DNA from: Hyphomonadaceae bacterium
Lineage (GTDB): Bacteria > Pseudomonadota > Alphaproteobacteria > Caulobacterales > Aquidulcibacteraceae
Assembly: GCA_022841905.1 (NCBI GenBank)
Contig: JALHQO010000005.1
Span: forward strand, 62,001-126,000
Direction: 5' to 3'
DNA: 64,000 nt
Shown: piece by piece, positions 1-64,000 of the stretch
Layout of the letters: every line of letters begins with the position of its first letter
Numbering within the stretch: the stretch's first letter is position 1
Made by a program: the position numbers and the translations under genes
The notes under the pieces: generated by a model
Seen by the model: the letters and a program-made list of their open reading frames with translations, nothing else
What the model was told of the DNA's origin: nothing
Database searches by the model: none

Positions 1-239
1 TCTTCGATCCGTGGCTGCGCAGTCACTCGGCCGCTGGCGGGCGCATCATCAAGACCGCCGAGCGCTCGATGATCGTCGAAGAGCCTGTCGGCTTTTGGGA
101 AATGTGGACCGGTCGCACCTACGAAGAGAGCGGCAAGTACGCTGTCGAAGGCGCGCTTGTACCGGTCTCCATCGAGCTTGATCGTGGTGTTGGCCGTTAC
201 GTCGAACCGAACGTATGGTTCGCTTACAACGCCGCCTAA
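1..239 (+). CDS. C-terminal fragment of a protein of unknown function (possibly acetyltransferase-like), truncated by window edge
   Basis: Open frame from base 3 (FDPWLRSHSAAGGRIIKTAERSM...EPNVWFAYNAA*) to TAA at 237-239; convergent 4-bp overlap with next gene. Confidence 0.6.
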   Translation, partial: FDPWLRSHSAAGGRIIKTAERSMIVEEPVGFWEMWTGRTYEESGKYAVEGALVPVSIELDRGVGRYVEPNVWFAYNAA

Positions 240-2059
240 ACAGCAGCGCGCAATTTCTCGCCATAGCTTGGCAGCTCGATCGCGGCGCCGAAAAGATAGC
301 CTTGTGCGAACTCGCACCCCATCGCGCGCAACGCGTCAGCTGTGGCTTCGTCCTCAACGCCTTCGGCTGTCACTTGCAGACCAAGTGCGCGGCCCAAGCC
401 GACCAGCGCGCCAACAATGGTGGCGTTCTCACGGTCGGCGATGAGCGTAGATACGAACGACCGGTCGATCTTCAGCTTGTCGATCGGCAGCGCGCGCAAC
501 AAAAATAGCGACGAATAGCCAGTGCCGAAATCGTCCAGCGCGACTTTCACGCCTTGGTTCTTCAGCGACATCAGCGAGGTCTTCGCGCGCTGAATATCGC
601 CTATCATCGCGCTCTCGGTGACTTCGATCTCAAGCCGCTGCGGCGGAAAGCCCGTTTCGCGCAGCGTGCGGAGAACTTTCTCCGGGAACCATTGGTCACG
701 AATCTGGCTGGGCGAGATATTGACCGCCAGCATGAAATCGCCCGGCGCATTCAGCGCCTTCGAACACGCCTGCGCCAATAGCGCCCAGAACATTGCATCG
801 ACCAGGCCCGCCTCTTCCGCCACCGGGATAAACAGCGTCGGCGAAATCATGCCGCGTTCGCGATGCGGCCAGCGCGCCAACACTTCGTAGCCGGCGAGCG
901 CTCCGGTCTCGAGGCTGAGCACTGGCTGGAAATACGGCACGATATCGCCGTTCGGGATGGCGACACGCAGTTCGGTTTCGAGTGCGGCTTTGGATTTTAA
1001 CGCTTCATCGATCGATGAATCGAAGAACTTGTACGCGCCGCGATCTTCCTTGGCGCGCAGCATGGCCGCGTCGCCGCGTTGCAGCAGATCGGCAGCGGTG
1101 CGTCCGTCTTCCGGGCACATGGCGACGCCGATCGAGGCGCCGACCGTCAGCTTCAAACCATTGACCAGAATCGGCGCCGACAGTTCATGCAGCACGCGTC
1201 GCGCCGCAGCCGCCACGCCATCCCGCCCATCCGGGCCTTCGAGCAGCACGGCGAATTCATCGCCGCCGAGACGCGCCGCGAAGCTATCATCGCGCAGGCA
1301 GCCAGACAGGCGCGCAGCAATCACTTGCAGTAATTCATCGCCGATCGCGTGTCCGTGCACATCGTTGATCGGCTTGAAACGATCGAGATCGACGAACATC
1401 AGCGCAAAGGCGCTCGATTCTTCGCCGATCAGTTTCAGGCGACGGTCGAGATCTTCGAGGAAATGGCGGCGGTTGGCGAGGCCAGTCAGCGGATCGTGGC
1501 GGGCCAGCGTTTGCGCGCGGGCTTCGGCGGCTTCGCGCTCACAGATTTCTGCCGACAGCGTCTCGTTCGCCGTCACCAGATCCTGAGTGCGCTCTTGCAC
1601 CGTGCGTTCAAGATCGTTGCGGATGGCGTCGAGTTCAAGCACGGCCTGGCGGCGATCGAGCTGCGCCTTCACGCGCGCGGTCAGCACGCGCAGATCGATC
1701 GGCTTCGGGATGTAATCGTTGGCGCCGGCTTCCAGCGCCATCGAGACAATGTCGCCATCGTCCAACGCGGTCACGACGATCACCGGCACGTGCTCGGCGT
1801 CATGGTGCAAACGAATGCCTAGAAGCGCGTCATGGCCAGAGCGCTCGGGCATCATCCAGTCGAGCAGAACAAGCTCGATGGCTTCCTGCTCAATGACCTC
1901 TTCGATGCCTACCGCGCTCTCGCGCAACACGACTTCATAACCGCGACGCTCAAGCCGGCGGCCGAGCATGTCACGGTTTTGCGCCTGATCGTCGACCAGG
2001 AGAATACGTCCGAGGCGCGTCGAAGCGGACGCGCCGTCATCGCCTTGCGCCGAGGACAT
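236..2059 (-). CDS. Response regulator with GGDEF and EAL domains (PleD-like cyclic-di-GMP enzyme)
   Basis: N-terminal REC (LVLLDWMMPERSG), GGDEF motif ARLGGDEFAVL, EAL-type YEVLARW and DDFGTGYSS motifs. Confidence 0.93.
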   Translation of the reverse strand: MSSAQGDDGASASTRLGRILLVDDQAQNRDMLGRRLERRGYEVVLRESAVGIEEVIEQEAIELVLLDWMMPERSGHDALLGIRLHHDAEHVPVIVVTALDDGDIVSMALEAGANDYIPKPIDLRVLTARVKAQLDRRQAVLELDAIRNDLERTVQERTQDLVTANETLSAEICEREAAEARAQTLARHDPLTGLANRRHFLEDLDRRLKLIGEESSAFALMFVDLDRFKPINDVHGHAIGDELLQVIAARLSGCLRDDSFAARLGGDEFAVLLEGPDGRDGVAAAARRVLHELSAPILVNGLKLTVGASIGVAMCPEDGRTAADLLQRGDAAMLRAKEDRGAYKFFDSSIDEALKSKAALETELRVAIPNGDIVPYFQPVLSLETGALAGYEVLARWPHRERGMISPTLFIPVAEEAGLVDAMFWALLAQACSKALNAPGDFMLAVNISPSQIRDQWFPEKVLRTLRETGFPPQRLEIEVTESAMIGDIQRAKTSLMSLKNQGVKVALDDFGTGYSSLFLLRALPIDKLKIDRSFVSTLIADRENATIVGALVGLGRALGLQVTAEGVEDEATADALRAMGCEFAQGYLFGAAIELPSYGEKLRAAV

Positions 2060-2275
2060 TAGCCCCCCTGCTATCCAAAAGGATCACCACACCAGAGGCG
2101 AAGATTACCGAAGTTAGGTTGAGGGCGAGCTAATAGGCGCGCAGCTGATCACATTTTTTGGATAGATGTTTCGCTAACCTTGACGGTCGCTAACCATGTC
2201 CAGGGGCCGGCATATCAGCTTGCCGGGTGTCAACGACTACCTAAACGCTGGCACGCTGGCAAAGCGACACCTGAC

Positions 2276-2635
2276 TCAGGCTGCGTATTTCTCGATCAGC
2301 GCGATGAGGCCGGCGAAGTCGACGGGCTTGGTGGCGAAGTCGTCACAGCCCGCCTCCATGCATTCGCGCCGCGCGCTTTCCATCGCATGCGCGGTGAGCG
2401 CCACGATCTTCACGCTCGACGTATCCGGCGTCTGCCGCAGCACTTTGGTGGCCTCGATCCCCGACATCACCGGCATCGAGATATCCATCAATATCAGATC
2501 CGGCGCGCAGCTTTTGGCCATCTCAACCGCTTCCGCGCCATTTTCAGCGCAGTGCACTTCGTAGCCGCGCCGCTCCAGCCTGCGGGTCAGCATTTCGCGA
2601 TTGTCGGGATGATCTTCAGCGATGAGGATACGCAT
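2276..2635 (-). CDS. Single-domain response regulator (DivK-like)
   Basis: 119 aa REC domain, MRILIAEDHPDNREMLTRRLERRGYEV...LILMDISMPVMSG...KPVD. Confidence 0.92.
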   Translation of the reverse strand: MRILIAEDHPDNREMLTRRLERRGYEVHCAENGAEAVEMAKSCAPDLILMDISMPVMSGIEATKVLRQTPDTSSVKIVALTAHAMESARRECMEAGCDDFATKPVDFAGLIALIEKYAA

Positions 2636-2647
2636 GGTTATTGCCTT

Positions 2648-5365
2648 TCACGCGGATTTCGCTTGGGTGGCGGAAACCGGCAGCGCAGCCGGCGAAGCTT
2701 CGGCGCCACGCGCAAAGCGCAACGCAGCCGCAGCCAACACATCGCGGTCGGCCGGCTTGACGAGCAGATCACAGGCGCCGCAAGCGAGGGCGCGCTGGCG
2801 ATCGTCGTCCACAGAATGGATGACGACCGGAATATCGCCGGCATCGCCGGTGCTGAGCACGGCCAGCACATCCCAGCCGCTGACGTCGGTCAGATTGAGA
2901 TCGAGCACGATCAAGCTTGGCCGTAGCGAATGCGCAAGCTCGATACCCTCCTCGCCGGTGATCGCCTCGTGGACAGTGAAGCCAAGCCGCGTCAGCGACC
3001 GCGCCGCGAGATCGCGCGCGCTCTCTTCGTCATCAATAATCAGCACCGCGCGTTCACGGCCCTGTCCGACCGCGGCGGCAACATCAACACGCACGGGCGC
3101 TGCTGCTTGCGCACGGACCGCCGCGGGGAAACGAAGTGCAAAGCTCGAACCCTTGCCGGGCATGCTCTTAACAGACACATCGCCGCCCAAGAGCTTCATC
3201 ATGCGCCGCGTGATGGCGAGGCCAAGCCCAGTGCCGCCATAACGGCGCGCCGTCATTACATCGGCTTGCACGAAAGCGTTGAACAGGCGCGAGGTCTGCT
3301 CTTCGGTCATGCCGATGCCGGTATCGCTGACAATGATCTCGATCAGATCACCGCCGACCACGACTTCGCGGCGCGCCCGGATCGAGACTTCACCATTTCG
3401 CGTGAACTTGGCTGCGTTGGCCAGCAGATTGAGCAGGCACTGATTGAGCTTGAAGCCATCGCTCACACCCTCGCCAATGTCAGCGGCGATATCGACAGTC
3501 AGCGTGTTGCCGTTCTTCTCGATCGATGGCCGCACCGTGGCTGCAGCTTCGTTGATCATGCCGGCAATATCGAACTCGCCGGCATTCACATCCATGCGCC
3601 CGGCTTCGATCTTGGAGAGATCGAGGATGTCATTGATCAGGTGCAGCAGCTGACGCGCCGCGACCAGCACGCGGTCGATATCGGCAATGTCGCTATCGCG
3701 CGCGTCGGCCTCAGCCTCCTCACGCAAAATTTCAGAATAGCCGATGATGGCGTTGAGCGGCGTGCGCAACTCGTGACTCATCGAGGTCAGGAAGTGCGAC
3801 TTGGAAACGTTCGCTGAGTCCGCCGCTTCGCGCGCGGCGCGGAGCTCGGCCAGCGTTTGCGCCAACACGGCGTCGCGCGCGTCCATTTCTTCGATCAGCG
3901 CGTCGAGGCGCTCGTACATCTCATCGACATTGACAGCGGCTTCATCAAGCGCTTCGACCGCGTGCGCGGTTTCGCCGAACAGCGCGCGCTTGGCCTTAAG
4001 CGCCTCTTCGGCGCGGTGCATGGCGGCGATGAAGGCAAACTCCTGGCGCTTGCGCTCGGTGATGTCCTTAGAGAGAACGACCAGCTTGCGCACGCCGCCG
4101 GAGCGGCCGAGCACACGACGCCCCCACGATTCCGCCCACGTGATCTCCCCGCTCGTGCGCAGCACGCGATGCTCGATCGACCCAGCGCCGCCAGCGGCGA
4201 TCTTTTCGAAGTAGAGCTTGAGCGGCTCCTTATCGTCCTCATGCAGAAACGGCGTCGTGTTCTTGTCAAACTGCGCGAAGGTGAAGGCCGTACCGAACAG
4301 TGGGTTGGCGTCGCCGTGCCACGTGATCGAGCGCTGCTTGAAATCAACTTCCCAGACGACGCTCTGACCCGCGTCGAGCGCCAGCAGCAAGCGATTTTGG
4401 TTTGCGGCGGCCGCAGTGCGCGCCTCGACCAGCGAAGTGATGTCGCGCCCCGCCGCGAAGACGCCGCAAATTTCACCGTCATCATCGTGCCAAGGCCGCG
4501 TTTCCCAAAAGTAGTAGTGACGCCCGGTCGGCAGCTGCACTTCTTGTTCGGGATGGCGCACATGCTCGCCCGCCAACGAACGCGCGAATGCTTCGCGCCA
4601 CGCATCGATCGGCAACGGCACGATGGTTTCGAAATTGAGACCAGTAACGTCGCTCAAGCCCATTTTGTCGAGCGCGCTTTGGCTCACTGCGAGCACGCGC
4701 CCTTCTCGGTCCATCAGCACAAGCTCGATCTGATCACTGGTGAGCAACAGCTTCGCCAGCGTTTGCTGCAGCACATCTGTCACGCCGCCGCGCTTCAGCG
4801 CGCGCTCAGCTTCGACCGCGCTGGCGCGCGCTTGCGCGACATAAAACATCAAAGCGCCGCCGCCGATCGCCGCGATAATCGCCACATCCCAATCCGGCCG
4901 CGCCGCCATGGATGCGATCAGGAGCGGCGATACCAGCAACGAGAGTGCCGGCGGCGCTGCGCCGGCGATGGCGACCGGCCAGGCGCCGGAGGCGCCGGGG
5001 CTGAAGTGGCGGACGACGCCGGCGACCCAGAGCACCATCGCCGCAGCCGCGCCCGCGGCTTCGCCGTTGAGCCAGAGCGCGGCCGGCAGCGTCGCGTAGA
5101 AAGCGGAGTTCAGGAACGCCCAGACCACCAGGCCGCCCATCACCTTGCCTTCGATCTTCACGTTGGCGGCGTCGAGGCGGCGGTAGAGTTCGGTATCGAG
5201 GATGAGCAGCAGCGAGGTGACCGCCGCCCAGCCGACCGGCCCGGAGCCATCCATGATCGCCGCCGCGATGCCGCCGGTCAGAATGATCAGCGCAACCGAG
5301 GCGGGCATTTCGCGCCGACGCGTCTCGGCCGCGTTAGCCAGTGCCTGAGGCGGTCGGTGGAGCAT
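2648..5365 (-). CDS. Membrane PAS hybrid sensor histidine kinase with C-terminal receiver domain
   Basis: TM segments, PAS regions, [19 protein letters not shown]-box, [10 protein letters not shown]-box, C-terminal [13 protein letters not shown] receiver. Confidence 0.93.
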
Positions 5366-5424
5366 TCGTGGCGACCTTCAAAACAGGGTCTCACGCTGCC
5401 AGGGTAGGGTGAATTTTGGTTAAA

Positions 5425-5781
5425 CTAGCCGCGATGCAGCAAGATAATCGCGACGTTTGCGAAGAAACACAGGACCGAGACGGCGAAAAGCCAGGGAAAG
5501 GCGTGCGCATGGCCGTTTCGGCGTGATCGCGCCTCCAGCCAGCCGCCCACCGCCACCAGAGTCGCCGAAAGGACCAGTATCCAGAGCTCGTGCTGGTGCA
5601 TGAACTCGTGAAATTGTCCAAAACTATCAGAGAGTAACGCGGCCCCGGAGGTCGCGCCGGAGAGCGCCGCGGCGAGCAAAACCAGCGCCGGCAGGCCGCA
5701 GCAGAGCGTGTGCAGCCCGACCACGGCGGCATGGGCCAAATGGGCCCGCCGCCCTGCTCTCGCGCTGTTATGTTGTAACAT
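5425..5781 (-). CDS. MerC-like small membrane protein
   Basis: HTLCCGLPALVLLAA motif and several hydrophobic segments; start taken at MLQHNSARAG. Confidence 0.65.
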   Translation of the reverse strand: MLQHNSARAGRRAHLAHAAVVGLHTLCCGLPALVLLAAALSGATSGAALLSDSFGQFHEFMHQHELWILVLSATLVAVGGWLEARSRRNGHAHAFPWLFAVSVLCFFANVAIILLHRG

Positions 5782-5933
5782 CACGCGGAACGTAACGTCG
5801 GCCCGGTCCAGGTCAAGGCCGACGGGATAGTGTAGTGGCAAATTCAACATTCGGCGCAATGAACCGCACCCGGTTCTTGTCGCGGCGCGGCGGCTGGCGC
5901 ACATACGGCGTGCTGCAATTGAGGTGATGGGCA

Positions 5934-6086
5934 ATGTTAGCGACTATGCTGGCAGGCGTGCTGACGGCGATCCGCGATGTTTTGATCGCGGCGGCTTTGG
6001 CTTGGGTCGGCATTTCGATGGAACGGGTGGAAGCCCGCGTCGATGGCGAGTGCGCGGCTGACAGCTGCCAACAGGCAGCCGAGTAA
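5934..6086 (+). CDS. Candidate small membrane protein (50 aa)
   Basis: ATG-initiated ORF MLATMLAGVLTAIRDVLIAAALAWVGISMERVEARVDGECAADSCQQAAE*, preceded by GAGGTG. Confidence 0.35.
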   Translation: MLATMLAGVLTAIRDVLIAAALAWVGISMERVEARVDGECAADSCQQAAE

Positions 6087-6207
6087 GCATCGCACCCGTA
6101 ACGCGGGAAGCCGCTGCCGTTCGCCCTTGAATGGCCTCACTTATTCCGTTTCCGTTGATGCTTAGAGCGCGCATGACAACGCGCGTCTTTTGGTGGGAAG
6201 CGAACAG

Positions 6208-7881
6208 ATGAGCGACAACACGCCAGCGCCGGTCCGCGACTCCGATCCCGGAGCGATGATCGGTCTGCTTGCGCTGATTGTCGGCCTCGTCTGGATTGCG
6301 GGCGGCTTGGCCGCTGCGTTTGCGCTGATGGGCGCTGAGCGCGTGCTGGCGATGACGCCGGTCGAGTTCGGCGCGCTGGCCGCTGCACTCGTATTGCCGG
6401 CGATGATGGCGTGGTTCTCCGGCCTTGCCGCGCGCGACAGTGCCCGCGCCCGCGCTGAAGCGCGCCGCTTGGCCGACGCTGCCGACCGCCTGATGAATCC
6501 AGAACGCAGCGCCGAGGATGCAGCGCGACAGCTTGCGATGTCCGTGCGCGGCGAAATCGCGACGCTCGATCGCGCGCTCGAAACAACTTTGGCGCGGCTG
6601 AAAGAAGTCGAAGGCCAAATCTCGCGCCAGTCCGACGCCGTCGACAATATGGGCGATCGCGCCAAGGCGGGCGCAAACCAGATGATCTCCGGCATGGAGC
6701 GCGAGCGCACCGAGCTGATGCGCATCTCCGAAGATCTGACGCGGCAAGCGCAGACCATTGGCGACAGCATTTCGCGTCACACCGGCGCGATTTCGGAAGC
6801 AGCGCTGCAAGCCGAAGCGGAAGTGCGCGCCGCCGATCAGGCGCTCGATCATCGCCTTACCTCGTTCGGCGCAGCTGCCGCCCTGATTAACGATCGCACG
6901 CATTCTCTTTCGGGCGCGGCGCAGGCGAGCGCGGATTCGGCGCTGCGGCTCGAGACCGCCCTCTCCAACGCGCTCGATGTGTTGGCAAAAGCGACGAGCT
7001 TGACGGACGCCGCGCGCCAGTCGGCCGATGCAGCGACGCTCGCCGCAAATTCCACAGCCGGCGCGGTGCGCGAAACCACGGTCCGCGCCATTGATGACGC
7101 CAAGCGCGCCGCCGATCTGATCCGCGGCGAGGCAGCTGGCGTCGAGCGCGAAGCGGCGATGGCGCTGGAGCGTTTGCGCGAAGCGGCTGACGCTGCCCGC
7201 GCGGCTGCGGTTGGCGCGCGTCACGCCATCGAAGACGACATCCCGCCGCCAGCGCCACAGCAACGCGGACGCCGGCAAGTGCAGATGCGCGAAGCGCCGC
7301 CGACCGAAACGCCAGGCTACGACACGTCGTGGCGCGACGAACCGGATTCGCTCGAAGCCGCGCCGCCGCCGACGCGCAACCGACGCGAAACGCCACCGCC
7401 GCGCGACAGCTATGGCGAGCGCGAACAACAGGGCGATTGGACGTGGCGGGATCTCCTCTCCAATGTCGATGACGCGGAAAACGCGCGTCCGCCACAGCGG
7501 CGCGAGCCGACGGAAGATCCGGTCGCGCATTTGCGCCGCCAGATCTCCGAACCGCGCGGTTCATCGCTTCCGATCGTGGCGGTGATTGAGCAGGCCGGCT
7601 TGCGGCTTGATGAGGTGTTCTCTCCCTCCGGGCTTGAACGCATTGCGCAGCGCGCGCGCTCGGGCACGCAAGCGCGCCGTCGGGCTGTTTATGACGCGGC
7701 GCCCGACGCATCGCGGCGCTTGGCCGACTTCCTGGCGCGCTCACCGGGCGCGAACCAAGAAGCGATGCAGTTCTTGCGCAGTGACGGCGCACGCATCGCG
7801 GAATTGATCGGCCGCGGCCGCGCCTCGATGAACGCTGAAGCAACGCGCGCCTTTCTATTGATCGACGCTTCAGCCGGCTGA
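6208..7881 (+). CDS. Two-TM coiled-coil protein, TipN-like polar localization protein
   Basis: Two N-terminal hydrophobic helices, long Ala-rich coiled coil, C-terminal LDEVFSPSGLERIAQRARSGTQARRRAVYDAAP...RAFLLIDA. Confidence 0.6.
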   Translation: MSDNTPAPVRDSDPGAMIGLLALIVGLVWIAGGLAAAFALMGAERVLAMTPVEFGALAAALVLPAMMAWFSGLAARDSARARAEARRLADAADRLMNPERSAEDAARQLAMSVRGEIATLDRALETTLARLKEVEGQISRQSDAVDNMGDRAKAGANQMISGMERERTELMRISEDLTRQAQTIGDSISRHTGAISEAALQAEAEVRAADQALDHRLTSFGAAAALINDRTHSLSGAAQASADSALRLETALSNALDVLAKATSLTDAARQSADAATLAANSTAGAVRETTVRAIDDAKRAADLIRGEAAGVEREAAMALERLREAADAARAAAVGARHAIEDDIPPPAPQQRGRRQVQMREAPPTETPGYDTSWRDEPDSLEAAPPPTRNRRETPPPRDSYGEREQQGDWTWRDLLSNVDDAENARPPQRREPTEDPVAHLRRQISEPRGSSLPIVAVIEQAGLRLDEVFSPSGLERIAQRARSGTQARRRAVYDAAPDASRRLADFLARSPGANQEAMQFLRSDGARIAELIGRGRASMNAEATRAFLLIDASAG

Positions 7882-7932
7882 CATAGCGAGGCGCCGCCGG
7901 CGGAAACCGGCGCTCTCCACAGTTTCGTGCTG

Positions 7933-7960
7933 GTCCGCCTTCGCCAAGGCTTCGGCGGAC
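7933..7960. repeat. Palindromic repeat word GTCCGCCTTCGCCAAGGCTTCGGCGGAC
   Basis: Self-complementary arms; a variant recurs in opposite orientation at 57628-57654. Confidence 0.6.
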
Positions 7961-8413
7961 GATTTCGCTTCGCGAAATCGGAGGGCGGAGACGCGAGTTT
8001 GGCGTCTAAGGTTAGTTACAGTATGCGCTGCTTGCGCAGCGCCGGACGCTTTCGCTCGCGTCTCCGTGATCTGCTTCATCGGCCCCGTCGCGGGAGATGT
8101 TTCACTCCAGGAGGCGGGTCCGCCGGCGGCGTGAGAGTCGCTGCTGTTCGGCAGCGATCCTCTGTGCTTGCTCCACGCGGTTACAACTCCGCGGGCTTCT
8201 GCGGCCGTTGCGATACGAAACACCAAAACGTCCAAGGGGTCTGTCCGTCGGATGCCTCGCCTTCTCCGATGGTTTGGAGAAGCACCGGCGCATCACGCTC
8301 GATCACACCATCTCCGCGTTGGCTGAACAGGGCTGCCAACTGCCCTCCTGCGAAGATGACGTGGGCATTGTAGCGCGGACTGAGCCCAGTCGGATAAGCG
8401 ACGGACGTAAAAT

Positions 8414-8513
8414 CTGGACCGCCGGCGCCCCCGCCGGCATGGCGCTGCTGCTACCGACAAGCACCGGCGCTTGAGCGATCGAGCGCAGCCGGCGAGGGCG
8501 CCGGCGGTCCAGA
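8414..8513. repeat. Element bounded by 26-bp inverted repeat (TCTGGACCGCCGGCGCCCNCGCCGGC)
   Basis: Arm 8414-8430 is a perfect 17-bp reverse complement of 8497-8513; extends inward to about 25/26 matches. Confidence 0.8.
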
Positions 8514-8558
8514 CTAGGCAGGCGGTCCTCGATGTTTCCTACGGATAAGCTGCAGCGC

Positions 8559-9104
8559 TTAACCGTGATGGCTCAGCGGCGGGGTGTAGAGGTGGAGCGT
8601 CACCAGCGGTGCGTCGCTCTCATTGCTGATGGCGTGGAGCGTTTCGGCGAGTGTGTTGGTGACCGTGCCGGGACGGAGAATGCGGGTCATGTGTTCACGC
8701 TTGGAAGCGCCCTGCTCGCGGCGGCGATAGAGGCGCTCCGTCGCTTCGCCGCTGACGATGCGGGTGAGGCCGGCTGAGGGGCCGTGATCGTGAACCGGAC
8801 TGCGTTGGCCTGGGCCCCAGGTCAGCACCAGCAATTCGGCGCGGCCATCACGATAGAGCAGCGTGCGCACGTAAGCAGCCGCATCATGGTAAACGGCGTC
8901 GGCAAGCGAGGCTTCTGATACGTCGAGCTTTTGAAGAGCAATAGTGACAGCGCCTATGTCGACATCGCCCGGGGCGCTCAGCAGCTCTATCAACGACGCG
9001 AGCACTTCGGGCGGACGATCGCGCAGGTCGCGGTCCATCGGCGCGGCCAGCCTTGCCAGCTTGTCATGATACGGACGCGCGCTCGTTACAGCGTTCAGAT
9101 CCAT
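8559..9104 (-). CDS. Cysteine dioxygenase family cupin protein
   Basis: LLVLTWGPGQRSPVHDHGPSAG cupin motif, LHAISNESDAPLVTLHLYTPPL. Confidence 0.8.
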   Translation of the reverse strand: MDLNAVTSARPYHDKLARLAAPMDRDLRDRPPEVLASLIELLSAPGDVDIGAVTIALQKLDVSEASLADAVYHDAAAYVRTLLYRDGRAELLVLTWGPGQRSPVHDHGPSAGLTRIVSGEATERLYRRREQGASKREHMTRILRPGTVTNTLAETLHAISNESDAPLVTLHLYTPPLSHHG

Positions 9105-9357
9105 GGCTCACCTCTCGCGCGAAGAGTCTAACGGACGCGCGCCGGGTTTCGTTCCTGCACGAACGCATAGCGTCGAAATGCGAATGCATGAATGCGCGCT
9201 AACCTTACCCGCTCGCGCGGCGCGCATGTCGGCGCGGAATTTGCTCCGATTTGGCGCACGCTTGGGGCGGGAAACCCACTCGCCTCGCTGGCATGGCGGT
9301 TGCAGCCCGACGCGTTAACGCCCGTGGCAGGTCCCGGGTGCGCTTCGGGAGTTTGCA

Positions 9358-11196
9358 ATGTATTTCGACAAAGAAGAAGACGAACGCGACCCGTTCGAGC
9401 TCTTCGGCGACCAAGGCGAGGACGCCCGCGACGACGCTTCGCTCGAGACGTTCGAAACGGACGTCTCTGAACCCAATTCATTCGAGACGCGGGCTGAAGA
9501 GCCCCAGCTGATCGATCCGCAACGCACGCACAAGGTGAAGACGGGCTTCTCGTGGGCCGGCTTCACCGGCGGTCTGGCCGCACTCGTGTGGGTTGGCGCA
9601 GCGATCGGCGGTCCCCTCTCCTATTATGGCGTCGACGCCGTGATGGCGATGGACCCGGCAATGCAAGCCGGCTTGCTGGCGCTCGCGTTCGGCCCGGCGC
9701 TGCTGTTCTGGGTGTCGGCCTCGGCCGCTGGCGAAGCGCTGAAGGCGCGCCGCCTCGCCGCTGAACTGACGCGCATGGCTCAGCAAGCGCGCTTCCCGAC
9801 GGAAGCGGGCGAGTTGGAAGCGCAGCGCGTTTCCAACGTCGTCAAGAACGAGATCGAGTCGCTGAACGACGCGGTCGCCGCGGCTTTGGATCGCCTGGCC
9901 GAGCTGGAAACCGCCGCTCAGCGCAATGCGCACCTGTTCGGCGAAGCCATCAACGCTTCGCGCGATAATGCGCAACAACTCTCCTACGCCCTGAAGGTCG
10001 AGCGCGACGCCATCGTCGAACTCAACACCGATCTCAAGGGTCAGACGGAAGTGATCGCACATTCGGTCGGCCGCCAAGTCCGCCTGATGCGTGAAGCCTC
10101 CAAGATCGTGAAGACGGAAGTCGACGCGGCTGAAGCGGCGCTGCAATCGCACATGGCCGCGTTCTCTGAATCGGCTTCGGTGATGGGTGAGCGCACGGCT
10201 GACTTCCATCACGCCGCCGACAGCGCCGCCGCTGCAACCGCTTCGCTCAACGGCACGATGACGGAAATGCTGGACGGCCTGGCGCAAGCGACGCGTCTGA
10301 CCGAAACGGCGAAGAAGTCGACCGCCGAAGCTGTGCTGGCCGCCAACGAAACCGCAAGCGCGGTCCGTGAAACGACCCGCACCGCGGTGCAGGAAGCCAA
10401 GCGCGCCGCCCAGCTGATCCGCGCCGAAACGGTTGCGTTGCAGGATATGGCGGCGGAAACGCTGTCGAAGCTGCAAGACGCCGCCACCGCCGCACGCATG
10501 GCCTCGGAAGAGAGCCAAGCCGCCGCGGACTATCACGCCGCCTCGATCGAGAAGCGCCTCGGCGCCCTCGCTTCAGCTGCTGGTACGAAGAAGGCCGCAG
10601 CGCCGCGTCCGGTGGAGCGCCCAGTGGAGCGCGTTGTCGAGCGCAAGCCTGAGCCGGTGCTCGAAGAAGTGACCTCGCTGCATGCGGCGGCTAATGCTGC
10701 TGTCGCACGCGGCGGTTCGCGTGGCCGTGTCGAAGTTGCGGAAACGCAGCCGAAGCGCACCTTCAAGGGCTTCGGTTCGTGGGGCAACTTTATGCCGAAG
10801 CAAGAAGAGGCCACGCCGACCCCGGCCAACGAAAGCGCCTTCGAGCTTGCCGATTTCGGCTCAGCGCCGAGCGTCAACCCGGACTACGAACTGAAGTCGG
10901 GCGCGATCGATCTGGTCATCAATGCTGGTGTCGATCTCGACGAAGTGCTGCAGGCTGGTGATCTGGAACGCATCGCACGCTGCTCACGCGAAGGCGCTAC
11001 CTCGCGCCGTCGCGCGGTGGTGGATGCCGCTCCGGGCGCGGTGACGCGTCTGTCGCGCCATCTGAAGCGCAACGCTGAAGCGCAAATGACCGCGACCGCC
11101 TTCCGCGCGCGCCCCGACCTCGCCAAAAGCGAGCGTAAGGGCGAAGGCTCGGAGCTGGTTCGCGCCTACCTGTTGATCGACGCCGCTCTGGCTTGA
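9358..11196 (+). CDS. Two-TM coiled-coil protein, TipN-like polar localization protein (paralog of 6208-7881)
   Basis: Same layout as the upstream gene; C-terminus LDEVLQAGDLERIARCSREGATSRRRAVVDAAPGAVTRL...RAYLLIDAAL. Confidence 0.62.
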   Translation: MYFDKEEDERDPFELFGDQGEDARDDASLETFETDVSEPNSFETRAEEPQLIDPQRTHKVKTGFSWAGFTGGLAALVWVGAAIGGPLSYYGVDAVMAMDPAMQAGLLALAFGPALLFWVSASAAGEALKARRLAAELTRMAQQARFPTEAGELEAQRVSNVVKNEIESLNDAVAAALDRLAELETAAQRNAHLFGEAINASRDNAQQLSYALKVERDAIVELNTDLKGQTEVIAHSVGRQVRLMREASKIVKTEVDAAEAALQSHMAAFSESASVMGERTADFHHAADSAAAATASLNGTMTEMLDGLAQATRLTETAKKSTAEAVLAANETASAVRETTRTAVQEAKRAAQLIRAETVALQDMAAETLSKLQDAATAARMASEESQAAADYHAASIEKRLGALASAAGTKKAAAPRPVERPVERVVERKPEPVLEEVTSLHAAANAAVARGGSRGRVEVAETQPKRTFKGFGSWGNFMPKQEEATPTPANESAFELADFGSAPSVNPDYELKSGAIDLVINAGVDLDEVLQAGDLERIARCSREGATSRRRAVVDAAPGAVTRLSRHLKRNAEAQMTATAFRARPDLAKSERKGEGSELVRAYLLIDAALA

Positions 11197-11813
11197 TCAT
11201 CCTCGGCGTCGCTCGCTTGCGCGAGCGCCGCTGCATCTGCTGCAAACATCCCAATGCGCGCGCTGCCTTCACGGGCGGCGCGCGCAAGCGCGTTGGAGGC
11301 GATGGATGACGAGCGATCCGAAACCGGCGCCTCAGCCGTGATGATCTCCGACGCGATGATGCGCCGGCCTTGCGCGACCAAGCGCACTTCAGCGGTGAAG
11401 CGCGCCGTCATCGTCTCTTCGCGGACCTCGAAATCGAGCACTTCCCAGCGGATTTCATAATCGGCGCGGGCTTCGCCGCTGCGCGTGGCGGCGCGGAAGC
11501 GGCCTTGGCGGATCATAGTCTCGACCAGCATTTGCTGTAGCGAGTCCGCCGCGCGGCCCGACCAGGCGCTGTCATCGACATAAGCGATGGTGTCGCCCGT
11601 TCGCCAGATCAGGTCTTGGCCGAGAAACGAGCGCTCGCCCCCCGGCGCGGAGACGCCGATGACCGCGTCGATCGGCGCGCCCGGCAAGCGCTGGACGCTT
11701 TGCGCTTCCAACACGTGCGTGCGTGGCGGCGGCGGCGGCTCCGGCAGGAGCGTGATGCAGCCGCCGAGCGCGAGCAGCGGCACGAGGATGGGCAGAAGCA
11801 AAACTTTACGCAT
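11166..11813 (-). CDS. ABC-type transport auxiliary lipoprotein
   Basis: Lipobox LALGGC; last gene of mla-type operon. Confidence 0.8.
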   Translation of the reverse strand: MRKVLLLPILVPLLALGGCITLLPEPPPPPRTHVLEAQSVQRLPGAPIDAVIGVSAPGGERSFLGQDLIWRTGDTIAYVDDSAWSGRAADSLQQMLVETMIRQGRFRAATRSGEARADYEIRWEVLDFEVREETMTARFTAEVRLVAQGRRIIASEIITAEAPVSDRSSSIASNALARAAREGSARIGMFAADAAALAQASDAEDDQARAASINR

Positions 11814-12661
11814 CAGTCACGCAGCTCCACTGTGGGCCGCGGCGCACGCGGCGTGAGAACGGACGGGCTTTCTTCGAGATTTGCGGCGACGCGGTTGATC
11901 GAAGCTGCGGCGCGGCGGATTTCTTCGGCCGCCAGCGCAAGCTCCGGCAACGTCTCGCCACCGGCGACGGAAGCGGCGTTGCTCACTTCGTCAAGCACCT
12001 CGTCCAGTTCGGAGAGATCGCCCTGCATCTGACGCGCAAGCGCTGCGATGTCGCGCGCGGCGAGGCCAGATTGGGTAATGACGCCGTTGGAATCCGCGAG
12101 TTGCGTCGAGACGGTTTCCAGGTTTTCGATGATGCGCGTGACGCGCTGAATGTTTTCATCGGTCAGCAGATCGCGCACCGCCGCCATCGCTTCGCTGGCG
12201 CGCAGCGCGATATCTTCGGAGCGTGCGAGCAGCGCATCGACCTGGCTGCCGCGACCGACAATGCGCGGCAACGGGCCACCGAACGAACCGCGCAGCAATT
12301 CCGCAGTCGGCCCGCCAGGCGTGAGCTGGATTAGCGTGACGCCAGTCAAGCCGATCGGCTCGAGCTGGGCGGTGGAGTCTTCCTTCACCGGCACTTCAGC
12401 CGAGACACGAATGCGGGCGATGACGCGGTTGGTGTTTTCCGGATCGATGCGCAGCTGCTGCACTTCGCCGACCTTGATGCCGTTGAAGCGCACCTCGCCG
12501 CCTTCCATGAGGCCGCGAACGGGCTCATCGAAGATGACGTCGTAATCATTGAAGCCGCGGCGGAATGAGCCTGACGACATCCACAGCGCGAACATCATGA
12601 TGAGTATGACGCCGGCCACAGTGGCCGCGCCGATCAGCACGTAATTGGCTTTCGTTTCCAT
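11813..12661 (-). CDS. mlaD: MlaD family protein (MCE domain)
   Basis: METKANYVLIGAATVAGVILIMMFALWMSSG..., VRFNGIKVGEVQQLRID MCE motif. Confidence 0.9.
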   Translation of the reverse strand: METKANYVLIGAATVAGVILIMMFALWMSSGSFRRGFNDYDVIFDEPVRGLMEGGEVRFNGIKVGEVQQLRIDPENTNRVIARIRVSAEVPVKEDSTAQLEPIGLTGVTLIQLTPGGPTAELLRGSFGGPLPRIVGRGSQVDALLARSEDIALRASEAMAAVRDLLTDENIQRVTRIIENLETVSTQLADSNGVITQSGLAARDIAALARQMQGDLSELDEVLDEVSNAASVAGGETLPELALAAEEIRRAAASINRVAANLEESPSVLTPRAPRPTVELRD

Positions 12662-12663
12662 GC

Positions 12664-13416
12664 CTAACCTCCCGCCGCGCCGCGCCCGGCTGCGCGGCCG
12701 CGCGGTCCTGAAAAGTAATCTTTCACCCAGCCATCGGCGTCCGCGGTGATTTCCGGGATGGTGCCGAGGGCCGCAACTTTGCCTTTGTAGAGAACGGCGA
12801 CGCGGTCGCAGATGGCGTGCAGCGTGTCGAGATCGTGCGTGACCAGGAACACGGTAAGCCCCAGCGAGCGCGCAAGTTCCTCCGTCATGCGATCGAATTT
12901 CTCCGCCGAGATCGGATCGAGGCCGGCGGTGGGTTCGTCGAGGAAGAGGAGTTCCGGATCGAGCGCCAGCGCGCGTGCGACGGCGGCGCGCTTGCGCATG
13001 CCGCCCGAAATTTGAGACGGGCGCTTGTGATGCGACTCCGCATCGAGGCCCGCCATCGAGAGCTTCAAGCTGGCGATTTCGCTGCGCAGGTCGGCCGAGA
13101 TGTGCGTGTGCTCGCGCAACGGCGCTTCGACGTTTTCGAGCACCGTCAGCGTCGAAAACAGCGCGCCGTCCTGAAACATCACGCCCATGGAGGGCGTGCG
13201 GCCTTCTGCGTCGGCGTTGGGAAACGCGATCTCCCCTGCCGTCGGCGGATCGAGGCCGACTATCTCGCGCAGCAACACCGATTTGCCGCAGCCCGACGGC
13301 CCGACGACGCCGAGGATTTCGCCGCGGCGCACGTCGAGGTCGAGACCGTTGTGCACGGTCTGCTTGCCGAAGCGGGTGACGAGGCCCCGCACGCGAATGG
13401 CGATGTCCTCGCTCAA
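12664..13416 (-). CDS. mlaF: ABC transporter ATP-binding protein (MlaF-like)
   Basis: Walker A GPSGCGKSVLL, signature SGGMRKR, Walker B LLFLDEPTAGLDP. Confidence 0.93.
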   Translation of the reverse strand: MSEDIAIRVRGLVTRFGKQTVHNGLDLDVRRGEILGVVGPSGCGKSVLLREIVGLDPPTAGEIAFPNADAEGRTPSMGVMFQDGALFSTLTVLENVEAPLREHTHISADLRSEIASLKLSMAGLDAESHHKRPSQISGGMRKRAAVARALALDPELLFLDEPTAGLDPISAEKFDRMTEELARSLGLTVFLVTHDLDTLHAICDRVAVLYKGKVAALGTIPEITADADGWVKDYFSGPRGRAAGRGAAGG

Positions 13417-14543
13417 ATGTCGAGCTCCAAGAACCAGAGCGCAAAACCCGCATCGAGCAGAATGACCATGAAGATCGCTTGCACGACCGACGAGGTCACG
13501 CGCTGACCGAGCGAGCCGACATCGCCGCCGACGGCGAGGCCCTGCCGGCAGCCGATAATGGCAAGTACCAGCGCAAACGCCGGCGCCTTCGACATGCCGA
13601 CCCAGAAGTGCTGCGCCGGCACCACTTCCGAAACGCGCGCAAAGAACATGGCCGGGCTGATGCCGAGTTCAGCCCACGCCACCATCACGCCGCCGAACAT
13701 GCCGGCCATCATTGCACCGAAGGTGAGGATCGGCGTCATGATCAACATGGCGAGCACGCGCGGCACCACCAAGGCTTCCATCGGATCGATGCCGATGACG
13801 CGCATGGCGTCGATTTCCTGGCGCATCTTCATCGCGCCGATCTCGGCGGTGAAGGCGCTATTGGTGCGGCCTGCCAGCAACACAGCGGTGATGACGACGC
13901 CAAACTCCCGCAGCACGGAGAAGACGACCAGTTCAACGGTGAACACCGACGCGCCGAAATCGCCGAGGATGCGCGCGCCGAGATAAGCGACGACCATGCC
14001 GATGAAAAACGAAAGCAGCGCCACGATCGGCAGGGCGTTGAGGCCGGCCGTCTCCATGATGTGAACGATGGAGGTCCAGCGCAGACGCTTTGGATTGACG
14101 AGCACGCGACCGAGGACGACGAGCGTCTCGCCGAAGAAGCCAACGGTCGCGATAATCTCCTCGCCGATATCGCCCATGACGCGGCCGACGCGATCGAAGA
14201 AACCCATCAAGCCAGGTTCGCCGTGCGGCTTGCTGGCGGGCGCGACCGCAGACTTGCGCGCAGCGGCGAGCAATTGCATCGCGGTGTCGTGCTTGCCGCG
14301 AATGGCGATGCGGGCTTTGTCGCCCGCGCTGTCGCGGAAGGTGCGGTCGACCAGATAGGCGCCGGCGACATCGATGCGCCCAAGCTCGGCGACATCAACG
14401 ACCGAACCGGGTTTCAGCCGCTCGGTGATATCGCGCAGGTCCGCTTCCAGGGCGGCGATGGTGTCCACCGTCCAGTCCCCGCGCAGCGCCAAAACCGGCG
14501 CCTCCGCGTCATCGCGAAACTCGAATGCGGCCGTAGCGGCCAT
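13413..14543 (-). CDS. mlaE: ABC transporter permease (MlaE-like) with N-terminal STAS-like domain
   Basis: MlaE core (FIGMVVAYLGARIL...EFGVVITAVLLAGRTNSAFTAEIGAMKMRQEIDAM); overlaps mlaF start. Confidence 0.92.
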   Translation of the reverse strand: MAATAAFEFRDDAEAPVLALRGDWTVDTIAALEADLRDITERLKPGSVVDVAELGRIDVAGAYLVDRTFRDSAGDKARIAIRGKHDTAMQLLAAARKSAVAPASKPHGEPGLMGFFDRVGRVMGDIGEEIIATVGFFGETLVVLGRVLVNPKRLRWTSIVHIMETAGLNALPIVALLSFFIGMVVAYLGARILGDFGASVFTVELVVFSVLREFGVVITAVLLAGRTNSAFTAEIGAMKMRQEIDAMRVIGIDPMEALVVPRVLAMLIMTPILTFGAMMAGMFGGVMVAWAELGISPAMFFARVSEVVPAQHFWVGMSKAPAFALVLAIIGCRQGLAVGGDVGSLGQRVTSSVVQAIFMVILLDAGFALWFLELDI

Positions 14544-14657
14544 GAAATCAGCGCCCCTTGAGCTTTCTGCCCGTTCACCAATAAGCGCTAACAGGAAAGA
14601 TTAGGCAAAGAATGGCCGTCTTTTCAGGGCCCAAGGTTCCCGCAGCAGGCGAATTCG

Positions 14658-15866
14658 TTAACGCAATCTTGCCTGCGGCGTGCGCGGTCGCGGCTCGAGT
14701 AACATGAGCGCAAGCATTCCACCCGCCGCCGCAATAATTGCCATGGCCCAATAGCCTTGCGCGCCGGCAGCGTCGTAGAGCGCACCCGAGAGAAGCGTCG
14801 AGGCGCCCATTAAGATCCCGCCCGAAAGCGCGGCATAAAGAGTTTGGCCCATCGCGGCGGACTGTTCCGGCGTATCGCGGAACAAGAGACGCATGGCGCC
14901 GACATGGGCCGCGGCGAAGCTCAGCGCATGCGTCGCCTGCAGCGGCCAAAGCACCCAGCCAACCGGCGCAAAGCCCATGCACGCCCAGCGGCCAACAGCG
15001 CCGGCCGCGCCAACGAGAATCAAAGCTTCCGGCGACATGCGCTTTTCGATCACCGGCAGGCTCAACAAGAACGCAACTTCAACAGCCACGCCAAACGCCC
15101 ACAGCACGCCGACGACATCAGCCGGCAGCCCCTGTGCGCGCCAAACCAAGGTCGAGAAGCCATAATAGAAGGCGTGCGCGCTCTGGATGAGGCCGCAGGC
15201 GAAGATGAGGATGAGAAAACGCCGGTTGCGCAATAGCGCGACCATGCCGCCAGTGCGCGTGGGTGCGTGCGCGAGCGCGGGCGGCGGCGGATCGCGTTGC
15301 AGGCCGAACGCGGATGACGCGATGACAGTCGCTAGCCCGCACAGCACCCAGATCACGACAGCGCCGACGCCGAAGCGCGCGACGATGACGCCGCCCGCGA
15401 TGTTGGCGATGATGAAGGCGATGGAGCCGATCGCGCGCGCGACGCCGTAATTGATTTTGCCGGTCTGTGTGGCGCGCAGCGTGGCGGCTTCTATCAGCGG
15501 CGTCAGCGCTTGTGTCAGCGACAGCGCGACGAAGCCGAGCGCCAGCAACGGCCAAAACCCTTGAGCCAACAGAAAGAAGGCGGCGTACGCAACCAACGCG
15601 GCGGCGGCGACGAGCTTCAGCGGCGCCGAACGGTCTGATGCGCTATCGGCCCACGCGGCGATGGCGGGGCCGGTGAAGATGCGGGCGATCTGCGCCAGCG
15701 ACAGCACGGCGCCGATCTCGGCGCCCGAAAGCCCGCGCTCGACCTCGAGCCAGCGCGGCAGAAACACCAGGATCACGCCGGTGGTGCCGAACAGGCACGA
15801 CATGACGAGCGTCACCCGCGCCGCGCGCGTGGCGAAAAGGCTCGGTGCGGCGGATTCGGGGTTCAC
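14658..15866 (-). CDS. MFS transporter (HcaT/MFS_1-like)
   Basis: 12-TM MFS pattern, GTTGVILVFLPRWLEVERGLSGAEIGAVLSLAQIARI. Confidence 0.85.
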   Translation of the reverse strand: MNPESAAPSLFATRAARVTLVMSCLFGTTGVILVFLPRWLEVERGLSGAEIGAVLSLAQIARIFTGPAIAAWADSASDRSAPLKLVAAAALVAYAAFFLLAQGFWPLLALGFVALSLTQALTPLIEAATLRATQTGKINYGVARAIGSIAFIIANIAGGVIVARFGVGAVVIWVLCGLATVIASSAFGLQRDPPPPALAHAPTRTGGMVALLRNRRFLILIFACGLIQSAHAFYYGFSTLVWRAQGLPADVVGVLWAFGVAVEVAFLLSLPVIEKRMSPEALILVGAAGAVGRWACMGFAPVGWVLWPLQATHALSFAAAHVGAMRLLFRDTPEQSAAMGQTLYAALSGGILMGASTLLSGALYDAAGAQGYWAMAIIAAAGGMLALMLLEPRPRTPQARLR

Positions 15867-15948
15867 TCCATGGCGCTAGCACTCCGCGCGCAGAAACGGG
15901 AGGCCCCTCGCCTTGCTCTCGGCGCCGCCGCCGCGTACCCAAGCGGAC

Positions 15949-16932
15949 ATGTACGGACAAGCGCACCCGCCCCGCCGCGACCTCTATCCCGCGATCGAAG
16001 CGTCACAGACCGAGATGCTGAAGGTCTCCGACCTGCACACGATTTATGCCGAGCAGAGCGGCGATTTGCGTGGCCGGCCGGTGGTGGCGCTGCATGGCGG
16101 CCCGGGCGGCGGGCTATCGCCGGAGATGCGCCGCTTCTTCGATCCGCGCCGCTATCGGATCGTGATGATGGATCAGCGCGGCTGCGGCCGCTCGACGCCG
16201 CACGCGGAGCTGCGCGAAAACACGACGTGGGATTTGGTCGCCGATATCGAGCGCGTGCGCGAAAAGCTTGGCATCGATAAGTGGCTGGTGTTCGGCGGCT
16301 CGTGGGGCTCGACGCTGGCGCTGGCTTATGCGGCCAAGCATCCCGAGCGCGTCGCAGGTTTGGTGCTGCGCGGCATCTTCTTGTTGCGCAAGAGCGAGAT
16401 CGACTGGTTTTACCAAGACGGCGCGAGCCACGTGTATCCGGATGCGTTCGCACGCTATGTCAGCGGCATTCCCGAAGCGGAGCGCGGCGATCTGCTGAAG
16501 GCGTTTCATACGCGGCTGATGTCCGACCATTGGGACACGCGGCTGCGCGCGGCGCGGGCGTGGGCGCGCTGGGAGGGTGAAACGATCTCCATCGCCGGCC
16601 CAAGCGCGCTGCCGTCGCGCTTCAACGAGGATCGCTTCGTGGAAGCGTTTGCGCGCATCGAGAGCCACTATTTCGTCAATGGCGGCTTCTTCGAGCGCGA
16701 TGGCTGGCTGTTGGAGCAAGCCCCGCGCCTCCGCCACATCCCCTGCCGCATCGCACAAGGCCGTTACGACATGTGCACGCCAATGCGCAGCGCCTGGGAT
16801 TTAAAGCAAGCCTGGCCGGAAGCGGAGTTGGAGATCATCCACGATGCTGGCCATAGCTCGCTGGAGCCCGGCATCGTCGATGCGCTCATTCGCGCGACCG
16901 ATTGGATGGCGGATAAAGCCCTTTGGGACTAG
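15949..16932 (+). CDS. pip: Prolyl aminopeptidase
   Basis: ALHGGPGGGLSPEMRRFFDPRRYRIVMMDQRGCGRSTPH, GGSWGSTLAL nucleophile elbow. Confidence 0.93.
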   Translation: MYGQAHPPRRDLYPAIEASQTEMLKVSDLHTIYAEQSGDLRGRPVVALHGGPGGGLSPEMRRFFDPRRYRIVMMDQRGCGRSTPHAELRENTTWDLVADIERVREKLGIDKWLVFGGSWGSTLALAYAAKHPERVAGLVLRGIFLLRKSEIDWFYQDGASHVYPDAFARYVSGIPEAERGDLLKAFHTRLMSDHWDTRLRAARAWARWEGETISIAGPSALPSRFNEDRFVEAFARIESHYFVNGGFFERDGWLLEQAPRLRHIPCRIAQGRYDMCTPMRSAWDLKQAWPEAELEIIHDAGHSSLEPGIVDALIRATDWMADKALWD

Positions 16933-17364
16933 GTACGCGGGACTTTGGTGTCTCTGGCGGATCACAAGCGGTTGGATGTTTGGGTCAAGAGCATGGACCT
17001 TGCGGTGGCGGTCTATGGCGCCGCGAAGCGAATGCCGAAGCAGGAGGAATACCGCCTGACCGCTCAAATGATCCGTGCCGCGATCTCAGTGCCCGCAAAC
17101 ATTGCCGAAGGCCATACCCGCGCGACCCGAAAAGACTTCGCTCACTTCGTGAGCATCGCCCGAGGCTCAAACGCCGAACTCGAAACGCTCTTTCTCTTGG
17201 CGGAGCGAACGGAGCTTCTGCCGGCGGACGTCACTCAGCCCTTAATCGCAAAGTCCGATGAGATCGCTCGCATGCTGAACAAACTTCATGCTCGTTTGCG
17301 CGCAACGACCTGAAGAATCATCCTCGTCCCTAGTCCCCCATCCCTCGTCCCGCACCTACCAAAG
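16921..17364. repeat. Element F: inverted G-rich arms enclosing a four-helix-bundle gene
   Basis: Left arm CTTTGGGACTAGGTACGCGGGACTTTGG; reverse complement of right arm CTTTGGTAGGTGCGGGACGAGGGATGGGGGACTAGGGACGAGG. Confidence 0.65.
16945..17313 (+). CDS. Four helix bundle protein (23S rRNA intervening-sequence protein family)
   Basis: DHKRLDVWVKSMDLAVAVYGAAKRMPKQEEYRLTAQMIRAAISVPANIAEGHTR..., family signature; TTG or GTG start. Confidence 0.9.
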   Translation: MVSLADHKRLDVWVKSMDLAVAVYGAAKRMPKQEEYRLTAQMIRAAISVPANIAEGHTRATRKDFAHFVSIARGSNAELETLFLLAERTELLPADVTQPLIAKSDEIARMLNKLHARLRATT

Positions 17365-18504
17365 CCAACCACGCGCGCCGTGTTGATCGCGGTGCAGGTC
17401 TATCGAGAGCACGATCGCGTAGGCTGCCAACACGGTGAGCATGGCGGTTCCGCCGAAGCTGATGATGGGGAGCGGAATGCCGACGACGGGCACTAGGCCG
17501 ATCACCATCGCGGTGTTGATGAAGACGTAGCAGGCCACGGTGGCGGCGACGCCGGCGGCGGCGAGTTTGCCGAAGAGTGAGCGCGCCCGCAGCGCCACTT
17601 GCATGGTGAGACCCATGAGCGCGGCGAACAGGCCGAGCACGAGGAAGCCGCCGAGCAGGCCGAACTCTTCAACGATCATCGTGAAGATGAAGTCGGTGTG
17701 TTTTTCGGGCAGGAAGTCGAGCTGGCTTTGCGTGCCTTGCAGATAGCCGCGGCCAAACAAGCCGGCTGAACCAATGGCGATTTTCGATTGCAGTACGTGA
17801 TAGCCGGCGCCGAGCGGATCGTCAGTGATGCCGAGGAAGACGTTGACACGGTCGCGCTGATATTGGTGAAGCACGCTGGTGTAGGCGAAGATCGCGCCTC
17901 CCACCGCGACGACAGCGCCGGCGGCGACGATGCGCCAAAGCAAGCCGCCCAGGAACATGACGACGAGGCCAGCCATCAGGATCAGCATGGCGGTGCCGAG
18001 GTCGGGCTGGTGCATAACGAGCCCAACGGGCGCGGCGATCATCAAGAACGGCGGCACGATCCAAAGCACGGTGCCGGTTTTGCGCGCGTCGAGCTGATGG
18101 TAATAGCGCGCCAGCGCCAACACGATCGCGATCTTCATGAACTCGGACGGTTGCAGCGAGAGCGGGCCGAGATCGAGCCAACGCTGGGCGCCCATGCGCG
18201 TCGCGCCGAACAATTCAACCGCCACCAGCAACAACAATGCGCCGGCATAGAGCGGATAAGCGATCGCCAGCCAGAAGCGCGCATCGAGCACCAGAGCCGC
18301 GATCAGGATCACGCTCATCGCCGCGGCGAAGCGGATGCCGTGCGTGAGCGGCATGTCCGTCCAGGCGCCGGATGACACCGAGAAGTGCATCATCACGCCA
18401 ACGCAGGCGATGGCGCAGAGCACGGTGATGATCTGCCAGTTGAGCTTCCGGAAGCGCTCGAAGATCGTGTTGCCGCCGCTGCTGAAGAGCGCTGAAGCGG
18501 TCAT
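17356..18504 (-). CDS. rodA: Rod shape-determining protein RodA
   Basis: SEDS family, FLPEKHTDFIFTMIVEEFGLLGG, GIPLPIISFGGTAML. Confidence 0.95.
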   Translation of the reverse strand: MTASALFSSGGNTIFERFRKLNWQIITVLCAIACVGVMMHFSVSSGAWTDMPLTHGIRFAAAMSVILIAALVLDARFWLAIAYPLYAGALLLLVAVELFGATRMGAQRWLDLGPLSLQPSEFMKIAIVLALARYYHQLDARKTGTVLWIVPPFLMIAAPVGLVMHQPDLGTAMLILMAGLVVMFLGGLLWRIVAAGAVVAVGGAIFAYTSVLHQYQRDRVNVFLGITDDPLGAGYHVLQSKIAIGSAGLFGRGYLQGTQSQLDFLPEKHTDFIFTMIVEEFGLLGGFLVLGLFAALMGLTMQVALRARSLFGKLAAAGVAATVACYVFINTAMVIGLVPVVGIPLPIISFGGTAMLTVLAAYAIVLSIDLHRDQHGARGWLW

Positions 18505-20498
18505 GCGCGGCCTCCTGCGATGGCGGCGTCCAGCTCGGCCAAGCGCGCCGGCTCGCGGCGTGAAGGATCGCGCATCAAGGTGGCGCGCATGATCTCGCGC
18601 GCGATCGGTCCGGCGACCGAGGACCCAGCGCCGCCGTGTTCGACAACGACAGCGCAGGCGTAGCGCGGCTCGTGCCAGGGGCCGAAGCAGCAGAACAAAG
18701 CGTTATCGCGGAAACGCCACTCGATGGTTGAGTAATGCCGTCCGCGCAGCGCGTCCGTCAGCGCGCGCACTTGCGCAGTGCCGGTCTTGCCGGCGATCTG
18801 AACCGGCTCCCAGCCGCGCGTCTCTGGCGTGATCTCCACTGCGGCACCGGTTTCCGGATGGCGCACGAGTTGGAGATCGCCGGCGCGACGCGCGGTGCCG
18901 CCGCCTTCATTGCACACGCCCCACATGCCGTCGCGCACGCGCGCCAGATGCTCGGCTTCGATGCCATTCATGCGCGGGGCCGGCCCTGGTTCGCGCACCC
19001 CAGGCGCATCGCGCACGAGACGCGGCACGACAGCGTGGCCGTTATTGCCAAGGCGCGCGGCCATGACGGCGAGCTGCAGCGGCGTTACACCCATCGCGCC
19101 CTGCCCGATGCCGTAGTTCACGGTGAGACCACCCGTCCAGGGCTCGCCACGGTTTTCGCGCCACCAGACTGGATCGGGAATGAGGCCGGCGCGAATGTTC
19201 GGCACGCTGACATCGAATACTTCGCCCAAGCCAAATTGACGCGAGACGGCTGCGATGCGTTCAGGACCGGCGCGCAGCGCGGCTTGATAGAAATAAACGT
19301 CGCACGAAACTTTCAGCGCGTTGTGCAGATTGACGCGGCCATGGCCGTTGCGTTGCCAGCAGCGGAAGGTGCGGCCGCCATAATAGAAGCCGCCGCCGCA
19401 GCTGACGTGCCAATCGTCTTCGACGCCGGCTTGCTTGGCGGCGATGCCGACGATCATCTTGAAGGTAGAGCCCGGCGCGTAAACGCCGGTCACCGTCTTG
19501 TGGTAGAGCGGCTTTTTCTCATCGAGATTGTAGGCGTCGAAATCGGCTTGGCCGATGCCGTTGACGAACAGGTTGGGATCGAAGCCCGGCGCGGAGGCCA
19601 TCACCAACATATCGCCGTTGTGAATATCCATCACCACGGCGGAGCCGGCTTGCTCGCCGAAATTCTGCATCGCGGTGCGCTGCAATTCGTGATCGAGCGT
19701 GAGCACAAGGCCAGAGCCACGCACCGGTTCGCGGCGCTCGGTTTCATCCTCGCCCTGCTCGACGCCGCGCGCATTGACGATGACTTTGCGCCAGCCCGCA
19801 TCGCCGTGCAGGACGGTTTCCATCGATGCTTCAAGGCCGGCCTTGCCGACGCGCACTTGCGGATTGCGCAGATACATCGCGCGCGCGGCGCCAGCGGCTG
19901 GGTCTTCGAGCGCTAGGTCGACATCACGCTGCGTTGGCTTTTGCACGTAGCCGATCGGGTGCGCGTAGACGACGTCATAGGGATAGGCGCGCACATCGGC
20001 GGAGGTGGCGACAATGCCGCGCAACTCCGGCAAGCGCACATTGATGGCGTTGAACTCTTCCCAGGTTAGGCCTTCTTTCAAAGGCTGCGGCTCATAGCGC
20101 GAGCCGCCGCGCACGCGGATGATGGCCCGGCGCGCCCATTCGGAATCGAGCCCGAGAATAGTGGCGACGCGGCCAACCACCTCTTCCATATCGTCAACGT
20201 CGTTCTGGATGACGGCGACGAGATAATCCTTGCTGGTCTGGGCGAGGATGGTGCCGAAGCGATCGAAGATGACGCCGCGCGGCGGCGGCACGATGCGGGT
20301 ATCGAAGCGATTTTCGTCGGCGGCGGCGGTGTATTGCTGGCTGATCAGGTTTTCAGCCTGCAGCTGCGCCATGCGAAACAGGATCGCGCCCATGACGCCG
20401 GCACCGACGAACGACATCAAAGCCGCGCGCCGCGAGAAGATCACGTTGGCGTCGCGCTTCGGCAGCGTGGAGCCGACTTTCTTGCCGCGCTTGCTCAT
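18501..20498 (-). CDS. mrdA: Penicillin-binding protein 2
   Basis: YAPGSTFKMIVGIAA (SxxK), transpeptidase KTGTAQV motif. Confidence 0.95.
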   Translation of the reverse strand: MSKRGKKVGSTLPKRDANVIFSRRAALMSFVGAGVMGAILFRMAQLQAENLISQQYTAAADENRFDTRIVPPPRGVIFDRFGTILAQTSKDYLVAVIQNDVDDMEEVVGRVATILGLDSEWARRAIIRVRGGSRYEPQPLKEGLTWEEFNAINVRLPELRGIVATSADVRAYPYDVVYAHPIGYVQKPTQRDVDLALEDPAAGAARAMYLRNPQVRVGKAGLEASMETVLHGDAGWRKVIVNARGVEQGEDETERREPVRGSGLVLTLDHELQRTAMQNFGEQAGSAVVMDIHNGDMLVMASAPGFDPNLFVNGIGQADFDAYNLDEKKPLYHKTVTGVYAPGSTFKMIVGIAAKQAGVEDDWHVSCGGGFYYGGRTFRCWQRNGHGRVNLHNALKVSCDVYFYQAALRAGPERIAAVSRQFGLGEVFDVSVPNIRAGLIPDPVWWRENRGEPWTGGLTVNYGIGQGAMGVTPLQLAVMAARLGNNGHAVVPRLVRDAPGVREPGPAPRMNGIEAEHLARVRDGMWGVCNEGGGTARRAGDLQLVRHPETGAAVEITPETRGWEPVQIAGKTGTAQVRALTDALRGRHYSTIEWRFRDNALFCCFGPWHEPRYACAVVVEHGGAGSSVAGPIAREIMRATLMRDPSRREPARLAELDAAIAGGRA

Positions 20499-21007
20499 CG
20501 GCGCGCCCCCGCACGCTGCGAGGCCGAGGCGCTCATATAAAGCGGGCGCACCAGCGGAAAGAGAATGGCGGTGATGACGGCGGCTTCGGCGTACGGCCCG
20601 ACCGACACGTTGCGGCCAAGTCCGAGCGGCGCGACGATGTAGGCGATGCCGATCGTGATCAGCGTGGTGACGATGAAGCCGCCCCAGAGCGACACGATGT
20701 TCGGCGCCGACATCACAACAGCGGCGACGCGGCCAACTAGGAAGGCCGAGAGATAAAGCACGGCGAACAGCCCGTACGGGCCGCCGGCGAGTTGATCGTG
20801 CAGCAAGCCGAGTGCTGCGAGCGTCGTCGGGGCGCGCCAGCCGCTTTCATCTTCGGCGGCCCAACCGTACGCGGCCCAAAGCACGGCAAGCGGCATGGGC
20901 GGCTGCGCGAAGATCGGGCCGAGCGGCAATGCAGGCAGGATCACGCTCAGCACGGCGAGCGCGAGACCCCAAGCCCGCAGCGCGGCGCGGCTGGGGGGCC
21001 GGATCAC
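20495..21007 (-). CDS. mreD: Rod shape-determining protein MreD
   Basis: Position between mreC and mrdA, about 5 hydrophobic segments, LGLLHDQLAGGPYGLFAVLYL. Confidence 0.85.
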   Translation of the reverse strand: MIRPPSRAALRAWGLALAVLSVILPALPLGPIFAQPPMPLAVLWAAYGWAAEDESGWRAPTTLAALGLLHDQLAGGPYGLFAVLYLSAFLVGRVAAVVMSAPNIVSLWGGFIVTTLITIGIAYIVAPLGLGRNVSVGPYAEAAVITAILFPLVRPLYMSASASQRAGARR

Positions 21008-22131
21008 TCTTGTGGCTCCGCTGGCGGCGACGCAGGCGGCGCTTCGGGTTGCGGCTGTGGTGTTTCGACCGGCGCAGGTGCGGCGGCTTGCGGCTGAACC
21101 ACGCGCGGCGGGCGCGGCGCGGCGGGGGGCGGTGTTGGCGTCGTCGGCGCCGGTGTCACGGTTTCACGACCGACAGCGTTGACCGACGACGCGGAGGCGA
21201 GCGGCGGTCCGCCGTCATCGACAAGCGAATCTTCCGGCCGCTCAATGCCGACGAACGGCAGGATGCGCACGAAATCGATCGGGCGCTGCGAGGCGGCGAG
21301 CGCCACGCGCCACTGGCCGTCATTGCTCGCGCGCGCAACGCCAACAGGAATGCCGCGCGGATAGAGGCCACCGTCTCCCGAGGTGACGATACGCTCGCCT
21401 TCGCGCAGGCTTTGCGCGCCGACGATGAAGTCAAGGCGCGGCGCCTGCATCTGGAACGGGTGCGTGTAGAGATCGGGCGGACGCGTCGCCTGCCCCGCCA
21501 GTACGGCGCGCACGCGCGAGGCTTCGCCCATCACCGGAATACGCGAGTTATAATCGTCGAGCATCAGGATGCGGGCAGAGCGCCCGCCAACGCTGACAAC
21601 CCGCCCGATCAAGCCGTTCTCGTTGACGGCGATGTAGCCGACGCGGACGCCGTGATCGGCGCCGGCATTGGCGACGAGGGTGCGGGTAAACGGCCCGCCG
21701 CTATCGAGCACCAGTTGGGCGGCGATGGAATTATCGACATCGGCGCCTTCGCCGAACGCGTCCGCCGGCATGCGCAGAAGCGCTTCGTAGCGCGCGTTGC
21801 GTTCGGCCAAGCGCTCAGCCAGTTCGCGCCAGGCCTGCAGCTCGCGGTTTTCGCTCTCGAGCTCTTCGATGCGGTCGGCGCTATTCCAGAGGCCGGCGAC
21901 GCGGGAGAAAAAATCTTCGCCAGCGCGCGCGGGGCCAGTAGCGGCGCGCCCTGCAGCGCCGGCTGCGCCATCGCCGGCTTGTTGCGCGGCTTGGCCGAAG
22001 CCGCCATTGCGCCCAGCTTGGATGGCGACGAGGGCGACGCCGCCAATGACGAGCGCGATCGCCAAGAGCACGCCCGGAGCGATCCTCCGACCGCCGCCCG
22101 TGCGCCGCATCGCGCTCCTGCGTCTGGCCAC
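21004..22131 (-). CDS. mreC: Rod shape-determining protein MreC with proline-rich C-terminal tail
   Basis: N-terminal TM and coiled coil, GLIGRVVSVGGRSARILMLDDYNSRIPV; follows mreB. Confidence 0.93.
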   Translation of the reverse strand: MARRRSAMRRTGGGRRIAPGVLLAIALVIGGVALVAIQAGRNGGFGQAAQQAGDGAAGAAGRAATGPARAGEDFFSRVAGLWNSADRIEELESENRELQAWRELAERLAERNARYEALLRMPADAFGEGADVDNSIAAQLVLDSGGPFTRTLVANAGADHGVRVGYIAVNENGLIGRVVSVGGRSARILMLDDYNSRIPVMGEASRVRAVLAGQATRPPDLYTHPFQMQAPRLDFIVGAQSLREGERIVTSGDGGLYPRGIPVGVARASNDGQWRVALAASQRPIDFVRILPFVGIERPEDSLVDDGGPPLASASSVNAVGRETVTPAPTTPTPPPAAPRPPRVVQPQAAAPAPVETPQPQPEAPPASPPAEPQE

Positions 22132-22164
22132 GTTGTGCCCGCCTCTCTACGCGCTAGCTCGCGC

Positions 22165-23232
<1,068 letters not shown>

Positions 23233-23651
23233 TTAGGCCTTCGGCCGAATCAAGCCCTTCGTCGGACTTAACGCGGCATTCTTAACAATCTTGAGAAGAC
23301 GCCGGTCCATGAAGCGCAGTTAGGACCGAATAAGGGCGATGGGGCGTGCGCGCCGGAACTTTCGCTCCACGCTCAAGCCGCCGACCGCCCCCGTCGCCGA
23401 CGGATTGGAGATGCCGCGAGGGACGCGGGGATGCAAGGGGCGCGCCGCTTTTGCCGTTTCGTCGCCGTAACGTCGCGAAATCCCGTTATCCACAATTGGC
23501 GCGCATTAAGGGTGGCGCTTGTGTTGCGAGCAAGCCGCGTCATCCTGACCATAATGCCACAGCGTCCGCCTGACTGGGGCGCGCGCTTGCCGCGCGGGCG
23601 CCGGCGCCCGATTATTTCAGTGGGACAACCTTTGGTCAGGGCGGGGATTTC

Positions 23652-25205
23652 TTGATCCGCAAGGCGGCACGATTTCTAGCGGCGGCGCTCTTCGTGGCGC
23701 TCGCCGGCCCGGCGGTGGCTCAAACGAGCATCGACGAGGCCGAGCGCGGCATCGTGCGCGTCGTCGTCATCCTCGAAAGCCCCGAAGGCCGGATGCTCTA
23801 CGGCTCAGGCTCCGGCTTTGTCGTCGCGCCCAATCTTGTGGTGACCAATGCACACGTGGTCGCGGCGGCGCGGCAGCGGCCGGAGTTTGGCGTGGCCATC
23901 GTGCCCCCGGCTGGCGACGGCCTGATCGCTGCGCGCATCATCCGCTACTCGCCGCTCAGCGAACTGGCGCTGCTAGAGTTCAGCGGCGGCGCCGACCTTG
24001 AGCCGCTAACGATCTCAACCGTGGAGCCGCATGCGGGCGATGGCGTCGTGGCGCTGGGCTATCCGGACGTGGACTATCAAGGCGCCACCGGCGCCGACCT
24101 GCTCCGCCCCACCCCGCCGTCGCGCACTTCTGGTCAGATCGCCTCGCTGCGCGACCGTGCGCCGACCGGCGACAGCATCCCGACCATCAACCACCAAGCG
24201 GTGATTTCCTCCGGCTCGTCGGGCGGGCCGCTGATGGACGAGTGCGGCCGCGTTATCGGCGTCAATTCGTGGCATGTCTCCGGGGCCGACACGCGCGAAA
24301 CGCGCGGCGTATCCACCCGCGTTGGGCAGCTGCTGCAGTTTCTCGATGAAGCGGGCGTCTCGCCCAATCTCAGCGACGAACGCTGCCTCACCTTCACTGA
24401 ACGCGTTGAAGCCGAGCGCACGGCCACCATCGATGCGCTGCAAGCGCAAAACGAAGAATTGGCCAGCAAGCTGGAAACCGCTGACCGGCTGACGCGCATC
24501 GCGGTGGTGATCTTGATCGGCGGCACGCTGGCTTTGTTCGTGGCGGTGTGTGTGCTCGGCGCGGTGGTGTTGTCGCGCCGGCGGGGCGGCAACGGGCACG
24601 CGGCAGCGCCGCATCACGAGACGGTGGTGCAGCATCACGATCCCGAACCGTTCGAAGCGCCGCGCAGGCGCACTGGCGTCGTCGCCATTGTTGGCGGCGC
24701 GGCGGTAGCGGCAATCCTGATTGTGGCGGCCGGCGTGGCTCTGTTGCGCGTACGCGCCGATGGCGAGCAGCGCACGGCCGATATCCCACCGCCGGAATTC
24801 ACTGGCGCCATCACCTGCACGCTCGATCGCGACGTCAGCGTCGGCGCGCAAGGCGTCGCCGACATGAGCTTCACCGCCGCCGGCAATCTCTGCGTCAATG
24901 AGCGCACGCTTTATGCACCGCACGACGAAGGCCGCTTCCGGCGCGTCATTGTGCTTGGCGAAGCGCGGGCGATGGACATTCTCACCATCGATCCAGACAC
25001 CGGCGAATTCCGCCGCGAACGCTATCCGCTGAACGACGAGGATTTTGGCGCCGCCAACCAAGCCGTCGCGGAAAGCGGCGCCGGGCGCGGTTGTGACGGG
25101 GAAGGCGCCAGTGAAGCAGTCGCCCGGCGCAACGAAACGCTCATGCGCTTTGCGCAAGGCGAGCCGAGCCAGCGCTTGGTTTGGCGCTGCGAAGCGCGGA
25201 ACTAG
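23652..25205 (+). CDS. Trypsin-like serine protease with two internal TM helices and C-terminal domain
   Basis: GSGSGFVVAPNLVVTNAHVV, SSGSSGGPLMDECGRVIGVNSW; TM segments VVILIGGTLALFVAVCVLGAVVL and VVAIVGGAAVAAILIVAAGVALL; TTG start. Confidence 0.85.
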   Translation: MIRKAARFLAAALFVALAGPAVAQTSIDEAERGIVRVVVILESPEGRMLYGSGSGFVVAPNLVVTNAHVVAAARQRPEFGVAIVPPAGDGLIAARIIRYSPLSELALLEFSGGADLEPLTISTVEPHAGDGVVALGYPDVDYQGATGADLLRPTPPSRTSGQIASLRDRAPTGDSIPTINHQAVISSGSSGGPLMDECGRVIGVNSWHVSGADTRETRGVSTRVGQLLQFLDEAGVSPNLSDERCLTFTERVEAERTATIDALQAQNEELASKLETADRLTRIAVVILIGGTLALFVAVCVLGAVVLSRRRGGNGHAAAPHHETVVQHHDPEPFEAPRRRTGVVAIVGGAAVAAILIVAAGVALLRVRADGEQRTADIPPPEFTGAITCTLDRDVSVGAQGVADMSFTAAGNLCVNERTLYAPHDEGRFRRVIVLGEARAMDILTIDPDTGEFRRERYPLNDEDFGAANQAVAESGAGRGCDGEGASEAVARRNETLMRFAQGEPSQRLVWRCEARN

Positions 25206-25208
25206 CGC

Positions 25209-26516
25209 CTATTGCGGCGCGGGCGGCTCATCGTTCGATACGCGCCAAATGATGTTGCCGACATCGTCGGCCACTAGCAGCGCGCCGGTTTGGTCCATCG
25301 CGACGCCAACGGGGCGGCCCTGTGCTTCGCCGCGCTCGTTCAAGAAGCCGGTGAGGAAATCTTCCGGCCGACCTGAGGGGGCGCCTTGGCTGAACGGCAC
25401 GAAAATCACTTTGTAGCCGACCCGCTCGCTGCGATTCCACGATCCGTGCTGGCCCACGAAGGCGCCGTTCCAGTAGCGCTCGGGGAACGCATCGAAGGCA
25501 TAGAAATGCAGGCCGAGGGAAGCGGTGTGCGCGCCGAGCGCGTAATCAGGCGTTAGCGGCGCTTGCAGGCGCACGTTGGCTGGAATGTCGATGCGGTCGT
25601 CGCGATTGTCGCCCCAATAATAATAGGGCCAGCCGTAGAAGCCGCCGTCTTGGACGCTGGTCATGTAATCGGGGACGAGATTGTCACCGAGCATGTCGCG
25701 CTCGTTCACTGCAACCCAAAGCGCGCTCGTGCCGGGCGCCCAATCCATACCGACAGGGTTGCGCAAACCCGACGCGAAGATGCGCGCCTCTGAGCCATCC
25801 GGATTGAACTCCCAGATCGCTGCGCGCCCCTCTTCCACCGCCATGCCGCTATCGCCGGCGTTAGAGACTGAGCCGACAGAGACATAGATTTTCGTGCCGG
25901 CTTCGTTGGCGATGAGATTGCGCGTCCAGTGGCCGTTATCGCCGGCATTGTGCGGCAGTTCGAGAATGGTCTCTGGTCGCCCCGGCACGCGCACCGAGTT
26001 CGGCGTGTAGCGAAAGCGAACGACGGCGTCGGTGTTGGCGACGTAGAAATAATCGCCGACCAAAACCATGCCGAACGGCTGGTTCAAATCTTCCGCGAAC
26101 ACGTGGCGCGCATCAACGACGCCATCTCTATCAGTATCGCGCAGCAGCATGATGCGATCGGGGCTTTCGCTCAGCGCGCCGGCGCGGCGCTGCACGCTGT
26201 TGCGGATCCAGCCCATAATGCCGCCGCCCTGCTGCGCTTCGGTCGAACTTTCAGCGACGAGCACGTCGCCGTTGGGCAGCACGTAAATCCAGCGCGGATG
26301 ATCGAGGCCGTCAGCGAAGCGCTGAACGGTGAAACCTGCGGGTGCAACCGGTGCGGCGCCATCGGGCCAACCGACAGCGGTCGCGGGATTAACAACCGGC
26401 AATCCGCCGCTGGGCGAAGGCAGTTGGGGATCGGCGCCGTAGGTCACATCGACCGGCGGCGCCTCGCCAGCGCAGGCAGCCAACAGAAGCGCACATGCGA
26501 TAACGAGCCTCTTCAT
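25209..26516 (-). CDS. PQQ-dependent sugar (sorbosone) dehydrogenase-like lipoprotein
   Basis: LLLAACAG lipobox; RFADGLDHPRWIYVLPNGDVLVAES, SGLRNPVGMDWAPGTSALWVAVNERD. Confidence 0.88.
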   Translation of the reverse strand: MKRLVIACALLLAACAGEAPPVDVTYGADPQLPSPSGGLPVVNPATAVGWPDGAAPVAPAGFTVQRFADGLDHPRWIYVLPNGDVLVAESSTEAQQGGGIMGWIRNSVQRRAGALSESPDRIMLLRDTDRDGVVDARHVFAEDLNQPFGMVLVGDYFYVANTDAVVRFRYTPNSVRVPGRPETILELPHNAGDNGHWTRNLIANEAGTKIYVSVGSVSNAGDSGMAVEEGRAAIWEFNPDGSEARIFASGLRNPVGMDWAPGTSALWVAVNERDMLGDNLVPDYMTSVQDGGFYGWPYYYWGDNRDDRIDIPANVRLQAPLTPDYALGAHTASLGLHFYAFDAFPERYWNGAFVGQHGSWNRSERVGYKVIFVPFSQGAPSGRPEDFLTGFLNERGEAQGRPVGVAMDQTGALLVADDVGNIIWRVSNDEPPAPQ

Positions 26517-26564
26517 CGGAGGAGGCTAACACGACGTTTTCCGATTGTGTGCGAAAAGACGTCC

Positions 26565-27344
26565 CTAGCTCGCGATCTTCTCGGGCCGCAGCCAGCGCCG
26601 CACGATCACGACCACGATGATCCACAAAGCAATCGCGAGCGCGCCCATCAGCGCGGCGGAACCGAGCCGGCCTTCGAGCGCATCCATGATGCCATCGCCC
26701 GCGAAAGCGACAATTGCCGTCTTTGGCAGCACGCCCAACGTCAATCCGCCAATGAAAGCCCAGAAGCTTACGCGTGCGGCGCCGAAGGCCATATTGACGA
26801 CGACGAAGGGCGCGGTCGGAACGAAGCGCACGATCAAGCTGGCGAGAAAACCGTTCTTGCCCATGAAGCGCGTGAAGCGTCCGCCGGTAGCGCCGCTGAA
26901 GCGCTTGGTGGTTTGCGCGCTGGCGAGACGGCCAGTGAAGTAGGTCGCCGCACCCGAGACAACGGTGGCGATCCACGCAAACCAGAAGCCCTCCTCCGGT
27001 CCAAACGCAACGACGCAAGCGAGAATGAGAACGAACTGCGGCGCCGCCACATAAGCCGTGAGCGTGAAAACGAGGATCGTCACCGGCAGGCCCCAGTGCG
27101 TGCGCCGTGCTTCGCCCAGGGTTTGATCGATGAAGGCTTCGACCTGATCGCCATAATAGAGACGGCCGATCACCAGAACGATGCCGGCGACGACGACCAT
27201 GGCGATCGACACCGCCACCGCCCGCCAGGCGCGTGCATCCATGTTGTTGGCGAATTCGACAAAGCGCGCCCACAGGCTCGGCTTGCCGGCCGGCGCAGGG
27301 GCGCTGGCCTCAGCCGGTGCGGCGTGGTCGTCTATGTCGCTCAT
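26565..27344 (-). CDS. TVP38/TMEM64 family (VTT domain) membrane protein
   Basis: FVPTAPFVVVNMAFGAARVSFWAFIGGLTLGVLPKTAIVAFAGD. Confidence 0.88.
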   Translation of the reverse strand: MSDIDDHAAPAEASAPAPAGKPSLWARFVEFANNMDARAWRAVAVSIAMVVVAGIVLVIGRLYYGDQVEAFIDQTLGEARRTHWGLPVTILVFTLTAYVAAPQFVLILACVVAFGPEEGFWFAWIATVVSGAATYFTGRLASAQTTKRFSGATGGRFTRFMGKNGFLASLIVRFVPTAPFVVVNMAFGAARVSFWAFIGGLTLGVLPKTAIVAFAGDGIMDALEGRLGSAALMGALAIALWIIVVVIVRRWLRPEKIAS

Positions 27345-27385
27345 CGGGCGCCCTCGTCGCGCGGGGCGACGCGGCGGTCAAGCGA

Positions 27386-27811
27386 TCATGCCCGCTGGGG
27401 GCGCCGGCCGATAATGGCGCTCAAGTCGAAAGCCCGGGTGGCGGCGGCGTTGCGCGAGCCTTTGGCGTCCGGGATTTCCATGTCGTTCATGCGCGGATGG
27501 AGGCCCTTGATCAGGTCCTCCTCGATCCGGCGGCGATCAACTTCGTCGCGGATCGGGCCCAGCACATAGCGTTCAGTGGCGCCGTAATACCAATAGGCAC
27601 GCGCCCACTTCTCGTGGCCGAGCAGGCGCGAGCGGAGATCGCTGGCTTTGCCAACATAGAGCGGCTCCATCAGGAAACCCCAGCGGCGGCGGACGAACAC
27701 ATAGATGCCGCCGACGCCCTGTGGCGGCAGACCCTTCTTGGTCAGCACGCATTTGAAACGATAGCGGCGGCCCGACGCGCCGCGCCAGGAATGCGCTCCG
27801 AAGAAAAACAT
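27386..27811 (-). CDS. GIY-YIG nuclease family protein
   Basis: VGGIYVFVRRR...LYVGKASDLRSRLLGHEKW...EEDLIKGLHPRMND. Confidence 0.8.
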   Translation of the reverse strand: MFFFGAHSWRGASGRRYRFKCVLTKKGLPPQGVGGIYVFVRRRWGFLMEPLYVGKASDLRSRLLGHEKWARAYWYYGATERYVLGPIRDEVDRRRIEEDLIKGLHPRMNDMEIPDAKGSRNAAATRAFDLSAIIGRRPQRA

Positions 27812-27913
27812 GGTCCGCGTCTCCCGATCTGAAGCGCGGAAGCTCGACCGCGAATCGTAAATGCGCCGTTAAGAGATTGCGCCCGGAACGCGGCGGCGCA
27901 ATGCTTGGATCAG

Positions 27914-28852
27914 ATGAGCACACCGGTCCTGCCCACCCTGTCGATGCGCGACCGGCGCGCCGATCCGCGCGGCTTCGCCCACGCGATGGGCGAAAGCTAC
28001 GAACGCACCGGCTTTGCCATCGTGCGCGATCACGGGCTCGACGCCGCGCTGATCACGCGCGCGCTTGACGCGACGAAGGCCTTCTTCGCGCTGCCGGACG
28101 CGGTGAAGCGGCGCTATCACGTCGCTGGCGGCGCAGGCCAACGCGGCTACGTGCCGTTCGGCATTGAAGCGGCGAAGGGCGCGGCTGCAGTTGATTTGAA
28201 AGAGTTCTGGCATGTCGGGCGCGAACTGCCCGAGGGCCACCGCTATCGCGCGTACATGCCGCACAATCTGTGGCCCGACGAAACGCCTGCGTTCAAGGCC
28301 GACGTTTATGCGCTTTACGATGCACTCGACCGCTTGGGCCAAGAGCTGCTCGTCTCAATCGCGCAGTTTCTGGATTTACCCGAGAGCTATTTCGCCGACG
28401 CTACGCGCGACGGCAATTCAGTATTGCGCCTGTTGCACTACCCGCCGACGCCGCCGCAAGCAGAGGGCGTGCGGGCCGAGGCGCATGAAGACATCAACAC
28501 GATTACGCTGTTGCTCGGCGCCGAGGAAGCCGGTTTGCAATTGCTAACGCGCGAAGGCGAATGGCTGGACGTCAATCCGCCCGACGGCGCGCTGGTGGTG
28601 AATATTGGCGACATGCTGCAGCGGCTGACCAACGACAAGCTGCGCTCGACCACGCATCGCGTCGTCAATCCAGCACCTGAGCGCGCGCACCTACCGCGCT
28701 ACTCGATCCCGTTCTTCCTGCACTTCGCGCCGGATTTTCTGATCGAGACGCTGCCCAGCTGCATCAGCGCCGACACGCCAAACCGCTATCCCGAGCCCAT
28801 CACGGCGCAGGATTTTCTCTACCAGCGCTTGCGCGAAATACGCTTGGCGTGA
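27914..28852 (+). CDS. Isopenicillin N synthase family 2-oxoglutarate/Fe(II) dioxygenase
   Basis: AHEDINTITLLLGAEEAGLQLLTREGEWLDV, GDMLQRLTNDKLRSTTHRV, RYSIPFFLH. Confidence 0.93.
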   Translation: MSTPVLPTLSMRDRRADPRGFAHAMGESYERTGFAIVRDHGLDAALITRALDATKAFFALPDAVKRRYHVAGGAGQRGYVPFGIEAAKGAAAVDLKEFWHVGRELPEGHRYRAYMPHNLWPDETPAFKADVYALYDALDRLGQELLVSIAQFLDLPESYFADATRDGNSVLRLLHYPPTPPQAEGVRAEAHEDINTITLLLGAEEAGLQLLTREGEWLDVNPPDGALVVNIGDMLQRLTNDKLRSTTHRVVNPAPERAHLPRYSIPFFLHFAPDFLIETLPSCISADTPNRYPEPITAQDFLYQRLREIRLA

Positions 28853-28853
28853 G

Positions 28854-30518
28854 TTAGGCGACGACTTTCAGCGCGCTGCCGGTCGCGGCTGGGAGGTGGA
28901 GGCTGAAGGTCGAGCCCTTGCCGAGTTCGCTGACAACCGTGATGTCGCCGCCCATTTCGCGGGCGAGATCGCGCGAAATCGAAAGACCAAGCCCAGTCCC
29001 GCCGAAGGCTTTGGCAATGGCTGAATTGGCCTGGCCGAACGGGCTGAAGATGCGCTCGAGGTCGCCCTTGGCGATGCCGATGCCCTCGTCAATCACATCA
29101 AACACCACCATGGCGGCGCCCGCGCCCTTCTCCAGCCGCGCCCGCACCGCCACCGCGCCGCCGACTTCCGAGAACTTGATGGCGTTGCCGATCAGGTTCA
29201 ACAGGCACTGACGCATGCGCACATGATCGGCGAAGGCGAAGTCGGCGAGCGCGCTTGACGACGTCGTGAGCTCGACGCCTGCGGCTTTGGCTTGCGGACC
29301 GATCAGCCCGTGCACTTCAGCCAGCACCCCGGCAACCGGAAGCACTTCCGCGAACAGCTTCACGCGGCCAGAATCGAGCCGGGCCTGATCGATGATGTCG
29401 TTGATCAAGTGCCCGAGATGACGCGCGGCGGCGATGATGCGGCCGGCGTCCGTGCGTGTCTCGAGCGAGGCGTTTTCTTCTTGAATCATTTCGGCATAGC
29501 CGATGACGGCGTTCAGCGGCGTACGCAGTTCTTGGCCGACGCGCGTCAAGAATTCCGATTTGGCAGTGTTGGCGTCGAGCGCGGCGCGTGCATCGGCGAC
29601 AATGCGCATGTGGCGCGCCACCAATAAGCGCGCGATCAAAAGAGCGAGACCGCCGACGCAGAGCAGCCCAATGATCACGGGCCAGATTTGATGATTGAAA
29701 GCAGCGGCGCCCGGATGGAGGTGACGCCATTGCAGGACGCCGACTTCAGCGCCATCGGCCGCGGTGATCGGCGCGCTGATGCTGTCTTCGCCAAGCGGCG
29801 ACGGACGCGCCGACAACGTCATATCGGCCAGATCAAGCGCGGCGCCAGTCGCCGTGACTTCCGCGGGCGTCATCACATCGATCAGCGCGAGATAATCTCG
29901 GGGTGCAGTGTTGGCGATGCGGACAGCGTTGTCCTCTTCCGTGATCGGCGCGACCGAGACGATGAAGACGTGCTCGCCCGCGCGCGCGAAAGTGCGGGTC
30001 ACGGTGGCGGCTGGCGATGCAGCCCCCGCGAGCTGGCGCAGGCCGGGCGTGACGCGTGCTGCATCCACGGCGGCAGGGCGAATGGACGGGCCCAGCGCTG
30101 CAACATCGTCGGCGAACCAGGAATAACGAATGCTGCCGTCGGCGCGAAACACGATCATCCCGTCGGCTACGCTGGAATAGAGGTTTCCTTCGGCCCAGTC
30201 GGGATCCCAATCGTCGCTGATCGCCCGATAGGCCTGGTCCCAATTGGCGTAATCCAGCGCAACACTTTGGAGCGCCAAGCCGCGCCCATCGAGCGCGCTG
30301 TCAACGAGGCGGCGGGATGACGCGGCATAGCCGCGATCGGCTTCAGCCGCAAAGCCTGCGAGCGTCGCCACCGCCAGCATGATGACGACGAACATCAAGC
30401 CAAGAATCGGCACGCCGACGCTGATCCATGCGCCACGCGCGCCGTCATCGCTGACTGTGCTGATTTCGTCTCGCATTCGGGGCCGCGCCTTTGAACCCGC
30501 GAGGGTTAACACGGACAT
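28854..30518 (-). CDS. CHASE4-like sensor histidine-kinase family protein lacking the canonical phosphoacceptor His
   Basis: Periplasmic sensor between TMs, HisKA region [24 protein letters not shown], intact DEGIGI and GGTGLGLSI ATPase motifs. Confidence 0.9.
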   Translation of the reverse strand: MSVLTLAGSKARPRMRDEISTVSDDGARGAWISVGVPILGLMFVVIMLAVATLAGFAAEADRGYAASSRRLVDSALDGRGLALQSVALDYANWDQAYRAISDDWDPDWAEGNLYSSVADGMIVFRADGSIRYSWFADDVAALGPSIRPAAVDAARVTPGLRQLAGAASPAATVTRTFARAGEHVFIVSVAPITEEDNAVRIANTAPRDYLALIDVMTPAEVTATGAALDLADMTLSARPSPLGEDSISAPITAADGAEVGVLQWRHLHPGAAAFNHQIWPVIIGLLCVGGLALLIARLLVARHMRIVADARAALDANTAKSEFLTRVGQELRTPLNAVIGYAEMIQEENASLETRTDAGRIIAAARHLGHLINDIIDQARLDSGRVKLFAEVLPVAGVLAEVHGLIGPQAKAAGVELTTSSSALADFAFADHVRMRQCLLNLIGNAIKFSEVGGAVAVRARLEKGAGAAMVVFDVIDEGIGIAKGDLERIFSPFGQANSAIAKAFGGTGLGLSISRDLAREMGGDITVVSELGKGSTFSLHLPAATGSALKVVA

Positions 30519-30560
30519 ACTTGCCGAAAGCTTGCGAGAACTGCGCTTAACAGAGCTTAA

Positions 30561-31553
30561 CTAAGCATCGAGCAATGATCGCAAGAACGCCCCGTCCGAC
30601 CATACGTCCGCCCCGCGGTCGCGTCGGCGCAACGCGCGCAGAATACCCAAAGCCTGGCGCGCCACCACGAGATCGAGATCGCGGATGATGTAGAGGCGCT
30701 GGTCGCCTGCGCCGGCTGCCATGGAGATCGGTCCAAAGCGGCGCGCGAGCGACGGATCGACATCCACTGTTTGGGTACGCCCCGGCGCGACGAGACCGTC
30801 GCGCAAGAGCCACCAGGAAAGCCCGTAGCCGGGATTGGCGCGCGAGGGCTCGAAGCACGCGGCGAGCGCATCACGATCAAGCCGCCCTTCCCCGTCGCGC
30901 AGAACAAAATGGCCAAACCGCGCCCAATCGCGCGCGGTGAGGCCGGCGCCGGAGGGCATGTGCGGATTGCCGTCATTGCCGCGCCGCCAGTGGGTGGGTG
31001 TGATCGCAAGCGGATCGAAGACGTGCCGCTGCAGATACGCGAGCGGGTCGCCATCGATCTTGCGGCGCATGATTTCGCCGAAGATTTGAAACGGCGTCGG
31101 GCCGTAGGCGAAGCGTTCGCCCGGCGCGGTCGTGGCAGTTTGTGCGACGGCGTCAGCATAAGCGGGCGGACGTGCGATCGGGCCGCCTTCGATGCCGCTG
31201 GTGAGCGACAAGAGATGCCTGAGCGTGATGCGGCGGCGTTCATCGTTGCGCCATTCGGTGAGCGTCTCAGCGCAACGTTCATCCCAGGAGCGGATAAGCC
31301 GATCTTGGATGGCGGCGGCGGCCATGATGCCGGCGAAGCTTTTAGTGCCACTGGCCAACTCCCAACCGCGCGCGGGACCGCCTTCGTTTGGATAGTCCTC
31401 GAACACCAAGGCGCCCGCGCGCAGGACGACCAGCGAGACGCCGCGGCGCTGGGAGGAGTACGCGGCGGCGGCGGCATAGTTGAGCGTCTGCGCGCGGGCG
31501 GGCGCGGCGAGGCAGGCCGCGGCGGTGGCAGTGAGGAAGGAGCGTCGGTTCAT
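30561..31553 (-). CDS. Serine hydrolase (beta-lactamase/penicillin-binding-like)
   Basis: LASGTKSFAGIMAAAAIQD (SxxK), YGPTPFQIFGE; Tat-like MNRRSFLTATAA signal. Confidence 0.85.
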   Translation of the reverse strand: MNRRSFLTATAAACLAAPARAQTLNYAAAAAYSSQRRGVSLVVLRAGALVFEDYPNEGGPARGWELASGTKSFAGIMAAAAIQDRLIRSWDERCAETLTEWRNDERRRITLRHLLSLTSGIEGGPIARPPAYADAVAQTATTAPGERFAYGPTPFQIFGEIMRRKIDGDPLAYLQRHVFDPLAITPTHWRRGNDGNPHMPSGAGLTARDWARFGHFVLRDGEGRLDRDALAACFEPSRANPGYGLSWWLLRDGLVAPGRTQTVDVDPSLARRFGPISMAAGAGDQRLYIIRDLDLVVARQALGILRALRRRDRGADVWSDGAFLRSLLDA

Positions 31554-31591
31554 GATGAGCCTTGAACGCGCGGCGCGCCGCGTTCCGTCGC

Positions 31592-32557
31592 TCATGCCGC
31601 GTCGAAACGCACGCCGGTCATGCGCTCGCTGAGCGCCCAGAGTTTATCGGCCAGCGCCGGATCGGTCGCCCAGGGGCGCACGCCGGAAAAGCCCTTGTCG
31701 TCCCCCGGGACGGCGACAGCGATGTCGCAATCCTCGCAATAGACGCCGCCCATGCCGTCGAGCTGCGCATTGGTCGCGCACCAGACGCTGGTCGCCGCAC
31801 CCTGGCTCGGCGTCTTGAAGCGCTCGTTGACGACGCCGTTTTCATCGATCCAGCCCATGGCGCGCTGTTCTTCTTCCGGCATGTAGCGCTGGAGGTCGGT
31901 CATGATGCCGCCGGGGTGAACGGCGAAGGCGCGGACATTGTGGGCCTGCCCGCGCTGGTCGAGGCCGATGGCGAAAAGCGCGTTCGCGGACTTGGCGCGG
32001 CCGTAGGCGATCCACTTATTGTATTCGGTACGCTCGAAATTGGGATCATCGAGATCAGGAGGGCTGATGCGGTGGCCGATCGAGCTCAGCGCCACCACGC
32101 GCGCGCCATTCGCGGCTTTGAGCGCAGGCCAGAGACGCACGCTGAGTTGGAAGTGGCCGAGATGATTGGTGGCGAATTGCGCTTCGTAACCGCGCGCGTC
32201 ACGCATCAAAGGCGAGGCCATGATAGCGGCGTTGTTGATCAGGATGTCGAGTTTTTTGGTGCGCGAGAGAAAGCCGCCCGCAAAGACGTCGATGCTGGCC
32301 GGGTCGGCGAGATCGAGCGCGGCTTGTTCGACATTGGGAATATCGACGAGCGCCTTTTGCGCCTTCTCCGGCGTCCGCGCCGGCACGATGACGATGGCGC
32401 CAGCGGCAGCGAGCGCTTTGGTGGTTTCGAGGCCCAAGCCGGAATAGCCGCCGGTGACGATCGCGACTTTGCCGGAGAGATCGCGTCCGCCGGTTGCGTC
32501 GCGCGCTTCGGTGCGCATGCCGTAGCCGGAGTTGATGGGCTTTTGCTCGGTCGCCAT
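31592..32557 (-). CDS. Short-chain dehydrogenase/reductase
   Basis: KVAIVTGGYSGLGLETTKAL, LINNAAIMASP, WIAYGRAKSAN. Confidence 0.93.
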   Translation of the reverse strand: MATEQKPINSGYGMRTEARDATGGRDLSGKVAIVTGGYSGLGLETTKALAAAGAIVIVPARTPEKAQKALVDIPNVEQAALDLADPASIDVFAGGFLSRTKKLDILINNAAIMASPLMRDARGYEAQFATNHLGHFQLSVRLWPALKAANGARVVALSSIGHRISPPDLDDPNFERTEYNKWIAYGRAKSANALFAIGLDQRGQAHNVRAFAVHPGGIMTDLQRYMPEEEQRAMGWIDENGVVNERFKTPSQGAATSVWCATNAQLDGMGGVYCEDCDIAVAVPGDDKGFSGVRPWATDPALADKLWALSERMTGVRFDAA

Positions 32558-32600
32558 GCGCGTCTCCTAATGTGAGAGCGCATAGCAAGTCCGCAGCGTG

Positions 32601-33794
32601 TCACGCCACCGCTTTTTGACGGAGGCTCAACTTGCCGGAGAGCGGACGGTTCGGCAGCCGCAGCGTGAAGGTCGCGCCCTCGCCGAGCGCGCTCTCAGCC
32701 ACGACATCGCCGCCCATGGCTTGCGCGAGTTGGCGCGTGATCGCGAGGCCAAGGCCGGTGCCGCCATATTGACGCGCGATGCCGTGCTCGGCCTGCGCGA
32801 ACGGCTGGAACAGACGGCTCATCTGCTCTGGCGAAATACCGATGCCGGTGTCGCGCACGCTGATCAAAAACTCCGACGCGCCCGCGCGCCACTCGCGTTT
32901 GAGGCTAACCTCCACCACCCCGCCCTTGGCGAACTTGCAGGCGTTCGACACGAGATTGAGCACGCATTGGCGCAGCTTCAGCGCATCGCTGATCGTGGAG
33001 AAAGACGGCGGCGGCGCCGCCCAGCGCAAAGTCGTCCCGTCTTTGGCCGCCATCAACGCCAGCGCTTCCATCACCTCAGAGACAACAACGGCAGGCGAGA
33101 CGGCTTCGTCATGCAACATCATGCGCCCGGCGCCGAGTTTGGACAGATCGAGAATGTCGTTGACGAGGCCCCGCAGAGGCCGGCCCGCCGCGAGGATGCG
33201 GTCGAGGTCGCGAGCGGCAGACTCGTCAGTGGTTTCTTCCCGCAGCAATTCCGAATAGCCAATAATGGCGTTGAGCGGGGTACGCAGTTCGTGGCTCATA
33301 TTGGCGACGAACGCGGATTTGGACGCGCTGGCGCTGAGCGCGGCATCGCGGGCGGTGATGAGATCCTCGATCAAGCGCGCGCGCTCGTCGCTGGCTTTGC
33401 GGCGCTCGGTGATGTCGAGACAGGTGGCCAGAACGCCGATAATCTCGCCGGCGCTGTCGCGCAGCGGATGTTTGCTGGCTTCAACCCAAACCGTCTCGCC
33501 ATTGGCGAGCACGGCGGGCCGCTCCACCGACATCGAGGCGACGCCGGCATTCATCACTTCAATATCGTCGGCGCGAAACGTCTCGGCCTGTTCGGTGGTG
33601 CAAAAATCGAAATCGGTTTTGCCAACGATCTCGCGCGGATCGTTTAGGCCAACTTCCTGCGCGAACAGTTGATTGCAGCCCAGATAGCGCCCGTCGCGAT
33701 CCTTCCAGAACACGCGCACGGGCATGGCGTCGAGCACCAGCGACAACATCAAATCGGAAGAGGCGGAGTTCCGCATGCAGGGAACCAGGCTCAC
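32601..33794 (-). CDS. PAS domain sensor histidine kinase
   Basis: [53 protein letters not shown]. Confidence 0.93.
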
Positions 33795-33917
33795 ATGGAG
33801 CGCAGTGTGCGCGCACGTGGCTTACACTCCGCTAACGCCACTGCATGTGCGCGTAGCCAAAACGGCCTATGCCGTCGGGCAGAATGTTCCCGCGACGCAC
33901 GCGCGTAACCACGTTGG

Positions 33918-35108
33918 CTATGGCGCGACAGGCTTCACGGCTGCGGCCGCTTGCTTGGCGCGCGCGCGCGCTTCGGTGGTGTCGGCGCCGCGCGCGAGAG
34001 CGACACCCATGCGGCGTTTGGCGAAGCTCTCGGGTTTGCCGAAGAGGCGGATCTCGGTGTCGGGGATGGCGAGCGCATCGGCGACGCCGTCGAACGCCAT
34101 GCCTTGCGCCTCCATGCCGCCATAGATGACGGCGCTGGCGCCAGGTGCGCGGAGACTCGTATCGACAGGCAGACCGAGGATGGCGCGGGCGTGCAGCGCG
34201 AATTCGCTTTGGTTTTGGGAAACGAGCGTGACGAGGCCGGTGTCGTGAGGGCGTGGGCTAACTTCGCTGAACCAGACGTCGTCGCCTTTGACGAAGAGCT
34301 CGACGCCAAAAATGCCGTAGCCGCCGAGCGCTTCAGTGACCTTGTCGGCGACGTCGCGCGCACGTTCCAGCGCTTTCGCACTCATCTGTTGCGGCTGCCA
34401 GCTTTCGACGTAATCGCCATCAACTTGCACGTGCCCGATCGGTTCGCAGAAATGCGTGCCGCTCGCCGCGCGAACGGTGAGCAGTGTGATTTCGAAATCG
34501 AACATCACCTGCCCTTCGACGATGACGCGCGGCTGCTTCACCCGGCCCGCGCTCATGGCATAATCCCAGGCGGGCGCGACATCGGCTTGGACCTTGAGCC
34601 GGCTCTGGCCCTTGCCGGATGACGACATCACCGGCTTCACGAAATTCGGAAAGCCGATTTTATCGGCGGCGGCATGCAGTTCTTCTAGCGACGACGCGAA
34701 GGCGTAAGGCGATGTCGGCAACTTCAGCTCTTCGGCGGCGAGCACGCGGATGCGCTCGCGATTCATGGTGGTGTGCGCGGCGTTGGCTGTGGGGATCACG
34801 GTGGCGAGGCCATCGGCTTCGATGCGGACCAACTCATCGGTGGCGATGGCTTCGATCTCGGGCACGATGATGTGCGGCCGCTCGCACTCCACCAGTTCGC
34901 GCAGCGCTTTCGCGTCAGTCATGTCGACGACGTAGAAATGGTGCGCAACCTGCTGAGCCGGCGCGTTCATGTAGCGATCAACGACGGTTGTCTCGACGCC
35001 CAAGCGCTGCAGCTCGATGACGACCTCCTTGCCAAGCTCGCCGCCGCCAAGAAACATGACGCGGATGGCGGAAGGTGAGAGCGGGGTGCCGATGCGGGTG
35101 TTGGTCAT
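33918..35108 (-). CDS. purT: Formate-dependent phosphoribosylglycinamide formyltransferase
   Basis: [52 protein letters not shown]. Confidence 0.96.
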
Positions 35109-35151
35109 GATCGCTTCTTAGCGGCCTCGGCGACGGCCCGCCAGCGCCCGA

Positions 35152-36393
35152 TCAGGCAACGTTCGCGGCGGTGTTGCGCACAGCAAAGAGACGTAGTGCC
35201 GCCTCCAGCGCCATCGGCCGGCCCAAGAAATAGCCTTGCGCTTTTTCAACGCCCAGCGCTTGAAGCGTGGCAAGTTCAGCGGCGGTCTCGACGCCTTCGG
35301 CGATGATGCGGCTACCGGTTTCGCGGGCAAAGCTGATGAGCGCCGCAGCAAGCGCTTTGCGAGCCGGATCGATGCAGATGTTGCGGGTCAAGCTCATGTC
35401 GAGTTTGATGAGGTCGGGCTCCAGCGCCAAGATGTGGCGCAGGCTAGAATAGCCGGCGCCGGCGTCATCGATGGCGACACTCACGCCACGATCGCGCAGC
35501 GGCTTCAGCGCGGCGCGCAGTGCGTCGTAGTCCGCCACTGTCGCGTGTTCGGTGATTTCGAGAACCAGGCGGTAGCCGGGCAGATCGCGCATCAGTGTGG
35601 CCAATCCTCCGCTCAGGATTGTCTCCGGTGAGGCGTTGACGGCGAGGTAGATGCTCTCGGGAAAGTGCGGCAGTGCGCTCAACGCCTTGTCGATGGCGGC
35701 GAGTTCGAGCGCTACGCCAAGGCCGACATCGGCGGCTTCCGCAAACCAGCCATCGGGCGCGCCGGACTGGAAGCGCGATAAGCATTCCATGCCGATCGGG
35801 TGGCCGCTGGCGATATCGACGATCGGCTGATAGGCGATGGAGAACAACTGATCGCCCATGACCGCGTTGATCCGCGAGCGCGCCTCCGTCATGACTCTCT
35901 TGGCTTCAACTTCGCGATTGATCTCGAACGACGCCAATTCCGCGAAGGCGCGCATCATGCCGAGATCGCGCTCGTGCAAGGTTTCGTCTGGCGCGAAGCC
36001 CAGGCAGCAGAACATGCCGTACTCGCTTCCATCAGCCAGACGCACAGGCACGCTCATGTGACGTCCAATCGATATGGCGCCAGTGATCGGCATCGAAGCG
36101 GCGAGCGGCTCTGCCGCGGTGTTGCGCATCAGCGCCGGCAGCCGCCCGGCGAGAATGTCGCGGCAATAGGTGTCGTTCAGCGAGTGAGCGTCACCGACCT
36201 TGGCCAACGCCTCCTGGCCCGGCGCATCGACCTCGCGCAAGATCATCTCATCGCCAACGAATTGCGAAATGTAGGCGATATCCATTCCAAGGTGCGCGCG
36301 CATAGCCGCAAGCGCTCTTTGCACCACGGACGCGTCTTCACCGCGCTCACCGCCAGCGAGACTATCGAACAGCGCGACTTCAGTCCGCGACAT
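35152..36393 (-). CDS. GAF-EAL domain protein (putative c-di-GMP phosphodiesterase)
   Basis: GAF-like N-terminus, IAYQPIVDIASGHPIGMECLSRF, IDDAGAGYSSL, AEGVETAAEL. Confidence 0.9.
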   Translation of the reverse strand: MSRTEVALFDSLAGGERGEDASVVQRALAAMRAHLGMDIAYISQFVGDEMILREVDAPGQEALAKVGDAHSLNDTYCRDILAGRLPALMRNTAAEPLAASMPITGAISIGRHMSVPVRLADGSEYGMFCCLGFAPDETLHERDLGMMRAFAELASFEINREVEAKRVMTEARSRINAVMGDQLFSIAYQPIVDIASGHPIGMECLSRFQSGAPDGWFAEAADVGLGVALELAAIDKALSALPHFPESIYLAVNASPETILSGGLATLMRDLPGYRLVLEITEHATVADYDALRAALKPLRDRGVSVAIDDAGAGYSSLRHILALEPDLIKLDMSLTRNICIDPARKALAAALISFARETGSRIIAEGVETAAELATLQALGVEKAQGYFLGRPMALEAALRLFAVRNTAANVA

Positions 36394-36437
36394 GCAAGCA
36401 CCCCGGTTTATCGTCGAGGTGGTGTTTCAAAGTTGGG

Positions 36438-37433
36438 TTAAGATTTCTTAGCCGACGGGGATTCTAACAACGCCCGCACGCTCTCCCCCGCCGCCTCAAT
36501 CGGATGCACCGCCGCGGCTTCGCGCAGCCGCGCTAAATTCGGCGCCCCCGCGCGATGTTCCGCCATCCAAGCTTCCGCGAACTTGCCGCTTTGCACGTCG
36601 GCCATCACGGCGCGCATCGCGTCTTTGACGCGCGCGTCGATGATGCGGGGGCCGGTAATGTATTCGCCGTATTCAGCGGTGTTGGAGATGGCGAGGTGCA
36701 TACCGGCGATGCCGCGTTCGTGGATGAGGTCGGAGAGCAATTTCACTTCGTGCAGGCAATCGAAATAGGCGAGTTCAGGCGGCGTGCCGGCTTCGACTTG
36801 CACCTCCCATGCGGTGCGAATGAGATGCGTGAGACCGCCACAGAGCACGACTTGTTCGCCGTAAAGATCGCCTTCGGTTTCAATTTTGAAGGTGGAGGCG
36901 ATCATGCCTGCGCGGCCGCAGCCGATGGCGGCGGCGTATGAATAGGCGAGTGCTTCTGCGCCGCCATTGTCTTGCGCAACCGCGACGATGCACGGCAGGC
37001 CGCCGCCCTTCACAAACGCCTCGCGTAGCACTTTGCCGGGCCCCTTCGGCGCGACCATCACGACGTTCACATCGGCGGGTGGTTGGATGAAGCCGTAGTG
37101 ATACGCAAAGCCATGGACGAACATCAGCGTTTGCCCGGCACCCAGATAAGGCGCGATCTCGGCGGCGTAGAGATCCGGCATCACTTCGTCCGGCGCGCAC
37201 ATGACGAGGATATCGGCGGTTTGCGCCGCTTCGGCGACCGTGATCGGCGCAAAGCCATCCGCCCTCGCCTGCTCGGCGCGACGGGCGGCGGCGTGCAGCG
37301 CGACGCGCACATCGACGCCGCTATCGCGCAGGTTCAGCGCGTGCGCGTGGCCCTGCGCGCCATAGCCGATGACGGCGACGCGTTTGGCCTTGATCAGGCC
37401 CTGATCGGCGTCGCGTTCGTAGAGCACGCGCAT
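36438..37433 (-). CDS. ilvC: Ketol-acid reductoisomerase
   Basis: VAVIGYGAQGHAHALNLRDSGVDV, MVAPKGPG, SNTAEYGEYITGPRI. Confidence 0.95.
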   Translation of the reverse strand: MRVLYERDADQGLIKAKRVAVIGYGAQGHAHALNLRDSGVDVRVALHAAARRAEQARADGFAPITVAEAAQTADILVMCAPDEVMPDLYAAEIAPYLGAGQTLMFVHGFAYHYGFIQPPADVNVVMVAPKGPGKVLREAFVKGGGLPCIVAVAQDNGGAEALAYSYAAAIGCGRAGMIASTFKIETEGDLYGEQVVLCGGLTHLIRTAWEVQVEAGTPPELAYFDCLHEVKLLSDLIHERGIAGMHLAISNTAEYGEYITGPRIIDARVKDAMRAVMADVQSGKFAEAWMAEHRAGAPNLARLREAAAVHPIEAAGESVRALLESPSAKKS

Positions 37434-37501
37434 CGTGATTTTCCTCTGTTCCGCTTGCGTCTCTAGCCCGCGCGCCTCACTTAGGCAAAGAGGAGAGCGA
37501 G

Positions 37502-38038
37502 ATGGCGAGTGCAGCGGAAATCGTGCGCTTTTGGCGCGACGCGGGGCCGAAGGCGTGGTTCGCCAAGGACGAGACCTTCGACGGCCGTTGTCGCGGATAC
37601 GAAGCCGAGCACCACGCGGCCGCACGGCGCGAATTGGCGCAGTGGGAGACTGATGCCGAGAGCGCGTTGGCGCTGATCCTGCTGCTCGATCAGCTTCCGC
37701 GCAACATGTTCAGGGATTCGCCGCACGCCTTTGCGACCGATGGGCTGGCCGTGCAGGTGGCGGCGCAGGCGATCGAAAAGCGCTTCGATGCGGCAACCGA
37801 TTCAGCGCTGCGTGTGTTCTTCTATTTGCCGTACGAGCACGCGGAGGACTTGGCGCTGCAGGAACGCTGCGTCGAGTTGATTGAAGCGTTGGGCGATCCG
37901 GAGTTCACCAAATACGCCAAGCTGCATCGCGACATCATCGCCAAGTTCGGCCGCTTCCCGCATCGCAACGCGATCCTGGGACGGAAGAGCACGCCGGCAG
38001 AGTTAGCGTTCTTGGCCGAAGGCGGGTTTGCGGGTTAG
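37502..38038 (+). CDS. DUF924 family protein
   Basis: IVRFWRDAGPKAWFAKDETFD, LILLLDQLPRNMFRDSPHAFATD, GRFPHRNAILGR. Confidence 0.9.
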   Translation: MASAAEIVRFWRDAGPKAWFAKDETFDGRCRGYEAEHHAAARRELAQWETDAESALALILLLDQLPRNMFRDSPHAFATDGLAVQVAAQAIEKRFDAATDSALRVFFYLPYEHAEDLALQERCVELIEALGDPEFTKYAKLHRDIIAKFGRFPHRNAILGRKSTPAELAFLAEGGFAG

Positions 38039-38979
38039 CGGATCGGCGCGTCGAACGCGTAGCGCCAGTTTCCGTCATAGTCGCGCGTCCAAATCGAGAC
38101 ATAACGGCCAGTGCGGCGCGTGCCGTCCGGCGCGGTGTAGGTGGAATTGCCCCACGTCCAGCCCATGTCGCCGCGCGCCGATACCCGCGCGGTTTCCGGC
38201 GCCCAAGTCAGACGCGCGGCTTCCGGCCAATCGGCGTAGCTCGCGGTGATGCCGGCGCGGCCGGTGAGAATTTCCGTGCTGGTGACGATGAGCGCGTTCT
38301 CATCGGCGTACGCCGTGAACGCGGCAGGCACGCCATCGGCTTGCGCTTTCGCATTAAAGGCGCGATCGGCGGCGAGCAGTTCGGCGACGGCTGCAGCGGC
38401 GAGTTCCTCTTCGGTGCGCGAGCCGCCGAGCGCGGACAAGCGCAGCGCCAGGCGGCCGACTGCGTCGCCTTCGAGTACGCAAGCCCGGATGAAGGACGTG
38501 GCGCGGCCTTCAACGGCGACTTCTACGAACGCTTGTTCGCCAGCCGGGCATGCTTCGCCCGAGCCGCCAGCGCCGAGCGCGCCGGACACGCCCATGACAG
38601 AGCGCGCCATGGTGGAAATTTCCGCACGCGCTGTGGCGTTGACCGGGGTGACGGTCGGCGCGTCGGAGCCCCACAGCCACCAACCGGTCGACGGATGGCC
38701 GGTGAAGCGGCGGAGCGCGATGCTCGTGCCATCGGTGCGCTGTTCGTAGCGGATGACACGCGCAACGCCCCCACGCGGCGGAGCGATGGTGACGCGAACC
38801 GCGACCTCGATGCCCTCAGCATTGAGCGCGGCGCGGCCGCCTGTGGTGTTGATGATGTCGGTTGCGATCAGCGGCTGCGCCCAGGCTGGCGCGCGCAGCG
38901 ATAAATTCTGCGCCAATGCCGGCGCGCTCAGAACGAGCGCCAAGCCGCACACGAGCGCCGCGCGAATATGTTGCATCAT
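38035..38979 (-). CDS. Secreted protein with C-terminal SnoaL/DUF4440-like domain
   Basis: Signal peptide MMQHIRAALVCGLALVLSAPALAQ; WGNSTYTAPDGTRRTGRYVSIWTRDYDGNWRYAFD. Confidence 0.65.
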   Translation of the reverse strand: MMQHIRAALVCGLALVLSAPALAQNLSLRAPAWAQPLIATDIINTTGGRAALNAEGIEVAVRVTIAPPRGGVARVIRYEQRTDGTSIALRRFTGHPSTGWWLWGSDAPTVTPVNATARAEISTMARSVMGVSGALGAGGSGEACPAGEQAFVEVAVEGRATSFIRACVLEGDAVGRLALRLSALGGSRTEEELAAAAVAELLAADRAFNAKAQADGVPAAFTAYADENALIVTSTEILTGRAGITASYADWPEAARLTWAPETARVSARGDMGWTWGNSTYTAPDGTRRTGRYVSIWTRDYDGNWRYAFDAPIR

Positions 38980-39074
38980 CCCACCCTCACCGATCGGCGT
39001 TCCCTGAGGGCCAAGTTTAGGCGCCAGGGCGGCCTTGAGCCAGCCCCTATGGCGCCTGATTTCGCGCGATCGGC

Positions 39075-39575
39075 TTAGTGTTCCGGCCGATCGCGGACGG
39101 GCTGGCCATCCCGCAACACCCAGCGGGCGGTGTTGGCGACGCGGTCGATCTCGGCCTGCAGTTCGCGCACGCTGGCCGGCATGCCGACGCCGGGCCCGCC
39201 ATAATCGACAACGCGCTTGCGCCGTCCATCGCGCTCCAGCGTGATCGTGTAGGTCGGCATGTCGGTGGCGGCGGAGCGGTATTCGTCGTTCAGCTGCTCG
39301 AAGCCGATCTCATCAAAACGCGCGAGCAGACGCTGCACATCAGCTGCGGGAATCGTCGCGCGCTGTTCGCCGCGGACGTTCACGAATGCTTCGCCGACAT
39401 AGGTGACTTGGCCGTCGCTGCTGATGGTGACGCGATAAGCGGGGCAAAAGCCGAAACAGACGGTGCGCGATAGTGTAATCACGGCGGGGCCTTCCTGCGC
39501 TGCGCTTTGGACTGGGGCGCATGCGGCGAGCGCGATGGCGCCAAACATGGCGATCATGGTGCGGCGAAGGAACAT
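39075..39575 (-). CDS. Lipoprotein, DUF6438-like
   Basis: Lipobox ALAACAP; ITLSRTVCFGFCPAYRVTISSDGQVTYVGE. Confidence 0.65.
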   Translation of the reverse strand: MFLRRTMIAMFGAIALAACAPVQSAAQEGPAVITLSRTVCFGFCPAYRVTISSDGQVTYVGEAFVNVRGEQRATIPAADVQRLLARFDEIGFEQLNDEYRSAATDMPTYTITLERDGRRKRVVDYGGPGVGMPASVRELQAEIDRVANTARWVLRDGQPVRDRPEH

Positions 39576-39630
39576 GGGCGGTGTCCTGTTGAGCTTGATC
39601 TGGCGCAATTTGGCGCGCGAATGCGGCGAG

Positions 39631-40314
39631 CTAGCGGCGGCGGCGCGCCATCTCCTCGCGCGCGGCGATCCAGGCGGCGTCGCGGCGTTGAAGCAGGTAG
39701 CCCGGATAGAGCGCCTCCATGGCTTCGCCGAGATCAGCCGCCACTTTGAACGCCGAGGTCTTGTCATCAAGACGTCCAACAGCCAGGCGATTCAGCATCT
39801 GCTTGCGGCGGCGCGGATCGATGGCGTTCTGCGCTTCCGACACAAGCAAACGGCGGCATTTGGTGAGGAACTCAGCACTCTCCGTATCGGGACCGCCGTC
39901 GGCCGCCATGCGATCGAGACGGCCGCAGGCGAAGACGATGGAATCCAAGATGGGCGGGCGGAAGCCTTGGAACGCTGCCTCTTTATCCTGACCGTGGCGA
40001 TCATGCTCTTCGTTCGGGAAGAACAAGCGGCCACGATCGGCGATGGCGGAGAGCTTCTGTGACGTTTCGTGCGCCAAGCGGCGGAATTCGTCGGCGGGAT
40101 ACATGGCGCCGCGACCGCGCGCGAGCGTCGATGCTTTAGCGACAGAATCGATGGCTTCGTGCGCCCACGCGATCACGTCGGAATCCATTTCAGCGCGCAG
40201 CGTTTCGTATTGCAGCTCGGTCTGGCGGCGCACCACCAACCAGTTGAGCACAAGCGACGCCAGCGCCAAAGCGGCCGAACCGACCGCCACCCACTCGTTT
40301 ACGCCCCATTCCAT
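39631..40314 (-). CDS. Hypothetical protein with N-terminal TM helix
   Basis: MEWGVNEWVAVGSAALALASLVLNWLVVRRQTELQYETLR; good coding frame. Confidence 0.7.
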   Translation of the reverse strand: MEWGVNEWVAVGSAALALASLVLNWLVVRRQTELQYETLRAEMDSDVIAWAHEAIDSVAKASTLARGRGAMYPADEFRRLAHETSQKLSAIADRGRLFFPNEEHDRHGQDKEAAFQGFRPPILDSIVFACGRLDRMAADGGPDTESAEFLTKCRRLLVSEAQNAIDPRRRKQMLNRLAVGRLDDKTSAFKVAADLGEAMEALYPGYLLQRRDAAWIAAREEMARRRR

Positions 40315-40362
40315 GCCGCTTCTCCCTTGGCAGAACCGCTTACATGGAGGTTGCCGCGGCGG

Positions 40363-41280
40363 CTAGCGTGTGCCGAGCGTCACAAGCGCGGCTTCGACGC
40401 GCGCGGCAAGCGACGTTTCCGTAACGCGCGGCCAATCGGCCATTTGGCCAGCGATCCATGTGAATTGGCGCTTGGCGTAACGGCGGGTATCGCGCTTGCC
40501 GATCTCGGCGGCCTCAGCCAGCGAAAGCTCGCCGCGCAGATATGCAGAAAGCGCCGGTGCGCCGTGGGCTTTCATCGCGGGCAAGGCCGGATCGAGATTG
40601 CGTACGGCGAAGGCGCGAACTTCATCGAGCGCACCAGTTTGGAGCATGACGTCGAAGCGCGCGTTGATAGCGGCGTAGAGTTGCTCACGATCGGGCGTCA
40701 GCGCGATGCCGCGCCATTCGCCGGGCTGAAGCGCGGGCTTGGTGTTGGCTTGCAGCGCGCTGATGCTCTCGCCGGTGGTTTCCAGAATTTCGAGCGCGCG
40801 CAGGATGCGCGGCGCGTCATTGGGTTCGAGTCGCGCGGCGGTGACTGGATCGCGTTGCGCGAGTTCGGCATGAAGCGCGGGCGCGCCTTCCGTCTCGGCA
40901 CGCGCGCGCAAGGCGGCGCGAATGTCTGGATCGGCGGCAGGCATGTCCGCCAAGCCTTGCGTGAGCGCTTTGAAGTAGAGCCCGGTGCCGCCGACCAGGA
41001 TCGGCGTGGCGTTGCGCGCGCGGATTGCGGCGATGGCGGCGAGCGCATCGGTGAGCCAGCGGCCGGTGGAGTAAAGCTCGGCTGCATCCACATGGCCGTA
41101 CAGGTGATGCGGCGCGCGGGCCTCCTCCTCGGGCGGCGGGCGCGCGGTGAGGATACGGAAATCGCGATACACCTGCATCGAATCGGCGTTGACGATTTCG
41201 CCGCCGATACGCTCCGCCACAGCCAAAGCCAAAGCGGACTTGCCGCTGGCGGTCGGGCCCATGATGAGAAGCGCTGGCAT
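40363..41280 (-). CDS. miaA: tRNA dimethylallyltransferase
   Basis: LLIMGPTASGKSALALAVAERIGGEIVNADSMQVYRD. Confidence 0.96.
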   Translation of the reverse strand: MPALLIMGPTASGKSALALAVAERIGGEIVNADSMQVYRDFRILTARPPPEEEARAPHHLYGHVDAAELYSTGRWLTDALAAIAAIRARNATPILVGGTGLYFKALTQGLADMPAADPDIRAALRARAETEGAPALHAELAQRDPVTAARLEPNDAPRILRALEILETTGESISALQANTKPALQPGEWRGIALTPDREQLYAAINARFDVMLQTGALDEVRAFAVRNLDPALPAMKAHGAPALSAYLRGELSLAEAAEIGKRDTRRYAKRQFTWIAGQMADWPRVTETSLAARVEAALVTLGTR

Positions 41281-41372
41281 GTTAGGGATTAGGGGTTGGG
41301 GGCTAGGGATTGGCGAGGGTTCCAAGCAATATCGATTGCTCCCCTAATCCCCAATCCCTAATCCCCAGTCCC
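41281..41372. repeat. Element A: GGGATTA/GGGATTG short-period hairpin filling the miaA-serB divergent gap
   Basis: 41292-41316 pairs about 20/25 with reverse complement of the right arm; apical AGCAAT-ATCG-ATTGCT. Confidence 0.8.
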
Positions 41373-42266
41373 ATGACCGCCCACGCCCTCGTCTTCGTCG
41401 CCTCGCCCGACGACAAGCCCGCTTACCGCGAGGCCCTGCTCATGCTCGGGCGGGTGGCGCTCAATCGCAAGCTGCCGCCGCCGGATGTGCTTTCGGGCTG
41501 GGAAAGCGCGGAGTGGATTTATCCGAGCGTGGACGGCGAGTTGCGCCAGGAGGCTGCCGCTGCCGTGGCGGAGATGCCGGTGGACTGGGCGCTCGTGCCT
41601 GTCGAGGGCCGGCGCAAGAAACTCCTCGTCGCCGACATGGATTCGACCATCATCAACGTTGAATGCCTCGACGAGCTGGCGGATTTCGCGGGGCTCAAAG
41701 CGGAGATTGCAACGATCACCGAGCGTGCGATGCGCGGAGAATTGGAGTTCGAGCCGGCCTTGCGCCAGCGCGTCGGCAAGCTGAAAGGCTTGGCGCTCGA
41801 TGCGCTGCAACGCACCTATGACGAACGCGTGCGGCTCAATCCGGGTGCGGCGACTCTGGTGAAGACGATGGCGGCGCATGGCGCACGCTGCGTTCTGGTG
41901 TCAGGCGGCTTCACGTTTTTCACCTCGCGCGTGGCGGAAGCCGCCGGCTTTCACGCCAACCGCGCGAACGTTTTGCTTGACGATGGCGCAGCACTCACAG
42001 GCGCGGTGCAAGAGCCGATCCTCGGCCGCGCCGCGAAGCTTGAGGCATTGCGGAGCGAGGCGCGGGCGTTGGGACTCAGCGAAGCGGATGCGCTGGCGAT
42101 CGGCGACGGCGCCAACGATCTCGATATGATCAAGGCGGCTGGACTTGGGCTGGCCTATCGCGCCAAGCCCATCGTCGCGGCTGAGGCCGACGCGAAGATC
42201 GATTACATGACTCTGGAAGCAGCGTTGTTCTTCCAGGGCTACCGGCGAACGGAGTTTTCGGCATGA
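41373..42266 (+). CDS. serB: Phosphoserine phosphatase
   Basis: LLVADMDSTIINVECLDELADFAG, LVSGGFTFF, AIGDGANDLDMIKAAGLGLAYRAKP. Confidence 0.96.
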   Translation: MTAHALVFVASPDDKPAYREALLMLGRVALNRKLPPPDVLSGWESAEWIYPSVDGELRQEAAAAVAEMPVDWALVPVEGRRKKLLVADMDSTIINVECLDELADFAGLKAEIATITERAMRGELEFEPALRQRVGKLKGLALDALQRTYDERVRLNPGAATLVKTMAAHGARCVLVSGGFTFFTSRVAEAAGFHANRANVLLDDGAALTGAVQEPILGRAAKLEALRSEARALGLSEADALAIGDGANDLDMIKAAGLGLAYRAKPIVAAEADAKIDYMTLEAALFFQGYRRTEFSA

Positions 42267-43021
42267 GACGTTTGATGATCGCGCTTGGCGCAATGTTCTT
42301 GGCCGCCTGCACGCCGCCAGCAGCGGAGGCGCCCGAGAATGGACCGCCGAACCTAGATGGCGTCATGCTGCCGCTGGGAGACCAAGCCGGAAACCGCATG
42401 GAGGCGTTGACGCAGAACGGCGCGCGCTGGTGCACGGAAGATAACGTGTGGTGCGTCGAGGGCGGACAAGTCAGCGCCAGCTTCGCTGCTGGCGCGGCGC
42501 CCGTGGCGTTGCCGGCGCAAGGCGAGCTTTGGCCGGTTGTCGTGCGCACCGGTGAGACGGCCTTGATCGGCCTGATCGCAACCGAGGAGCAGATGTATTC
42601 GGGCGGCAGCGGCCGTGCGCAGCACTTGACATTGTACGAAGTCGCGAACGGCGCGCCCCGCGCAGTGCTGCGCATGCCCTATTCCGGCGCGGCCGACATT
42701 CGCGCCTGCTTCGATGAAGAGGATGAGCAACAACGCGCCGGCGCCTGCCGCGATGAATATCAATTCATCACGCGCATATTCATCGATGAGACCGTCGCCA
42801 GCGGCGCGCCAGTTATCGTGCTTGAAACCGCTGCGGGCTCCTATCCAGGCGCGGTGACGCGCAACGCGGACTCGTTGGAACAGCCAGCCTTGACCGAAGC
42901 GGATCTGGTCTGGGCGCAGGACGAAACCTGCACATTCCGCCGCACTTATACGCGCGGCGCCGACGGCCTATATGCGCCTGATCAGCCGCTGCCCGGCTGC
43001 ACCGATTATCTGGAGCCCTGA
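42263..43021 (+). CDS. Hypothetical lipoprotein
   Basis: MRRLMIALGAMFLAACTPP lipobox; overlaps serB stop. Confidence 0.75.
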   Translation: MRRLMIALGAMFLAACTPPAAEAPENGPPNLDGVMLPLGDQAGNRMEALTQNGARWCTEDNVWCVEGGQVSASFAAGAAPVALPAQGELWPVVVRTGETALIGLIATEEQMYSGGSGRAQHLTLYEVANGAPRAVLRMPYSGAADIRACFDEEDEQQRAGACRDEYQFITRIFIDETVASGAPVIVLETAAGSYPGAVTRNADSLEQPALTEADLVWAQDETCTFRRTYTRGADGLYAPDQPLPGCTDYLEP

Positions 43022-43669
43022 TTGAGCCTGCCGCGCCGCCCGAGGGCCATCGTTTTTGATCTCGACGGCACGCTGATTGATTCAGAGACGCTGGTGAAGG
43101 AAGCGCATTTCGCCGCCTGCGCCAGCATGGGCGTGGCGATGAGCGATGCGCAGTTTCTTTCGCTCGTCGGCATGCATCGCGAAGCCAACGATCTGCAGCT
43201 GAAAGCCTATTACGGTGACGATTTCCCGCTCGAGGATTTCATCGCCGCGACGCGCGCGCATGTCGGGCAACGCGCCGCGCCGCTGAAGCCAGGCGCGCTT
43301 GAGTTGATGGATGCGCTCGATGAGCTGAAGCTGCCATACGGCTTGGCGACATCGTCGCGGCGGCCGTGGGTGGAGCGGCACTTTGCAGCGCACGGCCTCA
43401 CGAAACGCTTTCGCGCCGCGGTGACTCGGCAAGATTGCATCGAAGGCAAGCCGCATCCGGAGCCGTACCTCAACGCTTCGCGCTTGCTGGGCGCTGCGCC
43501 CGGGGACGTGTTGGCGTTGGAGGATAGCTATGCCGGCGTCACCTCCGCGCACGCGGCGGGCTGCATGACGGTGATGGTGCCGGACTTACTGGAAGCGACG
43601 GATGAGATGCGGGAGATGGCGTTTGTGCTGACGTCGCTGAATGACGTTGCGCCGCTTTTGCGGCGTTAG
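43022..43669 (+). CDS. HAD family hydrolase (phosphoglycolate/beta-phosphoglucomutase-like)
   Basis: AIVFDLDGTLIDSE, GLATSSRRPWVERHF, LALEDSYAGVTSAHAAG; TTG start. Confidence 0.9.
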   Translation: MSLPRRPRAIVFDLDGTLIDSETLVKEAHFAACASMGVAMSDAQFLSLVGMHREANDLQLKAYYGDDFPLEDFIAATRAHVGQRAAPLKPGALELMDALDELKLPYGLATSSRRPWVERHFAAHGLTKRFRAAVTRQDCIEGKPHPEPYLNASRLLGAAPGDVLALEDSYAGVTSAHAAGCMTVMVPDLLEATDEMREMAFVLTSLNDVAPLLRR

Positions 43670-45069
43670 CTCCGCGCCCGAAGCCGCCGGTACGTACGCT
43701 GCCCGGCGCGATTGATGCGGACGACGATGTTGTGTTCGCCGACAGCGGCCTCCCCGGCGACGGCGCGCGCGGCGATCATCGAGTCGGCGTCTTGAAACGC
43801 CATCTGCTCGATCACGTCGCCCGCACGCAGCACGCCTTCATTAGCGCCGCCGACATCGACCGCGAGCACAACCAAGCCTTCAACATCGGGCTCGATTTGA
43901 AATTCTTCCCGCAAGCTCGCGTCCAACTCGCTGATGGCGATGCCGAACATGCGCCCACCGCGCGGGCCGCCATCGCTGCGACGTTCGGGCGTAGCTCCGC
44001 CTTCGGCGACACGGCGGCCGGTATCGCTTTCTTCCAGACGCTCAATGGTGACGGTGAGCGTCATGCGGCGGCCATCGCGGACGATTTCGAGCGGGGCTTG
44101 TGCGCCGACTTGCGCTTCGCCGACCATGCGCGTGAGCGAGCGGCTATCTGTGACGTCGCGCGTGCCGAATTTGAGCACGATATCGCCGGGGCGCAGGCCA
44201 GCAGCGGCGGCCGGGCCGCCAGGGGTGATGCGGGTGACGACCGCGCCGCTATCGCCGCGATAGCCCGCACGCTCAGCTGCGCCGGGGCTCAGATTGGCCA
44301 GCCGCACGCCCAGCCAGCCACGGCGAATTTCGCCGTAGCGCAGGATTTGGTCGACCACCGGGCGCACGATCGAGGTCGGCGTGGCAAAGCCGATGCCGAC
44401 GCTCGCGCCGCTCGGCGACAAGATGGCGGTGTTGACGCCAATCACTTCGCCATCGGTGTTGAACAACGGCCCACCGGAATTGCCGCGATTGATGGCGGCG
44501 TCGGTCTGGATGAAATCGTCATAGCGCCCAGCATCGATGTTGCGGTTGCGGGCGCTGACGACGCCAACGCTGAGTGAGCCGCCCAGGCCGAACGGATTGC
44601 CGATGGCGAGCACGATGTCGCCCACCCGCGCGGTGTCGCTGTCGCCCATCTCGACGAACGGCATCGGCTGGCGCGCTTGCATGCGCAGCACGGCGATGTC
44701 GGTGGCCGGATCGCGGCCAACGACGATGGCGTCGAAGCGCTGACCGTTTTGCAGGATGACTTCGATTGCGTCAGCGGATTCGATGACGTGATTATTCGTC
44801 ACCACGACGCCATCAGCCGAGATAATGAAGCCCGAGCCCAGCGAGGTGATCTGCGCTTGGCCTTCGGTGTTGAACCGCTCCATCGGCGAGCCGGGCGGAA
44901 ACTGCGGCAGATCCTCGACGCCCTCGACGCGCTGGCTGGTGGCGATGTTCACAACCGCCGGCGACAGGCGATCGTTCAGGTCGGCAAAACCCTCAGCCGG
45001 CAGGCGCGATTGCGCCAAAGCTGGTGCGGCGATGGCAAACAGGACGAGGCTGGCGAGAATGGCGCGCAT
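43666..45069 (-). CDS. degP: Do/DegP family serine endoprotease
   Basis: VVTNNHVIE, NRGNSGGPLFN, PDZ GYRGDSGAVVTRITPGGPAAAAGLRPGDIVLKF. Confidence 0.94.
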   Translation of the reverse strand: MRAILASLVLFAIAAPALAQSRLPAEGFADLNDRLSPAVVNIATSQRVEGVEDLPQFPPGSPMERFNTEGQAQITSLGSGFIISADGVVVTNNHVIESADAIEVILQNGQRFDAIVVGRDPATDIAVLRMQARQPMPFVEMGDSDTARVGDIVLAIGNPFGLGGSLSVGVVSARNRNIDAGRYDDFIQTDAAINRGNSGGPLFNTDGEVIGVNTAILSPSGASVGIGFATPTSIVRPVVDQILRYGEIRRGWLGVRLANLSPGAAERAGYRGDSGAVVTRITPGGPAAAAGLRPGDIVLKFGTRDVTDSRSLTRMVGEAQVGAQAPLEIVRDGRRMTLTVTIERLEESDTGRRVAEGGATPERRSDGGPRGGRMFGIAISELDASLREEFQIEPDVEGLVVLAVDVGGANEGVLRAGDVIEQMAFQDADSMIAARAVAGEAAVGEHNIVVRINRAGQRTYRRLRARS

Positions 45070-45160
45070 GGCTCAAGGCAGTACGGAACTAAGGCCGTAA
45101 GGCAATAGGAATTTGGCGTCCTACTGTCTAACTGCCCTAGTACCTTATTCCCGTTGAGTT
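45070..45160. repeat. Element D: imperfect hairpin filling the hflC-degP gap
   Basis: Left arm CTCAAGGCAGTACGGAACTAAGGCCGTAAGGCAATAGGA vs reverse complement of right arm CTCAACGGGAATAAGGTACTAGGGCAGTTAGACAGTAGGA (about 30/39). Confidence 0.75.
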
Positions 45161-46012
45161 TTAGCCCCCGCCGCGGCGACGCTGCATGTAGCGGAAGAAG
45201 TCGCTATCCGGCGGCACCACGATCGGCGTTCCGGCGTCGAGCGCCGTGTCGTAAGCGCGCATGGCGCGGTAGAACGCGGCAAACTCCGGATCGCGGCCGT
45301 AAGCGCCTGCGAAGATGCGGGCCCGCTGAGCGTCGCCTTCACCGCGCGTACGCTCGGCCTCTTCCTGCGCCGTGGCGCGGATAATGGCGGCGTCGCGTTC
45401 GCCTTCGGCGCGGATGCGGCCAGCGACCTGCTGACGCTCCGACCGCATGCGCTCATAGACGCGCTCGCGGGTCTCGTCCGGCAGATCGGCTTGGCGGATG
45501 CGGACATCGACCACGCGCACGCCGAGTTCAGTGGCGGCGGCGGCGTTCAAGTCGGCTTCGATGGTTTGCATCAGTTCGGCGCGGCGGCCGGAGATGATCT
45601 CGTTCGAGGTGGCGCCGCCGAGGGCGCGGCGCATGGCGGCTTCAGTATAGGTCTCCAAACGCGAGGCGCCGCCGGCTTCCGTCAGCACGCTCTGATAGAA
45701 GCGGCGCGGATCGACGATGCGCCAACGCACGACAGCGTCGACGATCAAGCGTTCCTGGTCGGACGCCACGATCGGCTGACCTTCCATGGTGAAGCCCATA
45801 TTGCGCCGGTCATAAATGATGACGCTCTCAACGAACGGCAGCTTGAAGTACAAGCCCGGCTCGTCGGCGCCCGGCACGTTGATGGCGCTGGTGTACTCGC
45901 CGAAGCGCAGCACGATGGCTTGGCGGTCCTGGCGCACGATGAACATCGAGTTCATCACCACGACCAAGAGCGCAAAGCCCAGGCCGAAAAAGAGAGGCAG
46001 GTTACGGGTCAT
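45161..46012 (-). CDS. hflC: Protease modulator HflC
   Basis: SPFH/Band 7; FIVRQDRQAIVLRFGEYTSAINVPGADEPGLYFKLPFVESVIIYDRR. Confidence 0.95.
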   Translation of the reverse strand: MTRNLPLFFGLGFALLVVVMNSMFIVRQDRQAIVLRFGEYTSAINVPGADEPGLYFKLPFVESVIIYDRRNMGFTMEGQPIVASDQERLIVDAVVRWRIVDPRRFYQSVLTEAGGASRLETYTEAAMRRALGGATSNEIISGRRAELMQTIEADLNAAAATELGVRVVDVRIRQADLPDETRERVYERMRSERQQVAGRIRAEGERDAAIIRATAQEEAERTRGEGDAQRARIFAGAYGRDPEFAAFYRAMRAYDTALDAGTPIVVPPDSDFFRYMQRRRGGG

Positions 46013-47127
46013 TGGCCGCTCCCCCCGGTGGTCGGCGGCGTGTTGCGGCGGATCATGCCGTCGAGCGGCAGATACGGCACCGCGCCGCCACGTTGATCGA
46101 GGATGATGAGGTTGCCGCGCTGATACACGCGCTCCATCGTTTCCATATAAAGCCGGTCGCGCGTCACGACGGGCGCTGAGCGATACTCGCCGTGCACGGC
46201 GATGAAGCGCTCGGCTTCACCGGTTGCTTCGCGCACGACCTGCTCGCGATAGGCTTGAGCGGCGTTGACGATCTGCGCTGTTTCGCGATTGGCGTTATTG
46301 ATGGCGGTCTCGGCGTCTTGGCCGGCATTGACGACATCGTTGAACGCTTCGATCACGCTGGACGGCGCGGCCGCGCGCAGCAACTCGACTTGCAGCACCT
46401 GCACGCCGGCTTCGTATTCGTCCAACGTCGCCTGCATCACCTGCTCGACGTCGAGTTCGACGGCGCCGCGATCGGTCGTGATGATCGGCTCAAGTTGGCG
46501 CCGGCCGATGACTTCGCGCATGGCGCTCTCGGCGACCTGCCGCACGGCGGTGTCGGGCTCGCGGATATTGTAGGCGTAATCCACGATGTCCTTGATGTTG
46601 TACACGACGCGGAAGTGCACTTCGACGATGTTGCGGTCGCCTGTGATCATTAGGCTTTCGTCGGGATTGTCGGCGACGGTTTGATTGTTGCCGGAGACGA
46701 AGCCGATTTCTGTGGAGCGCTGGCCGGTGACGTTGATCACTTGGCGCGCTTCGATCGGCGCTGGCGCATGCAGATGGATGCCTGGGCCGGTGCTGCGGTT
46801 ATAATCGCCAAAACGCGTAATGACGGCCTGCTCGCCTTCATCGACGGTGTAGATGCCGGTCATCAGCCAGCCGAAAAACAAAACGCCTGCAATGACGGGA
46901 AGCGAGAACGGACTGCGCCGTCCTTCGCCGGCGCCCGGCCCACGGCCGCCGCCGCCCATGCCGAAGCGTTCGCGGAATTGGCGCAACAGATCGTCCAGGT
47001 CCGGACCGGGTTGCCCTTGCGGCGGACGCGGCGGCGGTTGATTGCCCCACGGACGGCGCGGTCCGCCGCCCCATGGGCCTTGGCCGCCACCACCTTGGTT
47101 GCCGCCCGACTGATCATTCCATGGCAT
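46009..47127 (-). CDS. hflK: FtsH protease activity modulator HflK
   Basis: Gly/Pro-rich N-terminus, Band 7 domain, YTVDEGEQAVITRFGDYNRSTGPGIHLHAPAPIEA. Confidence 0.95.
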   Translation of the reverse strand: MPWNDQSGGNQGGGGQGPWGGGPRRPWGNQPPPRPPQGQPGPDLDDLLRQFRERFGMGGGGRGPGAGEGRRSPFSLPVIAGVLFFGWLMTGIYTVDEGEQAVITRFGDYNRSTGPGIHLHAPAPIEARQVINVTGQRSTEIGFVSGNNQTVADNPDESLMITGDRNIVEVHFRVVYNIKDIVDYAYNIREPDTAVRQVAESAMREVIGRRQLEPIITTDRGAVELDVEQVMQATLDEYEAGVQVLQVELLRAAAPSSVIEAFNDVVNAGQDAETAINNANRETAQIVNAAQAYREQVVREATGEAERFIAVHGEYRSAPVVTRDRLYMETMERVYQRGNLIILDQRGGAVPYLPLDGMIRRNTPPTTGGSGQ

Positions 47128-47247
47128 CAGAAATCTCGTCCCCGCCGTTCTGGTAGTTCGTACGCGCCAGTTCTGGCAGCCGATGACCTAGCGCTTGCCG
47201 CGCTTGGTCGTGCGCCGATATGTGGCCCCTGTGCTAAGGGATCAAGC

Positions 47248-48324
47248 ATGAACAACCAGTTGGCGGACCTCAAAGAAGCTGTGAAATCGCGTCTCGACGC
47301 GATTAAGGACCCGTTGAGCGGCAAGGGTTTGTTCACGTCTGGCCGCATTTCGGGGCTTGAGGTCGGCGAAGGCGGCAAGGTCTCGTTCACGATTGAAGCG
47401 CCGGCGGACGCGCCGGAGCGCTTTGTTCCCTTGCGCGATCGCGCTGAAGCGGAGGCGCGCGCGGTGCGCGGCGTCACGAGCGTCATCGCCGTGCTGACAG
47501 CACACGAAGCAAAGCCCGCCAGCACAGGCGGCGTGGCGCAGGTTAAGCACATTATCGCTGTGGCGAGCGCAAAAGGCGGCGTCGGCAAATCAACTGTCGC
47601 GGTCAATCTCGCCTGCGCATTCGCGTCATTGGGGATGAAGACCGGCCTGCTCGATCTCGATGTGTACGGCCCCTCCGCCCCGACACTACTCGCCACGGGC
47701 GCGCGCAAACCTGAGATGAGCGACGGCAAAATCCTGAAACCGCTCGACGCGCATGGGCTGAAAACCATGTCGATCGGCTATCTGGTCGAAGCCTCATCCG
47801 CGATGATATGGCGCGGCGCCATGGCGACGAGCGCGGTGCGGCAAATGATCGATGAGGTCGCCTGGGGCGATCTCGATGTGCTGCTGCTCGACCTGCCGCC
47901 CGGCACCGGCGATGTGCAGCTTACGCTTCTGCAGCGCGTGCCGCTGGCCGGCGCGGTGATCGTCTCGACGCCGCAGGAGATGGCGCTGGCGGATGTAAGG
48001 CGCGGGCTCGCCATGTTCGAGAAAACCCACGCGCCGATTTTGGGCGTGATCGAGAACATGGCGTATTTCGAAACGCCCGACGGCGCGCGCACGCACATTT
48101 TCGGCGAAGGCGGCGCACGCCGCACTGCAGCGCAAGCCGGGGTGCCGTTCTTGGGTGAGATCCCGATCGATGTGAAATTACGCGAAGCCAGCGACGCCGG
48201 AACGCCGCTCGTCGTCAGCGCGCCGAAGCATCCGGTGTCGAAGCGGTTCATGGAGATTGCGGAAGCGGCGCTGGGGAACGTGGCGCGGTTGAGCAAGCCT
48301 GCGCCGACGATTCGAGTCGTTTGA
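47248..48324 (+). CDS. Mrp/ApbC family Fe-S cluster carrier ATPase
   Basis: IIAVASAKGGVGKSTVAVNLACAFASLG, LLDLDVYGPSAPTLL, LLLDLPPGTGDVQLTLLQRVPL. Confidence 0.95.
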   Translation: MNNQLADLKEAVKSRLDAIKDPLSGKGLFTSGRISGLEVGEGGKVSFTIEAPADAPERFVPLRDRAEAEARAVRGVTSVIAVLTAHEAKPASTGGVAQVKHIIAVASAKGGVGKSTVAVNLACAFASLGMKTGLLDLDVYGPSAPTLLATGARKPEMSDGKILKPLDAHGLKTMSIGYLVEASSAMIWRGAMATSAVRQMIDEVAWGDLDVLLLDLPPGTGDVQLTLLQRVPLAGAVIVSTPQEMALADVRRGLAMFEKTHAPILGVIENMAYFETPDGARTHIFGEGGARRTAAQAGVPFLGEIPIDVKLREASDAGTPLVVSAPKHPVSKRFMEIAEAALGNVARLSKPAPTIRVV

Positions 48325-48327
48325 GCC

Positions 48328-48942
48328 ATGCCCGCCCTGCAGCGCTACGAGCTGGATCAACGGGCGCTGGACTACATCGTTGGCACTTTGACTGACGAGC
48401 ACACATTGAGCGTTGCCGTGCGGCGCCTGATCACGACTGTTCCGGGCCAACTCTTTACATTGGCGCCGCCAGGACTGGACCTCACAACTCATCGCTTCCA
48501 ATGGGGCGGCTTGCTCGCGGAGAACATCGAACGCGCCAGTGAATCCTATCGCGCCACTCATGGTCCGCTTGTTCCGATCGAATCTCTCACTGACGACGAG
48601 GCGCTGCTACTGCACGCCGAACTACAGCGTATCCCCGGAAGTGTGTGCATCCTTGACGACATCACGCCGCACTGGAGCGAACTCGAAGACCCTGGCCCGC
48701 TCGCATTTGGTATCGGCCAAGAAGTCTATCACTTGGCGCGCGCCAATATGGGCGCAGAAACGCTCGCCGAGCTTCTATCGCTTGGTGAAGCCTTCTGGCA
48801 TCGCCTCGCAGTCGTCTGCGCCCAGGGCTTGAAGCTGCCGGCAACGGCGGAGCAGCTGCTCGCGTGCGTCGATAGTGCGACTTTGATTACCTGCACTGCG
48901 TTCGACGCCGAAGGCTTTGTGGCCTGGCAGCGCCTAGCTTAG
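48328..48942 (+). CDS. Hypothetical protein (204 aa)
   Basis: Long ORF directly after mrp-like gene; no family recognised. Confidence 0.65.
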   Translation: MPALQRYELDQRALDYIVGTLTDEHTLSVAVRRLITTVPGQLFTLAPPGLDLTTHRFQWGGLLAENIERASESYRATHGPLVPIESLTDDEALLLHAELQRIPGSVCILDDITPHWSELEDPGPLAFGIGQEVYHLARANMGAETLAELLSLGEAFWHRLAVVCAQGLKLPATAEQLLACVDSATLITCTAFDAEGFVAWQRLA

Positions 48943-50208
48943 CTCAAACGTGATCGGCAGCGCTTTTAGCCCACTGACGAAGAAGCTTTCGCTGAGCTTG
49001 GGCTCGCCTGCGAGTTCGACTCGCTTCAGACGCGGCAACAGTTCTTCATAGAGAATACGCATTTCTAACCGCGCCAAATGCTGGCCCAGACACAAGTGCG
49101 CGCCGTTGCCGAAGGCGAGTTGGCGGTTGGGTTTGCGGTCGATGTCGAACGCATCCGGGTTCGGAAACACTTCTTCGTCGCGATTGCCGGAGGCGTAGCA
49201 AAGCATCAGCCAATCGTTCGCTTTGATCTGGCGGCCACGCAACTCCGTGTCGGCGCTGGCCGAGCGCATGAAGGTTTTCACCGGCGTCGCCCAGCGGATC
49301 GCTTCTTCGATCAAAGCCGGCACCAGCGTAAGATCGGCGCGCACGCGTTCTAGCAAACCAGGCACGGTGGCGAGCGCCCACATCGCGGCGGCAGTGGACG
49401 ATGACGTCGTGTCGTGTCCGGCCGTGGCGATGATCGTGAAGTATCCGGTGCGCTCGAACGGCGGCAGCGGCGCGCCATCGATCTCGGCGTTGGCGAGGAG
49501 CGTGGCCAAATCATCGCGCGGATTGGCGCGGCGATCGGTAGTGATCGCCTCGAAATAGTCTGTGAAATCCTGCAGCACGGCCAATAAGAGTTGCAAATAT
49601 TGTTCGTTGGTCAGCGCATCCTGGAAACGCTTCGTATCGGGGTCGGTCGCGCCGAACAATTCCTGCGTCAGCCGCAGCATGCGCGGGAAATCGACTTCCG
49701 GCACGCCCAGCACGTTCATCACCACGCGTAGCGGATAGTGCAGCGCTACGTCCTTGACGAAATCGCATTGCCCCGGCAACGCCGCGAAATCGGCGACGGC
49801 TTGCTGCGCCAGCGCCCGAATGTCCCCTTCGCGCTTCTTCACGTTCGCCGGCATGAACCACGCCTGCGTCAGCAGCCGATACTTCATGTGATCCGGCTCA
49901 TCCATCTGCACCAGCGAGCGCACCAGATGCGGGGTGCCGGTGATGGCGCGAGCGCGCCCCTCCCCGCCTTTGTTCATCAGCGTCGTGCCGCGCTGGCCGC
50001 TCAGATAGAGCGCGTTATTGCGGCTGATCTCCAAGATGTCAGCGTGCTTGGTGACCACCCAGAACGGATCGAAACCCTCAGGCTCCGCCACGCCAAGCGG
50101 ATTGTTCGCGCGCATCCAGCGATAAGCGTCGAAGAGAGCGGGCGTGGCGTAGGCCGGCGCGCTGACCAAGGTTTGCGCAATGTCATGCGGCAGCTTCACA
50201 TCGATCAT
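48934..50208 (-). CDS. Cytochrome P450
   Basis: I-helix TIIATAGHDTTSSS, ExxR-like EEAIRWATPV, heme loop LAFGNGAHLCLGQHLARLEMRI. Confidence 0.95.
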   Translation of the reverse strand: MIDVKLPHDIAQTLVSAPAYATPALFDAYRWMRANNPLGVAEPEGFDPFWVVTKHADILEISRNNALYLSGQRGTTLMNKGGEGRARAITGTPHLVRSLVQMDEPDHMKYRLLTQAWFMPANVKKREGDIRALAQQAVADFAALPGQCDFVKDVALHYPLRVVMNVLGVPEVDFPRMLRLTQELFGATDPDTKRFQDALTNEQYLQLLLAVLQDFTDYFEAITTDRRANPRDDLATLLANAEIDGAPLPPFERTGYFTIIATAGHDTTSSSTAAAMWALATVPGLLERVRADLTLVPALIEEAIRWATPVKTFMRSASADTELRGRQIKANDWLMLCYASGNRDEEVFPNPDAFDIDRKPNRQLAFGNGAHLCLGQHLARLEMRILYEELLPRLKRVELAGEPKLSESFFVSGLKALPITFELS

Positions 50209-50288
50209 TGGCGGCGCCTCCGTCGCGACTGTGCGCAAGGCGCCCTGCGCACGCAACTATCCGCAACGGAAGCGGTCGTGCGGAAACG

Positions 50289-50305
50289 AAAAAGGGGCCG
50301 ACCCC
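50289..50305 (-). terminator. Rho-independent terminator
   Basis: On minus strand GGGG-TCGG-CCCC followed by TTTTT, downstream of outer-membrane ORF. Confidence 0.65.
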
Positions 50306-50338
50306 TTAGGATCGACCCCTTCATCAGTCTTGCTTACG

Positions 50339-51475
50339 CTACTGATCAGAAGCGACGCGAAACTTCGAAGATGAAGTCGTGCGAAACGATGTCGGTTTCG
50401 ACGTCGTCTTCGCCAATGTTCGGGATGTTGAAATAGCGATAGCCGAAGCCATACGCGAAGCCCGACTCGGTGCGGTAGCTGGCGCCGACGCCAAGTTGCC
50501 ACGCGAAGCCAGAGTCGCTGGCTTCCGCTTGGTAGTCGTCATAATACCCCGTGAACGCAAACTCGGCTTCGACATCAGCCGCGCCGACGCCGCCACCAAG
50601 ATAGAAGGTCCAGTTGTTGCCGGCGTCGATGTTGTACCAGGCGTTAGCCATGACCGCCGTCGAGGCGAGACTGCCATCGACTGCCAACGTTTCATAGACT
50701 GGCGTCGGCCATACGAGTTCGTTAGCGTCCGCCTCGCGGTGCGACACCTCACCCTCGAACAGCCAGTTGCGAGGTCGTCGAAAATCTTGGCCGCAGTGTA
50801 GCAAAGGACACGCAACGTCACCGAAGGTTCCGGCGTCTGCGCAATCACCTTCACGATGTCGTCGATAATTGGGTCGCCCGCCTTGACCTTCGAAAGCCGC
50901 GCGAGCGTGTTCCATGCAAGCGCAAATCCAGGTGTATTCTTGGTGAGTTTGGTTAGTAGCTCTCGAGATTCCTCTTTGCGGCCAAGGTCGCTAAAAAGGC
51001 GCGCTTGCTCGTAGTCGGCGGTAACTGAACCACCACGCTTCTCACGCAGCGTTTCGATAAAATACTCAGCTTCCTTGAGGTTTCCGGCCTGGCGATGGGC
51101 GTGAATGAGATTGCCATACGCTTCGATGATCTCGGGTCGTAAGGCGATTGCGTATTCAAGAGATTCAATCGCCTGCTCGAAGCGGCGCGCGCGTACTGCG
51201 GCGCGACCCAGATTATTGAGAATAAGCCCATCCTTGGGCCGCGCGCGTGACGCACGCTGCAGCAAATCCAGCGCGCGCTCGTTGCGGTTCTTTTCGGACT
51301 GGATGACCCCCAAGAGATTGAGCGCGTCCGGATGCGACGGCACACGCTCCAACACCTTTATATAAGTCGCTTCCGCCTCATCGACGCGACCTTCCTGGTG
51401 CGCCTTTACTGCGGCCTCAAACACGGCTTGAAGGCGCGCGAATTCAGGGGGTTGGATTGGGCCTGGTGCCGTCAT
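50339..51475 (-). pseudogene. TPR-repeat protein, C-terminally truncated and read out of frame into the outer-membrane gene
   Basis: TPRs through ...TLRVLCYTAAKIFDDL, then nonsense-like Ser/Arg/Thr-rich tail overlapping the real outer-membrane frame. Confidence 0.65.
50346..50768 (-). pseudogene. N-terminally truncated outer-membrane beta-barrel protein
   Basis: NWLFEGEVSHREADANELVW...WTFYLGGGVGAADVEAEF...GVGASYRTESGFAYGFGYRYF...HDFIFEVSRRF (terminal F); no signal peptide in this frame. Confidence 0.65.
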
Positions 51476-51526
51476 TGATCTCTCCACGCCCCCTTTGAGC
51501 GGATACACAGAGAGGTGGCAAGCCGC

Positions 51527-52939
51527 TTACTCCAGCCGCAACACGCGGATCGTGTTGGTTTTCCCGGCTCGGCCGAAAGGAATGCCGGCAATGACGGCGA
51601 CGCGATCGCCGACTTCGGCAATGCCAAGCTTGCGCACGGCGGCGTCGGCTTTATCGACCATTTCTTCGACGTTAGAGACGTCCTCGGTCACGACCGAGCG
51701 TACGCCCCAAACGAGCGAGAGCTTGCGCGCAGTTTCAACAAACGGCGTCAGGCCGATCACACCACAACGCGGGCGCTCACGGGCGACGCGGATCGCGCTT
51801 GAACCGGTCGAAGTGTAAGCGACCACCGCAGCACAGCCGATGACATCGGCGATGTGGCGCGCAGAGAGAGCGATGGCGTCAGCGGTGGTGGCTTGCGGCG
51901 GCGTCATATCGCGCGGCAGCGAGGACCAGTATTCCTCGTCTTCCTCCACGGCCCGGATGATGCGGTCCATGATGGCGACCGCGCTCTGCGGATGGCGCCC
52001 GACCGCGCTTTCGGCGCTGAGCATGACGGCGTCGGCGCCCTGATAAACAGCGGTGGCCACGTCGCTGGCCTCCGCCCGCGTCGGCGTCGGCGCATCGACC
52101 ATGCTTTCGAGCATGTGCGTGGCGACGATGACGGGGCGGCCAGCGGCGCGGGCGGCGCGGATAATTTTGCGCTGCGCGATCGGCACTTGCTCCGGCGGCA
52201 GCTCGACGCCGAGATCGCCGCGCGCAACCATCACAGCATCCGACGCTTCGACGATGGCTTCGATCTGCAGCAAAGCTGAGGGCTTTTCGATTTTGGAGAT
52301 GATGCCGGCGCGCTCGCCGATCAAAGCGCGCGCTTCGTGGACGTCTTCGGGATGCTGCACGAACGAGAGCGCGATGTAATCGACACCCAGGTCGAGCGCG
52401 AACGCGAGATCTTCGCGATCCTTGTCGGTTAGCGCCGAAATCGGAATGCGACGCGTTGGGACGTTGACGCCTTTTTGGTTCTTCAACACGCCACCATGAT
52501 CGACGCGCGCCTTCAGCTGCGTGCGGCCGCGCTCGATCACGGTGATCTGCAACTTGCCGTCATCGAGCTTGAGGATGTCGCCCTCCTCCAGCGCGCTGAC
52601 GAGTTCGGCGTGCGGCAAACGAATGAGACCCTGCTTGCCGGGTTCGGTGGAGGCTTCGAGTGTGACCGTTTCGTTGAACTTGAGTTTGATCTCGCCGCCC
52701 TCGAACGAGCCGACGCGAATCTTCGGCCCCTGCAAATCCGCGAACACGGCGACGGCAACGCCTGCCTGTTCCTCCGCCGCGCGGATCGAGGAGAGCCGGC
52801 GCGCGTGATCGTCCTTGCTGCCGTGGCTGAAATTCAGCCGGAAGCAATCGACGCCGGCCTGGATGAGCATGGCCAAGCGCTCCGGCGGATCGCTGGCCGG
52901 GCCCATCGTGGCGACAATCTTACAATCGCGTGCGCGCAT
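51527..52939 (-). CDS. pyk: Pyruvate kinase
   Basis: KIVATMGPASDPPERLAMLIQAGVDCFRLNFSHG, MVARGDLGVELPPEQVPIAQ. Confidence 0.97.
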   Translation of the reverse strand: MRARDCKIVATMGPASDPPERLAMLIQAGVDCFRLNFSHGSKDDHARRLSSIRAAEEQAGVAVAVFADLQGPKIRVGSFEGGEIKLKFNETVTLEASTEPGKQGLIRLPHAELVSALEEGDILKLDDGKLQITVIERGRTQLKARVDHGGVLKNQKGVNVPTRRIPISALTDKDREDLAFALDLGVDYIALSFVQHPEDVHEARALIGERAGIISKIEKPSALLQIEAIVEASDAVMVARGDLGVELPPEQVPIAQRKIIRAARAAGRPVIVATHMLESMVDAPTPTRAEASDVATAVYQGADAVMLSAESAVGRHPQSAVAIMDRIIRAVEEDEEYWSSLPRDMTPPQATTADAIALSARHIADVIGCAAVVAYTSTGSSAIRVARERPRCGVIGLTPFVETARKLSLVWGVRSVVTEDVSNVEEMVDKADAAVRKLGIAEVGDRVAVIAGIPFGRAGKTNTIRVLRLE

Positions 52940-52949
52940 GTTTTTCCCA

Positions 52950-53044
52950 GGCGGTAGGCAATAAGCAGCACGCAATAGTGAGTCTGCGCTGCCGGAGCAA
53001 CGCGGCTAACACCGCTACTGCCGCTTGCCTACTGCTATTGCCCC
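52950..53044. repeat. Element E: GGCAATA/GCAGTAGGC short-period hairpin between pyk and gst
   Basis: Left GGCGGTAGGCAATAAGCAGCACGCAATAG; reverse complement of right GGGGCAATAGCAGTAGGCAAGCGGCAGTAGCGGT; right arm includes the gst stop codon. Confidence 0.65.
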
Positions 53045-53664
53045 ATCTTGTAGGGCCCGCCCTTTTCCAGCGCGCGCTGATAGGCCGGGCGGGCTTGTTG
53101 CAGTTTTCTGACGCGAACGAGATTGGGATAGCGCTCCAGCCCGCCGCGACTGGCGCCCGCGTCGAGTACGAAGCTCATTTGAATGTCGGCGGCGGTGAAC
53201 CGATCGGCGGCGAAATAGTCGCGGCCTTCGAGGTGAGTGTTGATGAAGCTGAAATGGTTGTCGATCTCAGGCTCGACGCGCATCTGCATCAGCGGTGCGC
53301 CGTTCTCGCCCAGCATGCCGACATAGAGTTTCAGCAGCAGCGGCAACATGGCCGAGCCTTCGGCAAAGTGCAGCCAGTACAGATAGTCAAAGCGCGCAGG
53401 ATCGCCGGCCGCGACGGCGAGTTGGCCGGCGTCTTCAGTGTCCGCAAAGTACTCGATGATCGCCGCAGACTCCGCGAACACTTCGCCGTCGCGCTCGATC
53501 ACCGGCGATTTACCGAGCGGATGGATGGATTTCAGCTCTGGCGGCGCGAGACGCGTCTGCGCGTTGCGCGCGTAACGCTTCACCTCAAAGTCGAGGCCAA
53601 GTTCTTCAAGCAGCCACAGCACACGCTGCGAGCGGGATTCTTCGAGATGGTGGACGATGATCAT
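53035..53664 (-). CDS. Glutathione S-transferase family protein
   Basis: MIIVHHLEESRSQRVLWLLEELGLDFEVKRYARN. Confidence 0.93.
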   Translation of the reverse strand: MIIVHHLEESRSQRVLWLLEELGLDFEVKRYARNAQTRLAPPELKSIHPLGKSPVIERDGEVFAESAAIIEYFADTEDAGQLAVAAGDPARFDYLYWLHFAEGSAMLPLLLKLYVGMLGENGAPLMQMRVEPEIDNHFSFINTHLEGRDYFAADRFTAADIQMSFVLDAGASRGGLERYPNLVRVRKLQQARPAYQRALEKGGPYKMGQ

Positions 53665-53677
53665 GCTGGCTCCGCGT

Positions 53678-53760
53678 CGGGGTTCGGGATTCGGGAATCG
53701 GTTCTCGGGTGTGGTTTGGAGGGCGACCCGAAACCCCACCCCCGACAACCGAAACCCGCA
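53678..53760. repeat. Element B: CGGGATT/CGGGTTTCGG short-period hairpin between gst and SMP-30 gene
   Basis: 53692-53723 matches reverse complement of 53727-53758 at about 23/32; ends flush with SMP-30 stop. Confidence 0.75.
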
Positions 53761-54663
53761 TTAGTAAGGTGCAAAATTTAGCTTCAATCCCGGTTCCGGC
53801 CAGCGGACCTTCGCGAGTTGCCCTGTCGCGGACAGCGTAATGTACGCGTCGCGCATATCGGCGCCGCCAAAGGCGATGTTGGTGACGAGCGGATCGGGCA
53901 GCGGCGTGTGTGTGAAAGCGCCAGCGGGCGTGATCGTGGTGACGCCGCCATTGAGCAGCGTGGCTACGCAGACATCGCCATTGGCTTGCACCGCTAAGCT
54001 GTCGAAGAAAACGTGCGCGGGATAGACGAACACGCAGCGCCCGATGGCGCCCATCGGCGGCGGCGCTACTTGGCCTTCATCAATGATATCGAACGCCCAC
54101 AATTTGCCGGCGTCGGTTTCAGCGGCGTACACGGTCTTCTCATCGGGCGAGAGGCCGACGCCGTTTAGGCCAGTGCCGCCATACGCCACCTCTTTCAGCA
54201 GCGAGCCATCGGGCTTGGCGTAATAGAGCCCGCCGCGATCGAGCGTGCGCGCATAAATTTTTCCGAGATCGGTGAACCAGATGTTTCCGGCTTTATCGAA
54301 GACGAGATCGTTGGGGCCGGAGAGTCTGCGGCCGTCGATTTTATCGTAGAGGCGCTCAATTTTGCCCGTGGCGAGATCGACGCGCTCTACGCGGCCGGTC
54401 TCGTAGTCGCGCGCGGCGCTGCCGGGGATCGTGAGCCCGCCCATGTCGTGATACTCGAAGCCGCCATTGTTGGTGACGTAGATCGCGCCGTCAGGGCCGA
54501 ACGCCGCGCCGTTGGGGCCGCCGGCCATTTGCGCGATCACTTCGCTCTTGCCGTTCCACACGCGCGTCAGCGTTTTGCGCTTGATTTCCACCAGGATGAC
54601 GCTGCCGTCCGGCATGGGGATCGGGCCTTCGGGAAATTGAAGGCCGGTTGCGATGATTTCCAT
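53761..54663 (-). CDS. SMP-30/gluconolactonase family protein
   Basis: LQFPEGPIPMPDGSVILVEI, LSGPNDLVFDKAGNIWFTDLG, GLNGVGLSPDEKTVYAAET. Confidence 0.93.
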   Translation of the reverse strand: MEIIATGLQFPEGPIPMPDGSVILVEIKRKTLTRVWNGKSEVIAQMAGGPNGAAFGPDGAIYVTNNGGFEYHDMGGLTIPGSAARDYETGRVERVDLATGKIERLYDKIDGRRLSGPNDLVFDKAGNIWFTDLGKIYARTLDRGGLYYAKPDGSLLKEVAYGGTGLNGVGLSPDEKTVYAAETDAGKLWAFDIIDEGQVAPPPMGAIGRCVFVYPAHVFFDSLAVQANGDVCVATLLNGGVTTITPAGAFTHTPLPDPLVTNIAFGGADMRDAYITLSATGQLAKVRWPEPGLKLNFAPY

Positions 54664-54723
54664 CAGGTGTCAGGTTCCAGGTGTCAAGACGCTGGCACCT
54701 GACACCAGACACCCGACGCCTGT
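54664..54723. repeat. Element C: AGGTGTC short-period hairpin between SMP-30 gene and folA
   Basis: CAGGTGTCAGGTTCCAGGTGTCA vs reverse complement of right arm CAGGCGTCGGGTGTCTGGTGTCA (18/23); flush with start and stop codons. Confidence 0.75.
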
Positions 54724-55230
54724 CTAGCGCTCCAGCACGCGGACGACGAAATCGGCATCGTCTTTCTCGCCACGCTCAACATGCTCGCGACTGACCTCAC
54801 GCCAAGCGCTAAGATCGAGGCGCAAGTGCGCGTCGCCTTCGGGCTCGAGGTTCACTTCGGTGAGGATGATGCGGTCGGCTTGTGGCAGCACGGCGTTGTA
54901 AAGCTGCGCGCCGCCGATGATGCACGCCTCCTCCGCGCCCGCCGCGATCGCCATCGCGCGCGCGGCGCCGAGCATAGCGGCGAGATCGGTGTAAACCCAC
55001 GCGCCATCCGCGACGAAATTCGCGTCGCGCGTCAGGATCAGGTTCTGGCGCCCAGGCAGCGGCTTCTTCGGCAGCGAGTCCCACGTCTTGCGCCCCATCA
55101 GAACGGGCTTGCCCATCGTCGCGGCCTTGAAACGCTTCATGTCGGACGACAGCCGCCACGGCAGCGCGCCATCGCGGCCGATAGCGCCATTCTTCGCGAC
55201 GGCGACGACGAGGGTCAGTTTGGGATTCAC
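54724..55230 (-). CDS. folA: Dihydrofolate reductase
   Basis: VVAVAKNGAIGRDGALPWRLSSDMKRFKAATMGKPVLMGRKTWDSLP. Confidence 0.96.
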   Translation of the reverse strand: MNPKLTLVVAVAKNGAIGRDGALPWRLSSDMKRFKAATMGKPVLMGRKTWDSLPKKPLPGRQNLILTRDANFVADGAWVYTDLAAMLGAARAMAIAAGAEEACIIGGAQLYNAVLPQADRIILTEVNLEPEGDAHLRLDLSAWREVSREHVERGEKDDADFVVRVLER

Positions 55231-55307
55231 CCACGCTTTTTACACAGGCCCCTCACGTTGCGCGAGCCCTGGGATGACGGCGAGCAGTGGATTGGATAAG
55301 GAAAACC

Positions 55308-55883
55308 ATGCCACGCAATCTCATCCTCTATGTCATCGCCGGCCTGGCTGGCTTTCTGGTGTTCGGCGTGTTGCGCGCGCTGCTTGGCGACGAGGTGGGC
55401 ATGATCCTCGCCGCTGTGGCGCTGATCGTCTGCATCGTGGTGGTTTACCGGAATTTGCAGACCAACCGCAAAGTCGCCGAGGCGACACCGCAGCAACGCA
55501 GCGAGGCGCTGGCGTTCGCAGCGCCCGCAGGCAAAGCCGCGCTCTACGTGTTTCGCAACCAGTTCGTCGGCCGCGCCGTCGGGATCAACGTGTTGATCGA
55601 CGGACGCGAAGTCGCGCAACTGAAAAGCCCGCGCTTCACGCGCATCCTGTTGGCGCCAGGCGCGCATCGGATCGCCGGCTACACCGGCACCAACAAGACG
55701 CCCGGCGACACCGAAGGCGCGGCGCTGAACGCAGTGGCCGGCGGAGTGCTGGTGCTGAAGTGCGAAGTCGAGCCGCAACTGGTCGGCGTGTCGGTGAAGT
55801 TTACGCCGCTTACGCTCGACGCGGGGCGCACGGACGTGGCGAAGATCGCGCGCATGGTCGTGCCGGATGTGGCCGAGATTTAG
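55308..55883 (+). CDS. Hypothetical membrane-anchored protein
   Basis: Two N-terminal TM segments then soluble domain (LYVFRNQFVGRAVGINVLIDGREVAQLKSPRF). Confidence 0.8.
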   Translation: MPRNLILYVIAGLAGFLVFGVLRALLGDEVGMILAAVALIVCIVVVYRNLQTNRKVAEATPQQRSEALAFAAPAGKAALYVFRNQFVGRAVGINVLIDGREVAQLKSPRFTRILLAPGAHRIAGYTGTNKTPGDTEGAALNAVAGGVLVLKCEVEPQLVGVSVKFTPLTLDAGRTDVAKIARMVVPDVAEI

Positions 55884-56564
55884 CTATCCAGCCGGCGGCT
55901 CATTCCGCGCGAACCAGATGATATGCCGCGCGCCTTTGCCGCCGCGGCCGGCGCGCACCATCACTTCCTCGACTTGAAAGCCTGCGTGCCGCAAGCGGCG
56001 TGCGAATTTTTCGTCCTTCCCAGCGGACCAAATCGCCAGCACGCCGCCCGGCTTCAGCGCCGCTTTCGCCGCCATCAACCCGGGCATCGAATAGATTTGG
56101 TCATTGCCTTCGCGCGTCAGCCCCTCCGGGCCGTTATCGACATCGAGCAAAATCGCGTTGTAGCGGCCATCAGCACGATCGATGACGCGAGAAACATCGC
56201 GCTCGACAAGATCGACGCGCGGATCGTCAAGACATCCCTCTGTCAGCGCCGCCATCGGCCCGCGCGCCCATTCGATGATCTCCGGCACGAGTTCAACCAC
56301 GGTGAAGCGCGCCTGCAGCCCAAGCCGCGCAAGTGCGGCGCGCAGCGTGAAGCCCATGCCGTAGCCGCCGATGAGCAGATGCGGCGCATCAGTGCGCAAC
56401 CGGTCGCACGTCATCAACGCCAGCGCCTCCTCCGAGCCACTCATCCGGCTCGACATCAGCTCATCGGCGCCGAGCGCGATGATGAAATCGGCGTCGTGGC
56501 GATAAAGGCGAAGCTCGTCGCCGCCGGGGATTTGCGCTGTGGCTAGGAGTTCGCGGGGTTTCAT
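55884..56564 (-). CDS. Spermidine synthase-like methyltransferase
   Basis: LLIGGYGMGFTLRAAL, VVELVPEIIEWARGPM, NAILLDVDNGPEGLT. Confidence 0.85.
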   Translation of the reverse strand: MKPRELLATAQIPGGDELRLYRHDADFIIALGADELMSSRMSGSEEALALMTCDRLRTDAPHLLIGGYGMGFTLRAALARLGLQARFTVVELVPEIIEWARGPMAALTEGCLDDPRVDLVERDVSRVIDRADGRYNAILLDVDNGPEGLTREGNDQIYSMPGLMAAKAALKPGGVLAIWSAGKDEKFARRLRHAGFQVEEVMVRAGRGGKGARHIIWFARNEPPAG

Positions 56565-56688
56565 TCTGTCTCTTACGCTCCCTCGCCCTCTTTTGGGAGG
56601 GCCTAGGACGTGCCACCGTAAGGCCCTCAAGGGGCATTGATGACGCTCGAACAGATGACTCTGGATCAATTCGAAGAGAGACAGGCCA

Positions 56689-57102
56689 ATGCTTGAAATC
56701 GGGCCGGCGCTTATGACGATCGGCATTCTCCAATTCACAGTGATCCCGCCGATTGCGGATATCAGTAAATCACACGCGCTGAACCCAGCTTGGCCGGCTC
56801 ATGCACGGTTTCACGTCGTAACGCAGGTGATGACAACATCCGCCCTCGGGGTGGCGGCGCTTTATTTCTTGTGGTCTGGCAGAGTCGATCACGCGCTCGG
56901 GGTTTGCATCGCGACGATCCTGAGCGCGATTGTGCTGAGCGGCTTCTTTGTGAGCGCGGCATTGTCGCCGCGCTATGGCGGCGCCGTCAGCGCTGAAGCC
57001 GGGTTCGCCGCCTCCAAGCTTGGCCGCATCGACGGCAACATCGCCAACTTCGCGCTCGCGGCCGTGCTCATCCTTGCGGGCCGCTTGCTGATGCTATTTT
57101 GA
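56689..57102 (+). CDS. Hypothetical membrane protein (137 aa)
   Basis: Four hydrophobic segments in good frame. Confidence 0.75.
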
Positions 57103-57125
57103 AATGGACTCTCGCTGGTGCTAGA

Positions 57126-57576
57126 ATGCGACGGCTGCTGAAGTTTCTGCATAGCGTTGCAGCCGCGGGGCTGATGGGCGGCGCGGCGGCGATGGCTGTC
57201 GTGTTGATGTTCACGCCCGCTTCGATCGACGATGCTAGCTATGCCGCGATCGTGCTTGGCATGTCGAAGCTCGCCGCGTGGATCATCGGCCCATCCATGG
57301 TGCTGACGGTCATCACTGGTCTTTTGGCGATGGTGGCACATCCGCCGTTTCAGGACGCCGGTTGGGTTTGGGTGAAAGCGGCGACCGGCATTCTCGTTCT
57401 CCAAGCCGGCTTGCACATCATCGCGTGCGGCGGGCGGAGCGGTCGCCGCAGATGCGGCGAACACAGCCCAGCTGTTTCAAGCTGAAATCAACACGGCATG
57501 GGTGCTGCTCGGCGTGTCTATCGCCAACATCGCGCTGGGCGTTTGGCGGCCACGCTTGCCGCAATATCCGGTTTGA
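57126..57576 (+). pseudogene. DUF2269-like membrane protein with frameshift
   Basis: Frame 1 to GLHIIA then frame +1 RAAGGAVAADAANTAQLFQAEINTAWVLLGVSIANIALGVWRPRLPQYPV*. Confidence 0.6.
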
Positions 57577-57585
57577 GGTCACTGC

Positions 57586-57771
57586 GTCCCCTCTCCTGGT
57601 TAAGGAGAGGGTGTCTGTGAGCGGCTCGTCCGCCGTAGCTTTAGCGAAGGCGGAAGCGAACGACGGGCGAGGTTTACCGGTGCATCAGGATGAGATTGAG
57701 TTTCGCGCGGCAACGACAGCAAACCTCATCCGGCGCTTCGCGCCACCTTCTCCTTAACCAGGAGAAGGAAC
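57586..57771. repeat. Inverted-repeat element (arms CTCTCCTGGTTAAGGAGAG-like)
   Basis: 57586-57613 matches reverse complement of 57744-57771 at 25/28; contains palindrome word also seen at 7933. Confidence 0.8.
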
Positions 57772-57772
57772 T

Positions 57773-58615
57773 CTAAACCGCAATCGGCGCCTTAATCCCC
57801 GGATGCGCCGTGTAGCCTTCGAGCTTAAAATCCCCGTACTCGAACGCGAAGATGTCCGTGCGCTCTGGATTGATCAGCATAGTCGGCGGTGCATACGGCG
57901 TGCGCGCTAGCTGCGTGCGCGCTTGGTCGAAGTGGTTGTGGTAGAGGTGCGCGTCGCCGAAGGTGTGGACGAATTCGCCGGGCTGGAGCCCCGTCACTTG
58001 CGCCATCATTTGCGTGAGCAGCGCGTAGCTCGCGATGTTGAACGGCACGCCGAGGAAAACATCGGCGCTGCGTTGGTAGAGTTGGCAGCTCAGTTTTCCG
58101 TCGGCGACGAAGAACTGGAACAGGCAGTGGCACGGCGGCAGCGCCATTTGATCGACCTCGGCCGGATTCCAGGCGCTGACGATGTGGCGGCGTGAGTTCG
58201 GGTTGGTTTTGATCGCGGCGACGACGTTGGCGATCTGATCGATGACGCGCCCGTCCTTGGTTTCCCACGAACGCCATTGCTTGCCGTACACCGGGCCGAG
58301 TTCGCCCTCTTCATTGGCCCACTCGTCCCAGATCGTGACGCCCTGCTCTTGCAGCCAGCGCACGTTCGAGTCGCCGCGCAGAAACCAGAGCAGTTCGAGG
58401 ATGATGCTTTTCAGGTGCACCTTCTTCGTCGTCAGCAGCGGAAAACCGGCGCTGAGATCGAAGCGCAGCTGGCGGCCGAAGACGCCGCGCGTGCCTGTGC
58501 CGGTGCGGTCGCCGCGGTCGACGCCATTTTGCAGGATATCGTCCAGCAGGCCGAGATAGGCGATGTCGGCTAGGCTGGGCGCGCCTTCGGGCGCAGGTGC
58601 GGGTTGGGCGCTCAT
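57773..58615 (-). CDS. thyA: Thymidylate synthase
   Basis: [58 protein letters not shown]. Confidence 0.97.
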
Positions 58616-58727
58616 TTCAGAGCCAATATGGGCTGACTCGGCGCTGGCTCCTACGCCTCCCGGGCGCCAAAAGGCGACAGCGAGGGCAAGTCGCGCTAGG
58701 CTCGCGCCGTCCATCAGGAGCGAAACC

Positions 58728-58934
58728 ATGTTGGGTAGAGCGTTTCTCTTCACCGGGCTCGCGCTCATTGCCGCCACCGCGGTGCGCGCCACCTTCGACC
58801 TCATTCAGTCCGATCCCGGCGACGCCTGGGTGTTTGTTTTCGCCGCAGCCTGCATAGCTGCCAGCATCGGGGCGGGCATAACCCGCGAGCCTTGGCGCTC
58901 ACTGCAGGATTTGCTGACGAAGATGGAGCGTTGA
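58728..58934 (+). CDS. Small membrane protein (68 aa)
   Basis: [50 protein letters not shown]... Confidence 0.5.
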
Positions 58935-58939
58935 CGGGA

Positions 58940-59656
58940 TCACGCGCGCGGCGGTGCGCACCCGCCGCGTCCCTGCCGCCTCACCTGCCGGATCAACGGT
59001 CCCGCCAGCCAGGCGGCCCGCGCGTTGACGTCTACCCCGGCAGCGCGCAGCGCCCGCGCCATCCATTGATTGCAGACGTTCAGCAGATGAAACGAACCGC
59101 GTGAGCGGAGGAAGACTGAGCGGCCGACGACCTTGCCGTCGCTTGTGGCGATGGCGTCGCCGGATTGGTCGAGCACGAGGTAGCGATCGACGTAGGCGAC
59201 GAACCGCGCTGCGCCCTCGCGGCTTACACCAATGGCGATGTCGTCATTGGGGCCGAGATAGGCGCTGGCTTCGGGCGCGTTGTAGGTGATGTGGAAGACG
59301 CTGGGACTCGGCGGGACAAGCGCGTCGAGGCCGAGCAGAACGTCCGTGCCATCGGAATAGTAAAACGCACGGTCGCCCCAGCCGATAAGGAAGGTTTCCG
59401 CCTCGGGATAGAGCCGCCGCAGCGCGTGATCTTCAGGGAAGATCGAAGCCGGCGCGCCGGTATCGCTATGATAGCCGTTGGAATAGAGATGCAGCTCGAC
59501 GCAATCGCCCGCGCTTGGCTGCATCACGCGCGGCGCCGGAATCGGCAGATAGAGATAGGCGAACGTCAGCGTCGCGATCAGCAGCACCGTGGCCGCGATC
59601 GGCCGCTGGCTCAGCTGGCGTCGTCGCTGCTCAACAGCCTCACCCGGAAAGCCCAT
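58940..59656 (-). CDS. DUF2459/TIGR02117-like protein
   Basis: ELHLYSNGYHSDTGAPASIFPEDHALRRLYPEAETFLIGWGDRAFYYSDGT. Confidence 0.75.
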   Translation of the reverse strand: MGFPGEAVEQRRRQLSQRPIAATVLLIATLTFAYLYLPIPAPRVMQPSAGDCVELHLYSNGYHSDTGAPASIFPEDHALRRLYPEAETFLIGWGDRAFYYSDGTDVLLGLDALVPPSPSVFHITYNAPEASAYLGPNDDIAIGVSREGAARFVAYVDRYLVLDQSGDAIATSDGKVVGRSVFLRSRGSFHLLNVCNQWMARALRAAGVDVNARAAWLAGPLIRQVRRQGRGGCAPPRA

Positions 59657-60324
59657 CCCGCAAGCCCCGCCCCTGCCAGTGGCGCAACGATAAACAGCCA
59701 AAGCTGCATCAGCGCGTCACCCAGCACCCATACAGCAGGTCCGAGCGATCGGGCAGGGTTTACCGAAACGCCGGTGATCTGAATGCCGACAATGTGGATG
59801 ACGACGAGCGTCAGCCCGATGGCGAGGCCGGCAAATTGCGACGGCGCGCCCTTTTGCGTGACGCCCAGAATGGTGACGAGGAAGATGAAAGTGGCGACGA
59901 CTTCGAAAATGCCGCCTGAGAGCAAGCTGTAGTCGCCCGGCGAACCCTGGTTCGAAATGGGATCGCGAAGCCCGTAGCCATTTTGGCCCAGGCCGTCGGC
60001 GATGGTGTAGTCCGGTGAGCCGAAAGCGATCATCAGCAACACGCCAGCGCCGACGATGGCGCCCAGGCACTGCGCCGCCCAGTAACCGAGCATCTCGCTC
60101 GTCGGCATCCGCCCGGCGACCCACACGCCGAAGCTCACCGCCGGATTGACGTGGCAACCGGAGACCGGGCCGATGCCGTACGCCATGGCGACGATCGCAA
60201 GCCCAAACGCGAAGGCGATGCCCAACTGACCGATAACGCCAAAGCCCGCCAGCACGGCGGCGCCGCAGCCGAACAGAACAAGCGTAAACGTGCCGATGAA
60301 CTCGGCCGCGAGCTTCTTGGTCAT
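59611..60324 (-). CDS. aqpZ: Aquaporin Z
   Basis: MTKKLAAEFIGTFTLVLFGCGAAVLA, SGCHVNPAVSFG, VSVNPARSLGPAV (two NPA motifs). Confidence 0.95.
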   Translation of the reverse strand: MTKKLAAEFIGTFTLVLFGCGAAVLAGFGVIGQLGIAFAFGLAIVAMAYGIGPVSGCHVNPAVSFGVWVAGRMPTSEMLGYWAAQCLGAIVGAGVLLMIAFGSPDYTIADGLGQNGYGLRDPISNQGSPGDYSLLSGGIFEVVATFIFLVTILGVTQKGAPSQFAGLAIGLTLVVIHIVGIQITGVSVNPARSLGPAVWVLGDALMQLWLFIVAPLAGAGLAGWAFRVRLLSSDDAS

Positions 60325-60430
60325 GGGTACTCTCCCTCACCCACGGCGGTAATGCGAGTCTCGCCAAGCGTTAATGCTCGTAGGCCTCGAAACCGGCTAT
60401 GCAACCGCCGATAGCGATCGTTGAGCGAAA

Positions 60431-61420
60431 ATGCGGTTTTTGATCTTCTCGATACTTGCGCTTGCGGCGTGCGCGAGCGCTCAGATCCCGCCAGAGGCCG
60501 AAGACTATTGCGCCTTGCGGTGTTCCGCAGACGCGGCTGAACGCGCACGCTTTGCCTCGCTGTTGGCCGATGCTGAAGCCGTGCGTTCAAACATGGGGTG
60601 GAACGAAGGTCCGATCCGCGAACAACCAGCGCGATGCAGCAACGAAGAACTCGCTCGCGCGGCTCGCGTCCCATGGGTGCTGCTCGCAAACGACGCCGCC
60701 AGCTACACCGATTGGCGCCGTGACGAGGCGGCATTGCGGGACCGATTGGCGATCGTCGCACGGCTCCAGCAAGACTATCTAGACGGTCGCACACCCGACC
60801 CCAGATACGCGCCGGACGGCGAAACCTGGAACGTCGCGAATTTCGCCCGCGAGCGCGCATCCGCGAGCGATAGCCTTCTGAGGGAATTGTTCGAGCGTGC
60901 TATCAGGGATCAAGTGTCCCGCATTGTGTCGTTCGGGGATAACGCGCGGCCCTTTCTGGAGGGGCTTTCCGAGCCGGCGAGAGAGCGCTGGCCCTTCGTG
61001 CTGACACTCTCCGATGTCGATTGCGCAAACACCGCGTGGCTGCGCGAGCAGGTCGCTGCCAACGGCTGGTTCGACATCTCGCGCTACGGCGAACACGCGG
61101 ACGAGGCCGCGTGGTTGATCGTCCAGCACGCCGATCGAACGCCCGCATTTCAGGGCGAGATGCTCGCCCTGCTCGAAGGTCGTTCAGCGGCCGGCGAAAC
61201 CAGCCCACGACGCGTCGCCTATTTGTGGGACCGCGTCGCGGTTAAGGAAGGCCGTCCGCAGCGATATGGAACACAGATGGACTGCCAAAACGGCGAAGCC
61301 GCGCCGATTGGCGGCCTGGAAGACCCAGAGCAAATTGAGGAGCGACTGGCTGCGGTGGGGATGAACAGTTACGCCTTTTATCAGCGGATGATGACCCAAC
61401 TCGCTGGCTGCGCGGACTGA
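60431..61420 (+). CDS. Hypothetical lipoprotein/secreted protein
   Basis: MRFLIFSILALAACASAQ signal/lipobox, long frame. Confidence 0.75.
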   Translation: MRFLIFSILALAACASAQIPPEAEDYCALRCSADAAERARFASLLADAEAVRSNMGWNEGPIREQPARCSNEELARAARVPWVLLANDAASYTDWRRDEAALRDRLAIVARLQQDYLDGRTPDPRYAPDGETWNVANFARERASASDSLLRELFERAIRDQVSRIVSFGDNARPFLEGLSEPARERWPFVLTLSDVDCANTAWLREQVAANGWFDISRYGEHADEAAWLIVQHADRTPAFQGEMLALLEGRSAAGETSPRRVAYLWDRVAVKEGRPQRYGTQMDCQNGEAAPIGGLEDPEQIEERLAAVGMNSYAFYQRMMTQLAGCAD

Positions 61421-61455
61421 CGCTTCCTTCCTTGCCTCGCCGCCCCTATATTCGA

Positions 61456-61771
61456 CTCGTTCGGGGCTTGCTCCGGACTATGGCGATAAACGCGCAGAGA
61501 TAGGCGGATCGGACCCGGGTGCGATGCCCGGCGGCTCCACCAGTTCATCCCTCATTCGGGGATTATGGGGCCGAAATAGGATCGACGGACGTTGAAGGCT
61601 GATGCTTTTGCTCGGGTGGTCCCGTCACAGGCCAAACAGCATAGTTGCGAATGACAACAACGCTGAAGAGTTCGCCCTCGCTGCGTAAGCAGTGCGAGTG
61701 ATCTCGACCTAAGTCCTTACGAGTAGCATCCTAAGGCGGGGCCCCCGGACGCCCGGCAACAGAAGTCCGGG
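61456..61771 (+). ncRNA. ssrA: Transfer-messenger RNA, circularly permuted two-piece form
   Basis: Acceptor piece ends ...CCGGG-TGCGATG-CCCGG CGGCTCC A CCA (61542); coding piece starts GGGGCCGAAATAGGATCGACG (61567); GGGGCCG pairs with CGGCTCC; tag ORF 61647-61688 = ANDNNAEEFALAA*. Confidence 0.95.
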
Positions 61772-62173
61772 ATTTTCTGCTCATCAGAGATCACTGCGCC
61801 AAAACGCACACGCCTATGCCCGGTGAGCGAACGCGATCGCCTCGCATTTGGACGCCAGTCGGTCGCCTGTGAGTAATTCACCGTGAGCCGCACCGCAGTC
61901 ACGCTTGTTTGAGGCGCCGCGCACGCGAAGTCTTCGCCGGAATCTCCTTGTCGTGCAGTTAGTTGGCGAGTTGCTCACAGGGTGGTCGCGCACTAAGCGA
62001 GCGCGCGTGCTTTGCGGCGTCACACTTGCACACACGCGGGTGAACTTGTGCGCCGCGTCGTGCGTTCGCCTGCCGACGTTGAGATGATTGATGTTTTCGC
62101 GCCTTGTGGATCAGCAATTGACTGCCCGAAACGAGCCAGTAAGGGTGAGGCGGGATGATGGAGGGGTGTGGCC

Positions 62174-62671
62174 ATGGCCGATGACGTGATCGGATATGAG
62201 CAATTGATGCAGGACGCGCTTCGCAGCGTCGTCCGCGCCGCGCTTCAGGAGGCGGCGAACCCGCGCGGCCTGCCGGGCAAGCATCATTTCTACATTACCT
62301 TCCGCACACACGCGCCGGGCGTGATCATCCCCGAACAATTGCGCACGCGTTATCCCGAAGAGATGACGATCGTGCTCGAGCATCAGTTCTGGGATCTCGA
62401 AGTGTACGCTGATCGCTTCCGCGTCATTCTAAAATTCTCGGGCCAACCGCAGCCGATCACCATTCCGCTGAAGGCCATCACCCGCTTCTTCGACCCGAGC
62501 GTGAAGTTCGGCCTGCAGTTCGAGCAGCAACACCAGATCGACGAAGCGCGCATGGCCTCCGGCGACGATTCCGGCCACCCCGCCGCGCGCGAACAAGCAA
62601 CGGCCGCAGAGGCGCCAGCCGCACCGGCTGACGCCGCGGTGGTGAGCTTGGATTCTTTCCGGAAAAAATAA
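62174..62671 (+). CDS. sspB: ClpXP adaptor protein SspB (alphaproteobacterial type)
   Basis: DVIGYEQLMQDALRSVVRAAL, GLPGKHHFYITFRTHAPGVIIPEQLRTRYPEEMTIVLEHQFWDLEV. Confidence 0.92.
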   Translation: MADDVIGYEQLMQDALRSVVRAALQEAANPRGLPGKHHFYITFRTHAPGVIIPEQLRTRYPEEMTIVLEHQFWDLEVYADRFRVILKFSGQPQPITIPLKAITRFFDPSVKFGLQFEQQHQIDEARMASGDDSGHPAAREQATAAEAPAAPADAAVVSLDSFRKK

Positions 62672-62727
62672 GGTCGAGCACGCACCAAACAGGAAGCGCT
62701 CATCGCAAGGTGAGCGCTTTTATTTTG

Positions 62728-63429
62728 CTAGCGCTTATTCAAAAACCGCAGCGCGCGGTTCGTGCGCAGCAGCGTTGTCAGGATCGAGCCCAACAGGACG
62801 AGCCACAGGAAGAAGGCGATGAACACGCCTTTGCCGCTATCGTTGACTGTGCCCCAACCGAGGATAGAGGCGGCGCCGGGCCCAAGTTGCGGATCGAAGA
62901 TCGTCAGCAGCGCCGCGACCGTCATCCAAAACATGCGATGCGGCTTCGCCATCGGCCCGGAAAAATCCGCCGGCGCGCCCGCGCTCTTGCCGACTTCGCG
63001 CACATAGGCGGTCATCACCGCAAACACGGCTGCCGCCCAGCCAAGTGTCGCGTCGAACATGCCCGTCGCGGCCACCGCGTAGCCCGCACCGATCAGGACG
63101 AAAATATCCGCGAAACGATCCGGCACTTCATTCCAGATCGGCCCATCCGGGCCCCCTTTGCCGCCTTCGACCGCGACCATGCCGTCCATCATGTTGGCGA
63201 GCAGGCGCAGCTGGCAGAAGAGTGCGGCGCCAATGCACAGCATCACCCGGTCACCGCCGCTGGTCGCCAGCGACGTGGCGTAGAAGCACGCGCCGCCGAG
63301 CGCGGCGAACACGATGCTGGTGAACGAGATGAAGTTCGGCGTAACGCCGCTCCGCACCAGCGCGCTCGACAGCCATTGCGCCCAGCCGTGCGAACGTTGC
63401 GAGATGGGGCGGCGGTCGGCGTCAGCCAT
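62728..63429 (-). CDS. CDP-alcohol phosphatidyltransferase family protein
   Basis: LLANMMDGMVAVEGGKGGPDGPIWNEVPDRFADIFVLIGAG (DG-AR-D-D-like motif region), multiple TMs. Confidence 0.8.
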   Translation of the reverse strand: MADADRRPISQRSHGWAQWLSSALVRSGVTPNFISFTSIVFAALGGACFYATSLATSGGDRVMLCIGAALFCQLRLLANMMDGMVAVEGGKGGPDGPIWNEVPDRFADIFVLIGAGYAVAATGMFDATLGWAAAVFAVMTAYVREVGKSAGAPADFSGPMAKPHRMFWMTVAALLTIFDPQLGPGAASILGWGTVNDSGKGVFIAFFLWLVLLGSILTTLLRTNRALRFLNKR

Positions 63430-63820
63430 GGTTACGTCTCCAGAGGCCCCAATTGTAGATCACCGCATACGTGGTGGACACGGTGAAGGGAAACGCGATC
63501 GTGGCCCAGATTTCCGGCGTGTCGGCAATGGTGTGCGCGGCATAGAGGATGATCAGGATCGAACCCGCCGTCATCAGCGGCGGCACGATCAGCGCCGCCA
63601 GCCGATTGAGGCGCGCGCTGAACGATTCCAGAAACTTCTTCAGCCCTAGCGTCAGCAACGCCGAGATCGTCCCCTGCACGATGCCGGCGAGCAGCATCTC
63701 GGGCTCGGAATGGTCGCGGTTTGCGAACACCGCCCAGCCGCCCATGACGATAAAGGCAAAGCCGACATGCGCGACGGTGCTGTTGGCCGCCCATTGGCGC
63801 AGCGATTGAAACGCGCTCAT
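63422..63820 (-). CDS. Hypothetical membrane protein
   Basis: Overlaps downstream gene start; four hydrophobic segments. Confidence 0.75.
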   Translation of the reverse strand: MSAFQSLRQWAANSTVAHVGFAFIVMGGWAVFANRDHSEPEMLLAGIVQGTISALLTLGLKKFLESFSARLNRLAALIVPPLMTAGSILIILYAAHTIADTPEIWATIAFPFTVSTTYAVIYNWGLWRRNHG

Positions 63821-63853
63821 TGACGCCGCTCCAGGTTGCGCGGAAATGAGGCC

Positions 63854-64000
63854 ATGAGCGGACTCACAGTCTCCGACGACGACTTCATCCTCAACATTCC
63901 AGAGCCAGTATTCCTGGGCTTCCTAGGCGTGCTGGCGCTGCTCCTGGTGGGCACCATCGCCGCGCTCATCCTGCCGCGCGCGCAGCCGGGCAAGTGGACC
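63854..64000 (+). CDS. N-terminal fragment of a membrane protein, truncated by window edge (possibly phosphatidate cytidylyltransferase-like)
   Basis: MSGLTVSDDDFILNIPEPVFLGFLGVLALLLVGTIAALILPRAQPGKWT... Confidence 0.5.
   Translation, partial: MSGLTVSDDDFILNIPEPVFLGFLGVLALLLVGTIAALILPRAQPGKWT

Follow-up and report, generated by a model that had tools for sequence, protein, structure and literature searches.

Six gaps between protein genes in a 64,000-nucleotide stretch of a Hyphomonadaceae genome (the window; its genome is designated G000) raise the question of whether they contain unrelated hairpins or members of one family of elements. The initial annotation described the gaps as imperfect inverted repeats built from different repeat words, only the first of which (E1) carries an open reading frame (ORF). 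The features of the six loci are compiled in Table 1.

Table 1. Gap elements E1–E6 and their parts (positions in the window)
Feature	Position	Strand	Description
E1 5′ arm	16925..16944	+	GGGACTAGGTACGCGGGACT; pairs with the E1 3′ arm; overlaps the stop codon that ends the alpha/beta hydrolase gene upstream
E1 IVP ORF	16945..17313	+	122 aa from TTG; our own gene caller starts at ATG 16993
E1 3′ arm	17325..17360	+	C-rich CGTCCCTAGTCCCCCATCCCTCGTCCCGCACC; period 7; ends where the convergent FtsW/RodA gene has its stop codon
E2 ORF-less hairpin	41281..41372	.	word GGGATTA, profile form TTAGGGA; between the divergent miaA and HAD-family genes
E3 ORF-less hairpin	45070..45160	.	period-8 arms, AAGGCAGT-like; between the trypsin/PDZ protease and band-7 genes
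E4 degenerate hairpin	52950..53044	.	words GGCAATA/GGCAGTA with indels; between the pyruvate kinase and GST genes
E5 ORF-less hairpin	53674..53764	.	word CGGGATT, profile form TTCGGGA; period 7
E6 ORF-less hairpin	54660..54723	.	word AGGTGTC, profile form TCAGGTG; period 7

Largely as originally described, the inverted repeat takes up nearly the whole gap in five of the six loci; in E1 (444 nt) the pairing is limited to the ends. The five gaps without an ORF reached local self-complementarity scores of 13–19, above the mean of 6–8 for mononucleotide shuffles (shuffle maxima 10–13), with E4 scoring no better than its top shuffle. On the plus strand, the RNA folding z-scores were −4.25 for E2, −3.92 for E3, −3.15 for E6, −1.07 for E5 (−2.45 on the minus strand), and −0.73 for E4, which we consider the weakest of the six elements because of this low value. 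The 444-nt E1 did not fold better than its shuffled sequences (z = 0.15). The G-rich arm is the 5′ arm in all six elements. Arms with a periodicity of 6–9 nt had been proposed, which lag analysis narrowed to a period of seven in the E1 3′ arm (lag-7 score of 11 vs. at most 4 at any other lag), E2, E5, and E6, and of eight in E3 (AAGGCAGT/ACGGAACT/AAGGCCGT/AAGGCAAT), but not in E4, where the spacing is irregular (6/7/9). By our own gene calls, E2 fits exactly between two divergent ATG codons, and E3 (45070-45160) and E6 (54664-54723) fit exactly between the neighboring coding sequences, corroborating that the ends lie at start or stop codons. None of the six sequences contains a T run, and all six lie between protein genes, not within 23S rRNA. 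Within the window, Rfam models match only a single tmRNA (61420-61774), which is hit by two overlapping models.

The ORF of E1 matches PF05635 (E = 1.9e-35), the 23S rRNA intervening-sequence protein (IVP), and encodes a four-helix-bundle protein with relatives in the PDB (2gsc and 2rld). It is the single PF05635/TIGR02436 gene in G000. As the initial annotation had stated for the ORF, the IVP gene is confined to E1 among the six, and for this reason E2–E6 are classed as ORF-less relatives rather than as full IVP elements. We know of no transposase for IVP, nor of any nuclease or polymerase activity. A search for IVP relatives on phages or viral contigs found none.

We scanned 2.42 of the 3.56 Mb of G000 (67%), taken by stretches. 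Fifty-two gaps scored 30 or higher, compared with none in dinucleotide shuffles, a genome-wide excess over shuffled DNA as had been anticipated. Lag 7 was the sole best lag in 30 of the 40 hairpins with strongly periodic arms; the control with shuffled arms gave two matches, none of them at lag 7. Lag-7 arrays were intergenic in 21 of 24 cases, with intergenic DNA accounting for 12%. Seven of the 30 lag-7 hairpins were dropped by eye as other repeat families (CCCCTCC, CGTCATCC) or single palindromes. The 23 hairpins kept have the G-rich arm on the 5′ side without exception (23/23), and the unfilled part of their gaps has a median of 14 nt vs. 84 nt for random gaps (0/5000 draws), again in keeping with ends placed at start and stop codons.

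The repeat words of the window, listed as different in the initial annotation, turned out not to be unrelated but to be variants of one heptad profile, nYAGGnR; CTAGGGA, TTAGGGA, GTAGGCA, TTCGGGA, and TCAGGTG are all present among the words of IVP arms. Heptad arms flank the IVP gene in about a dozen bacterial phyla. Among 106 IVP loci gathered by protein similarity alone, period-7 arrays were found in the flanks of 98, demonstrating the link between arms and gene. The best lag was seven in 89 of 95 upstream and 66 of 75 downstream arrays, whereas shuffled flanks yielded arrays in 16 of 212 cases, scattered over lags. The polarity was G-rich upstream and C-rich downstream at 67 loci vs. C/C at three and G/G at one. 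Because the same arms flank the IVP gene, the hairpins look like pared-down copies of one widespread but little-described family of small mobile elements. The membership of E3 and E4 in this family is graded as probable only, since E3 has a period of eight and E4 is degenerate.

The words themselves are matched to the protein. The two arms of one element differ by a cyclic word distance of 1.18 vs. 2.92 between elements (permutation p = 5e-4), and the word distance grows with the IVP protein distance (Mantel p = 5e-4). Arrays located away from the IVP gene show a word distance of 1.57 to the IVP arms of their own genome vs. 2.50 to those of other genomes; in this comparison of seven alphaproteobacterial genomes, the identity pairing was the best of 5040 permutations (p = 2e-4), demonstrating word matching within genomes. 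Heptad arrays (at least five pattern matches) occurred in eight of 10 genomes with an IVP gene vs. six of 182 without (Fisher p = 3e-9), the latter six genomes of the class sample counting against the link. As an internal control, the IVP-like gene of another genome (G203), which matches bAvd better and adjoins a reverse transcriptase, has no heptad arrays; it is the sole sampled IVP-like gene of this bAvd-like, RT-adjacent kind. Two cyanobacterial IVPs also match bAvd, weakly.

The same gap is found in different states among relatives. In genomes of the same genus, the E1 gap is empty in 13, holds a GGGACTA-IVP element in two and an AGGTGTC-IVP element in two, and in a further four carries ORF-less hairpins built from four other words. 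In other species, the E2 gap contains a CGGGATT hairpin, a GGGGATT hairpin, or none, and the hairpin in the E4 gap uses the word GGCAGTA in G003 and TAGTCAG in G012; a hairpin related to E3 was found in G001 and G019. An AGGTGTC-IVP element of G020 resides at the site of an ORF-less AGGTGTC hairpin in G000. A Nostoc plasmid locus with 88–94% identical flanks shows three states: empty in C057, an ORF-less GGGAAC/GGGAATA hairpin in ATCC 53789, in the loop of which no IVP remnants are visible, and a GGGAACA-IVP element in C052 and CCNP1411. These states demonstrate that the same gene junctions have gained elements repeatedly and independently. No target-site duplication was seen in filled/empty pairs, and at filled sites the old spacer was replaced, not simply interrupted. 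Two Calothrix plasmid copies, considered as a recent transposition, belong to one shared plasmid block.

Between G000 and G001, with mostly 86–100% identical flanks, most hairpins are kept at near-equal length; by flank-to-flank distances, eight of 19 sites were unchanged, and at three the difference exceeded 10 nt. The E1 5′ arm is longer in G001 (GGGACTAGGGACGCGGGACTAGGGACGGGGGAG). Among the hairpins compared, the one clearly missing from G001 is E6, the start and stop codons on either side being separated there by a different spacer of 28 nt. Since most G000 hairpins are kept in G001, the family is slow or mostly dormant in these two genomes. G017, G018, and G019, of the same genus and with no IVP gene detected, nevertheless carry hairpins. 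G000 itself has a single IVP gene, whose arms use one word, yet at least three further words (GGCAGTA, AGGTGTC, and CGGGATT) occur among its hairpins; the copies with these words must therefore stem from IVP lineages now absent.

We consider that the six gaps represent one family of small (about 60–450 bp) intergenic elements, in which the ORF-less hairpins are non-autonomous relatives of the IVP elements (probability of roughly 0.68). An element comprises two convergent degenerate-heptad arrays (nYAGGnR, with the G-rich arm 5′ and usually 4–5 units) with either a loop or the IVP gene between them. The heptad word is a trait of the element lineage, common to both arms and drifting with the IVP protein, and the word of an ORF-less hairpin would be that of an IVP lineage from the same or a related genome. 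According to one proposal of the initial annotation, ORF-less copies could be related to the four-helix-bundle element in the manner of REP/RAYT. The heptad flanks of IVP, the co-variation of word and protein, the word matching, and the occurrence of both versions at one site support the relationship; mobilization of the hairpins by IVP itself is inferred. The elements would spread as units, movement itself not having been observed. The pentameric IVP ring, related to the accessory protein Avd of diversity-generating retroelements (DGRs), probably binds the heptad arms in the form of RNA or of single-stranded DNA, perhaps with about one heptad per subunit. Cutting and joining would be left to host enzymes, and slippage may subsequently alter the arm length. 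A bolder generalization, which we hold only tentatively and at less than even odds, is a class of mobile elements without a known transposase, in which IVP recognizing convergent heptads in this way would spread, with host enzymes, both its own element and the ORF-less hairpins of its word. Word and protein would co-diversify, and the 23S intervening sequences (IVSs), the Xanthomonas and cyanobacterial heptamers, and DGR Avd would be branches of one system.

It is unlikely that the hairpins arose in situ, gap by gap, through slippage and quasipalindrome template switching that copies one arm from the other, without the involvement of any mobile element and with IVP genes merely tolerating such DNA. 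Such an origin could account for variable arm lengths, as in the E1 arm of G000 and G001, for hairpins seldom gained or lost between close genomes, and for the replacement of the former spacer. However, it predicts neither the placement of 98 of 106 IVP loci within heptad arrays nor the co-variation of word and protein and the matching of words within genomes, nor a uniform polarity (23/23) and one profile across phyla. The suggestion that hairpins are built purely in situ from whatever word is present likewise does not predict the IVP link or the common profile, though slippage probably alters the arm length.

We regard as similarly improbable that selected RNA hairpins or G-quadruplexes (G4s) at gene ends act as terminators, attenuators, or mRNA stabilizers, and that IVP regulates by binding RNA instead of serving mobility. 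The close fit to start and stop codons, the strong RNA folding of E2, E3, and E6, and the kinship of IVP with the nucleic-acid partner Avd are consistent with regulation, as are the Xanthomonas heptamers, which are transcribed and form G4s (PMC4692102). Yet many relatives with both neighboring genes intact have an empty gap and others hold different words, for which reason we rejected terminators or regulatory hairpins as a general explanation, and the hairpins are present in all four gene orientations. Gaps that are empty or hold other words in relatives, together with the absent T run, do not fit intrinsic terminators, for which a short GC stem plus T run conserved in every relative would be expected. 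The G4 is ruled out as a common property by several words without the GGG runs of the classical G4 (GGCAGTA, AGGTGTC, and TAGTCAG).

Least probable is an unrelated host enzyme, e.g., a Y1/HUH transposase or reverse transcriptase (RT), moving the hairpins with the IVP gene as a passenger: IVP lacks known catalytic activity and Y1 RAYTs move REP hairpins in other bacteria (PMC3116915, PMC8266576), but a RAYT or RT is ruled out as the resident mobilizer of G000 by the absence of any RVT_1 or Y1_Tnp (PF01797) match there, IVP-bearing G038, G063, and G069 also lack both (Y1 being the only transposase family tested), RT occurs in four of 10 genomes with and 47 of 182 without IVP, Y1 in one of the 10 with IVP, and a passenger leaves the co-variation of word and protein unexplained.

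A family of IVP elements with ORF-less relatives connects three separate problems, namely intervening sequences in rRNA, heptamer repeats between genes, and gene-end hairpins. The very widespread and so far uncharacterized IVP family (“four helix bundle protein”) gains a possible function. The origin of heptamer repeats becomes testable, as words predict which protein should bind, in a system where the diversification of a DNA word goes hand in hand with that of its cognate protein, both within a genome and from one genome to another.

Among known systems, the TAACTGA repeats of Beggiatoaceae are likewise abundant intergenic heptanucleotide arrays near start codons, but they repeat one word in direct orientation, apart from a single inverted pair, and have a proposed regulatory role (PMC4679880). 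The DGR accessory protein Avd/bAvd (PF22296) is a homologous four-helix bundle (PMC10053308), whereas IVP genes of heptad elements have no reverse transcriptase or TR/VR alongside. REP/REPIN-RAYT systems also combine a protein-coding element with many ORF-less intergenic hairpins matching the resident protein lineage (PMC3116915, PMC3686654, PMC8266576), and here, too, ORF-less hairpins match the flanks of the resident protein (p = 2e-4, seven genomes), although by analogy only. RAYT belongs to the Y1/HUH transposases, and the tags on REP arms are fixed (PMC3116915, PMC3686654, PMC8266576), in contrast to the non-catalytic four-helix bundle and the heptad-array arms with drifting words of the IVP family.

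Two systems come closest. The GGGNATC and GGGGA(C/T)T heptamers of Xanthomonas and Nostoc, with 70–75 convergent inverted pairs per Xanthomonas genome, share the period of seven, the intergenic location near stop and start codons, and the words of E2 and E5, but were described as one-word G-quadruplex repeats without a link to mobile elements or IVP (PMC4692102); the heptad class of the window includes non-G4 words. The 428-nt 23S IVS of Coxiella burnetii is similar in size to E1 (about 440 bp) and contains an IVP/S23p ORF of the same protein family, and its terminal inverted repeats pair as one long stem enclosing the ORF, with tandem GACAGAT heptamers of strain-variable number upstream (PMC4990558). 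It is located inside 23S rRNA and excised by RNase III, unlike the elements of the window, and dispersed ORF-less copies with matching words are not part of its description (PMC4990558). The literature on IVP, repeats, and mobility, with preprints hardly covered, yielded no description joining IVP with heptamer repeats. The initial suggestion that no described family matches thus holds for the combination, but not for its parts, which are known separately as the Xanthomonas/Nostoc heptamers (PMC4692102) and the IVP- and heptamer-bearing Coxiella 23S IVS (PMC4990558).

All six intergenic gaps of the window (E1–E6, at 16.9, 41.3, 45.1, 52.95, 53.7 and 54.7 kb), once read and with their arms aligned, share one polarity, a G-rich 5' arm facing a C-rich 3' arm (6/6). 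The initial annotation described periodic arms of 6–9 nt built from different repeat words. The period is indeed 7 in E1, E2, E5 and E6 and 8 in E3, but the arms of E4 are degenerate, and the supposedly different words turned out to be rotations or variants of a single profile, nYAGGnR. RNA folding clearly exceeded dinucleotide shuffles for E2, E3 and E6, moderately and on the minus strand only for E5, and not clearly for E4. As proposed, only E1 contains a four-helix-bundle ORF, which is the sole gene for a 23S rRNA intervening-sequence protein (IVP, PF05635) in the source genome. Relatives of this protein with a solved structure are 2gsc (Xanthomonas XCC0516) and 2rld.

The IVP gene lies between convergent arrays of degenerate 7-nt words (heptads) well beyond this genome. 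Among 106 IVP loci, chosen by protein or profile alone from the genus and wider genome contigs and spanning about a dozen phyla by record titles (including Cyanobacteria, Chloroflexi, Planctomycetes, Acidobacteria and Bacteroidota), a period-7 array adjoins the ORF in 98. Lag 7 was best in 89/95 upstream and 66/75 downstream arrays; shuffled flanks gave arrays in 16/212, all lags together. The G-up/C-down polarity was found in 67 loci. The arrays (median 31 nt, or 4.4 units) align to the one profile nYAGGnR, with G at positions 4 (0.96) and 5 (0.80), A at position 3 (0.66) and T/C at position 2 (0.84). Heptads were not found at the IVP-like gene of G203, which matches bAvd, the homologous accessory protein of DGRs, better and adjoins a reverse transcriptase.

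The heptad word belongs to the element lineage and co-varies with the protein. Arm words are closer within one IVP element than between elements (cyclic distance 1.18 vs 2.92, p = 5e-4), and word distance grows with protein divergence, from 0 (divergence <10%) to about 2.8 (60–70%; Mantel r 0.28, p = 5e-4), a correlation among non-independent loci to which vertical descent contributes. Flank GC does not account for word distance (r −0.02).

We scanned 2.42 Mb (67%) of the source genome (3.56 Mb, GC-rich, alphaproteobacterial, 27 contigs) with our own codon-model gene calls, searching 1371 gaps for hairpins. The suspected excess over chance was clear: 52 gaps, other repeat families included, scored at least 30 vs none among dinucleotide-shuffled gaps, and lag 7 was the unique best in 30 of the 40 hairpins with strongly periodic arms, vs none of the 2 such hairpins in the shuffled-arm control. 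Removing 7 of these 30 by eye as other families left 23, all of identical polarity (23/23); extrapolation from the 67% gives roughly 35 genome-wide. Lag-7 arrays were intergenic in 21/24 cases, vs 12% intergenic DNA. The expected proximity of the hairpins to CDS boundaries was also borne out, the 23 leaving a median 14 nt of their gaps unfilled vs 84 nt expected; this tight fit at start and stop codons may reflect either selection against gene disruption or a true preference. Further dispersed hairpin families occupy other gaps (table).

Elements have been gained repeatedly at the same gene junctions, in line with the gain and loss among relatives that had been predicted. Across 29 same-genus genomes, the E1 gap is essentially empty in 13 (stop codons abut, or the spacer is at most 38 nt), holds a GGGACTA-IVP element in the source genome (G000) and its nearest relative (G001) and an AGGTGTC-IVP element in G008 and G013. 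In G014, G017, G018 and G028 the gap is occupied by ORF-less hairpins built from four other words. Species also differ at the E2, E4, E5 and E6 gaps. When IVP loci of the genus were mapped onto the source genome, some counterpart gaps were empty and others held an ORF-less hairpin. The cleanest case is a junction between a TraM-like and a hypothetical gene on named Nostoc plasmids, with closely related flanks throughout. In the same-genus and Nostoc filled/empty comparisons the former spacer was replaced and no target duplication was seen. Hairpin turnover is slow, because most of the 19 sites comparable between G000 and G001 are near-equal in length.

Orthologues of E2 have a divergent miaA/HAD spacer with a conserved GTAGCGCA...CCCTAGAGGG segment. 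This segment is missing where a hairpin occupies the spacer, and the element may therefore replace promoter DNA. At the E1 junction, G022 (L064) has a DUF559 ORF (PF04480, restriction-endonuclease-like) between CCCTCGCCCCGC-type inverted ends, and G007 (L078) a shortened relative with the same type of ends; a second protein family may share this insertion niche. On cyanobacterial plasmids, type I-D CRISPR loci have a hot spot between cas6 and cas4 (L338, L339, L346, L349, L350).

Occupants of compared junctions and coordinates of further features (C, contig of the source genome)
Feature	Coordinates	Occupant or remark
E2, miaA/HAD spacer	window 41281-41372	hairpin
Permuted tmRNA, alphaproteobacterial	window 61420-61774	RF01849, 217 bits
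GGACCGCCGGC, CGTCATTCCGG, CCCCCTCCTCTCGAGAGGAGGGGG hairpins, source genome	e.g. C2:217158-217261, C2:245743-245896, C6:17275-17384	without period-7 arms
AGGTGTC-IVP element, G020		source-genome counterpart: AGGTGTC hairpin, ORF-less
IVP element before nrdR, G007		source-genome counterpart: GGGATTA hairpin, ORF-less
GGGACTA-IVP element, G007		source-genome counterpart: GGGACGA hairpin, ORF-less
TraM-like/hypothetical, Nostoc C057 plasmids		plain spacer
TraM-like/hypothetical, Nostoc ATCC 53789 pNsp_c		ORF-less hairpin
TraM-like/hypothetical, Nostoc C052 and CCNP1411		IVP element
cas6-cas4, Anabaena 90		IVP element, heptads about 300 nt
cas6-cas4, Dolichospermum plasmid		unrelated hairpin, flanks 99% identical
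cas6-cas4, Pseudanabaena galeata		AAAAGCT/AAAAGCC IVP element
cas6-cas4, Nostoc UHCC 0302		no element

Heptad arrays are enriched in IVP-positive genomes. In a class-wide sample of 192 genomes, 8/10 IVP-positive vs 6/182 IVP-negative ones had five or more matches to the pattern AGGN4AGGN4AGGN4AGG (Fisher p = 3e-9), overlapping hits rather than loci being counted. For 7 IVP-positive genomes, arrays located elsewhere than at the IVP gene have words that most resemble the IVP arms of the same genome (1.57, vs 2.50 for the arms of other genomes; 5040 permutations, p = 2e-4), with the weakness that the words were extracted by hand among the matches listed. Two small genomes of the class sample (G183 and G225) carry several heptad arrays at separate places with no IVP gene detected, and are well suited to asking whether the partner was lost or has diverged.

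The earlier suggestion that ORF-less copies are REP/RAYT-like agrees with the IVP link and the word matching, but their mobilisation by IVP is inferred. Hairpins and IVP elements would spread as units, IVP presumably recognising the heptad arms and host enzymes carrying out the putative cutting and joining. The transposase search covered the profiles RVT_1 and Y1_Tnp, neither of which matched in the source genome. That a five-subunit IVP ring would face 4–5 heptads is a match of numbers, suggestive and nothing more. We give a probability of roughly one in three to a categorically new kind of element, free of known transposases, in which a four-helix-bundle protein recognises heptad arrays and drives their spread with host enzymes.

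The claim that no described family matches holds for the combination but not for its parts. Heptamer repeats, including convergent pairs, were described in Xanthomonas and Nostoc with no mobile-element link drawn (PMC4692102), and the Coxiella 23S intervening sequence has terminal inverted repeats and tandem heptamers varying by strain (PMC4990558). A link of IVP, heptad arms and ORF-less hairpins was not found in the open-access papers searched, which included few preprints. The heptad elements are related in kind to intervening-sequence and REP-like elements: the Coxiella sequence shares the IVP protein with E1-type elements (PMC4990558), and REP/RAYT is the closest functional analogy to IVP elements and their ORF-less hairpins.
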